Shown piece after piece: positions 1-37,028 of a DNA stretch of 37,028 nt (the stretch's first letter is position 1; each line of letters begins with the position of its first letter). A program made the position numbers and the translations under genes. Where the stretch lies: the IMG/VR virus record IMGVR_UViG_3300006929_000043, positions 1 to 37,028 of that record, one strand, 5' to 3'. Under the pieces are notes generated by a model. It saw nothing but the letters and a program-made list of their open reading frames with translations. It did no database searches and was not told where the DNA came from. This DNA is from a virus.

Positions 1-50
1 AAGGCAACGTTTGGAGAAGATGTTACAGTCTCTATCAAAAGACCTTATAG

Positions 51-593
51 CTAGGCTTCATCAATCAGTTTTAAACCCTTTGAAATATCATCTTTTAGTT
101 TTTGATACTCTAATAATTCTTTATGGCTTTTAGAATCCTTTAACAATGTTGAATGTCTATCTACTCCATCAATTTGTTCAGTTAATTTACCCATAGCCTC
201 TGCTTGTTCATTAGCCGCTTCTACCGACTTTTCGGTATTAGTTTGAAACATATCCATTGCTTGACCAACAGACCTAACATAATTTTGCATTTTCCATAAT
301 GGGCTACCCGATAATATACGACTAAACATAGTCCAAGTTTTACCTGCCCCATCAACTGAATTAGCCGCTTTAGCAAACCTTCTAGTAAAAGAATCCGTAG
401 TATCTGTGGCCACCTTTTGAGCATCAGAAAGAGAGAAATAACTTTTAGCGGTGTCTTCTATAGTTTTACTTTGGGCTTTAACGGCTTTAGTGGTATTACC
501 CATCTTAGCCAACATCTTGGCTTGAAGCATTATTTGAACAGTCATTTGTTTATTTACAATTTCCAATTGATTAGTAACTGCATTCAATCCCAT
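51..593 (-). CDS. Tape-measure-like protein (short, possibly N-terminal part)
   Basis: This 180-aa protein directly follows the tail tube and tail assembly chaperone genes, where tailed viruses place the tape measure protein. It is mostly helical, and the segment around residues 84-110 (GKTWTMFSRILSGSPLWKMQ) resembles the N-terminal region of phage tape measure proteins. The ATG lies behind a GGGGTGATT SD sequence and 4 nt after the stop of the frameshifted chaperone. It ends in a normal TAG, so it is far shorter than a full tape measure. Either the protein is split and continues beyond the window edge, or this is a separate small tail protein. The position is strong evidence; the family assignment is moderate. 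Confidence 0.55.
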   Translation of the reverse strand: MGLNAVTNQLEIVNKQMTVQIMLQAKMLAKMGNTTKAVKAQSKTIEDTAKSYFSLSDAQKVATDTTDSFTRRFAKAANSVDGAGKTWTMFSRILSGSPLWKMQNYVRSVGQAMDMFQTNTEKSVEAANEQAEAMGKLTEQIDGVDRHSTLLKDSKSHKELLEYQKLKDDISKGLKLIDEA

Positions 594-597
594 TCAA

Positions 598-813
598 TCA
601 CCCCTTACGCTTCTTCATTTCCTTTTCCATTTCTTCGGCTTTATGTTTTTCTACTTCTGTATGGACGGCCAGTAGGTCAACAACAAGGCTCGCTGGCATA
701 CGGTAAACCTCTAAAGGGCTTATACCTAACGCAATTGAGCAACTATAAACGGTGAGCAGAGATATTATCTGCGGGTCGCTTTTACGACCTAAGATTGCAT
801 CTCTGATTCTTCG
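598..813 (-). CDS. Tail assembly chaperone, -1 frame extension (T-like part)
   Basis: This 71-codon reading frame has no usable start near its beginning. It overlaps the end of the upstream chaperone in the -1 frame and opens exactly at the A AAA AAC heptamer. If ribosomes slip there, the product is a 193-aa fusion (122 residues from the upstream frame counted from its ATG, plus 71 here). The extension ends in a Lys/Glu-rich helix (KAEEMEKEMKKRKG), as is common for the T part of G/GT tail assembly chaperones. Its TGA stop lies 4 nt before the ATG of the tape-measure-like gene. By analogy with lambda G/GT, the fusion would bind the tape measure and recruit tail tube subunits. Confidence 0.75.
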   Translation of the reverse strand, partial: RRIRDAILGRKSDPQIISLLTVYSCSIALGISPLEVYRMPASLVVDLLAVHTEVEKHKAEEMEKEMKKRKG

Positions 814-1178
814 TTTTTTGTATCATCCCCTGCTAATGATTGAAGGGGATTAGGGAGTATATCTTTTAATTGAGAACCTAAATATGGACTCAATCTAATT
901 AAATCAACTTTACCCAAATGGGGTTCAGTTTTATGTACGAAGTTATCTATCATATAATGATAAAGATTATTTAAATCAATATCCATTTCTTGAGTCTTAG
1001 AATTAATCTTCATTACAGAAGTCATTGCTGCTTCTACTTGTAACCAAGTTGGTTCCTTTACCCAGATTTTCAGATGTTCTTCGCTACCTTCTGCAATTTT
1101 GAGGTAGTATAATTTCGGTTCTGTTGCTGCAAAGAGCAACGCTTTATCACTAACAATTTTTTTATTTTCTTCTAACAT
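789..1178 (-). CDS. Tail assembly chaperone (G-like part)
   Basis: This 129-aa protein sits between the tail tube gene and the tape-measure-like gene, the usual place for the tail assembly chaperone. I chose the ATG at 1178 because the in-frame GTG nine bases earlier is part of the ribosome binding site (AAGGTGGATGA). The N-terminal half is a compact alpha/beta segment (LYYLKIAEGSEEHLKIWVKE), and the acidic end (DDTKNEESEMQS) is typical of unshifted G-type proteins. A slippery heptamer lies 22 nt before its stop codon. The assignment rests on position plus the frameshift and not on a clear domain match. Confidence 0.72.
   Translation of the reverse strand: MLEENKKIVSDKALLFAATEPKLYYLKIAEGSEEHLKIWVKEPTWLQVEAAMTSVMKINSKTQEMDIDLNNLYHYMIDNFVHKTEPHLGKVDLIRLSPYLGSQLKDILPNPLQSLAGDDTKNEESEMQS
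813..819 (-). promoter_or_regulatory. Programmed -1 ribosomal frameshift site (A AAA AAC)
   Basis: On the minus strand the bases read A AAA AAC, in phase with the chaperone frame (codons ACA AAA AAC). This is a classical X XXY YYZ slippery heptamer. A -1 slip moves ribosomes into a 71-codon open extension (598..813). A small hairpin (GGTCG / CGACC, 774..789) and a second one (756..772) lie downstream. The first is about 23 nt from the heptamer, farther than usual, so its role as stimulator is doubtful. Confidence 0.75.
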
Positions 1179-1195
1179 TTCATCCACCTTTTTTT

Positions 1196-1222
1196 ACCAA
1201 CAAACATACAAACGGTGTTGGT
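1196..1222 (-). other. Inverted repeat in the leader of the chaperone gene
   Basis: ACCAACA (1196-1202) and TGTTGGT (1216-1222) form a 7-bp stem with a 13-nt loop. In the transcript it lies just before an A-run and the GGTGG ribosome binding site of the chaperone gene. It could tune translation of that gene or mark an RNA processing site. No U-tract follows it on the coding strand, so it does not look like a terminator. Confidence 0.35.
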
Positions 1223-1252
1223 GGAATATAACATTACTTAAGAGTTAGGATT

Positions 1253-1417
1253 TTATTCCGTAGACTCCTCCGTAGTTTCTTCTTTTGCTTTTGCTGCTTT
1301 AGCATCGGCCTTAGCCTTTTTATCTGCGGCTTTCTTTTCCGCTCGGCTTCTTTTAGCCTCTTCTTCGACTTTGATTCTTTCTAGATTTGCTTTGTATAAA
1401 TCATTATATGATGCCAT
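1253..1417 (-). CDS. Small charged helical protein (54 aa)
   Basis: The gene starts MASYNDLYKANLERIKVEEE and continues as an Ala/Lys/Glu-rich single helix (DKKAKADAKAAKAKEE) ending ESTE. The ATG lies 5 nt past the stop of the tail tube gene, behind an AGGGGTGATT SD sequence, so translation is well supported despite its size. Charged helical mini-proteins between tail tube and chaperone genes occur in some tailed viruses, but I do not recognise this one. It is the only gene in the 234-nt stretch between the tail tube and the chaperone. Confidence 0.65.
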   Translation of the reverse strand: MASYNDLYKANLERIKVEEEAKRSRAEKKAADKKAKADAKAAKAKEETTEESTE

Positions 1418-1421
1418 TTAA

Positions 1422-3014
1422 TCACCCCTGTAAAACCCAGTGAGTTATTGCCGTGCAATTAGTTAGAGTTCTAGGCATTAGGGTTGCTTCCACTGTTACT
1501 GGACCTTTATCATCTGGAATAGTCCAAGTATTAGCCGTTGTGAAATAATCGTCGAAAGCCATTGTAAGAGATTCGCCACTATCCTTAGTGAATACTAAAT
1601 CAATTGATTGACCCGTATCATTGTTTTCATCATTGTTTAGTAACTCAGTGAATAGTTTATCATCAGTTACTAAAGCAGTTAATGATATCTCATAAGTTCT
1701 TTGAGCAGGTATTCCATCTTTAATTCCCTTACCTCCTATACCAACGAACCTTTTATCTTGTAAATTGTTATTAATAGTTAAAGTGAAATTAGTAATCTTC
1801 AAAAATTGAGTTCCATATATGCTAATGGTTCCATCAGAAAAGAAGAACGGTTCAAGGTGAGAAGCCTCACTAGTATAATTAAACAAACTAGTATCAGTCA
1901 CTTGTCCACCTCTTGCCTCATAACCTGTACTAGGAGAAGCCAAATCTTGAGGGATTACTGTAACCGCTCTACTGTTCAAATCTAAAGTCATTTTTAATTC
2001 TTCATTCTCGTTTGCAGACATAGTTAAAGTGTTAACTCTATTACCTCTGGCAACCCTTACAAAGTTCAAATCTTCAGCATCTGCTGCTTCTTCGCTCTGC
2101 CAAGGATTAGTGGCTAATTTACTTAGAGATTGTTCAAGAGCAAATGAAGGTAAATGGGCAGTATTAGATTCTGCAAATTTATAAGTTATATATTCTCCAG
2201 TGGCGGCAATTGGATAAGAAATACTATCAAAATGTGTTTGGGGTGCTGTTTCTATTAACTCATTAATAGGAGGAACAATATGAACAGAAGGTGTGCTGCC
2301 ATCACCAACAGGGTTTACTCTATGAATGAATGGACCCTCACTAATATGAGAAGTAGAACTAGTTCCATGAATATATAACTTATGAGCATTAGTTCCTGTA
2401 TGATAATTAGTAGGATGATTACTGGAACTTGCACCTGCGGCAGAAACTTCTTCACACAATCCTAATGCATAATATAACCAAGTTGGTTGGTGACAAATAA
2501 AAGCGAGATTACCACCTGAAGCAGTTTCTATACCTTTATATTGATAACTATAATTTCTAGTCCCACCTAATTGTAGATTCATTTGTTTCATTTCTACTTC
2601 TATATTAGGAAATGTAGCAGTTTCAACTAACCCTAACCAGTTATCGGCATGTAGTCTAGTCTTACCTGTTCCATCATCATCTGAATCTGGAGCAGGACAA
2701 GGTGCGCCATAACCTCTCAAAACAAATTCATCATCAGCAGCAACAACGGCCGCACCAGTAGCGGGAGTAATAGTAAAGGTATCGTGGTCATTAGCAGTAA
2801 CTGTATGTGAAGAAGTATAAGTGCCAGCATCATACCAATCTATAGTACAACCAATATACATATCCTTTACTAATTGGAATGAAAGTGCGTGTGTAGTTTC
2901 CATTTGTATTTGTGTAGTACTTGTGCCTTGCGCTCTAAAGAAAAAATCTACTTCTGGAACGAATGCTAAATTAGCCCCACTACCTAAAAATATTTCGCTG
3001 TTTGATACTCCCAT
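1422..3014 (-). CDS. Major tail tube protein
   Basis: This 530-aa protein has the features of a phage tail tube protein. The N-terminus reads GVSNSEIFLGSGANLAFVPE. The C-terminal third has the beta-rich pattern KITNFTLTINNNLQDKRFVG, followed near residue 440 by RTYEISLTALVTDDKLFTEL. These segments resemble the tail-tube fold that polymerises into the tail conduit. It is longer than most tube proteins, and the Ser/Thr/Gly-rich middle (about residues 65-330) probably holds an inserted surface domain. It precedes the chaperone genes in transcription order and follows the neck proteins. The start is set by AAAAGGTGAAAAATT before the ATG. I see no contractile sheath gene, so the tail may be of the siphovirus type. 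Confidence 0.8.
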   Translation of the reverse strand: MGVSNSEIFLGSGANLAFVPEVDFFFRAQGTSTTQIQMETTHALSFQLVKDMYIGCTIDWYDAGTYTSSHTVTANDHDTFTITPATGAAVVAADDEFVLRGYGAPCPAPDSDDDGTGKTRLHADNWLGLVETATFPNIEVEMKQMNLQLGGTRNYSYQYKGIETASGGNLAFICHQPTWLYYALGLCEEVSAAGASSSNHPTNYHTGTNAHKLYIHGTSSTSHISEGPFIHRVNPVGDGSTPSVHIVPPINELIETAPQTHFDSISYPIAATGEYITYKFAESNTAHLPSFALEQSLSKLATNPWQSEEAADAEDLNFVRVARGNRVNTLTMSANENEELKMTLDLNSRAVTVIPQDLASPSTGYEARGGQVTDTSLFNYTSEASHLEPFFFSDGTISIYGTQFLKITNFTLTINNNLQDKRFVGIGGKGIKDGIPAQRTYEISLTALVTDDKLFTELLNNDENNDTGQSIDLVFTKDSGESLTMAFDDYFTTANTWTIPDDKGPVTVEATLMPRTLTNCTAITHWVLQG

Positions 3015-3035
3015 AATTTTTCACCTTTTATTTAT

Positions 3036-3623
3036 TTACACAGAGATAGAGAATTTCTTCATTGTAACACTTACTTTATAACCCAATAATCTTTTTGCTT
3101 TATTATTAGATTCAGTTCTTCCTCCTAAATGTATTTGGTGCATTTTTAATGAGTCACTACCTATAGTTACTGTTGCACCTTTCCTCTGTGATTCAAGCGT
3201 ATATCTGAGTGACTTATAAATTGATTCTAATCTATGATGAGAATACATGTTATCAGCCGCTCTTGTGTCTCCTCCGCTAATAGTCCGTATGTGACAAGTT
3301 ATATTATATGTTTCATTGCGAACATCCCAGCCAATAGTTGGATAACTTATATCTTGTCCATCTTCATAAATAATAATTAAATCTGAAGAGGTTGCTCCGC
3401 CAATAGCAGGACTAGTTTGATTCAATAAACTATATTGTCTAGCCTGACCTCTACTAACTTTACCAGATGAACCATCAGTGGTTCCAGCAGAAGATAAATT
3501 TCTAATGTCTAAAATTGTAGGTTTAATCCTATGAGCGGTATCTATACCTAATGTATTTTGCATAACACTTGCACTTGGCCAATTGTCCCTTATGAGATTA
3601 ACAGCATAAGTTACTTCATCCAT
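3036..3623 (-). CDS. Tail completion / terminator-like protein
   Basis: This 195-aa protein sits between the head-tail adaptor gene and the tail tube, where tail terminator or tail completion proteins are usually encoded. It begins MDEVTYAVNLIRDNWPSASV, contains a beta-strand pair (SSDLIIIYEDGQDISYPTIG), a helix RLESIYKSLRYTLESQRKGA and a C-terminal strand. That alpha/beta order resembles minor tail or completion proteins, but the assignment is by position and pattern only. Its ATG overlaps the TAA stop of the upstream gene by one base (TAATG), implying translational coupling. Confidence 0.5.
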   Translation of the reverse strand: MDEVTYAVNLIRDNWPSASVMQNTLGIDTAHRIKPTILDIRNLSSAGTTDGSSGKVSRGQARQYSLLNQTSPAIGGATSSDLIIIYEDGQDISYPTIGWDVRNETYNITCHIRTISGGDTRAADNMYSHHRLESIYKSLRYTLESQRKGATVTIGSDSLKMHQIHLGGRTESNNKAKRLLGYKVSVTMKKFSISV

Positions 3624-3811
3624 TACAATCCACTATCCTTAAACATCTTATCTATTGATTTAGATATATCCTTTTCAATAGCCTCTGCTACTAATTGTTC
3701 TATTTCTTCATCTGAATGAATAAAATCCCCTAAACCGGCGTCTTCTAAAATAGCATTTCTTTCAGAGTATATTTCCTGTATTCTCTTAGTGATTCTTATA
3801 ATGTCACTCAA
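3623..3811 (-). CDS. Small helical protein (62 aa), TTG start
   Basis: The protein is acidic and helical, with a pattern (EEIEQLVAEAIEKDISKSID) suggesting a coiled coil or a small helical partner of a neck protein. The reading frame starts at TTG, within the end of the adaptor gene (TTGAGTGA overlap), behind a GGGGTG SD sequence. No ATG exists early in the frame. The function is unknown. Its place between adaptor and completion proteins suggests a role in head-tail joining. Confidence 0.55.
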   Translation of the reverse strand: MSDIIRITKRIQEIYSERNAILEDAGLGDFIHSDEEIEQLVAEAIEKDISKSIDKMFKDSGL

Positions 3812-4922
3812 TTAGAAACACCCCTTCCTTCTTACCATCAACTATTTCCATAGCCTCTTTTCTTAGAATATCATACTTCTCTTTCACTGATATTTGATTA
3901 CCAGTTTCAGTAATTAAGACAGTCGCATCATCAGAACGAAGTATTTCACAAGCCACTAATTTAGTAGCAGCATCAGTGATAACCGCTGGTATTCTACCAC
4001 TTCCAGAAAAGTAAGTAACCCTTACAGAATTAAGATGAATGTATGGATATTTATCTCTAAAGAATATTCTACCTTCCCTACCTATTTTCCACCACTCATT
4101 CATTCTACCAGAGTCTTCTTTATCTGTGAAACTATTCACTTCTAAACCATGAGCAGAAGTAGTGCTAGAACTACCATTTAGATAAATTGAGCAATTAGCA
4201 CCATCATCACTAGGTAGCAAAGATGAAATTAAAACCTTATTTGAATCCTCAGAATCAATAGTAGCATAGAAAAAGTCCGATACTTGTTTAGCACCAGTAG
4301 TATCAGTTTGTCCCTTGGCCTGAGTAGAACCTGTTAATGAAGCAGTATCTGAAGGGTATCTCTCATTGATTAATGAAACAAGTTCCCTTGCGGCTGTTTT
4401 ATTACCATATGTGGTATCGAATCTTGAATTTGTAGTTCCCGCTAATAAATTAAAAATCAAACCATTATTAGGTAAACGAAGATTAATTTGAGTTGTTCCA
4501 CTTAACATAGAAGTATAATCATTAAAAGTTACACTTGCCTCTGCTCCACAAATATTAGTCCATTTATTTCCTTCCCATATATCTATACGAACCATCTTTG
4601 AAATACTATGTCTATCTAATTGAACAAAACCAAGATAGTCTCTCCATCTTCCAGCAGGATAATGACCTACCCCCGTTGTAAAATTATGATATTCATTTTC
4701 AAATAATAGTCTTCTCCAAGAAGTTTTAGTTTTATTATCAATAAAATCCTCTATTCTTTTAATGAATTCCCCAACTTCTGAATGCATAGGGGTTGTGGTA
4801 GAAGTAAATGGAGGTATCTGTAATAGTTCTGCCACCTTATCAGCAGTAGTATAATAACCATTACCAGTTGAATAGTTAGGGTTTACAGTAGTAGTATCAG
4901 AAGGAGAACTATATTGTGACAT
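3804..4922 (-). CDS. Head-tail connector (adaptor-like) protein
   Basis: The N-terminal part contains YTTADKVAELLQIPPFTSTT and, further on, IKRIEDFIDNKTKTSWR. This spacing of two helices, ending in a Trp after a DxI-type helix, resembles the gp6/gp15-like head-tail adaptor family that docks beneath the portal. The protein is 372 aa, much longer than the usual 100-150 aa, with an additional beta-rich middle and C-terminal region of unknown fold. I set the start at the ATG preceded by GGAGGTTTGATAAT; a TTG six bases earlier is less likely. It is followed closely by putative neck and tail genes, which supports the role. Confidence 0.6.
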   Translation of the reverse strand: MSQYSSPSDTTTVNPNYSTGNGYYTTADKVAELLQIPPFTSTTTPMHSEVGEFIKRIEDFIDNKTKTSWRRLLFENEYHNFTTGVGHYPAGRWRDYLGFVQLDRHSISKMVRIDIWEGNKWTNICGAEASVTFNDYTSMLSGTTQINLRLPNNGLIFNLLAGTTNSRFDTTYGNKTAARELVSLINERYPSDTASLTGSTQAKGQTDTTGAKQVSDFFYATIDSEDSNKVLISSLLPSDDGANCSIYLNGSSSTTSAHGLEVNSFTDKEDSGRMNEWWKIGREGRIFFRDKYPYIHLNSVRVTYFSGSGRIPAVITDAATKLVACEILRSDDATVLITETGNQISVKEKYDILRKEAMEIVDGKKEGVFLIE

Positions 4923-4924
4923 TA

Positions 4925-6079
4925 TCAAACCTCCGTAGAGGATTCGGGAATATCAGAAATTGCTTCTTCTAACTCTCTTAATCTAGCAGTTATGAAATTA
5001 AAATAACTCTTAATGGATTGACTATAAACTTTGAATTTCTTATCACTAATTCTACCACTCAATATAGTTTTAGTTCCTCTTATCTTTTCACCTATAGTGT
5101 CCCCTCTTTCTTCAACTCCAGTTTTAGGTATAAGTTTAGTTTGAGGAGTTAGAATAGCCCTAACTTTAACAGACATATTATTTTCTTCATCTCTTGATGT
5201 TAAATTAAAAGCCAAAGATAATCTCATATCATATAATTCATAGGCATTAGCCATAGAGTTAGGAATAAACTTCCCGATAAATTCCTCTTTAATATCATCT
5301 TCAAATAATAGAGCAATCATATCTTCTTCCAAATCTTCTTCGGTGTATTCTACTTCTAAATCAGTATTGGTATCTGGGTCTTTCTGCATTGTCATTTTTA
5401 AAGTTAATTCATCTACAGCCTCTATAAATTTTTTAGAGTCTACTTGAAACGTAGTAGTCTGACCTTTTCTCTTAAGCATTTTAGCATCAGGTTTTTCTGC
5501 CCTCATAGCAACACCTTTGTTATTCCAAAATTGTAATTTACTATTTGGTTCTTCTTCTTTGGCTACAGGTAAGTCTATCTCAACTATCATTTTTTTAGAC
5601 CTAGAAGTTTCGTCTAAAGTAACTTTAGTATTCTCATCTGTTATTCTTTCTAAAACGTCATTAGTGGTATAACCAGTATCTACAGACATAACAGAAGTAT
5701 CAGGAAGACCTTCTTCTGTAACCCTTTTACTTGGGTTAGCAATATCCTTTACTAAGAATTCCTCATTAAACTTATCCCAATCTATACCTACAGTAGTTTT
5801 ACCAGATATAGAATCTTCACTAACTAGTTCTTTTAATGATTCTTTTTTAATAGATTCTAATGCGGCTTTAGAATTCTCCTCTAGGTACTTCTGATGTTCT
5901 TTAGTATATTTCATATTGTGGTCATCAAACAACTCATCCATTTCTACTATAATATCATCGAGTTCATTTAAGTCATCCCTTTCATCATGGTCGCTAATTA
6001 ATAGATATTTTTTAAAAGAATCTCTTATTCTATCTTCACCCAAAAAGGGTTCCTGACCGCCCAACCACACGAATTTCAT
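4925..6079 (-). CDS. Unknown acidic protein in the head-tail joining region
   Basis: This 384-aa protein begins MKFVWLGGQEPFLGEDRIRD. It is strongly acidic overall, with Asp/Glu clusters such as DERDDLNELDDIIVEMDELF. The C-terminal half alternates strands and helices and ends in a helical segment (ITARLRELEEAISDIPESST). I see no signal peptide, membrane segment or enzyme motif. It lies between the Gly/Gln/Pro-rich protein and the adaptor-like protein, so a structural or assembly role in the neck or inner head is the best guess. The start follows a GTGATT ribosome binding site. Confidence 0.6.
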   Translation of the reverse strand: MKFVWLGGQEPFLGEDRIRDSFKKYLLISDHDERDDLNELDDIIVEMDELFDDHNMKYTKEHQKYLEENSKAALESIKKESLKELVSEDSISGKTTVGIDWDKFNEEFLVKDIANPSKRVTEEGLPDTSVMSVDTGYTTNDVLERITDENTKVTLDETSRSKKMIVEIDLPVAKEEEPNSKLQFWNNKGVAMRAEKPDAKMLKRKGQTTTFQVDSKKFIEAVDELTLKMTMQKDPDTNTDLEVEYTEEDLEEDMIALLFEDDIKEEFIGKFIPNSMANAYELYDMRLSLAFNLTSRDEENNMSVKVRAILTPQTKLIPKTGVEERGDTIGEKIRGTKTILSGRISDKKFKVYSQSIKSYFNFITARLRELEEAISDIPESSTEV

Positions 6080-6084
6080 CTAAA

Positions 6085-6801
6085 TCACGCAAGCCATTTT
6101 GCCCAAGCAGCACCTTTTTGAATCATTTTACCTAATCCTAATCCAGCGTTTGGTGGACTATAAGTTGCCTGACCTGTTTGTGGGTCAACCCAATAAGGGT
6201 TGTTATAATTATCATATCCGCTAGGTGGAACTGGATAACCAGATTGATTATTCATTGCACCTTGTCCCATAGCCATATTTTGATTCATTGCACCAGTAGC
6301 CGGCTGCCCTTGAATATTCATTGGTGGCTGTCCGCCAGTTTGTGGCTGTCCTCCCATTGGTGGCTGTCCTCCCATTGGCATTCCCCCACTTTGATTATCC
6401 CCAAACCCTTGGGCTTCGAGATATTGATTCTTAGCCATCTGTCTCTGATAAACTACTTCTTGATTAACGGATGAAGTAATAATCTTTTGAATATCTAAAT
6501 CAATATTTTCCTGAGTGATTCTCTCAAACTCAGCAAGGCACTGTTTCTCTAAAATTATATCCCCTTGAGTAGCGTCTAATTTGAAATGTAGAGCGGCCAA
6601 CATTTTACTCATAACCCTCTCTATTACATCCTCAAGTAATCTCTCATAAGAAGAGAAGAATGCTTCTCCGTGATATAATAGGAATTCTTCTACATGGTTA
6701 TCTTGTAGAGTCAAAAGGTTATTCATAGCCTTAAAATTCTTATCGTTATTCTGGCTCATCTGTGAGGCCAAAGCCCCATTACTAGTTCCTAGTATTCCCA
6801 T
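6085..6801 (-). CDS. Structural-type protein with Gly-Gln-Pro-rich repeats
   Basis: The first 130 residues are helical (EEFLLYHGEAFFSSYERLLE), followed by a low-complexity region of GGQPPM / GGQPQT units and Asn/Gln/Met-rich sequence. A C-terminal segment ends LGKMIQKGAAWAKWLA, a likely amphipathic helix. The start is the ATG at 6801 behind AGGTGAA; a GTG nine bases upstream belongs to the ribosome binding site. The gene overlaps no neighbour and follows the zinc-motif gene. The function is unknown; a flexible linker between a helical head and an amphipathic tail would suit a virion assembly protein. Confidence 0.6.
   Translation of the reverse strand: MGILGTSNGALASQMSQNNDKNFKAMNNLLTLQDNHVEEFLLYHGEAFFSSYERLLEDVIERVMSKMLAALHFKLDATQGDIILEKQCLAEFERITQENIDLDIQKIITSSVNQEVVYQRQMAKNQYLEAQGFGDNQSGGMPMGGQPPMGGQPQTGGQPPMNIQGQPATGAMNQNMAMGQGAMNNQSGYPVPPSGYDNYNNPYWVDPQTGQATYSPPNAGLGLGKMIQKGAAWAKWLA
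6325..6378 (-). repeat. Three tandem 18-bp repeats
   Basis: Three adjacent 18-bp units (6325-6342, 6343-6360, 6361-6378) encode GGQPxx hexapeptides in the Gly-Gln-Pro-rich protein. The last two copies are identical, TGGCTGTCCTCCCATTGG on the plus strand. The first differs at several bases. Copy number could vary by slippage. Confidence 0.8.
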
Positions 6802-6802
6802 T

Positions 6803-7420
6803 TTATTCACCTATTAATTCGTCTATTTGTCCGATTCTTCCTTTTAAATCCATTAACAATAATATTAATTTTTCTTCCGCTGAAACGGTTTCCGCCTTCG
6901 GCGGTGTTATCTCCCAACCCCTAGAGGTTAATGAAATTATATCCTTCTCAGTTAAAGAGTTAATTGGTCCTCTTGATATTATATTAGGCACTCTTGCTTT
7001 AGGGATGTACTTTTTAAATTCTAATCCATGCTTTTCAGCGATTAATTGTTGTTCTAACATTTCCATTTGTTTATGCATAGATGAGTGCTTAGGACAATAA
7101 GTTCCTCTTAAAGGTCTACCTTTATTTACATGCGCTAAAGGTATCGGTGGTCTAAGATTATCTCCCGCTTCCCATACATGATGAACCCCACACACTACAC
7201 ATCTATCTCTAATATTAAATTTATATCCGAATTTTAAAATAAACTTTTTCTTTTCAGGAGATAATATCTTTATCAGTTCCTTCATTTGTTTTTTAGTGTC
7301 TAAAGATTTAAATTCATAATTAATGATGGGTCCAGAATGTCTAGCGTTATTACTAACTTTCATTGGGTTAATCATATTATTCTGCTGGCCTATTATATTT
7401 GGGCTATATATCATACTCAT
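6803..7420 (-). CDS. Unknown protein with Cys/His zinc-binding motif
   Basis: This 205-aa protein has a probable zinc site in the middle: CVVCGVHHVW followed about 35 residues later by CPKHSSMHK. The N-terminus is Asn/Met-rich and likely disordered. The C-terminal quarter is helical (EEKLILLLMDLKGRIGQIDE). It directly follows the GTPase gene, with the ATG behind a GGAG located somewhat farther away than usual. I do not recognise the family. It may be a structural protein that uses zinc for folding, as other proteins of this virus seem to do. Confidence 0.6.
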   Translation of the reverse strand: MSMIYSPNIIGQQNNMINPMKVSNNARHSGPIINYEFKSLDTKKQMKELIKILSPEKKKFILKFGYKFNIRDRCVVCGVHHVWEAGDNLRPPIPLAHVNKGRPLRGTYCPKHSSMHKQMEMLEQQLIAEKHGLEFKKYIPKARVPNIISRGPINSLTEKDIISLTSRGWEITPPKAETVSAEEKLILLLMDLKGRIGQIDELIGE

Positions 7421-7424
7421 TTTA

Positions 7425-8102
7425 TCAATACTCCTTCACCATTGTCATTATTCCTCTGTAAACCATTTCTGGGTCTGATTTGGCAGATACGATGTATTTG
7501 AAACAAGGTATCCCTTTATCTTGAAGTCGTTGCATACCGAGCCGGAACGGTTTAAAAATTGGGTGTTTGTCAATAGGCCCGTCGTGTTCATATTTATCCT
7601 TCCATAAATCGTACTTGTTAGCCCATATCCCTACTGCTATTGGGAAATCCTTGTCCTTCTTCCTTTTAGTCTTATTCTTTTTTAATCGCCAATAATCATC
7701 ACATATAGTATCTATTAAGAACTGCCAAGATAACTGATGTTCTAAATTATATGCTTCTGATAAGTGCCTATCATCTATCATAAATATAATGTATTTGACT
7801 TTTCTATTTCGCATATCTTCTTTCCAAGAATCCCAATAGTAAGATTGCCCACCTACATCAGCAGTTCTTAAAGTTCTAGAATCTTTATCTATTTTTACTA
7901 CCTTTCTACTGGCTCTCTGTAATCCTACAGTCCTTTCTTTAACTACAGGAACTTCCCCTCTAGTTCTTAATTGACTATGTAAAGTAGTTTTACCCACTTT
8001 GCTAGAACCATAAACTCCAAAATTAATGGCGTGTATTCTTCTATAGGCAGCCATTGCCGCTTCTGCAACTAATATAGAAAAGCCCGTTAGTAGCGTAGCC
8101 AT
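7425..8102 (-). CDS. Arf/Ras-superfamily small GTPase
   Basis: This 225-aa protein contains all five G motifs of small GTPases in order. G1 is GSSKVGKTT (residues 32-40), a G2 candidate Thr is in ERTVG (T58), G3 is DVGGQ (82-86, with the Gln used for catalysis in Arf and Ras families), G4 is NKYD (162-165), and G5 is SAK (206-208). The double Gly before Gln is typical of Arf-like and related GTPases. Residues 1-18 are hydrophobic (TLLTGFSILVAEAAMAA) and could anchor the protein to a membrane. A Lys-rich insertion (KKNKTKRKKDKD, around 141-152) precedes G4. It lies immediately after two small membrane protein genes and among head genes, an unusual location. The fold is clear; the cellular role is unknown. 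Confidence 0.85.
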   Translation of the reverse strand: MATLLTGFSILVAEAAMAAYRRIHAINFGVYGSSKVGKTTLHSQLRTRGEVPVVKERTVGLQRASRKVVKIDKDSRTLRTADVGGQSYYWDSWKEDMRNRKVKYIIFMIDDRHLSEAYNLEHQLSWQFLIDTICDDYWRLKKNKTKRKKDKDFPIAVGIWANKYDLWKDKYEHDGPIDKHPIFKPFRLGMQRLQDKGIPCFKYIVSAKSDPEMVYRGIMTMVKEY

Positions 8103-8105
8103 ACT

Positions 8106-8324
8106 CTAATCCCATCCGACAAACTCCTTAATATTATCAATAGCAGTTCCTATCAAATCTATACCTAATGCACCCATTATATTGCCTATTAAAAAGGTCG
8201 CTACTGCGGTTACGGTTCCCCATATCCAAAATCTAATTTTAATAAAAAATACATCAGCAGAGTGCGCCCTCGACAAATCATATGCCAAAGATTGTTCGTC
8301 TACTCCTAAGAGTCTATCTAACAA
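8106..8324 (-). CDS. Small membrane protein (72 aa), TTG start
   Basis: Residues about 26-62 form one or two hydrophobic segments (IRFWIWGTVTAVATFLIGNI, then MGALGIDLIGTAI), so this is a membrane protein. The frame begins at TTG behind GGGTGATT with a good spacing, and no ATG is available early. It ends 4 nt before the GTPase gene and starts 13 nt after the preceding membrane protein gene. The three genes look like a co-translated membrane and GTPase set. The function is unknown; a holin is possible but nothing specific supports it. Confidence 0.6.
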   Translation of the reverse strand: MLDRLLGVDEQSLAYDLSRAHSADVFFIKIRFWIWGTVTAVATFLIGNIMGALGIDLIGTAIDNIKEFVGWD

Positions 8325-8336
8325 AAGGAATCACCC

Positions 8337-8720
8337 TCATTCTAAAGCCTGTAAAAATGATTCAGATACTTCATCATATCCTTGTTGGGGCTGACTACTA
8401 TAGTAACCAAAGTTTCGCCCCTTCATTGATTCACGAATTTTTTGCTTCTGTTGTTCATCTCTATTCTTCTTTTCCCAATACATTTCTATTTTACGATTTA
8501 ATAACCACATTTCAAATCTTTCATTAACTATCATATCAAAAATAGACTTCTGCATCATAATAACTCCAACGGTAATTAATCCAAATAACATTGCGTGAGT
8601 TACCGCACTAAATGGTAACTGCCATCCGTAGACTGAATAGAAGTAAACATTAGTTCCTGCCATTGCTCCTACATACATTATAGTCATTATTAGTCGTGTG
8701 TCTTTATCTATTGCTGCCAT
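8337..8720 (-). CDS. Membrane protein with cytoplasmic helical tail
   Basis: Two hydrophobic stretches (about residues 10-28, LIMTIMYVGAMAGTNVYFY, and 36-55, FSAVTHAMLFGLITVGVIMM) are followed by a charged helical tail (MYWEKKNRDEQQKQKIRESM) and a short polar end. I placed the start at the ATG at 8720, which leaves proper spacing from AGAGGA; the ATG six bases earlier abuts the ribosome binding site. The topology suggests a hairpin in the membrane with both ends on one side. Its neighbours are another membrane protein and the GTPase. The function is unknown; a holin or a virion membrane-interaction protein are possibilities. Confidence 0.65.
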   Translation of the reverse strand: MAAIDKDTRLIMTIMYVGAMAGTNVYFYSVYGWQLPFSAVTHAMLFGLITVGVIMMQKSIFDMIVNERFEMWLLNRKIEMYWEKKNRDEQQKQKIRESMKGRNFGYYSSQPQQGYDEVSESFLQALE

Positions 8721-8734
8721 ATACATTCCTCTTT

Positions 8735-9052
8735 TTAATTAAACTCCACAGTAAAGGTTGTGCCAGTTCCTGCAACATCAGTTATATCTGCAAACAACCC
8801 AGTTCTAAAGATTACACCATGCATATCTGATTCAGCATAAGCGGCACCTTTAGAAGCCAAACCAACATATAGTAATCCTATCATGTTAGCATCGTTACAT
8901 GCTCCCTGTGATAAACAGTCATGTAAAGTTACATAACCAGTATCTGTTCCTGTGGAATATCCATGAACGCTGATTAATTTACCAGCCCCTGTAAAAATAA
9001 GAGTATCCGCACTAATTGCCCCGCTACTTCTGCATCCACCAATTCCTGCCAT
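8735..9052 (-). CDS. Decoration-like protein, tandem paralog 2
   Basis: This 105-aa, Gly- and Thr-rich beta protein is clearly paralogous to the gene just upstream in transcription order. Both begin M-x-GIGGCRS-x-GA and share GKLIS, GYV-x-x-HDCL, LYVG, the HGV-x-F motif and FADVT/FADIT. The small all-beta character and the location right after the capsid genes fit a capsid decoration or head-fibre protein. The ATG lies behind GAGGA. The exact family is not recognised. Confidence 0.6.
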   Translation of the reverse strand: MAGIGGCRSSGAISADTLIFTGAGKLISVHGYSTGTDTGYVTLHDCLSQGACNDANMIGLLYVGLASKGAAYAESDMHGVIFRTGLFADITDVAGTGTTFTVEFN

Positions 9053-9073
9053 ACACTTTCCTCCTATCTATTA

Positions 9074-9406
9074 TTAATTAAAGGTCACTAAGAATTTAGT
9101 AGCCGTACCAGTTACATGAGTAACATCTGCGAATATTCCATGTTGAAATCTAACACCATGTAAATCTGCTTCAGCATAATTACCACCACTAGCAGTAGTA
9201 CCAACATATAATACACCAATAGTATTAGCCGCAGTTTTTGCTCCAGAAGTTAAACAATCATGTATAACTACATAACCAGTATTATCAACTGGGCCAGTAG
9301 TAACAGCAGAGAATCCCGTAATACTGATTAGTTTACCTGAACCAGTATAAAGTAGAGCATCTGCCGTAAATGCGCCAGTACTTCTACAACCACCAATACC
9401 AGTCAT
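9074..9406 (-). CDS. Decoration-like protein, tandem paralog 1
   Basis: This 110-aa protein is the first of two tandem paralogs. It shares with its neighbour the start GIGGCRS, GKLIS, HDCL, IGVLYVG and an ADLHGVRFQHGIFADVTHV block; differences are mainly in the loop after residue 33. A beta-rich, Gly/Thr/Ala-rich composition and position downstream of the major capsid protein suggest an outer capsid decoration or spike-like protein. The conserved Cys pair (GGCRS, HDCL) might form a disulphide or a metal site. The start has a weak GAGAGGTTCTAAA leader. Confidence 0.6.
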   Translation of the reverse strand: MTGIGGCRSTGAFTADALLYTGSGKLISITGFSAVTTGPVDNTGYVVIHDCLTSGAKTAANTIGVLYVGTTASGGNYAEADLHGVRFQHGIFADVTHVTGTATKFLVTFN

Positions 9407-9453
9407 TTTAGAACCTCTCGTTAAAATGGCCTAAGCCCTTTAACTGTATAAGT

Positions 9454-9873
9454 CTACTCATCAGAGGAAGAATCAACAATATTGGTTTCTTCAACTACTG
9501 GTTCTTCTACAATTATCTCTTCGACAACCACTTCTTCCTTTTTAGGTTTTACACCTTTAAGAGTACTCTTTACTGCCTCAGTTGCCTTTTTAGTTAGAGT
9601 CTTCTTAGGTTTAATTCCTTTAGGAAGAATCCTATCTTTAACTGTAGTTTTATCGACACTTAGTTTCTTAGACATATTTTCTAATACTGATTCATCCATA
9701 TCTTTGAAATCACCATCTTCAAAATCTACTTTAATATTATGAGAATCCATATACAACATAGCATTGTGAGTAGATATTTCAGTAGGAACGCCCACTTCTA
9801 GAAGTACTCCTTCTATAGTGGTAAAGGTTCCACCTGCTTGTGAAGTTGGCTCTAATAGAGTAGCCTTAGCCAT
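9454..9873 (-). CDS. Unknown head-region protein with Lys-rich and acidic tail
   Basis: This 139-aa protein has a short beta-like N-terminal region (TIEGVLLEVGVPTEISTHNA), a helical middle, a basic stretch with KPKK twice, and a strongly acidic Val/Glu-rich end (EEVVVEEIIVEEPVVEE). The alternating basic and acidic tail suggests an unstructured linker. It lies between two capsid-associated genes, behind GAGGTG. I do not recognise it; a minor head protein is the likeliest role. Confidence 0.55.
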   Translation of the reverse strand: MAKATLLEPTSQAGGTFTTIEGVLLEVGVPTEISTHNAMLYMDSHNIKVDFEDGDFKDMDESVLENMSKKLSVDKTTVKDRILPKGIKPKKTLTKKATEAVKSTLKGVKPKKEEVVVEEIIVEEPVVEETNIVDSSSDE

Positions 9874-9884
9874 CTAAGAACACC

Positions 9885-10505
9885 TCAAATGTTTCCGAAT
9901 GCTTTTAATCTAATACTACCTAGCGTCTGCGCCAAAACAGCGGCGATATCTGCACCACCAACAAGAGAAGCACCTAAGAGTGTACTATTGTTGTCAGCAT
10001 TGGTGTTAAAAGCATAAAGATAAACATGTTGTCCGTTATCTCTAGGAGCGGTTATTACATACCTTTCTTGTAATTTTTCCTGACCAACTATCTCTACATG
10101 AGTGAAACTAGAAAGTCCAAATGAACTAGCCAAAATCTTTTCTCCAGCGTGGGTCACAACTTCTCCGCCACCAGTATCAGCAGTTATTGCTGTATCCGCT
10201 TGAACTTCAATGACGGTATCGTTAGTTTCAAAAGCCTTAATCTGTAGCAAATGTGCATCGTTAGCACCTGCTGAACCGACTATAGTAAAGTAATCACCCA
10301 CTACAAATCCATCATCAACGAAAGAACCAGAGGCTCTTGTTAATTTCTCATTCGTAGTAGCGTCAATATTTACAGATACGCTAGCAGGTGAACCCATTCG
10401 GTAAAGAGTTGTCGCCATATCTCCTACAGCCACATATTCATCTCCCACCACCGATGGGCGGGTTTGTCCCTTATGGTCAGCGACCAATGTTATAGTATGA
10501 GTCAA
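9885..10505 (-). CDS. Minor capsid or decoration-type protein, TTG start
   Basis: This 206-aa protein follows the major capsid gene by 10 nt. It is beta-rich, with segments such as VGDYFTIVGSAGANDAHLLQ and RYVITAPRDNGQHVYLYAFN. The frame starts at TTG behind GAGGTGATT. Decoration or head-stabilising proteins are often encoded at this place, but the family is not recognised. The last 40 residues (LLGASLVGGADIAAVLAQTL) are hydrophobic and may contact the capsid shell. Confidence 0.55.
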   Translation of the reverse strand: MTHTITLVADHKGQTRPSVVGDEYVAVGDMATTLYRMGSPASVSVNIDATTNEKLTRASGSFVDDGFVVGDYFTIVGSAGANDAHLLQIKAFETNDTVIEVQADTAITADTGGGEVVTHAGEKILASSFGLSSFTHVEIVGQEKLQERYVITAPRDNGQHVYLYAFNTNADNNSTLLGASLVGGADIAAVLAQTLGSIRLKAFGNI

Positions 10506-10515
10506 CTAAATCACC

Positions 10516-11865
10516 TCAGAATAAGTTGGTAATCTTACCTTGTCCCTTGAAGAAAGTACATCCAGTCTCTCCCATTGTTCGGTAAAGACCTCTGTTTCCT
10601 AGAACACCTACACCGAATGGGTTTCCGTGAGAAATACCATCCTCGAAGTATTGTGTTGGCTTCATAGTAGCAAACCATAGATGGTCTGTATCTAGTAAGA
10701 GCATATCAGATAGTTTAGTTCCAGTGTAACCACCAGTTGTAGGCATATCCTTTGCAGGAATTAGTGGGATATCGTAGTATGTTGCAACACGGAATCCTAC
10801 TTCAGCACCCTTTACACCTTTAACACCATTATGAGTTGGCATAACTTCCTTAGAATCCATGAATCTCTCTTGACTTTGTAGCAAATCAGACAATGCTTGA
10901 ATGGTATCATATCCAGTTAGGATAACCTTTGGAGTTCCACCGTTCAATCGTAGACTCTGAATTGTTGAGTTAATTGTGCTTAGAGTAAATTGTCGTCCAG
11001 CAGTAGCATAACTTCCACCGAAGTTAACTTCAGCATCTAGGTAAGAAGCCGCACTACGGGTTGCTCCGTAAAGAATCTTAGCATCATCATCAGTTGTTGC
11101 ATAGTTTGTTGTTCCACCAAGAGCAGAAACGTTGTGAATACCAACTGTATCTGATAATTCAGTGAATGAACTTACAATCTTCATTAATGATGTGTAGTTT
11201 TCTCTAATTCTTCCGCTAGATGTATCAGCACCTAAACTGTCATACACTTCAAGAGGCATAACTAGCATCTTTGATTGCGATTCAGCGTGGTGCTTACCCA
11301 TATCTTCACGGATAAGTTTCCTTAAGTCACCAATACCGTCATCAATCTTTGCCATCTCAGAAGCAAGTTCAGAATAATCGAACATGTGAGCAACAATCTT
11401 TGGATTCATATATAGAGTTGCATACTCAGGAGCCATTGCTTCTAATTGTGTACTATCTAATGCTTCATTTTCTCCAACGCCACCAATTAAGTCACCATCT
11501 GGAGAAGCATTACCTTGAGCATTACCAGTTGTAGTGTTAACTGAGAATGCTGCTCCACTTCCACCTTGAGGTCGTGCAGTCATTACTCTCCATCCACTTG
11601 ATGTGTATGGCCTCTTTGGTAGAATAGCCAAAGGATTAATTTCTTGGTTAATCATAGCCCAAACTTTTTGACCGTAAACCATGTTGTAAAGAGCAGTTAG
11701 GTTAGATGCAGCAGTTCCGTTTAAGGTTAAAGCGTCACCACTAGAACCAACGAATCCACTATTTATTGAACCAACTACTCCAGCAGCCTTCAATAGATTT
11801 CCATTTGAGCCGCCACCATAGGTAGCCATCTCTAAGTCTCTCATTGTGTTAATGTATTTTGTCAT
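10516..11865 (-). CDS. Major capsid protein (HK97 fold)
   Basis: This 449-aa protein has the layout of HK97-type major capsid proteins: a short N-arm, a long region with strands and helices, and a C-terminal segment (DHLWFATMKPTQYFEDGISH, then the GNRGLYRTMGETGCTFFKGQ block). Gene order (protease-scaffold immediately before it, decoration-like proteins after) supports the assignment. I prefer the ATG at 11865 because GGAGATGA lies at ideal distance before it; two ATGs 9 and 15 bases upstream lack a proper ribosome binding site. The N-terminal region lacks a long coiled-coil delta domain because scaffold is carried by the protease gene. Proteolytic maturation is likely, but I cannot place the cut site. 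Confidence 0.85.
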   Translation of the reverse strand: MTKYINTMRDLEMATYGGGSNGNLLKAAGVVGSINSGFVGSSGDALTLNGTAASNLTALYNMVYGQKVWAMINQEINPLAILPKRPYTSSGWRVMTARPQGGSGAAFSVNTTTGNAQGNASPDGDLIGGVGENEALDSTQLEAMAPEYATLYMNPKIVAHMFDYSELASEMAKIDDGIGDLRKLIREDMGKHHAESQSKMLVMPLEVYDSLGADTSSGRIRENYTSLMKIVSSFTELSDTVGIHNVSALGGTTNYATTDDDAKILYGATRSAASYLDAEVNFGGSYATAGRQFTLSTINSTIQSLRLNGGTPKVILTGYDTIQALSDLLQSQERFMDSKEVMPTHNGVKGVKGAEVGFRVATYYDIPLIPAKDMPTTGGYTGTKLSDMLLLDTDHLWFATMKPTQYFEDGISHGNPFGVGVLGNRGLYRTMGETGCTFFKGQGKITNLF

Positions 11866-11894
11866 CTTCTTCATCTCCATTTATTTTAAGGGGT

Positions 11895-13178
11895 TTAAAG
11901 TTGACCCTCCAACTTTTCTACAAGAGCGTTAATATCGCTCCAGTCCATCTTAGAGATTTCTTCTCCATTAGGAAGGTTTAGTTCAGCAACTGCTTCTTCT
12001 TGCTTACGGATAACAGTTTCTTGTTCGTCCTTAAGAGAAGTCAATAGGTCACTAAATTGTTTCTTTAGTTCAGCGACTTCTGATTTAGCATCATAGTTAG
12101 ACTTTTCAATTTCTTCTGTCTTAGCAACCATTTCTGCATTGAATCTGTCTTGGAATCCATTTTTAACTGAATCGAAAGCCATCTTTTCTAGTTGTTCTGC
12201 TTTGAATTCAGCGTAAGCCTTCTCCAAGTTTTCAGCAGATAAGTCTAGAGTAGATTGCTCTTCGTACTTAGCCATGTATTTTCCATCGAGTTGTGGGTGA
12301 GAGTCATCAACATAGTCACCAGCGTTACCGGCTTCAACCTGACCTGTTGCCAAATCTGGTTTTGATTTCATCTCTGTATCCATCATCTCTGCTTCTTCTT
12401 TAGGCATGTTGGGATTCATATTCTCAACATCCTCTTCTGTGTCCATATATTCGTTCTTTTCCTCTTCGGTCATGTTAATTTCCCCGTTGGATGATTCAGC
12501 AGTTTTCTCTATGTTCTTTATAGGGTTTTCTATAGATTCTTTGTTTAAATCAGTAGAATCCTTATTTTCGTTCTTCTCTAAAACATCATTTAATGCATTC
12601 AGAGCCTTTTCAATCTCATTCATTTCTTTTTCACCTTTCTCCATTTTTAAGATGTCAAACTTTGCTTCAGGGTTAATACCCTTTTCACAAATAGTGACTT
12701 CGTGGAGTTCTAGTTTGGAGATTTCATTATACTCTCCATATTCTTTATGGTCTTTCTTTTTCTTTTCTAATGCTTGACCACCAATACTAAAGGAACGAAG
12801 AGAACCATCTCTTATCTCTCTCCCAACTTCTTTAGCCTTTTCAATATCCTCTCTCATTTTAATAACTACAAAGAAACCAACATCATCAACATTAGTCTTC
12901 CATAGTTTACCATTTTTATCTCGATATTCAGGAATAACTTCCCCTACTTGAACATTAGAATGATTAGTCATTACATTTCTAAACTTGGTGACTTTCATAT
13001 ATTTACCAACGGCTTCATTCAAAGCCTCTAAAGTTATTAAGTCGTTTTGTTTATCCACCATCTCAATAGAAGCATAACCACCAATAACTAAATCCTTAGA
13101 TTTAAGAATAGTAAATGGGTCATGTCTTATTGCACTAACTGATTGCATAACAGCAGAACTCATGATAAACCGTTTCAT
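11895..13178 (-). CDS. XkdF-like prohead protease fused to scaffold, with C-terminal Trp motif
   Basis: Residues about 25-180 resemble the XkdF-like prohead protease family: YASIEMVDKQNDLITLEAL, then MTNHSNVQVGEVIPEY with a candidate catalytic His (H73), SLRSFSIGGQALEKK with a candidate Ser (S131), and LELHEVTICEKGINPEAKFD. The rest is a charged coiled-coil scaffold region, so protease and scaffold are one protein that would line the prohead before being degraded. The last residues, SKMDWSDINALVEKLEGQL, match the end of the protein encoded at 16139..16375 and recall the Trp tag at the start of many small proteins of this virus. An alternative start is the ATG at 13163; neither has a clear ribosome binding site. 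Confidence 0.8.
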   Translation of the reverse strand: MKRFIMSSAVMQSVSAIRHDPFTILKSKDLVIGGYASIEMVDKQNDLITLEALNEAVGKYMKVTKFRNVMTNHSNVQVGEVIPEYRDKNGKLWKTNVDDVGFFVVIKMREDIEKAKEVGREIRDGSLRSFSIGGQALEKKKKDHKEYGEYNEISKLELHEVTICEKGINPEAKFDILKMEKGEKEMNEIEKALNALNDVLEKNENKDSTDLNKESIENPIKNIEKTAESSNGEINMTEEEKNEYMDTEEDVENMNPNMPKEEAEMMDTEMKSKPDLATGQVEAGNAGDYVDDSHPQLDGKYMAKYEEQSTLDLSAENLEKAYAEFKAEQLEKMAFDSVKNGFQDRFNAEMVAKTEEIEKSNYDAKSEVAELKKQFSDLLTSLKDEQETVIRKQEEAVAELNLPNGEEISKMDWSDINALVEKLEGQL

Positions 13179-13190
13179 AGGTTAACTATA

Positions 13191-15671
13191 TTAATTGTTC
13201 CTAATCTGTAATTTGGCGAATTTATCTTTAGTTATATCCCAAACACCTTCATCTGAATCTGAATCTACAGGTTTGGTTTCCATACCAGTCCAAGCAAGCC
13301 ACATATCTTTATCCTCTACAGGTATAACTCTAACATGGAATTTAGTATCGAACTTATTACCTTGTAATATATATTCATGATAACCATCCCTCTGCACTCC
13401 TAGTTCTACTTTACCAGAATCAATTAGTTTACCTTCTCTAAATCTAGTTTCTATTTGGGCAGGGTATTTACCAGATTTACCAAACAAAGAGAATATGTCT
13501 TCATCGGTTTCTATGCCTATTTCCCAACCAATAGTCTCTTTACCCAAATTAAATAATATAGATAAGTTATCATTATCTTTACGATATAATTTAAATTCTC
13601 CTTTTCTATACTCTTCAGGAGTTTTATATTTCTTTTCTATTATATCGAATTCAGCCATGAATACTTTATCATCTTCATCATAAGTAATATCCTCTAACTG
13701 TTTTAACCAAGAGTTTAACTTCTTTGGTTTAGCATCAAAAATATTATTATAAGATTTCATGTGATTTCTAACTACAAACTCTTCTATATCTTTGAAGGGT
13801 CTTTTATTATTAGACATTAAGAAATTTTTAATCGCTAATCTAAATGCTCCCTTTTCTCTTTTTAGCATCTCTTCTATTTGACCTTTCCAAACATCAATAT
13901 CCAAGATAGCATTCTTAGCCATTAGATTATTTTCCTCAAACCCATAAAAAGTAAACCCATCTAAATCAGATTTAATAATAGCAGTAACATCTCCATGTAT
14001 AACATCAGAAATAGAATACCCTTTTTCTAGAGCCTTAATATCATAATTCAAAGATTTCTTAGTATCTAATGATAATAATTCTAGAGTTATTAATTTTTCA
14101 GGCAACTCTACCTCTGGTATTTCTATAACTTTAGCAGAGAATAATTTATACCCACCCTCCTTATCCTTTTTAACTTCATCAATTTTAACTCTAATGATAC
14201 TACCGACTTCTACATCAGTTTTAGTATTAAGAGCCTTACCTACATTCAAGTATTTTCGGTCATTAATTACTTTAGTATTTTTGAAATCGTCATCTTCGGT
14301 TAATGGTCCGGCTCCTAATGTGTAAGTGAACATATCAGATTTAGTGGTTTTCTTATCTAAAACTATTAAATCTAAGTCTACGAACTTCTTCCATTTAATC
14401 CACTTAGGATTCTTTTTAGTACCAATGAAGTAAGTAGAAGTTATATCTTTTATTACTACCCCTTCAGCAGTAGGTATATCCATTATTTCTTCAGAGTATT
14501 CCTCAACTTCCTTTATGGAATCAGCATATCTAGTATCTTTCTTAGAAGGGAATGCTAGTTTTTCATCTGAATGGGTGGAATAATTATTGAATAGTATAGT
14601 TAATCTTTCTTTTAATTCTTCATCGTGTAAATCTCTATCTTCATGCCTCATAATATCAAAGACATGCGCTCTTAATTCAGTATCAGAATCTTTACCTTTG
14701 AAAATTTTAGCCACTACTTCTGCTCTATGTAATGGTTCTTTACCATCAAATAACATTAGTTCTGCGTCAAGAATACAATCTCCAAAATGTTTAGCCTTCA
14801 TAATCTTGACTTGATTAGGGCATTTTTCAGTTATATCTTTCCCATTAAAAGAATAAATTTTAACCTGCTCATCTATTTTATGAATCTGAATTCTCATACC
14901 ATCGTATTTCTCTTGAACTACCCACTTTCCTGTGAATCCTCTTAGTTCTTCCAAATCACCGATATCAAAAATCCTATACATTGGTTTGTTAGGAACTAGA
15001 AAATGCCCCTCTGCTTTCTGTGCCTTCTCTAAACTAACTACTTTATTCCATGTGGAAGAACTATGATGAGCGACATATATCTCTTCTAATAATTTTCTAG
15101 CCGCTTTAAATTTACCAGTGATGCGCTTAGTATCTTTACCATCACCATAATGCTCCACAATGAAATCCATAACATCGTCTTCTGATAAATTAAGACCTTT
15201 GAAACCTTCTGTCAAGGTATCTGGTTCTAAATCTTTCTTTTCCCAAGCAGCATCTCCTAGAGATTTATCGTGTATTCTAATAGCCCAGTGTATAAACTTA
15301 GCAAATAAAGAGGGATTAGATAGTAATTTATCTATTACATCATCACCGTATTTGTGGCTAAAAGGGTCTTTTACAATATCAGAAGAATATCTAAGTTCCT
15401 TTATTTCTCTATAAATATTACGAGCAGTATCACTTTCTATGTTTTCCGCTTCATCTGAAAAGAGTTCTTTTTCAGTTATAGATTGTTTAATCTCTTTACT
15501 AAACTCATCTATATCATCCCATTGTTCACGAAGGGTCTTAATCTCTTTAGCCCATTTTTTACCGTAAGTCTTAGGGTCAGATAAAGCAGAAAGATAAGAC
15601 ATTCTCATTTGTTCAAAGAATTGAATTACTCTAGAAGTTAAAGGGTCATCTTTGACAACGGAAATAGGCAC
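13191..15671 (-). CDS. ATP-dependent DNA ligase with extra N- and C-terminal regions
   Basis: The central part has the nucleotidyltransferase motifs of ATP-dependent DNA ligases. Motif I is EKYDGMR with the adenylated lysine K255; motif III is DCILDAELM (299-307); then AHVFDIM, motif IV EGVVIKD (403-409) and motif V KWIKWKK (423-429). An OB-fold-like stretch follows. It should seal nicks in duplex DNA. At 826 aa it is much longer than a minimal viral ligase: about 225 residues precede the catalytic core, and about 300 residues follow the OB-like part, ending in a beta-rich region (DGYHEYILQGNKFDTKFHVR). It starts at GTG behind GGTGATT, directly before the prohead protease gene, an unusual place for a replication enzyme. 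Confidence 0.85.
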   Translation of the reverse strand: MPISVVKDDPLTSRVIQFFEQMRMSYLSALSDPKTYGKKWAKEIKTLREQWDDIDEFSKEIKQSITEKELFSDEAENIESDTARNIYREIKELRYSSDIVKDPFSHKYGDDVIDKLLSNPSLFAKFIHWAIRIHDKSLGDAAWEKKDLEPDTLTEGFKGLNLSEDDVMDFIVEHYGDGKDTKRITGKFKAARKLLEEIYVAHHSSSTWNKVVSLEKAQKAEGHFLVPNKPMYRIFDIGDLEELRGFTGKWVVQEKYDGMRIQIHKIDEQVKIYSFNGKDITEKCPNQVKIMKAKHFGDCILDAELMLFDGKEPLHRAEVVAKIFKGKDSDTELRAHVFDIMRHEDRDLHDEELKERLTILFNNYSTHSDEKLAFPSKKDTRYADSIKEVEEYSEEIMDIPTAEGVVIKDITSTYFIGTKKNPKWIKWKKFVDLDLIVLDKKTTKSDMFTYTLGAGPLTEDDDFKNTKVINDRKYLNVGKALNTKTDVEVGSIIRVKIDEVKKDKEGGYKLFSAKVIEIPEVELPEKLITLELLSLDTKKSLNYDIKALEKGYSISDVIHGDVTAIIKSDLDGFTFYGFEENNLMAKNAILDIDVWKGQIEEMLKREKGAFRLAIKNFLMSNNKRPFKDIEEFVVRNHMKSYNNIFDAKPKKLNSWLKQLEDITYDEDDKVFMAEFDIIEKKYKTPEEYRKGEFKLYRKDNDNLSILFNLGKETIGWEIGIETDEDIFSLFGKSGKYPAQIETRFREGKLIDSGKVELGVQRDGYHEYILQGNKFDTKFHVRVIPVEDKDMWLAWTGMETKPVDSDSDEGVWDITKDKFAKLQIRNN

Positions 15672-15682
15672 ACGAAATCACC

Positions 15683-15871
15683 TTACTTATTCGCACTTGC
15701 GTATTCCCTTTTGCCTTCTTTTACGCTTAGACCTTTTGCTTCATCAGCAAGATGGCCAACACCAAGTTCTTTGATAGTGACTTTCTCACCTTTAGTTCTC
15801 TTGAGTTTCATCTCTTCACCGATGACGAACTTCATTAATTCTTCAGCATATTTTGTTCTCTCATTTGTCAT
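15683..15871 (-). CDS. Small basic protein (62 aa)
   Basis: The protein reads MTNERTKYAEELMKFVIGEE and continues Lys-rich (KRTKGEKVTIKELGVGHLAD). It is helical at the N-terminus and has no Trp tag, unlike most neighbours. The ATG follows AGGTGATTATT; the GTG nine bases earlier is part of the ribosome binding site. It lies just before the DNA ligase gene. The function is unknown. Confidence 0.55.
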   Translation of the reverse strand: MTNERTKYAEELMKFVIGEEMKLKRTKGEKVTIKELGVGHLADEAKGLSVKEGKREYASANK

Positions 15872-15876
15872 AATAA

Positions 15877-16137
15877 TCACCTATACTCAGACCATGTAAG
15901 TTTAGCCGCCTCATTCATTTCATCCAATACATCGCTGAAAAGTCTTTGTAATTTCTCAATTATCTCTCTAATTTCTTTACTATGTCCTTCTAATTCTTCT
16001 TCACCCATAGGTAGTGTGTCCTTGTATCTTAGAATGGAATCACCTATGTTTGTAAATTCCTTAGTTTTAGTAAATTGCCTATCTTGTTCAAGATATGCGT
16101 CATATTGCACTTTTCTAATCTTATCTTTCCATGTCAT
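15877..16137 (-). CDS. Small helical protein with N-terminal Trp tag
   Basis: This 86-aa protein starts MTWKDKIRKVQYDAYLEQDR, a Trp-tag variant. The rest is helical, with heptad-like segments (EELEGHSKEIREIIEKLQRL) that could form a coiled coil. The ATG at 16137 is preceded by GGTGGTAATTAAT. The neighbour upstream encodes a protein whose C-terminus carries a related Trp motif. The function is unknown; I group it with the putative packaged proteins. Confidence 0.6.
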   Translation of the reverse strand: MTWKDKIRKVQYDAYLEQDRQFTKTKEFTNIGDSILRYKDTLPMGEEELEGHSKEIREIIEKLQRLFSDVLDEMNEAAKLTWSEYR

Positions 16138-16138
16138 A

Positions 16139-16375
16139 TTAATTACCACCTAATCTACTAACTAAATCGTTAATATCATCCCAACTCATCTTAGCGATTG
16201 TGTCGGAATCTGGAACATCACTATGAGATTTAATTGCAGGAACTGGTGAACCCACTGTAACAATACCAGATTTCATCAACATATTGCTCTCATCATAAAC
16301 AGTCTTTTCTATTTTCTTTACTCTACCCACTAATTCTTTTAGCAAGTCTATCATTTCATTATTCTCCTCTGTCAT
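16139..16375 (-). CDS. Small coiled-coil protein with scaffold-like C-terminal Trp motif
   Basis: This 78-aa protein has an N-terminal helix (MIDLLKELVGRVKKIEKTVY) suited to a coiled coil, a Gly/Pro-containing linker and the C-terminal motif KMSWDDINDLVSRLGGN. That motif closely resembles the last residues of the prohead protease-scaffold (KMDWSDINALVEKLEGQL). Here the Trp motif is at the C-terminus and not the N-terminus. This suggests the motif works as a module independent of position and that this protein joins the scaffold core. The ATG follows AAGGAAGTGA. Confidence 0.65.
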   Translation of the reverse strand: MTEENNEMIDLLKELVGRVKKIEKTVYDESNMLMKSGIVTVGSPVPAIKSHSDVPDSDTIAKMSWDDINDLVSRLGGN

Positions 16376-16394
16376 TTTAATTCACTTCCTTTTT

Positions 16395-16667
16395 TTAATC
16401 CCTTACTTCTTTAGGGTCGGACATATCTCTTTTTCCTCTTTCTTCATTAGTTAACTCAATAGGTTGCCTTTTCCTACCTGTATGGGGGTGCTTTCTTCTT
16501 AAATTTCTAGAAGATTGTGTTGCTAATGGCGCATTACTCAATAAACTATGTCTAATCTTTTTATATTCTGCCATGTATTTTTCATCTAACTGTTTCTTGG
16601 CTTCTTGCCATTCTTCCATCCACGCTGTTAATTTATCTTCTGTTTTTAGAATATTTTCCCAACTCAT
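16395..16667 (-). CDS. Small basic protein with N-terminal Trp tag
   Basis: This 90-aa protein begins MSWENILKTEDKLTAWMEEW, continues as a helix and ends in a Lys/Arg/His-rich segment (RNLRRKHPHTGRKRQPIELT). The basic second half could bind DNA inside the capsid. The ATG overlaps the end of the upstream gene by one base and is preceded by AGGTGATGAATA. No known family is recognised. Confidence 0.6.
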   Translation of the reverse strand: MSWENILKTEDKLTAWMEEWQEAKKQLDEKYMAEYKKIRHSLLSNAPLATQSSRNLRRKHPHTGRKRQPIELTNEERGKRDMSDPKEVRD

Positions 16668-17005
16668 TATTCATCACCTAAACTTTTTGCGCTTTTTGGA
16701 TACACTAATTTTCTTAGTTGTTTGTAGAGTTGCTCATACTGCTTACGGAGTTTGCTGGCGGTGGCTACCATATCAACATTCTGTTCGTTAATAGATTTCA
16801 TCTTCTTGGTTAATTTAGAATCGTCTTTCACCAAATCAAGACCTTCCATCATATCAATTAGTTCTCCTAACTTAGTATAATCTTGACCAAAATATTCTGT
16901 AGGTTCAGCCGTCTGCATTGTTTTCTTGAGTTTCTTTTTCTCTTTAGAATCAAGAGCATTGAGGATTTTACTTTCCTCTTTGATTAGCATATCTTCCCAA
17001 GTCAT
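16667..17005 (-). CDS. Small helical protein with N-terminal Trp tag
   Basis: This 112-aa protein starts MTWEDMLIKEESKILNALDS and is almost entirely helical and Lys/Glu/Leu-rich, with long regions (KLTKKMKSINEQNVDMVATA, then SKLRKQYEQLYKQLRKL) that look like coiled coil. The start is preceded by the conserved leader TGCAGGAGAAATTACA. The C-terminus (PKSAKSLGDE) is short and polar. The function is unknown. Confidence 0.6.
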   Translation of the reverse strand: MTWEDMLIKEESKILNALDSKEKKKLKKTMQTAEPTEYFGQDYTKLGELIDMMEGLDLVKDDSKLTKKMKSINEQNVDMVATASKLRKQYEQLYKQLRKLVYPKSAKSLGDE

Positions 17006-17021
17006 TGTAATTTCTCCTGCA
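16997..17021 (-). repeat. Leader-tag repeat, copy 1
   Basis: TGCAGGAGAAATTACA followed by ATGACTTGG. It contains the ribosome binding site (GCAGGAGA) and the first codons of the Trp tag. It is noncoding upstream of the ATG here. Confidence 0.75.
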
Positions 17022-17027
17022 TTTATC

Positions 17028-17321
17028 TTACATATCTCGTAAATCGCTATATTCGGAATAGGCTTTTAGATTGTATAGTTCATCTTCACCATCAATTAAT
17101 TCCATACCGCAACCATTGATTCTTCTATCCCAACCTAATTTATCAAATCGTTCAAGGTTTTCTCTTAAATACATCTGAGCATCTCCTCTAAATCCCCCAA
17201 AGTTAATTCTCTTAGTGCAATAAAATTTATCACCTTGTTTTTTAGTCATTGTGTCTTTTCTCCACGATTTACAAGCAGGACAAAACCCTACCCAATTTTT
17301 AATTATATCTTTCCAATTCAT
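17028..17321 (-). CDS. Small zinc-motif protein with N-terminal Trp tag
   Basis: This 97-aa protein begins MNWKDIIKNWVGFCPACKSW, so a CPAC pair follows the Trp tag almost directly. A further Cys (KFYCTKRINFGG) and a later CGMEL provide enough ligands for one zinc site. The start overlaps the upstream stop as ATGA and is preceded by the conserved leader, here translated as the C-terminus of the upstream protein. It may be a zinc-ribbon cargo protein; no family is recognised. Confidence 0.6.
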   Translation of the reverse strand: MNWKDIIKNWVGFCPACKSWRKDTMTKKQGDKFYCTKRINFGGFRGDAQMYLRENLERFDKLGWDRRINGCGMELIDGEDELYNLKAYSEYSDLRDM

Positions 17322-17337
17322 TGTAATCTCTCCTGCA
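17313..17337 (-). repeat. Leader-tag repeat, copy 2 (translated in upstream gene)
   Basis: TGCAGGAGAGATTACA followed by ATGAATTGG. In the upstream gene the same bases, preceded by A, read ATG CAG GAG AGA TTA CAA TGA and give the C-terminus MQERLQ. Confidence 0.8.
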
Positions 17338-17527
17338 TTTCCAAATAAGGTTTAATGTATTTGTCATGAAAGTTTTCTCTATTGACAAAAGGTTGCATGG
17401 CATCAAGAGCATAGACTAATTTTGTTTTTTGTTCCTGTGTTAATGCTGTTGTGCTTTCTAAATACTTTCTTTGTTGAGTAATAAAATTCATATTATTTTT
17501 GTTTTTCAATATATCTTCCCAACTCAT
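17318..17527 (-). CDS. Small protein with N-terminal Trp tag
   Basis: This 69-aa protein starts MSWEDILKNKNNMNFITQQR, then is helical. Its C-terminal MQERLQ is encoded by the conserved leader of the next gene, which implies that the repeat forms the gene boundary. The ATG lies behind AGGTGATTAAT; a GTG nine bases upstream is part of that site. The function is unknown. Confidence 0.6.
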   Translation of the reverse strand: MSWEDILKNKNNMNFITQQRKYLESTTALTQEQKTKLVYALDAMQPFVNRENFHDKYIKPYLEMQERLQ

Positions 17528-17536
17528 ATTAATCAC

Positions 17537-17827
17537 CTAAAAATCTTCGGAACCATCTAGTGGTTCTTTGGGAACATAAGGTTGTTTAGCCGCCAATGTG
17601 GGTGACATTCCTTTATCCCCAATTAATGATGCTAAATGCATATATTCTGCTCCATATGTAGAACTTAATCTTGGACTAATGTTTTTAGTAGAATCAATGT
17701 ATTTTTTACCATGTCTTTCCCTCATAATTTTATCTGCTTCCACTCTCGCTTTTTCTCTTTCTTGAGGGGTGCTTCTATATTTACCATCTTTAAATGGTGC
17801 TTTCTTAATTGTATCTTGCCAACTCAT
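17537..17827 (-). CDS. Small protein with N-terminal Trp tag (IKKAP type)
   Basis: This 96-aa protein begins MSWQDTIKKAPFKDGKYRST, then has a basic helical part (EREKARVEADKIMRERHGKK) and a looser end (KQPYVPKEPLDGSEDF). The IKKAP after the tag also occurs in the protein at 34765..34998. The ATG follows a GTGATTATA ribosome binding site. The function is unknown. Confidence 0.6.
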   Translation of the reverse strand: MSWQDTIKKAPFKDGKYRSTPQEREKARVEADKIMRERHGKKYIDSTKNISPRLSSTYGAEYMHLASLIGDKGMSPTLAAKQPYVPKEPLDGSEDF

Positions 17828-17832
17828 TATAA

Positions 17833-18891
17833 TCACTCCAAAGTTATGCTTCCTTCTCTCATTAATGTAGCAATTAGAGAATCTGCTCTTTCTTCTGCTT
17901 CTTGCTCAGAAGCCTCTTCTGTCTTCTTCTGCTTCCTACCTTCTCTTCTAGTTCTAGACCTATCTACCATAGCAGGATTACGCATTAAATCCTCTAGTTT
18001 TTGTCTACCACCTGCGTTAACTGATTCCCAAACTTCGTGTTTTTTATTTCTTAAAGCACCCATTTGTTCTAATCTAGCAATAGCAACTTTATTCTTTTGA
18101 GAATAGGCTTCAATAATAGCATCCACAAATCTGCCAGTCTTAACACCTTCAATAGTGTTTATTTTAAACGGCTGTTTATTTAAGAGATTATAAACATCTT
18201 TCTGTGCTTCAAATGCTACACTGTCTTTATATTCTTCGGGACTAGTATCCGCTAATCTTCTTAATGTCGATAAGTCTTCTTTACTACTTACAATATTAAA
18301 AATCATATCTTCAGTATCTATATCATAAATCAATTTACCCTCAAAATCAAAATCAACATTTTTTAATTTGGACGCTAATTTATTTAATTCTGTCCTAGCA
18401 ACCTTTAATGATTTAATTCTTTTTTTATCTGGTGAAGGGAATGACGTTGACTTAGGGATGACACTAACAATTAAATCATTTAATTTATCCATTATTGGTT
18501 TTAATGTGGATGGGTCATCTTGGAATAGTTTACTTGATTTTAGACTATCTCTGAAACCTAAAAGGTTGGTATGTCTTACAGTCATATCAAAGGTATTATC
18601 ACTTGGCTCAGAACCTCCTTCGGGAGTATCCTTTCTAGAGGTAACATCATATTGGTTTGTTGATAATCTACCACCCTGAAATAACTCAGGATGATTATCT
18701 CTCAATTTTTTTAGAGAACTAATTAACACTGGGTCAATTTTAACTCCACCCTTTCCAGACTTATATTTATCCATATCATTTAACAAATCATCCCAAGATA
18801 AATCTGCTTTAAGAATATCTTCTAAATAACACTTCAACATAATAAAAGGGTTATCTGTTTTTAGTAGAATTGCTTTTAGAAGTGTTCCCAT
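17833..18891 (-). CDS. Unknown 352-aa protein with internal Trp motif
   Basis: The N-terminal region reads MGTLLKAILLKTDNPFIMLK, and then contains EDILKADLSWDDLLNDMDKY at about residues 22-41, i.e. a Trp-tag-like motif set back from the start. The rest is mixed alpha/beta and helical, with a basic C-terminal part (RSRTRREGRKQKKTEEASEQ) followed by an acidic helix. The start follows GAGGTGATAAT; an internal ATG at 18840 lacks a ribosome binding site. I do not recognise the family. Its place in the small-gene run suggests the same role as the tagged proteins. Confidence 0.6.
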   Translation of the reverse strand: MGTLLKAILLKTDNPFIMLKCYLEDILKADLSWDDLLNDMDKYKSGKGGVKIDPVLISSLKKLRDNHPELFQGGRLSTNQYDVTSRKDTPEGGSEPSDNTFDMTVRHTNLLGFRDSLKSSKLFQDDPSTLKPIMDKLNDLIVSVIPKSTSFPSPDKKRIKSLKVARTELNKLASKLKNVDFDFEGKLIYDIDTEDMIFNIVSSKEDLSTLRRLADTSPEEYKDSVAFEAQKDVYNLLNKQPFKINTIEGVKTGRFVDAIIEAYSQKNKVAIARLEQMGALRNKKHEVWESVNAGGRQKLEDLMRNPAMVDRSRTRREGRKQKKTEEASEQEAEERADSLIATLMREGSITLE

Positions 18892-18900
18892 ATTATCACC

Positions 18901-19122
18901 TCAATAGAATGGTCTGTTCTCATGCTTAGGTTTTTTATTCTTAGGTAAGTGAATCACATTAGGAGTGGAATTAGTAGTAGCCTCTGGCCTAGATTTATTA
19001 TTCTTTAAAGTCATAGGTGTAAATACTGGTTTACTCTCTCTTGCTTTTTCTTGCTGTGCTAGAATTCTTTCAGTGCGAATTAATTCTTTTCTCATTTTAG
19101 TTGCTTCTTCCCTTGTTATCAT
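18901..19122 (-). CDS. Small basic protein without tag
   Basis: This 73-aa protein starts MITREEATKMRKELIRTERI, with a helical first half and a Pro/Asn/Lys-rich second half (NKSRPEATTNSTPNVIHLPK) that is probably unstructured. It lacks the Trp tag. The ATG is preceded by GTGATTAAT. The function is unknown. Confidence 0.5.
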   Translation of the reverse strand: MITREEATKMRKELIRTERILAQQEKARESKPVFTPMTLKNNKSRPEATTNSTPNVIHLPKNKKPKHENRPFY

Positions 19123-19127
19123 ATTAA

Positions 19128-19406
19128 TCACTCATGTTTCTTTAATTCTGATTTAATCCATGCAAGTTGTTTTGGTGCTGCGTTGTTTATATTTTCTGCC
19201 CATTTTAACAGTTCTTCTAATTCGTGCATTCTTAATCCATTTCGCCTTTTATCGCCTTTTGCCAATAACTTCTGAAAACGCTTACTATTATACGTTATTG
19301 TTTGTTTGAAAACTGCGGGATTACTTATTCTTCCAACAAACCGCATTTTATCAGGCTGCTGGTAAATTGGTTTATCTTTCTTTTTTATCTCATCTTTCCA
19401 ACTCAT
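19128..19406 (-). CDS. Small basic protein with N-terminal Trp tag
   Basis: This 92-aa protein begins MSWKDEIKKKDKPIYQQPDK. A central basic stretch (NSKRFQKLLAKGDKRRNGLR) and a C-terminal helix (AAPKQLAWIKSELKKHE) follow. Its high Lys/Arg content would suit contact with packaged DNA. The ATG has an SD-like GTGATTAAT before it. The function is unknown. Confidence 0.6.
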   Translation of the reverse strand: MSWKDEIKKKDKPIYQQPDKMRFVGRISNPAVFKQTITYNSKRFQKLLAKGDKRRNGLRMHELEELLKWAENINNAAPKQLAWIKSELKKHE

Positions 19407-19411
19407 ATTAA

Positions 19412-19837
19412 TCACTTTTCCATTGCATACTTGCTAGAGAAATCCTCATCGAATTTATCTGTATCTTTCATACCAACGTGTTTATCGTATGCGTCCGTCG
19501 CTGCTTCATATGAGACTATTGCCTCTGCAACTAAATCTTCTATTTCTTCTTTAGTCTTATAAGGCATAACATCATCATTATGATTTAGAAGTTCTTTAGT
19601 TAACCATTCTTTAGTTTGCTTATCCCAAAAAGCAAACTCATATTTTTCATAGTCTTGTGGATTAGATAGTTTAATTCTTGGTTTTGAATAAGCGTATTTA
19701 CCGGCTATAACGCTTAATATTAAATCTGGAGCAACTTCTATTTCTGACAGATAGTTACCATCTTTATCTCTAGGGTCGTCCCTAAAATCAATATCACTAA
19801 ACTTGAATTTCTTTTTTAATATTGTTTCCCAACTCAT
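19412..19837 (-). CDS. Protein with N-terminal Trp tag next to the portal gene
   Basis: This 141-aa protein starts MSWETILKKKFKFSDIDFRD. The central part is alpha/beta with Tyr/Phe-rich stretches (PQDYEKYEFAFWDKQTKEWL) and the C-terminal third is an acidic helix. The gene starts at the last base of the portal gene, behind GGGGTGGAATTTA, so it is coupled to portal translation. The function is unknown. Confidence 0.6.
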   Translation of the reverse strand: MSWETILKKKFKFSDIDFRDDPRDKDGNYLSEIEVAPDLILSVIAGKYAYSKPRIKLSNPQDYEKYEFAFWDKQTKEWLTKELLNHNDDVMPYKTKEEIEDLVAEAIVSYEAATDAYDKHVGMKDTDKFDEDFSSKYAMEK

Positions 19838-21492
19838 TAAATTCCACCCCTTTCAGTTCTTCTATCGACATTATTATTGGCTGCATCTTTAGGTAAACCC
19901 TTAGCCCGATTAGGTGGCCCTACACTCATCTTAGGTTTAGGACTTGCGGCCTTTACTTCAGCGGGTTTACCTGCTTCTGCCATAGTGGGTTTAGTACCTG
20001 CTTCCATCATTTGACCCATTTGAGATTGGTCAATATCAGTTCCAGCATAAGGGTCTATTTCAAATTCATCTTCCCCTTTTTCCCCACCTTCTGCTTCAGG
20101 TTGTGGTTCTGGTTTAGAATAAATGAACTTACCATGTTCATCCATATCTACTTCAAACCCAAGATTCTTAATCTGCCCAGCGATATTAACTTCAATTTCT
20201 CTTTTACGCATAGTAGCGATTTCATCCTCTTCTTCAGATGGTGGTAATATCATTTCCCAATCAGTAATGCCGAATTGCTTAACTAAGAATGGGAACACAT
20301 ACTTATTCCAAACATTTTGGGCCATTTCTACTGCCCTATTAGTAACAAGTATTTGCATACCTTCATTGTTTAATCCCCCACTAGTAGAATTATCCGCCAT
20401 GAAGATTTTACTTACACCGTAGAAAGCAGCAACTCTATCCCTCAAATCTTCTTTAACTGAAATATAATCCATTTCTTTTAATGAATCCATGAACTTAACC
20501 CACTCGACTGAACCCCTACCGTTCTCAGCCTCTATTCCCATAACAGGAATGAAATGAGCATCTTGCTCCATCTTTTCTTTTACTCCTCTCCAGAAAGTTT
20601 TCATTGATTCTATGTTTCGAGTCTGAACTGCTAATAATCCTTTAGGCATTCTAGCCTTAGTATATGCTTGATTGATATAATTCTCCATAGCAATTAAAGT
20701 GGTTAAATGATTCCACATTGTAATTACTGGACTAGTTCCATATAATCTACTTGGGGAATATTTACTGAAATGTAACACTTCCCCTTTAATGAAATTCTGC
20801 TCTACACCATGCGCTCTATTAGTATAATGAACTGGATACATATCTCCCCCACATTCTCCACACCTTTCATGAGGTTCGGTTACAGTTATATCTCTATGAT
20901 GAATACAAGTGAATGAGTTTCCACCTTTATTACCTTCCTCATCACAAACTATAGCCATACTAACTGGGTCTGCTCTAAACATTTGTTTGATTTTATGCGC
21001 CCTAATATTACCATTGCCATCAATAAAGTATTCTTTAACTAATACTAAATAGGCGTCATCCATAATATTTAGGTCATCTTCTAATTCTTTTAGGACATCA
21101 ATAAACATCTGCTCGGCATCGTTAGCATACTCGCAATGTAAAAACGAATCTGCGTATTTTTTCTGAGCAGGATTTGGTCTTCTTAGATTAGTAGATTGAC
21201 AGTCAGCACAAGTTTCTGTGACTTCCTCATGTTCTTTACCACAGTCTTCACATTTTACAGCAAATTTGGGCTTCCACTGATACCCTCGTCTAAATATTTC
21301 ATTTTTTAATTGGGTAATACAAGTTCTTAGGATAACTGAACTAGAGGCTATATGATACACAATAGGCCCAGTCATTGCTAAAGGGTGATGTTGTTCTTGA
21401 ATACCCATTTGATAAACTTCTCTGTCCATAGGAACAGGGGTTGATTTTCTAAAGAAACTAGTTAGGGAAAATCTCCTCTTTTCTTCTGGCAT
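19837..21492 (-). CDS. Portal protein with two zinc-ribbon-like motifs
   Basis: This 551-aa protein has the length and sequence character of phage portals, the dodecamer ring through which DNA enters the capsid. Typical portal segments include GEVLHFSKYSPSRLYGTSPV, MWNHLTTLIAMENYINQAYT and AFYGVSKIFMADNSTSGGLN. Two Cys-rich insertions are unusual: CEDCGKEHEEVTETCADC (81-98), and C196 with H198/H199 paired with CGEC (211-214). Both could bind zinc. The C-terminal 90 residues are Pro/Glu/Ala-rich and probably disordered. Terminase and the homing endonuclease lie upstream, as expected for terL-portal order. The start follows GGTAGTGGTATA. Confidence 0.85.
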   Translation of the reverse strand: MPEEKRRFSLTSFFRKSTPVPMDREVYQMGIQEQHHPLAMTGPIVYHIASSSVILRTCITQLKNEIFRRGYQWKPKFAVKCEDCGKEHEEVTETCADCQSTNLRRPNPAQKKYADSFLHCEYANDAEQMFIDVLKELEDDLNIMDDAYLVLVKEYFIDGNGNIRAHKIKQMFRADPVSMAIVCDEEGNKGGNSFTCIHHRDITVTEPHERCGECGGDMYPVHYTNRAHGVEQNFIKGEVLHFSKYSPSRLYGTSPVITMWNHLTTLIAMENYINQAYTKARMPKGLLAVQTRNIESMKTFWRGVKEKMEQDAHFIPVMGIEAENGRGSVEWVKFMDSLKEMDYISVKEDLRDRVAAFYGVSKIFMADNSTSGGLNNEGMQILVTNRAVEMAQNVWNKYVFPFLVKQFGITDWEMILPPSEEEDEIATMRKREIEVNIAGQIKNLGFEVDMDEHGKFIYSKPEPQPEAEGGEKGEDEFEIDPYAGTDIDQSQMGQMMEAGTKPTMAEAGKPAEVKAASPKPKMSVGPPNRAKGLPKDAANNNVDRRTERGGI

Positions 21493-22823
21493 TATACCAC
21501 TACCCCTCGTTCTAATTCATCCATAACACTCATTTTATTATTCCCCTTATATTTAGCGATGTTCTCTACATCAATATCATCTTTAGAAAAGTCGTAATTA
21601 ACATGGTCGGCGTGATTAGCCCACTTCATTAATTTAAACAACTCAGCCATTCTAGATTTAGCCCAAGGTTGCTTCTTATGATTCTTTTTTATTCTAATTA
21701 ACTCAGTTAGAATATCGGCATTATCACCCTTCATTCTAAAATATGGGCGGCACTTACTTAATAATTTAGTAATATCTCCTTGCGAGTAAAAATTTAATCT
21801 TTGTACGGCTCTAGTAGCCTGTGGGGATTTTTGGTCAAGGTGTAGTTTACCACAACCTAACTCCTTATGCAATTCAGTAACGAATGCTTTACCCCTATTA
21901 CCTGTAGCGATGATACCAATTCTAGGATTAAAGTTTCTATCCATAGTAATATACCCATCTGAATCAATAAAAGCAGCAGTATAAGCATGTAAATCTTTCT
22001 TGATTTCCATAGGTAATTTATAATATTCCCCATCTATATTACTAATACTCATCTTATCTGCAACTTTACAAATTATTTGTGGAGAAGCCCTTCTATGTAA
22101 TTTACTTGGTAATCTATCATATATTTGTCTAGCCGATATACCTTGATTTTCACAAACTGATTTCAGTACAAAATCATCTAGTTGCTTAGAGATACTGTTT
22201 TTAATAACTTGACTAGGAATTGCAGATACTATTTTTCTAAATTCTCTTTTAGAATTAGTCATAGTCTTACTAAGAGAAGAATAATCAGAATTATAATTAT
22301 GCCCTCGGTGTAAATCTGCTTCCCAAAATTTACACAAAGATTCTATGACTTGCCTTCTAGTCTTGGAATCCTTAATGGAATGTATTTTCTTCAAATCAGA
22401 CTCAGTATATCTCATCTGTCTAAGTGGAGTTTCATAAGGGGCTAACCAATAGATTGATTTTATACAGTCAGTTAAATGATTACCATAGGCTACAATTAAA
22501 TCGTCTATGCCTTTTGAAAAAGTAATCTTATCTTCTCCTTTCAAAGTGCGCCTATGTTTCTTTAAGTCTTTAACAATATCAGGTATTTTCTTATCTGATA
22601 TTTTATACTCTTTCGGGAAAGTATCTAGTTGAGATTTAGCCTCAGTAACATTAATGTTAAATTTCTTTGAAACACTCATTGCGGCTTCATAATCACTCAT
22701 TATAGGTTGAGTAGATATCCATTTTTGGGCATTCATCTCTTGGAGAAGTTCTTCTTCTTCATCCTTTAAATCAGCAAGTGTTCTAAGTTTCTCACCTTCT
22801 TCACTCTTAGAAATTAAGTCCAA
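21492..22823 (-). CDS. LAGLIDADG homing endonuclease
   Basis: The C-terminal 170 residues contain one LAGLIDADG-type motif (AYTAAFIDSDGYITMDRN), with the Asp pair used for metal-dependent cleavage. Strands (RIGIIATGNRGKAF) and the helix-loop KELGCGKLHLDQKSP follow, as in this fold. A single motif implies a homodimer cutting a near-palindromic site. Upstream, a winged-helix-like stretch (VCENQGISARQIYDRLPSKL) may assist DNA binding. The earliest ATG frame overlaps terminase and encodes unlikely sequence. I favour TTG at 22823, behind GGGGGTGG at the terminase end; ATG at 22736 is an alternative. The gene sits between terminase and portal as a free-standing endonuclease; I see no intron or intein in either neighbour. 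Confidence 0.8.
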   Translation of the reverse strand: MDLISKSEEGEKLRTLADLKDEEEELLQEMNAQKWISTQPIMSDYEAAMSVSKKFNINVTEAKSQLDTFPKEYKISDKKIPDIVKDLKKHRRTLKGEDKITFSKGIDDLIVAYGNHLTDCIKSIYWLAPYETPLRQMRYTESDLKKIHSIKDSKTRRQVIESLCKFWEADLHRGHNYNSDYSSLSKTMTNSKREFRKIVSAIPSQVIKNSISKQLDDFVLKSVCENQGISARQIYDRLPSKLHRRASPQIICKVADKMSISNIDGEYYKLPMEIKKDLHAYTAAFIDSDGYITMDRNFNPRIGIIATGNRGKAFVTELHKELGCGKLHLDQKSPQATRAVQRLNFYSQGDITKLLSKCRPYFRMKGDNADILTELIRIKKNHKKQPWAKSRMAELFKLMKWANHADHVNYDFSKDDIDVENIAKYKGNNKMSVMDELERGVVV

Positions 22824-24255
22824 ACATTCCACCCCCGATACTTTGTGCCTGTGGCTGCTTGTTATCAAATATTTCCATATCATCCAACAAAACAATAGCC
22901 TCCAACATATCATGGGTAGCAGAATTGGCTAAGGCCAGTCCCATTACCAAGTCATCGTGTGCGCCCACACCTTCAAACTTTCCTGTGTCAGTGATACTAA
23001 ACATAGATAATTCCTCTACAATGTTATCAGTCACCGAGCGAGATTCATCATTACCTCTAGGAAAAATAATTTTGGTGTTTTCTATATTCATTTGTAGATT
23101 AAGAATGATTTCTTCTTTCTTTCTACGAGTCATAGTAACATCTCTAATATTCAAATCAGTCTCATTACGCAACTCTTGAGTGAAAGATTTAGCAAAGGTA
23201 TTTGTTTCAAAATAAATTACATCAGGTTCAAACAATTTAGCAATCATTTTTATCTTGTTTATGTTATCTCTAAACTCTACATTCTTCTGCCTATCTACAT
23301 AGATGATTCTTTTATTCCTCTGCTCATCTACCTCCAACACCATAATAACATTGTAGTCACCATCAGTAGAGATAGCAGGGTCAACACCAACATAATAATT
23401 GTAACCAGATTCTTTTCTATGTCTCAATCTTAGAACATCTTTCTTACCAGCGACTTTACAGGCATCAATATGTTCTTGACCAAATAGAGCAGTACCAGTA
23501 GATATAGGAATACATAGATATTCTCTTGTGAATTTAAGTGAACCAACTTCCGCCTTTCTTTGCATTAAAGAATCATAATCCCATCTAGATGGCCATAACG
23601 GTTCATTGTTCTGATTGAGACATGGGTAATTTCTAACAGTATAAACTCCAGTATATTCTTCACTAGCCAACAGAGCAAATATATCAGTGTAGGTAAAAGG
23701 AGTACCAATCATTCTAAGGGTGGCAGTATGGTGAAGAGTAGGAATCATATCTCCAAAAAACCAATCAGTTACTTTCTTGATAGCGGTTAAACTGAACTCC
23801 TTTAGAGGGTCATCAATAATAATCTCTTGAGGGTGAAGTCCACGAATCTGTGAACCAACTGACCTCTCAAGAATGGAATTACCATTTGTTAAAGTTATAT
23901 TACCTACTGCCCAGCCCCTTGAAGGTCTAAAGTGAGCAATAGTCTCATTGTTAAACATCTTATCTATTTCTCTCATGTGAACCATAGTTTGTTTATGGTT
24001 AGAAGAAATGTATAACATTTGATATGGGGCTGGCTGGAAACATAATTGCCATACCGCCCAAGAATGCATAAACACAGATTTACCGTGGTCACGGCTACAA
24101 ATAACCACTGTTCGATTTGTGCCTTGCATAAGTTCTAACCACTCTTGATGGAAAGAGGTGAATTCAAACCCTAAAACTTCAGTAAAGAAATATGGAAAGG
24201 ATGTCTTAGACATCTCCAAATCCATTTGTCTACTAAAGTTCAAATCGTCTAACAT
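22807..24255 (-). CDS. terL: Terminase large subunit
   Basis: This 482-aa protein is the packaging motor ATPase and nuclease. Walker A is CSRDHGKS (53-60), Walker B is EIIIDDP (144-150), and the coupling motif MIGTPF lies at 182-187. The C-terminal RNase-H-like nuclease has VGVDPAISTDG with D292, YFETNTF with E350, and AHDDLVMGLALA with D434/D435, so the catalytic acids appear complete. It follows the unknown tagged protein at 24260..24793 by 4 nt and precedes the endonuclease and portal genes. The last residues overlap the proposed start of the endonuclease. Length and motif spacing are normal for the family. Confidence 0.93.
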   Translation of the reverse strand: MLDDLNFSRQMDLEMSKTSFPYFFTEVLGFEFTSFHQEWLELMQGTNRTVVICSRDHGKSVFMHSWAVWQLCFQPAPYQMLYISSNHKQTMVHMREIDKMFNNETIAHFRPSRGWAVGNITLTNGNSILERSVGSQIRGLHPQEIIIDDPLKEFSLTAIKKVTDWFFGDMIPTLHHTATLRMIGTPFTYTDIFALLASEEYTGVYTVRNYPCLNQNNEPLWPSRWDYDSLMQRKAEVGSLKFTREYLCIPISTGTALFGQEHIDACKVAGKKDVLRLRHRKESGYNYYVGVDPAISTDGDYNVIMVLEVDEQRNKRIIYVDRQKNVEFRDNINKIKMIAKLFEPDVIYFETNTFAKSFTQELRNETDLNIRDVTMTRRKKEEIILNLQMNIENTKIIFPRGNDESRSVTDNIVEELSMFSITDTGKFEGVGAHDDLVMGLALANSATHDMLEAIVLLDDMEIFDNKQPQAQSIGGGMFGLNF

Positions 24256-24259
24256 TATA

Positions 24260-24793
24260 TCATATCCTTAGACTATTAAACCATTTAGTAACATCCCAAG
24301 TTGTGCCATAATGTTGCCTAAAGTGTTCTAACACTTCATCAGGAATAACTTCGTGTTCAGATGGAGCGATATCTCCAGTCATGTATTGTTTACCTTGAGC
24401 GGTATAACCTGCTATAGTTGGAATTGATGGTTTCTTATCTATAGCCTTATCTCTAGCCGTTCTTCCATATTTCTTTCCATCAACAGAACTTTTAGTTCCA
24501 CCCTTATATGCAAACTTTTTACCATCCTTTCCTTCTCTAACTGAGAACCCACTAATAGCAACTAATCTATATTTACCATCTTGTTCTATAATTACCCCAA
24601 ACCAATTATCAACTGGATAATTAGCAGTACTATCTTTTTGACTTCTAAGAGTATGAGGGGAGTCTGGGTTACTAGCGTCCCACATTTCCTTTACTTTGGA
24701 TTCATCACTACCTAAGCCTATTACTTTCTTTGGTTCCTTTCCTGATAATCTTCTAAGTTCAGGGTGAAATTTTAAAGTATTAAACCAATCCAT
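24260..24793 (-). CDS. Unknown 177-aa protein with Trp motifs at both ends
   Basis: I place the start at the ATG at 24793, behind AGGTGATTAC and 4 nt after the upstream stop. The longer frame would overlap the upstream gene and lacks support. The protein begins MDWFNTLKFHPELRRLSGKE, a Trp-tag variant, and ends TTWDVTKWFNSLRI, which mirrors the start (WFNTLK versus WFNSLR). The middle has alpha/beta segments (NWFGVIIEQDGKYRLVAISG) and a basic loop (KKYGRTARDKAIDKK) that faintly recalls GNAT acetyltransferases; this is too weak for an assignment. It lies directly before terminase. Confidence 0.6.
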   Translation of the reverse strand: MDWFNTLKFHPELRRLSGKEPKKVIGLGSDESKVKEMWDASNPDSPHTLRSQKDSTANYPVDNWFGVIIEQDGKYRLVAISGFSVREGKDGKKFAYKGGTKSSVDGKKYGRTARDKAIDKKPSIPTIAGYTAQGKQYMTGDIAPSEHEVIPDEVLEHFRQHYGTTWDVTKWFNSLRI

Positions 24794-24797
24794 GTAA

Positions 24798-27293
24798 TCA
24801 CCTGAACATAGCCTTGACTGTATAAACCACTTCTTCATTGAGTCCATAGTTCTTAGCAATTGATTCATAAGAAGCAACTGCCTTGACAATCTTATCTATC
24901 TCAGTAGCCGTCAAGTCCATTCTTTGTTCTTTGTGAATTTTATTAATTACTAAATCCATGTGGTCTATGGAATGTAGTGATAGATTAGAATAAATAATTG
25001 GTGAAGATTGCATCTTTCTAATAGCATCGTGTGCATTCAAAAGGGCCGCATTAATTTCATCCATTTTATGGAACGTATCAAAGATTTTATCTAATTTAGT
25101 AACGGCTTCCACTAATTTTTTATTTTGGTGGCCCCAAGGTTTTTTATCTGCTTGTTCCCTACCTTCTGAAAGTCCCATCCAAGCAGTAAACTCAGGTGTA
25201 TTAAGAGCATGTCTCAATTGTTCTATAGGATAAGTAATCGAACCTTTCTTGTAATCGGAATGGTAATCTTCTAATTTAGACCAGTAAGTTGGTGGGTTAT
25301 TAATAATACTAGTAGCATTTAATTTCTTACCCATATCATAAATAATATATCCTATGGATTCCATATTCTTATCGTGGAATTGTTTTCCAAAAATAGAATC
25401 TAAAGCCTTAACTGCCCTCTTACCTTTATTCCAAATCTTTCTATCAAATCTACTCCCTCCCGTTCTAACATGTTCTATGAAATCACCAATGTTGTTCATA
25501 TGACTTGGTTTTAATCCCTCTACTCCCTCTGTTACCATCCTATCTAAAAGAGTACCTAATGGATTTGTCTTAGCATTTTTAATACTTAAAACTAAAGAAG
25601 CATGACTAGTTGCCCACCTTGGCCTCTCTTTAGCCTGAACATAATTTTTACCCTGCATAGGTAATAGATAATATTCATTTAAAGCAGATAGCAAATCATT
25701 CCAAGCCTTATCTAATTCTAATACAGTTTTTTCAGGTCTTTCACCGAAAACATCCGTAATAGGATTAGGGGTATCTTGTCCCGCTCTAGCCCCACTAGTT
25801 CTTTGACCTAAACCTTCTATTATAGTACCAGCGTCATCGGTTTTCTTTCTTTGATATGTAGAGAACTGAGTCTGTTGAATTTCTATCAGAGAATTAATGG
25901 CTTCTAAAAAATCAAAAGTTATCTCATTCATCTCACTAGTTCTGGAAGCAATTTTGGCCCCACCTTCAGAACCATAGTCGGAATCATCCATATATTTTTC
26001 AACAAAAGGAGAAATGGGTAAGAAAAACCTATTACTCTTTGAAGAGGCTTGAGTAACCATATTCTCATAATCATCAAACCAATCATCAAACTCATCCAAT
26101 TCTTCATCATTAAGATATAGAAATTTAAGTCCAGCAAGTTCTTCGCCAAACTTATCTTCATAACCATCTAGTATCTTCCTAACCTTTTTAATTTGAGCCA
26201 ATGGTATTTTTACACCTTTGTACTCATCCTCATATTGATAATAAAATATAGGGTCAACCTCAATTTTATCACTATCGAAAACCTTTGGTTGTTTTCTTCT
26301 TCTAGTAGGTGCAGGTAAACTTCTGTCTTGAGGGTTATCTCTAGTAACTGGTAAGTCCTTACCTCCCCCAGCCACTTCTTCCTCCTTTTCCTCTCCTTCC
26401 TCTTTCTCATCCATTACACCTTTCAAATCTAGGAAACTATCTAAAAGTAATATAGAGGAATGGAAATCATCTGGAACCTTTAACTCAAAAGCCGGTAATT
26501 GTAAAACATAATTAGGTATTCCCATATTGTAAATTTTCTCTAAATCATCCACATTCTTTAGGTAATCTTCAACCATTCCATGAGCAGTATTTAGTTCTTG
26601 AAATGCTGAGTCTTTATCTACTTCTTGTTCCTCCACCAATCCTTTAGCAACAGAAATTAAATTTTCAGTGGCTTCTAAAACCGCACCATGTTTACCGTGA
26701 ATACCTGCCCAATAATCATATACTCTCTGTCTAGTTTCTAACTTACCTAATGGTAAATCACCCACTTCTTCAGCCCATCCAAAATCAATTCTAACTACTC
26801 CCTTATTAGAATCAGATTCTTTGTCTTGCATACGTTCTACATAGAATAGACCTAGTTCTCTAACACTCTTTATCAAAACATTGTCATTTAATTCTTTAAC
26901 ATAAGAATCTAATTGGTCAATAGTTTCACCTAAATTATCTGGAGCAGAATTCAATAACTGTAATTTACCCTTCGCTAAAGACTCGTCACTTAAATTAGCA
27001 AAAGTTAATTTTTTACCATTAAACAAAAATGATTTTCTCAATATAGTATTAAAAGAACTCTCTTGGGATACTTCTTTTTCTGCTTGACCACCCTCCCCTT
27101 GAACAGTCATACCTGCTAATTGACTTCTCAAATTCTTAATAGCCCTTATAGCGGCACTCCTAGTTATTTCAGGATTATCATCTCGTAATTCTTGTCTAAG
27201 TTCAGCCGCTGACTCCTTCCAAGTATCATTATCAAAAGCGTCTTGTGCTTTTTGTTTCAACTCTTCACTTACATTCATTTCAGTTATATCCAT
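24798..27293 (-). CDS. Very large unknown protein (831 aa)
   Basis: The protein starts MDITEMNVSEELKQKAQDAF, without a Trp tag. It is mostly helical and rich in Asp/Glu/Lys. An acidic low-complexity linker (DEKEEGEEKEEEVAGGGKDL, about residues 295-315) and a following basic stretch (TRRRKQPKVF) divide it into an N-terminal and a larger C-terminal part. I see no enzyme motif or membrane segment. The ATG lies 3 nt after the preceding stop, behind GGGTGG. Genes of this size between the terminase subunits are not standard. An internal virion or ejected protein is possible, but this is inference from position only. Confidence 0.7.
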   Translation of the reverse strand: MDITEMNVSEELKQKAQDAFDNDTWKESAAELRQELRDDNPEITRSAAIRAIKNLRSQLAGMTVQGEGGQAEKEVSQESSFNTILRKSFLFNGKKLTFANLSDESLAKGKLQLLNSAPDNLGETIDQLDSYVKELNDNVLIKSVRELGLFYVERMQDKESDSNKGVVRIDFGWAEEVGDLPLGKLETRQRVYDYWAGIHGKHGAVLEATENLISVAKGLVEEQEVDKDSAFQELNTAHGMVEDYLKNVDDLEKIYNMGIPNYVLQLPAFELKVPDDFHSSILLLDSFLDLKGVMDEKEEGEEKEEEVAGGGKDLPVTRDNPQDRSLPAPTRRRKQPKVFDSDKIEVDPIFYYQYEDEYKGVKIPLAQIKKVRKILDGYEDKFGEELAGLKFLYLNDEELDEFDDWFDDYENMVTQASSKSNRFFLPISPFVEKYMDDSDYGSEGGAKIASRTSEMNEITFDFLEAINSLIEIQQTQFSTYQRKKTDDAGTIIEGLGQRTSGARAGQDTPNPITDVFGERPEKTVLELDKAWNDLLSALNEYYLLPMQGKNYVQAKERPRWATSHASLVLSIKNAKTNPLGTLLDRMVTEGVEGLKPSHMNNIGDFIEHVRTGGSRFDRKIWNKGKRAVKALDSIFGKQFHDKNMESIGYIIYDMGKKLNATSIINNPPTYWSKLEDYHSDYKKGSITYPIEQLRHALNTPEFTAWMGLSEGREQADKKPWGHQNKKLVEAVTKLDKIFDTFHKMDEINAALLNAHDAIRKMQSSPIIYSNLSLHSIDHMDLVINKIHKEQRMDLTATEIDKIVKAVASYESIAKNYGLNEEVVYTVKAMFR

Positions 27294-27295
27294 AA

Positions 27296-29398
27296 TTAAG
27301 CCACCCGTAGTAATCCACCTTTAGTTAGTATAGAATATATATTATGTTTACCTTTATCACTTTGCTTCCAATAAAAATCAGTGTTGGCCGCTAAGTCCAT
27401 TAAGTTCTCCTTTAGGTCTTTAATTATAGATGCTCTGGTATTATCTATGTTTTTCCTAAATGCTCCACTAAACTCTAAAATCTCATCTTTATAAGGTGGT
27501 GGATTAGCAGTAAAATCAAAAGTTTCACCCTTCTTTGGTGCGCCTATCTTTCTAGCCAAAACGGATAACTGCTCCTCAGTTTTATATTCTTGGTCTGCTG
27601 AAATTAAAACATTAAATAAATTAGAAATATTACCTATTTCCCCCTTTTTATATTCGCCACTTAAAACATCGGATAGACTTTCACCACGACTTAATCCCAT
27701 ATAGGTTATCTCAGCAATATCTCTGTCAAACTCACTGGGAAATGCACTCTCATTAAAGTCTATTTGTGATTCACTAAATTGAGTCTGGAATTGTTTATCA
27801 CTTTCCCCATACTGTTCTTGTAATTCATCCCTCAACTCAGAAATTTCTTCTCCTGTTATGGATTTAGATAAAGATAATAGTCGCCTAACCTTTTCTAATT
27901 TTTCAGATGAAGGTAGAGAATACACATCTACTCCTTCTAAACCTCTTTTAGATTCCTTAGAGTATTTTTTAAACGATGATAATACAGCAGGTTTATCAAA
28001 ACCACCTTTACCTTGTAAGTCATCTATTAATGATATTATCTCCCCATCGGCTTCACTTGTTAAAGACTCATCTCTCAATAAATCACTTAATAACTCATAT
28101 TGACTCTCACTAATAGATTGGTTAACACTCACTGTTAACCTCTTTTTAGTTCTATCATAAGTATCTTTTAAATCTCCAGATTTAAGAGCAGAAACAATCT
28201 TAGGCATCCACTCTTGTTTATTTGGTTTTACTTCCCTACCTAACTCAGGTAAATGATATTCATGAGTATCGTCATAGTTCTCTGTTGATACATCCCAAAC
28301 TATGTTAGCGTAATTTTGTAACACACCTTTACCTAAACCCTTTTTCTGTTTTAAGTAGGAAATGAAATCATCAGCAAAAGTGCCTTGTTCTACACTAGAA
28401 GTAAAATCTTCGTCTAATAATTCTATTAAACTATAATGAATATATTTATCTCTCTGTTTCATATTCTTGATACTAGTGGGAATTATATCTTTAGGAAATA
28501 ATTTTGGAGATTCTTTAATCTTACTTAGTAAGTATCTAGCCTTCTCTGGAGTAAACGGCTCTACTAATTCATATTTAGTAGAAGATAATTCTTCTTCTTG
28601 TAATTCTGTAATCATACCAAATACACTAACAATGGGTAAAGGGCTAGTTGAAAATCTACCTGTAGTCATACTAGATACCTTCTCTTTCAATTTATCTAAC
28701 TTATCTATTGGATACCTAGCCAACACCCAAGTTTTACCTTCTTTGTTAAATCCTAGAGAGGATAAATCAGTATCAGTAGTAATAGCAATTCTTCTCAAAT
28801 CAGTTAAACCTAATTCTCTAAGTATGGGTCTAATCTTTCTACCGTAATTAGCGACTAAATACTTACTAAACTTCTTTCTATTTTGTGAATCTTTAAATCT
28901 CTCATTAAGATAATTAATAGTTTCTTCAGGGTTTGACTCATCTAGATTAGATAAAACTGAGTCTAGGAATTCTTCTGATAACTCAGTATTTTTCCTATAT
29001 CCAGTTCTTGTGCTTTTTCCTTTCTTTCTATTACTTTCTAGAATCGGTAAAACTTTCTCAACCATTAGTTTAACTCTAGCCTTAATCGCAGTAGGAGTAG
29101 TAACATGTGGCATACTACCTTCACCAGCATATAGGATTTTAATCTCCCTCATTTTTTTCCAAGCCCTTTCATCAGAACTCCAATCTTTTAGAACGTCAAT
29201 TGTAGCAGATATACCTTTATTACCATAATCTCCACTTTCAATATCCTTGATGAACTTATTAGTTAAAGCATCTGTAGTTAACAAGGAGGCCCACTTACCA
29301 CCATCTTCGGCAGGTAAAACACTAGCCTTTGAAATTATACTAGTGTTGGGAAAACTAGTTCTTCTAAGAACATTAACCCAGTGTGGAATTGAACTCAT
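27296..29398 (-). CDS. Very large unknown protein (700 aa) with Trp-tag-like start
   Basis: The start at 29398 is supported by the same leader (GTGCAGGAGAGATTACA) that precedes the tagged small genes; upstream in-frame starts are not. The protein begins MSSIPHWVNVLRRTSFPNTS, with HWVNVLRR resembling the Trp tag. The rest is helical and charged (for example LEKVRRLLSLSKSITGEEIS), with no enzyme motifs I can see. A basic stretch near 130 (RKKGKSTRTGYRKN) may bind nucleic acid. It ends 3 nt before the 831-aa protein gene. If the tag hypothesis is right, this would be a large cargo protein. Confidence 0.7.
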   Translation of the reverse strand: MSSIPHWVNVLRRTSFPNTSIISKASVLPAEDGGKWASLLTTDALTNKFIKDIESGDYGNKGISATIDVLKDWSSDERAWKKMREIKILYAGEGSMPHVTTPTAIKARVKLMVEKVLPILESNRKKGKSTRTGYRKNTELSEEFLDSVLSNLDESNPEETINYLNERFKDSQNRKKFSKYLVANYGRKIRPILRELGLTDLRRIAITTDTDLSSLGFNKEGKTWVLARYPIDKLDKLKEKVSSMTTGRFSTSPLPIVSVFGMITELQEEELSSTKYELVEPFTPEKARYLLSKIKESPKLFPKDIIPTSIKNMKQRDKYIHYSLIELLDEDFTSSVEQGTFADDFISYLKQKKGLGKGVLQNYANIVWDVSTENYDDTHEYHLPELGREVKPNKQEWMPKIVSALKSGDLKDTYDRTKKRLTVSVNQSISESQYELLSDLLRDESLTSEADGEIISLIDDLQGKGGFDKPAVLSSFKKYSKESKRGLEGVDVYSLPSSEKLEKVRRLLSLSKSITGEEISELRDELQEQYGESDKQFQTQFSESQIDFNESAFPSEFDRDIAEITYMGLSRGESLSDVLSGEYKKGEIGNISNLFNVLISADQEYKTEEQLSVLARKIGAPKKGETFDFTANPPPYKDEILEFSGAFRKNIDNTRASIIKDLKENLMDLAANTDFYWKQSDKGKHNIYSILTKGGLLRVA

Positions 29399-29414
29399 TG
29401 TAATCTCTCCTGCA
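29390..29414 (-). repeat. Leader-tag repeat, copy 3
   Basis: TGCAGGAGAGATTACA followed by ATGAGTTCA. The leader is perfectly conserved, but the start codons encode MSS and the Trp motif comes a few residues later. Confidence 0.75.
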
Positions 29415-29415
29415 C

Positions 29416-29634
29416 TTATAGTTCCCAACCCATAGTTCCGAAATCATCTAATCCCTTTACAAACATTCTAATTGAATCATATTGTTTAGATTTTTTATCA
29501 TAATCTATTGCTTTCCATTGATTATACATATGCCTTAGAGCCTTAGCCTCATCAGTATCTTTTTTAATATACTCTCTTAAATTACGCAAATTAATTTCAG
29601 TAGCGTCATGTTTGATAACAGTTTTCCAACTCAT
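29416..29634 (-). CDS. Small protein with N-terminal Trp tag (72 aa)
   Basis: The protein starts MSWKTVIKHDATEINLRNLR, followed by a basic helical region (KALRHMYNQWKAIDYDKKSK) and a short end (DDFGTMGWEL). The leader TGCAGGAGAGATTAAA precedes the ATG. The next gene's leader begins directly at its TAA stop. The function is unknown. Confidence 0.6.
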   Translation of the reverse strand: MSWKTVIKHDATEINLRNLREYIKKDTDEAKALRHMYNQWKAIDYDKKSKQYDSIRMFVKGLDDFGTMGWEL

Positions 29635-29650
29635 TTTAATCTCTCCTGCA
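29626..29650 (-). repeat. Leader-tag repeat, copy 4
   Basis: TGCAGGAGAGATTAAA followed by ATGAGTTGG; one base differs from the consensus (TTAAA for TTACA). The upstream gene's TAA stop overlaps its edge. Confidence 0.75.
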
Positions 29651-30103
29651 TTATGTTTTTACATTCAGTATTGTTTCCATTAAGTTATCCCATTCTTCGG
29701 GAGTTAAATACATACTTTGTGTTCTGCTTAATTCAGTATCTTTAACGGACTTATCAAAGTATAGATAGTAATTGGTGTATCTACCGTATTTATCTGTTCC
29801 AGAAGAAGTCGGTGCTATTTCAAAGTTAAAATTAGCAAAATGATTACCTGTTGAATCATCTATTAAATCTCTTAGATAAAATCTCCCTTGAACATTCTCA
29901 GTTTTATGATTTCCTCTCATTTCTTCCTCTTGGCTTAAATATCCTCTTTGTATATCGTCTATTAACTTTTCAAAAACCTCATCAAATTCTTTTTTGAGTT
30001 TTGGGTTTAATTTATCATAATAATACATATCAGGGGGAGTCTTTGAATTAACCCAATTACTTCTAATCTTAGAAGAGTTTTTCAAAATATCTTCCCAATT
30101 CAT
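29651..30103 (-). CDS. Protein with N-terminal Trp tag (150 aa)
   Basis: The protein begins MNWEDILKNSSKIRSNWVNS. The central and C-terminal parts are alpha/beta with several Tyr/Phe-rich strands (FANFNFEIAPTSSG, GRYTNYYLYFDKSV), suggesting a small globular domain beyond the tag. The ATG overlaps the end of the upstream gene as ATGA is absent here, the leader GCAGGAGGAATTACA being coding in the upstream gene. The function is unknown. Confidence 0.6.
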   Translation of the reverse strand: MNWEDILKNSSKIRSNWVNSKTPPDMYYYDKLNPKLKKEFDEVFEKLIDDIQRGYLSQEEEMRGNHKTENVQGRFYLRDLIDDSTGNHFANFNFEIAPTSSGTDKYGRYTNYYLYFDKSVKDTELSRTQSMYLTPEEWDNLMETILNVKT

Positions 30104-30119
30104 TGTAATTCCTCCTGCA
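30095..30119 (-). repeat. Leader-tag repeat, copy 5 (translated in upstream gene)
   Basis: TGCAGGAGGAATTACA followed by ATGAATTGG. In the upstream gene the bases read ATG CAG GAG GAA TTA CAA TGA, giving the C-terminus MQEELQ; the stop overlaps the next start as ATGA. Confidence 0.8.
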
Positions 30120-30381
30120 TTTTAAAATTCAATTTCAAATCTTTAGACAATTCATGTAAAAGTTCAGTCATATCAAACTCAGGATTATCTAAATCTTCTT
30201 GAGATACTTGATTGTAAGCATCATCAACTACCTCTTTTAATTGTTCTTTCGCTCTATTGGCTTCATAGTCAATAAAATCTTCATGCGCTTCCATGAAAGT
30301 ATCTACTGCATCAGCGATATGGGAATGCTTATTCCAATCAATAGTATTGGTATCTATCTTCAACATCTTTTCCCAACTCAT
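30100..30381 (-). CDS. Small acidic protein with N-terminal Trp tag (93 aa)
   Basis: The protein starts MSWEKMLKIDTNTIDWNKHS and is acidic and helical (VDTFMEAHEDFIDYEANRAK). Its C-terminal MQEELQ comes from the leader of the next gene, with which it overlaps by 4 nt (ATGA). The start is preceded by a variant leader (TTAGGAGAGATTACA). The function is unknown. Confidence 0.6.
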   Translation of the reverse strand: MSWEKMLKIDTNTIDWNKHSHIADAVDTFMEAHEDFIDYEANRAKEQLKEVVDDAYNQVSQEDLDNPEFDMTELLHELSKDLKLNFKMQEELQ

Positions 30382-30397
30382 TGTAATCTCTCCTAAT
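30373..30397 (-). repeat. Leader-tag repeat, copy 6 (variant)
   Basis: ATTAGGAGAGATTACA followed by ATGAGTTGG. The GC of the GCAGGAG core is replaced, but the AGGAGAGATTACA core and the tag codons are kept. Confidence 0.65.
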
Positions 30398-30872
30398 TAG
30401 GCTGTGGCTTTGATTTTAAATAATTAATGGCTTCGGCTAAAGAAGAATGCTCATTAGAGTCCTCTAATGGCATCCCGCCTTCTTTTATGTCCTCATTGAT
30501 ATAATATGAAAAATAGGTATAGTCAATATCTAAAAGGTCTAACCCTTCATCTTTGTATTTATCAAGAAGATATTTATCAAGTTCATCTTCTATTTGTTCA
30601 GGATTAATATAATTTCCTTCAACTAACCATTCAGCGTTCCAATCTAAATCTCCATCGTCCTCTTCTTGAGCAGAAACATCATATATAGGTTCTTTTGATT
30701 CTTCTTTCTCTAAGAGAACTGTAATAGTAATATCCAATCTTTGGTCTTCGCTTCCACCGTCGTTGCCGTAAAACCACTTCCCTCCCCGCCTGTCACTCGG
30801 CCTCATATATACTCCATCATAGACATATTCTAATCTATCATCGTCATTTTTTAATATATCTTTCCAACTCAT
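30393..30872 (-). CDS. Acidic protein with N-terminal Trp tag, paralog of 33900..34292
   Basis: This 159-aa protein begins MSWKDILKNDDDRLEYVYDG and is strongly acidic. It shares an order of motifs with the protein at 33900..34292: a strand region with EPI, NPEQIEDELDKYLLDK (the other has SPEQLQAEIERHV), a Tyr-rich part, and a final helix SSLAEAINYLKS (the other has NSIAEAIKEIES). The two are probably diverged paralogs, both tagged. The function is unknown. Confidence 0.6.
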   Translation of the reverse strand: MSWKDILKNDDDRLEYVYDGVYMRPSDRRGGKWFYGNDGGSEDQRLDITITVLLEKEESKEPIYDVSAQEEDDGDLDWNAEWLVEGNYINPEQIEDELDKYLLDKYKDEGLDLLDIDYTYFSYYINEDIKEGGMPLEDSNEHSSLAEAINYLKSKPQPN

Positions 30873-30888
30873 TGTAATTCCTCCTGCA
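30864..30888 (-). repeat. Leader-tag repeat, copy 7
   Basis: TGCAGGAGGAATTACA followed by ATGAGTTGG. It begins directly at the TAA stop of the upstream gene (TAAATGCAGG) and is otherwise noncoding. Confidence 0.75.
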
Positions 30889-30889
30889 T

Positions 30890-31243
30890 TTACAAATCAA
30901 ATATACTCGGTTGGTTAGGGTCTATATTCGGTCTTTGTTTAGGTTTCTTTAGACGAGACAATGGCTCTTTTCTTTTTCTTTTAAGAGGAGGTTGTTCATT
31001 AAAGAATTTTTCAAAAGCAACAATATCTAAAAATCTCTCATAGTTGTTTTCATCTAAATCTTCGGGTTTAATCTCCCCGAAGTTTGTAAGGTCGGCTAAT
31101 TCATGAGACTGTTCATAAATAATAGCCTTTCCACTTTCTTGGCCCACTCTTTTATTGCTCATATTTTTAATTTCTTCTTTTCTTTTGTCAATATCCTGTC
31201 TAACCTTTTCGGAATATCCTTTCAATATATCTTGCCAACTCAT
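30890..31243 (-). CDS. Protein with N-terminal Trp tag and basic Pro-rich end (117 aa)
   Basis: The protein starts MSWQDILKGYSEKVRQDIDK. Its last third is Lys/Arg/Pro-rich (PLKRKRKEPLSRLKKPKQRP) and it ends NQPSIFDL. The basic tail could bind DNA. The terminal QPSIF resembles the Q-x-[S/D]-[L/I]-F sliding-clamp binding motif, but this may be chance. It overlaps the upstream small-terminase-like gene by 4 nt (ATGA). The function is unknown. Confidence 0.6.
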   Translation of the reverse strand: MSWQDILKGYSEKVRQDIDKRKEEIKNMSNKRVGQESGKAIIYEQSHELADLTNFGEIKPEDLDENNYERFLDIVAFEKFFNEQPPLKRKRKEPLSRLKKPKQRPNIDPNQPSIFDL

Positions 31244-31259
31244 TGTAATTTCTCCTGCA
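31235..31259 (-). repeat. Leader-tag repeat, copy 8 (translated in upstream gene)
   Basis: TGCAGGAGAAATTACA followed by ATGAGTTGG. In the small-terminase-like gene upstream the bases read ATG CAG GAG AAA TTA CAA TGA (C-terminus MQEKLQ). Confidence 0.8.
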
Positions 31260-31902
31260 TTTTTCCTTTAATGTCCAACCAAACTTGTGGATGTTGTTGA
31301 GCCAACACCTCTTGAACGACTTGCATCTGTGCAACAATAATAGTATCTTGTCTCTTGTGAACTAATTGACCCTTAAATTCTAACATATATTTCAATGACT
31401 CACGAATCTCTTTAGCAAGTCTTGTTAGACTATCAATATACTTAGGATTCAAATCATCTTCTTCAAATAATAATTCAATCTTATCCTCTAGTCTATGAAT
31501 ATTAGCAGATAAAACATCTATTTCGTTTAGGTCTTTCTTGACTATCTCCATAGCCGCTGACTTCTGAACTAAGGGTTTCAAATGTTTATTCATATGTTTC
31601 ATAACTTGATGTCTAGTAATTCCTAATTCTCTAGCAGCCTTAGTAGGTGATAACTCACCATCATTGATTTGTAATTCTAATTCTTGACGTTGTGGACTAA
31701 CACACAATGCACATCTAGGGTTTGATTGGTCAGTATATTCATTACTCATATGATTTCTCAAATGTCTTGCTGATACACCACTAGTCCATTCCATTTCTTT
31801 ATCTAATTCATCTGGAGTAACTTGAACGGAAGAAAGCCTTTCTTCTAATTGTTCTCTATCAGGATGCTGACAGAGTTTACAGTGCTTTCTTGTTTTAGCC
31901 AT
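31240..31902 (-). CDS. Probable terminase small subunit
   Basis: This 220-aa protein has two similar Zn-plus-helix units. CKLCQHPDREQLEERL (C8, C11) is followed by a helical segment ending in HLRNHMS. CALCVSPQRQELELQI (C64, C67) is followed by a clear helix-turn-helix, SPTKAARELGITRHQVMKHM. The C-terminal half is coiled-coil-like, ending in MQEKLQ. Cys-x-x-Cys followed by a resolvase-like helix-turn-helix and then oligomerising helices is a pattern seen in small terminases, which recognise viral DNA for packaging. It lies upstream of the large terminase by about 7 kb, farther than usual. Another DNA-binding role is possible. Confidence 0.6.
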   Translation of the reverse strand: MAKTRKHCKLCQHPDREQLEERLSSVQVTPDELDKEMEWTSGVSARHLRNHMSNEYTDQSNPRCALCVSPQRQELELQINDGELSPTKAARELGITRHQVMKHMNKHLKPLVQKSAAMEIVKKDLNEIDVLSANIHRLEDKIELLFEEDDLNPKYIDSLTRLAKEIRESLKYMLEFKGQLVHKRQDTIIVAQMQVVQEVLAQQHPQVWLDIKGKMQEKLQ

Positions 31903-31906
31903 TCAA

Positions 31907-33580
31907 TCACCTAATTCTTTTATCATCAATAAATTCCATTCTATCTTCAAAAGTTCCATCTCTCTTTAATTGAGCATAAATAGATTCTATTGTATATGGG
32001 CCTCTCCCACTACCATATTCATCACTTATCCAAGCCATTAGTTTCTTATCACTTAGAAAATGAATTCTAACTGGTTCCTTTTTTACTATTTTTTGGCCCC
32101 AAAGTCCATCATACCAACTTTTCTTAATCTTTGATTTATCTAATGCGGTCTGATATGCGGTTGACCAAGGTTGACCCTTTACCTTTCTACCGCCACCTGC
32201 ATCCGAAAGTAAGAATGGTTTACCATTAGACCCAAGATGTGGAGGGACAACAAATTCTGGTCTAACAAACAAATTAATCATACGATTGATGGTTGCATCT
32301 GTGAATTTAATTTTAAATTCTTTAACATCATCACCTCCAGTTATATCTTTTAATTGTGGAGCAATCTCTGTTAAATATTTAGAAGTCTGAGTATCAGTAA
32401 CTTTGAAGGTAGTAGCATTCAATAGAGTTTTGATACCAGTAGCACCACCATATTTAACTTGATGACCACCACCTCTGTAAATTTTCTTATCTTTCATAAG
32501 AGTAAGTAATTTAGATTTAAGACGGGTTAAATTACCCAAACTATTAATCTTGGCTCCAAAATCACCCTTATCATTAATGACAACTTCCTTTAGATAGGTA
32601 TCACTCAAAGCCTTTTCAAAGTTTTCAAGAATACCTAATAAACCAATAGTTACAGTATCACCGCCTTTATTACTAACGGATGATTTAGAGTATATCGCTT
32701 GCCAAAATGGAGGCTCTGCTGAGTTTTTTTCACTAGAATACCATCCAGCCTTAACCGCACCTAGTTCATTCTCACTACCATGAACTTTCTTTCTAGAGTC
32801 AACGTAAATTGGAGTTCTATAATGCCCAAACACCTCATCTTTACCCACATCTACGAACTTTCCTCCTCTACGAACTACTTCTAAAGGTTGAGTGAAATTA
32901 ATATTTCTTGGGTCTTCGTTTCCCCCAGCCATAGCCTTAATATCGCCCATAAATTCTTTAAGAATATCTTCTTCATCTTCACCTATAAGAGAATCTTCAT
33001 GTAGAATTAGCCTATCTAAAGTTGCTATAGTATCTTTAGCCCCATCTTTAGGAGATGCACCAACTCTCTGCACTCTAGGAATAACGTGGTCCCTTACATG
33101 CTCAAACAAAGTATCATTTCCTTTATTACCATTTTTATCGCTACCTCGACCAGTTACACCTATTTCGGCTAAACCTACTTGGCATTCTGATTTCCAATCA
33201 AGATAAGCCCGCTGTACGGTATCCATCTCATCACCAGTTTCTTGGTCAATCAATAAATTATCAAGTCTAATTAGTCTCTTTTTCTTAACAGAGGGTTTGG
33301 CTTTCTTCAAATCCTCCTTTTTCTTTTTGCGACTATATCTAGGTTTAGATTCTATTCCAGCATGACCCGCAGTAACTGGTCCTGCCATTTTCTTAGTCTT
33401 TAACATTTTAATCCAGCGACCTTGACTACTTCTACTTGTAGAAGGATGTTTTAGGTTATGTTTTCTAGCCACCTTACTCTCTGCTTCTTGTTGAACTAAA
33501 TTACTAAATTTCATTTCCTCTTCTACTTCTCTGCGAAGTTGAGGATTATCTCTAATAAATTTACTTTCTAATATTGCCAT
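31907..33580 (-). CDS. Unknown 557-aa protein with basic N-terminal region
   Basis: The start is the ATG at 33580 behind AGGTGATTAAG; a GTG upstream is part of that site. The first 110 residues are helical and very basic (GRWIKMLKTKKM, then YSRKKKKEDLKKAKPSVKKK); RWIKMLK is similar to the Trp tag. Residues beyond 110 form a large globular part with Gly-rich loops (KIYRGGGHQVKYGGATGIKT), with no enzyme motif that I recognise. It precedes the small-terminase-like gene. A DNA-binding virion protein is plausible from the basic region. Confidence 0.6.
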   Translation of the reverse strand: MAILESKFIRDNPQLRREVEEEMKFSNLVQQEAESKVARKHNLKHPSTSRSSQGRWIKMLKTKKMAGPVTAGHAGIESKPRYSRKKKKEDLKKAKPSVKKKRLIRLDNLLIDQETGDEMDTVQRAYLDWKSECQVGLAEIGVTGRGSDKNGNKGNDTLFEHVRDHVIPRVQRVGASPKDGAKDTIATLDRLILHEDSLIGEDEEDILKEFMGDIKAMAGGNEDPRNINFTQPLEVVRRGGKFVDVGKDEVFGHYRTPIYVDSRKKVHGSENELGAVKAGWYSSEKNSAEPPFWQAIYSKSSVSNKGGDTVTIGLLGILENFEKALSDTYLKEVVINDKGDFGAKINSLGNLTRLKSKLLTLMKDKKIYRGGGHQVKYGGATGIKTLLNATTFKVTDTQTSKYLTEIAPQLKDITGGDDVKEFKIKFTDATINRMINLFVRPEFVVPPHLGSNGKPFLLSDAGGGRKVKGQPWSTAYQTALDKSKIKKSWYDGLWGQKIVKKEPVRIHFLSDKKLMAWISDEYGSGRGPYTIESIYAQLKRDGTFEDRMEFIDDKRIR

Positions 33581-33585
33581 CTTAA

Positions 33586-33882
33586 TCACCTTGTAAATGC
33601 ACTTCTTGCTTTAGACTTTGGTAGTTCATCATAATGGTAGAGTTTAACACTGTTATCATTATGAGGATTTTCAGTCATTAAAGAACCATCTGGCATCTTG
33701 TGAGTTTTACCAGTCCACTCTTTGCCATCCTTAGTGTAATGTTTTCTATCGGGACTTTTTTTAGCGGATTCTACTTCTTCTACGGTTTGTAGAGCATCAA
33801 CCATTGGTTCTTCTGTATCACCATCACCATCTAAATCTGGATAGTCTGGCCTTTGATTTTTTAATATTTCTTTCCAACTCAT
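33586..33882 (-). CDS. Small protein with Trp tag and DxDxDG loop (98 aa)
   Basis: The protein starts MSWKEILKNQRPDYPDLDGD. The DLDGDGDTEEPM segment resembles a calcium-binding EF-hand or dockerin loop. The later block HYTKDGKEWTGKTHKMPDGS is a motif I recall from many small marine-phage proteins. The leader is CGCAGGAGAAATTACA. The function is unknown, but the shared phage motif supports a virus-specific role. Confidence 0.65.
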   Translation of the reverse strand: MSWKEILKNQRPDYPDLDGDGDTEEPMVDALQTVEEVESAKKSPDRKHYTKDGKEWTGKTHKMPDGSLMTENPHNDNSVKLYHYDELPKSKARSAFTR

Positions 33883-33898
33883 TGTAATTTCTCCTGCG
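33874..33898 (-). repeat. Leader-tag repeat, copy 9
   Basis: CGCAGGAGAAATTACA followed by ATGAGTTGG. The first base differs from the consensus; the core is intact. It lies directly behind the TAA stop of the upstream gene. Confidence 0.75.
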
Positions 33899-33899
33899 C

Positions 33900-34292
33900 T
33901 TACCTATATTGTTCCCACGATTCTATTTCCTTAATAGCCTCTGCTATTGAATTAACCTCGTCGCCCATTTCGTTACTATCCTCGTCTTGAGGATAATATC
34001 TATATAGTATCTCGTCGGCCATATTGTTTACTTTAGTTTCATTATTAACATGTCTTTCAATTTCTGCTTGTAATTGCTCAGGGCTTTTATTTTTCCAAGT
34101 TGTATCAAAAGACACATATTCATCATCATTTGCGTATTCGTCTAAATCCCGAACAATAACATCTCCGTTATTAACAATACCAACATCAATAAAGACTTTT
34201 ATGGGTTCATCATGCCCTAAAAAATAAGATGCAGGATAACCACCGGCTCTATAATGTATAGATTCATATTTCAATATCTCTTTCCAACTCAT
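33900..34292 (-). CDS. Acidic protein with N-terminal Trp tag, paralog of 30393..30872
   Basis: This 130-aa protein begins MSWKEILKYESIHYRAGGYP. It contains EPIKVFIDVGIVNNGDVIVR, then SPEQLQAEIERHVNNE and, at the end, NSIAEAIKEIESWEQYR. These three regions align in order with the tagged protein at 30393..30872, pointing to a duplication followed by strong divergence. The function is unknown. Confidence 0.6.
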   Translation of the reverse strand: MSWKEILKYESIHYRAGGYPASYFLGHDEPIKVFIDVGIVNNGDVIVRDLDEYANDDEYVSFDTTWKNKSPEQLQAEIERHVNNETKVNNMADEILYRYYPQDEDSNEMGDEVNSIAEAIKEIESWEQYR

Positions 34293-34308
34293 TGTAATCT
34301 CTCCTTAA
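34284..34308 (-). repeat. Leader-tag repeat, copy 10 (variant)
   Basis: TTAAGGAGAGATTACA followed by ATGAGTTGG. The GCAGGAG core is reduced to AAGGAG, while GAGATTACA and the tag codons are conserved. Confidence 0.65.
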
Positions 34309-34649
34309 TATTCAGGTAGACTTCTATCTATTGGTCTTAATTCTGGATAAGGATTATAAGGTTTAGAATCTCCCTCATCATCAGGTTTCCAATCTAAAGA
34401 AGCAACCCATTTCTTATCATTAACATATTTATCCCATGTATCTTTAAAGATAAGAATACTTTCTTCTCTTTTGTAATTCCCGAATTGGGTTTTTGACCTA
34501 ACCATTTTCTTCTTACCTTCTACTTCAGCAATTGCTTTAGGGTCTTGTCGTTCTATTTCCATTAAAAAATCTTCCCAATTAGGATGCAATTCCATTAACT
34601 CATCTTCGGTATAACCTTCTCTTTCTTTTAATATCTCTTTCCAACTCAC
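34305..34649 (-). CDS. Protein with N-terminal Trp tag, GTG start (114 aa)
   Basis: The gene starts at GTG (GTGAGTTGGAAAGAG) behind AAGGAAGTGA, giving MSWKEILKEREGYTEDELME. A second Trp-motif-like stretch, NWEDFLMEIE, follows at about residue 24. The end is Pro/Tyr-rich (PYNPYPELRPIDRSLPEY). It overlaps the 40-aa gene upstream. The function is unknown. Confidence 0.6.
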   Translation of the reverse strand: MSWKEILKEREGYTEDELMELHPNWEDFLMEIERQDPKAIAEVEGKKKMVRSKTQFGNYKREESILIFKDTWDKYVNDKKWVASLDWKPDDEGDSKPYNPYPELRPIDRSLPEY

Positions 34650-34768
34650 TTCTTCACTTCCTTAATCTTATTACCAGTGACAAATTCTCTCTTGGTCTTT
34701 TTTTCGGCCTCATCAATCTTCTTCGACTGAAAATCAAACCATTTATCTAAAGAATTACAGCGAGTCAT
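34646..34768 (-). CDS. Very small protein (40 aa) between tagged genes
   Basis: The frame encodes MTRCNSLDKWFDFQSKKIDE followed by a basic helix ending KIKEVKK. Its ATG overlaps the upstream stop as ATGA, preceded by GAAGTGG, and its TGA overlaps the GTG start of the next gene. Tight coupling on both sides is good evidence for translation. It has no clear Trp tag and no known family. Confidence 0.6.
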   Translation of the reverse strand: MTRCNSLDKWFDFQSKKIDEAEKKTKREFVTGNKIKEVKK

Positions 34769-34998
34769 CTCTGTCCACTTCCCATTCTTGGGTCTTCCTT
34801 ATTTGCTTGTCTAGCCCTATCTAAGAAAGTACTAGATTTAGGAGTCCTCTGTGGACAATAATCTTTATCTGTGGATTCACCAACTTGCGCTGGTAACTTT
34901 TCTGGGCATTCCTGCCCACCCATTACGAACTCTCCACATCTTTTACATGTGCCAGAATATTGGACTGGTGCTTTCTTAATTTGTGTAATCCAATCCAT
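34765..34998 (-). CDS. Small zinc-ribbon protein with N-terminal Trp tag (77 aa)
   Basis: The protein starts MDWITQIKKAPVQYSGTCKR. A CKRCG pair is followed by ECPEK and later DYCPQR, so a zinc ribbon is likely. The IKKAP after the Trp is shared with the protein at 17537..17827. The ATG follows AGCGGAGCCTATATT, a moderate ribosome binding site. The function is unknown. Confidence 0.6.
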   Translation of the reverse strand: MDWITQIKKAPVQYSGTCKRCGEFVMGGQECPEKLPAQVGESTDKDYCPQRTPKSSTFLDRARQANKEDPRMGSGQR

Positions 34999-35040
34999 AA
35001 TATAGGCTCCGCTTTTTTAATCGTAGCCACTACCCGTTTA

Positions 35041-35060
35041 TTTGATTTCCCTTAATCAAA
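35041..35060 (-). other. Hairpin at the end of the HMG-CoA-lyase-like gene
   Basis: On the coding strand TTTGATT, AAGGGA and AATCAAA form a perfect 7-bp stem with a 6-nt loop. The stem contains the TGA stop codon. No T-run follows it, so it is at best a weak terminator or an RNA-end stabilising hairpin. The next 42 bases before the upcoming start hold nothing I recognise. Confidence 0.35.
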
Positions 35061-35922
35061 CTATAAGTTCAGGAGGTAAATCCTCATAATGATTTTTCTT
35101 ATTTAGTAACCAACTAGTGACTGATAATAAGTCATTTAACTCTATTCCAGTCTCATATCCTCTATTATTGGCCCAATGAATCAAAGCATTTGTTGATAAA
35201 TTACTACCACTATTCGGAATAAAGGGACATCCACCCAATCCAGCAATACTAGCATCAAAATTAGTTACACCCCAATCCGCAGCCGCTCCCACATTACCAA
35301 ATATAGAATTACCACCTATTTTTCGCTCATGAAGGTGTAAAGCCACCTCTGCCTCTATACCTTTAGTCAATTGTAGAGTCTGTAACATTTTTGTTGGGTG
35401 CGCTGCCCCAATTGTGTCGCATAATACGACAGTTCCGGCAATTTCATCGGCTTTTTTGATAGCATCTAGCAATTTATGCTCTTTAGGTGAACCTTGAATG
35501 GGACAACCAAACGCACAAGACAAATATGCCCTAATATTCTCCTTATTTTCGTCCTCCAACATGTATTTTTGTTCCGCAAACACATCTTCTAACCCCTTTC
35601 CGAGATTTCTCATGTTAAATTCGTCCGAATGAGAGAAAAATATATTGAATTTCTTAGCACCAACGGCTTTAGCCCTATCCAGCCCTCTAGAATTAGGAAT
35701 TAATACATCAAAATCACCCAAATGTCGAGTAGATTCAAATATTTCTTCCGCATCTGCCATATTTGGAACTTTTTTAGGGTTAACAAAAGACGCAATCTCT
35801 ATATTTTTAAGGCCAGCATGGTATAATTCATCAACCATACGAGTTTTTTCTTCCGTAGTTAAACTAAATTTACTATTTTGCAATCCATCTCTTGGCCCTA
35901 CTTCATATATGTTTAAATCCAT
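35056..35922 (-). CDS. HMG-CoA-lyase-like enzyme (HMGL family TIM barrel)
   Basis: This 288-aa protein matches the HMG-CoA lyase family along its whole length. It has IYEVGPRDGLQN (R11, D12), GLKNIEIASFVNPKKVPNMA (E42), AYLSCAFGCPIQG, VLCDTIGAAHP (D169), the metal-binding pair LHLH (H196, H198), and AGLGGCPF with the catalytic-loop Cys (C232) followed by N241. HMG-CoA lyase splits HMG-CoA into acetyl-CoA and acetoacetate. Two places differ from the usual enzyme: HLHERKIGG replaces HCHDTYG, and Asn245 stands where human E279 is. The substrate may therefore differ. ATG at 35922 is preceded by GTGGTGAGG; the upstream GTG is part of that site. It is an auxiliary metabolic gene amid virion-type genes. 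Confidence 0.85.
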   Translation of the reverse strand: MDLNIYEVGPRDGLQNSKFSLTTEEKTRMVDELYHAGLKNIEIASFVNPKKVPNMADAEEIFESTRHLGDFDVLIPNSRGLDRAKAVGAKKFNIFFSHSDEFNMRNLGKGLEDVFAEQKYMLEDENKENIRAYLSCAFGCPIQGSPKEHKLLDAIKKADEIAGTVVLCDTIGAAHPTKMLQTLQLTKGIEAEVALHLHERKIGGNSIFGNVGAAADWGVTNFDASIAGLGGCPFIPNSGSNLSTNALIHWANNRGYETGIELNDLLSVTSWLLNKKNHYEDLPPELIV

Positions 35923-35924
35923 CC

Positions 35925-36239
35925 TCACCACTTCACTTTATTAGCCCAATAAGCAGCAGATAGTTTACCCCGTTTTATATTTTTAGCATGTCTAGCCTTA
36001 AATGACCGTTGTTTCTTCGCTCTTGCTCCTTTCGGGTTACTCTCAGTAACAGTCTTTGCACCTTGTTCCCCAAATCGAATCAATTTAGTCGTATTACCTT
36101 CCTTCGCCATAACAATATGAGACTTTTTAGAATGATTGGGAGTCCTTTTAGGCTTATTGAATCCACTAATATTCAACCTTTTCATAGTTGCTCTCGCTCT
36201 ACTATGGTCTGCTGCCTTCAAGGTATCTTCCCACGTCAT
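35925..36239 (-). CDS. Small basic protein with Trp tag, marine phage family (104 aa)
   Basis: The protein starts MTWEDTLKAADHSRARATMK and is strongly basic. The C-terminal half (KKQRSFKARHAKNIKRGKLS, ending AAYWANKVKW) closely resembles a short protein common in marine phages, which I recall as DUF6321; I could not verify the label. The N-terminal tag appears to be added to that domain. Its high positive charge suits DNA contact in the capsid. It overlaps the next gene upstream by one base. Confidence 0.7.
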   Translation of the reverse strand: MTWEDTLKAADHSRARATMKRLNISGFNKPKRTPNHSKKSHIVMAKEGNTTKLIRFGEQGAKTVTESNPKGARAKKQRSFKARHAKNIKRGKLSAAYWANKVKW

Positions 36240-36640
36240 TATTGTTCACCTCTCTCTTGATTTTCTTTAGACCTTTTATCGTCTTTAATTGGGCCACCCT
36301 TAGCCCACGTATAACAAGTTCTCGCTGAATGACATTTGAAATGGTGCATCCAACAATAACCTAATTGACCATCATCATCTAATTCTAAAGGCATACAATC
36401 CTCCATTCTAGGAGAAATATCAAATGCAACACAATTACTACAATTAGATTTTTTAGCAACCTCAGCAGTAGTGTTCCATCTTTCTGCATACCTTTCCCAA
36501 TAATCCTCATCTTCTAAGTTTAAAGGACCATATTGAATATGTTCGGCCTTAACCGCACTATCTCTGTTTTTAGTATTCAATTCTAAATCTTGTGTTGCTC
36601 TAGGACAACTCATTTCTTTCAGAATAATTTTCCAACTCAT
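36239..36640 (-). CDS. Cys-rich protein with Trp tag, marine phage family (133 aa)
   Basis: The protein starts MSWKIILKEMSCPRATQDLE. It has many Cys/His residues: CSNCVAF, MEDCMP, YCWMHHFKCHSARTCYTW. These could bind an iron-sulphur cluster or zinc. The order CPRATQDLELN, then YGPLN, CxxC, and CWMHHFKCHSARTC is known to me from proteins of cyanophages and other marine phages whose function is not established. It lies between two other tagged proteins with phage-family domains, with ATGA-type overlaps on the left side. The function is unknown. Confidence 0.7.
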   Translation of the reverse strand: MSWKIILKEMSCPRATQDLELNTKNRDSAVKAEHIQYGPLNLEDEDYWERYAERWNTTAEVAKKSNCSNCVAFDISPRMEDCMPLELDDDGQLGYCWMHHFKCHSARTCYTWAKGGPIKDDKRSKENQERGEQ

Positions 36641-37028
36641 GCACCTTTCCTCCTTTTGTAAGTCTTACAAGCGGCACAAGTTGGGCGACACCTCTGTTTA
36701 GTCCCTTTAGATGCATCCTTTCTCCCACAAGGTTTAGTGCCTTCCTTATCATCTTCACAAGATTGACAAGAAACCCAACCTTTCTGTCCATCTCCACCCC
36801 TTCGTGAAAACCAACCATGCAATCCTTCTTTCTTCTCTCTAGAAAAATTATCTCCACCCTTGACAGTATCCTCCCAAGACTTCTTAGCAGACTCTCCCCA
36901 TTTAGAAGCACCAACTTTTCTACATTGAACCAACGCACCACTAGCGTAAGCAGAAGGCCACTTCTTATAGCGACTCTTTACCTTATGATAACAGGCATCT
37001 TTTTCGCCCTTTAATACATCCATCCAAT
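36637..37028 (-). CDS. Phage family protein with Trp tag, start cut by window edge
   Basis: The visible frame reads [N/D]-W-M-D-V-L-K-G-E-K-D, so the true start codon lies just beyond the window and the protein carries the Trp tag (M-[N/D]-WMDVLK). CYHKVKSRYKKWPSAYASGA, then LVQCRKVGASKWGESAKK, is a conserved marine-phage domain (I recall DUF5872; unverified). A second tag-like motif, KKSWEDTVKGGDN, occurs near residue 50. The C-terminal part is Cys-rich (CQSC, CGRKDA, CRPTCAAC) and ends in a basic tail, YKRRKGA. The gene overlaps the next one by 4 nt. Confidence 0.75.
   Translation of the reverse strand, partial: WMDVLKGEKDACYHKVKSRYKKWPSAYASGALVQCRKVGASKWGESAKKSWEDTVKGGDNFSREKKEGLHGWFSRRGGDGQKGWVSCQSCEDDKEGTKPCGRKDASKGTKQRCRPTCAACKTYKRRKGA

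Follow-up and report, generated by a model that had tools for sequence, protein, structure and literature searches.

A portable eight-residue tryptophan tag as a candidate head-loading signal in magrovirus-like viruses

Short peptides that direct proteins into a shell or an assembling head occur in several settings. Encapsulin cargo-loading peptides are short, portable terminal peptides that bring unrelated cargo into an HK97-fold shell, and in both phage lambda (gpC/Nu3) and the herpesviruses (UL26/UL26.5) a protease-fused scaffold carries a short C-terminal helical coat-binding element. In phage P22, the C-terminal helices of the scaffold gp8 bind coat, and loss of the 11 C-terminal residues abolishes binding (PMC9965877). 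Ten residues of the T4 capsid-targeting sequence (CTS) are enough for head loading, with residues 4 and 7 (Y4, F7) dominating targeting (PMC9026906). For SPN3US and phiKZ-type phages, N-terminal propeptides have been suggested to target several head proteins, and the C-terminal propeptide of the protease to target the protease itself into the prohead (PMC7411985). HK97-like tailed archaeal viruses of the magrovirus group, considered one of the most abundant groups of marine viruses (PMC10160649), are characterized by an HK97-fold major capsid protein (MCP), S78 prohead protease, large terminase subunit (TerL), portal, PolB and a genome of ~90 kb (PMC8651126, PMC10160649).

The DNA analysed here (the window, 37,028 nt of IMG/VR record IMGVR_UViG_3300006929_000043) is a magrovirus-like contig. 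It encodes an MCP related to that of the Druskaviridae, an S78 prohead protease, TerL and a portal; PolB and the ~90 kb genome size were established in relatives, the window itself spanning 37 kb. The viruses bearing the tag described below probably infect archaea.

The tag was defined as M-[STND]-W-x-x-[IVT]-[LI]-K at the protein start. A preliminary description had counted 22 tagged proteins; the tag itself is real, and the count is corrected to 20 ORFs with Trp at residue 3 in tag context, all on the minus strand between 15877 and 36640, or 21 with one shifted variant. Trp at residue 3 in 20 of the 53 window genes is far beyond expectation from a Trp frequency of 1.4% (binomial P = 1.4e-23). 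The tagged starts were found in 20/32 genes of the 15.8–37 kb block vs 0/21 in the MCP/tail half at 0–15.8 kb (Fisher P = 1.3e-6). The shifted variant, MSSIPHWVNVLRR, is preceded by the same ribosome-binding site, GCAGGAGAGATTACA, and a homologue of this large protein (L239) begins MHWTEVLKK. Several of the 12 block genes lacking Trp at residue 3 carry the motif elsewhere, at the C-terminus or internally; clearly motif-free genes include those for the portal, the terminase, an HTH protein and an HMG-CoA-lyase-like enzyme.

Table 1. Coordinates of tagged proteins, other motif-bearing proteins and head genes in the window
Feature	Position	Strand	Remarks
HK97-fold MCP	10516..11880	-	
Prohead protease (Peptidase_S78) + C-terminal helical scaffold	11895..13178	-	ends SKMDWSDINALVEKLEGQL
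Tagged, MTWKDKIRK, 86 aa	15877..16137	-	
Small untagged protein, 78 aa	16139..16375	-	tail IAKMSWDDINDLVSRLGGN at the C-terminus, resembling the protease-scaffold tail; also in counterpart of many relatives
Tagged, MSWENILK, 90 aa	16395..16667	-	
Tagged, MTWEDMLI, 112 aa	16667..17005	-	most frequent tagged body in relatives; 68 homologues, 51 tagged
Tagged, MNWKDIIK, 97 aa	17028..17321	-	Cys-containing
Tagged, MSWEDILK, 69 aa	17318..17527	-	
Tagged, MSWQDTIK, 96 aa	17537..17827	-	
Late protein, 352 aa	17833..18891	-	internal motif-like LSWDDLL around residue 31
Tagged, MSWKDEIK, 92 aa	19128..19406	-	
Tagged, MSWETILK, 141 aa	19412..19837	-	acidic
Portal protein	19837..21492	-	untagged
Terminase large subunit	22807..24255	-	untagged
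Tagged, MDWFNTLK, 177 aa	24260..24793	-	weak GNAT-like fold
Large protein	27296..29398	-	shifted tag variant MSSIPHWVNVLRR; ORF 27296-29428, real start near 29398
Tagged, MSWKTVIK, 72 aa	29416..29634	-	
Tagged, MNWEDILK, 150 aa	29651..30103	-	
Tagged, MSWEKMLK, 93 aa	30100..30381	-	
Tagged, MSWKDILK, 159 aa	30393..30872	-	net charge -26
Tagged, MSWQDILK, 117 aa	30890..31243	-	
Late protein	31907..33589	-	internal KIKKSWYDGLWGQ (KKSWYDGLW copy) ending conserved body, then fused domain
Tagged, MSWKEILK, 98 aa	33586..33882	-	
Tagged, MSWKEILK, 130 aa	33900..34292	-	
Tagged, SWKEILK, 114 aa	34305..34649	-	GTG start
Tagged, MDWITQIK, 77 aa	34765..34998	-	four Cys; 9/9 homologues tagged
Tagged, MTWEDTLK, 104 aa	35925..36239	-	net charge +22
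Tagged, MSWKIILK, 133 aa	36239..36640	-	seven Cys; 24/24 homologues tagged
DUF5872-like protein	36637..37023	-	KKSWEDTVKGG internally; relatives have tagged homologues (MSWEDILKRNKGG, MSWEETLKAKKK)

The earlier observation that the proteins share little beyond the tag was borne out. Information content was 2.2–4.3 bits at positions 1–8 of the window tags and ~1 bit beyond, so that conservation ends at residue 8. Past residue 12, no significant pairwise similarity was found among the window bodies by BLAST (best E = 0.02) or phmmer, and no Pfam family exceeded its cut-off.

The motif count in related viral genomes suggested in the preliminary description was carried out. Among MCP-related contigs, 25/26 had 4–20 tag matches, a total of 268 vs 5 for the reversed-pattern control. 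The near-complete relatives had 3–20 tags each (control 0–1), on the late strand and upstream of the MCP. A scan of IMG/VR with the tag only returned 46 long contigs, with the same MCP family in 34, including all 20 exceeding 80 kb (238 tag matches vs 5 in the control); lone matches in four genomes (G034, G040, G049 and G055) were counted as chance or unrelated viruses. The tag is confined to the late block, with 133/138 tags upstream of the MCP at a distance of no more than 45 kb and, in the contigs compared, on the late strand opposite PolB. It is also lineage-specific: both the tags and the scaffold tail described below were absent from the haloarchaeal relatives (Druskaviridae). In 257 Gb of cellular genomes, exact tag DNA occurred eight times, each time singly; because it is otherwise absent there, a host-factor signal such as a degron or membrane signal is disfavoured.

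In total, 813 distinct tagged proteins were collected, falling into 421 body clusters that are largely lineage-specific and fast-turning-over, nearly all of them without known function. Comparison of 161 representatives with Pfam, and of 100 of these with PHROGs and PADLOC, gave almost no matches. The bodies span 39 to 840 aa and include zinc-ribbon-like, very basic and GNAT-like proteins.

The tag is terminus-independent, so the N-terminal position reported initially holds for most proteins but not exclusively, the same peptide also being present at C-termini and inside some proteins. In the family of the 31907 protein, the tag is N-terminal in 5+ members and lies within the last 8–12 residues in 21, with a degenerate C-terminal copy in ~12 more. 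The family of the 24260 protein also swaps, and its homologues without the N-terminal tag have a C-terminal or internal copy. Fused bodies retain one tag, as in L010, where the 33586–33882 and 16667–17005 bodies stand under a single tag. The body of the 35925 protein is common to bacterial marine phages (Roseobacter phages, cyanophages and HMO-2011), where it is without the tag; in KBS-S-2A it lies between minor-head and coat genes.

These observations bear on whether the tagged proteins are one expanded family with bodies diverged past recognition. Some bodies do form families across viruses; however, the lack of similarity among window bodies, their range of lengths, the number of clusters, the occurrence of one body, untagged, in unrelated bacterial phages and the swaps between termini leave this explanation with practically no probability, and an expanded paralogue family was rejected.

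Conservation of the tag is at the protein level rather than the DNA level: among relatives, 23 distinct 24-mers encode MSWEDILK and 26 encode MSWKDILK. Some conservation of the ribosome-binding context accompanies the tag, with GCAGGAG preceding 8.5% of tagged vs 0.2% of untagged genes and terminal ATTACA 14% vs 0.3%, as would be expected if the repeated start were a DNA or RNA element such as a translation enhancer or a recombination joint for cassette shuffling. Against this, the codon diversity and the C-terminal and internal copies, which have no start codon, led to rejection of a DNA-level element, which we regard as extremely improbable.

Next to the MCP, the prohead protease-scaffold fusion has a peptide resembling the tag, M[SD]WxD[IL][HN]..., at its C-terminus in 80/80 relatives, giving a conserved helical peptide at the extreme scaffold C-terminus as in scaffolds with a C-terminal coat-binding element; W413 is invariant among relatives. 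Five or six positions match between this tail and the tag, and the next two differ (H/N-x vs L/I-K). Residues 413–426 were modelled as a helix with pLDDT about 73–81 in a model otherwise mostly of low confidence, in which the protease half is mostly below 50 and only the helical scaffold and tail are usable; no solved relative of the protein was found by sequence search. A second small protein, the counterpart of that at 16139..16375, has the same tail and, in relatives, is encoded ~4–5 kb upstream of the MCP. A regular expression for the tail gave almost no further matches in ~0.94 million residues, and these two are the only conserved hub proteins bearing the motif. When other C-termini were scored with the tag matrix, 1.4% reached the tail median, and most top scorers were themselves C-terminal tags.

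Taken with the family-wide occurrence and the N-to-C swap, the protease-scaffold tail strengthens the original proposal, made by analogy with the T4 CTS, of a sorting signal on unrelated cargo, which is the best-supported reading. We consider it likely that the tag is a portable head-loading (capsid-targeting) peptide of magrovirus-like archaeal viruses that docks where the scaffold C-terminal helix docks. The signal would be [M/K]-[S/T/N/D]-W-x-[D/E/N]-[I/V]-[L/I]-K, probably forming a helix of one to two turns that presents Trp, Ile and Leu along a single face. Its probable dock is the site of the protease-scaffold C-terminal helix (M-[SD]-W-x-D-I-[HN]-x-L-V), either the inner coat face or the prohead's scaffold core. 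A single copy, N-terminal in most cases but C-terminal or within a linker in others, would recruit any polypeptide into the assembling head with protease and scaffold. About 10–20 lineage-specific late proteins would be loaded and probably delivered with the genome into the host archaeon.

The presence of the motif on the protease-scaffold, which is ordinarily transient, and the position of the block around terminase, portal and protease are also consistent with recruitment of transient assembly factors to the head machinery (scaffold core, portal or terminase), which would exit before maturation with no host delivery. This is unlikely given that the 421 fast-turnover, lineage-specific clusters, with their zinc-ribbon-like, very basic and GNAT-like members, resemble accessory or effector cargo more than they do conserved assembly factors. 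Address to another viral hub (a membrane site, virus factory, tail or replication complex) might be suggested by the short hydrophobic helix predicted for the motif, yet the tail half of the window is without tags, the tags lie opposite PolB, among conserved hub proteins the motif is limited to the protease-scaffold and the small protein with the same tail, and the amphipathic conservation expected of a membrane anchor is absent past position 8; we regard this as quite unlikely. It is very improbable that the tag serves only for recognition or cleavage by the prohead protease. The protease's own C-terminus bears the motif, and the T4 and SPN3US propeptides both target and are cleaved (PMC9026906, PMC7411985); however, past residue 8 no residue was conserved and no cleavage-like pattern was enriched, and the C-terminal copies have few residues after them. 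The T4-type L/I-x-E site was likewise not enriched following the tag ([LI].E in 37% near the tag vs 46% in a control stretch). Cleavage on top of targeting is possible.

Should the tag indeed load proteins into the head, the nearly blank late block of these viruses, most of whose genes are unannotated, could be read from eight residues per protein as a list of predicted virion cargo. On balance we lean towards a virus-wide, terminus-independent code in which the scaffold's own coat-binding peptide is reused as an address label, such that eight codons would make any gene's product virion cargo and each virion would bring a marine archaeon 10–20 lineage-specific effectors taken from hundreds of uncharacterized families. 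This would set an archaeal example of multi-protein delivery beside the T4 internal proteins, and provide a testable route by which scaffold peptides are captured as sorting signals and a small natural tag to program HK97-type capsids.

As stated in the preliminary description, no described version of the Trp tag is known; none was found in the searchable open-access literature. One of the nearest likenesses is to the T4 CTS (IPI, IPII, IPIII and Alt), in which a very short N-terminal peptide on unrelated small proteins has a key aromatic residue and a hydrophobic one three later; the Trp tag is similarly a short conserved N-terminal peptide (~10 residues) on unrelated proteins. In a suggestive resemblance, T4 TYQEFI aligns conservatively with SWQDIL, ranking 2–3 of 85 T4 N-termini in similarity to the tag, although 0.7% of internal T4 6-mers score as high. 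Unlike the CTS, the tag has an invariant Trp, hundreds of body families vs about four per phage, no strict N-terminal position (occurring also C-terminally and internally, and swapping between termini), a similar motif at the C-terminal end of the scaffold and no gp21-type L/I-x-E processing site directly past it. With the protease site absent and position free, the best reading is that the tag would work like the T4 CTS without being a member. Several of the SPN3US/phiKZ-type propeptides have 100+ residues, in contrast to a tag of about 8 residues resembling the protease-scaffold end. Encapsulin peptides are mostly C-terminal, serve few cargoes and involve no virus head, scaffold or genome; an encapsulin cargo-loading peptide was ruled out by the portal, terminase and tail genes in the window. 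In P22, fusion of cargo to scaffold was engineered, whereas here a like peptide appears to have been copied naturally onto dozens of unrelated proteins.

It was found that 20 ORFs of the window, all between positions 15877 and 36640, carry Trp at residue 3 in the context of the N-terminal tag M-[STND]-W-x-x-[IVT]-[LI]-K (P = 1.4e-23 for 53 genes and a Trp frequency of 1.4%), and that a 21st (27296-29398) has a shifted variant, slightly fewer than the 22 of the preliminary description. Essentially all window genes are on the - strand, and the tagged ones make up 20/32 genes in the 15.8-37 kb region versus 0/21 downstream. As had been proposed, only the first residues are conserved and little is shared after them: information content is at background beyond residue 8, and the remaining sequences (bodies) showed no similarity to one another and matched no Pfam family above cut-off. 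Identical tag peptides are encoded by many different codons, so selection acts on the protein. Many tagged genes share an extended ribosome-binding context that is seldom seen in front of other genes and that may promote recombination of the cassettes with one another.

Features of the window outside the tagged proteins
Feature	Position (nt)	Strand	Evidence
Tail protein	1422-3014		PHROG and Pfam matches
Ras/Arf-like small GTPase	7425-8102	-	PF00071 above cut-off
Tandem paralogues (MAGIGGCRSSGAIS / MTGIGGCRSTGAFT)	8735-9052 and 9074-9406	-	
Major capsid protein (MCP)	10516-11880	-	PHROG and Pfam matches
Peptidase_S78 prohead protease	11895-13178	-	PHROG and Pfam matches
ATP-dependent DNA ligase domain	13191-15671	-	PF01068, E = 7.8e-29
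Portal	19837-21492	-	PHROG and Pfam matches
HNH-type endonuclease	21492-22913	-	phrog_5046
Terminase	22807-24255	-	PHROG and Pfam matches
HMG-CoA lyase-like enzyme	35056-35931	-	PF00682, E = 6e-26
Ribosome-binding context AATGCAGGAGRRATTACA-ATG, examples upstream of tagged genes	16997-17020, 30864-30887, 33874-33897		

Among the untagged genes, the HMG-CoA lyase-like enzyme lies within the block of tagged late (cargo) genes and is a possible auxiliary metabolic gene; its nearest NCBIfam subfamily scores below cut-off. The conserved ligase-domain protein is located between this block and the protease, which it adjoins in most relatives. The endonuclease ORF, likely a homing element, overlaps the terminase end and precedes the portal, the tandem paralogues downstream of the MCP are possibly decoration proteins, and the GTPase gene, inside the head-tail cluster, adjoins genes for small probable membrane proteins.

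The MCP had 452 relatives among IMG/VR candidates. Its only named-phage matches were archaeal tailed viruses, namely the Druskaviridae HCTV-1 and HVTV-1 (about 25%) and others that have been placed in methanogenic lineages. Many contigs encoding the MCP measure about 90 kb, and a B-family polymerase, often split in two pieces, was present in all 17 long ones. Magrovirus MCPs group with those of Druskaviridae (PMC8651126), and we infer that the virus is magrovirus-like, with Marine Group II archaea as its hosts.

For the motif count in relatives suggested by the preliminary description, a degenerate DNA pattern of the tag gave 268 matches versus 5 for the reversed pattern in 26 MCP-related contigs. 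The sole tagless contig begins about 3 kb from its MCP and therefore lacks the upstream block. In 12 near-complete contigs, 133/138 tags were on the MCP strand and no more than 45 kb upstream of that gene. Searching by the tag alone, 34/46 long contigs encoded a window-type MCP, including 20/20 above 80 kb (238 tag matches versus 5 control); of the 12 without this MCP, eight had 6-12 matches and are probably fragments of such viruses, and four had a single match. Thirteen comparison phages, haloviruses and T4 (about 1.1 Mb) gave four scattered matches, and cellular genomes (257 Gb) eight single matches to the exact pattern. One contig, IMGVR_UViG_3300021958_000021 (184733 bp), has two window-family MCP genes about 91 kb apart and two sets of tags; the assembly has probably merged the genomes of two related viruses.

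The 813 distinct tagged proteins of the fetched loci formed 421 body clusters (304 singletons), with almost no matches of cluster representatives to Pfam, PHROGs or PADLOC. Conservation was essentially confined to the tag columns in alignments of 100 and 61 representatives. A model of the protein starting at 24260 (pLDDT 66) weakly matched a GNAT-like fold, with a best E of 0.005. Of 149 homologues of tagged bodies from the window, 120 are tagged, including 24/24 for 36239-36640. Roseobacter phages, cyanophages and HMO-2011 encode the 35925 body without the tag, in one case from a gene flanked by those for minor-head and coat proteins, and fused bodies share a single tag, as do the 33586 and 16667 bodies in locus L010. 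The tag is thus an add-on to its bodies.

The tag also changes position. In the conserved late family of 31907-33589 it is N-terminal in five loci (L190, L239, L209, L207 and L185), whereas 21 other members have it within their final 8-12 residues (e.g. KKSWNEILKVN*, KKSWQDILRW*); inspection of members missed by the regex added about 12 whose C-terminal copy is degenerate (e.g. KKSWVEHLWR*). The corresponding position in the window reads KIKKSWYDGLWGQ, and after it comes a fused domain whose L239 counterpart has a tagged gene of its own. The same exchange was seen in the 24260 family. Such an exchange is expected of a docking peptide but of neither a paralogue family nor a translation signal; the latter two readings were rejected. 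At L212:10094-10558, L218:902-1462 and L148:589-1278, the domain DGYYWGSRGPFKTRKKAVQVAQAAYASGYV is repeatedly followed by KKSWxDILK and then by differing sequence, an arrangement in which a reusable domain precedes the tag in internal form.

The protease gene runs on into a long-helix scaffold whose last ~18 residues (the tail) contain [MVL]-[SDT]-W-x-[DEQ]-[ILV]-[HN] or a close variant in 80/80 relatives. In a 32-sequence alignment the scaffold half has few invariant residues, one of them Trp413, and from this residue on the tail was modelled as a helix, in a model that is moderately confident for the helical scaffold only. The tail recurs at the end of a second protein, the small product of 16139-16375, and of its counterparts, whose genes lie about 4-5 kb upstream of that for the MCP; the tail regex matched these two groups and almost nothing besides in about 0.94 million residues. 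Tail and tag have [M]-[S/D]-W-x-[D]-[I] in common, but not the two positions that follow. HCTV-1 and HVTV-1 have related MCPs but neither tail nor tags.

The internal proteins of T4 enter the core by means of ten N-terminal residues, of which residues 4 and 7 dominate targeting (PMC9026906); in P22, scaffold C-terminal helices bind coat and no longer do so once 11 residues are removed (PMC9965877). The most economical model would combine the two: the scaffold terminal peptide would dock to coat or core, and cargo would bear copies or mimics of it, with the binding partner, the copy number and any steps of cleavage and ejection as presumed elements. The analogy with the T4 capsid targeting sequence drawn in the preliminary description survives in part. 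The tag probably works like that sequence in head loading, but it is not the same element, given its free rather than strictly N-terminal position and the lack of a T4-like L/I-x-E cleavage site after it. The preliminary description knew of no account of the tag, and none was found here by full-text search of the open-access literature. Capsid targeting itself is known; the tag, a probable case of it, is distinguished by its independence of terminus, its occurrence on hundreds of bodies and its link with the scaffold end.
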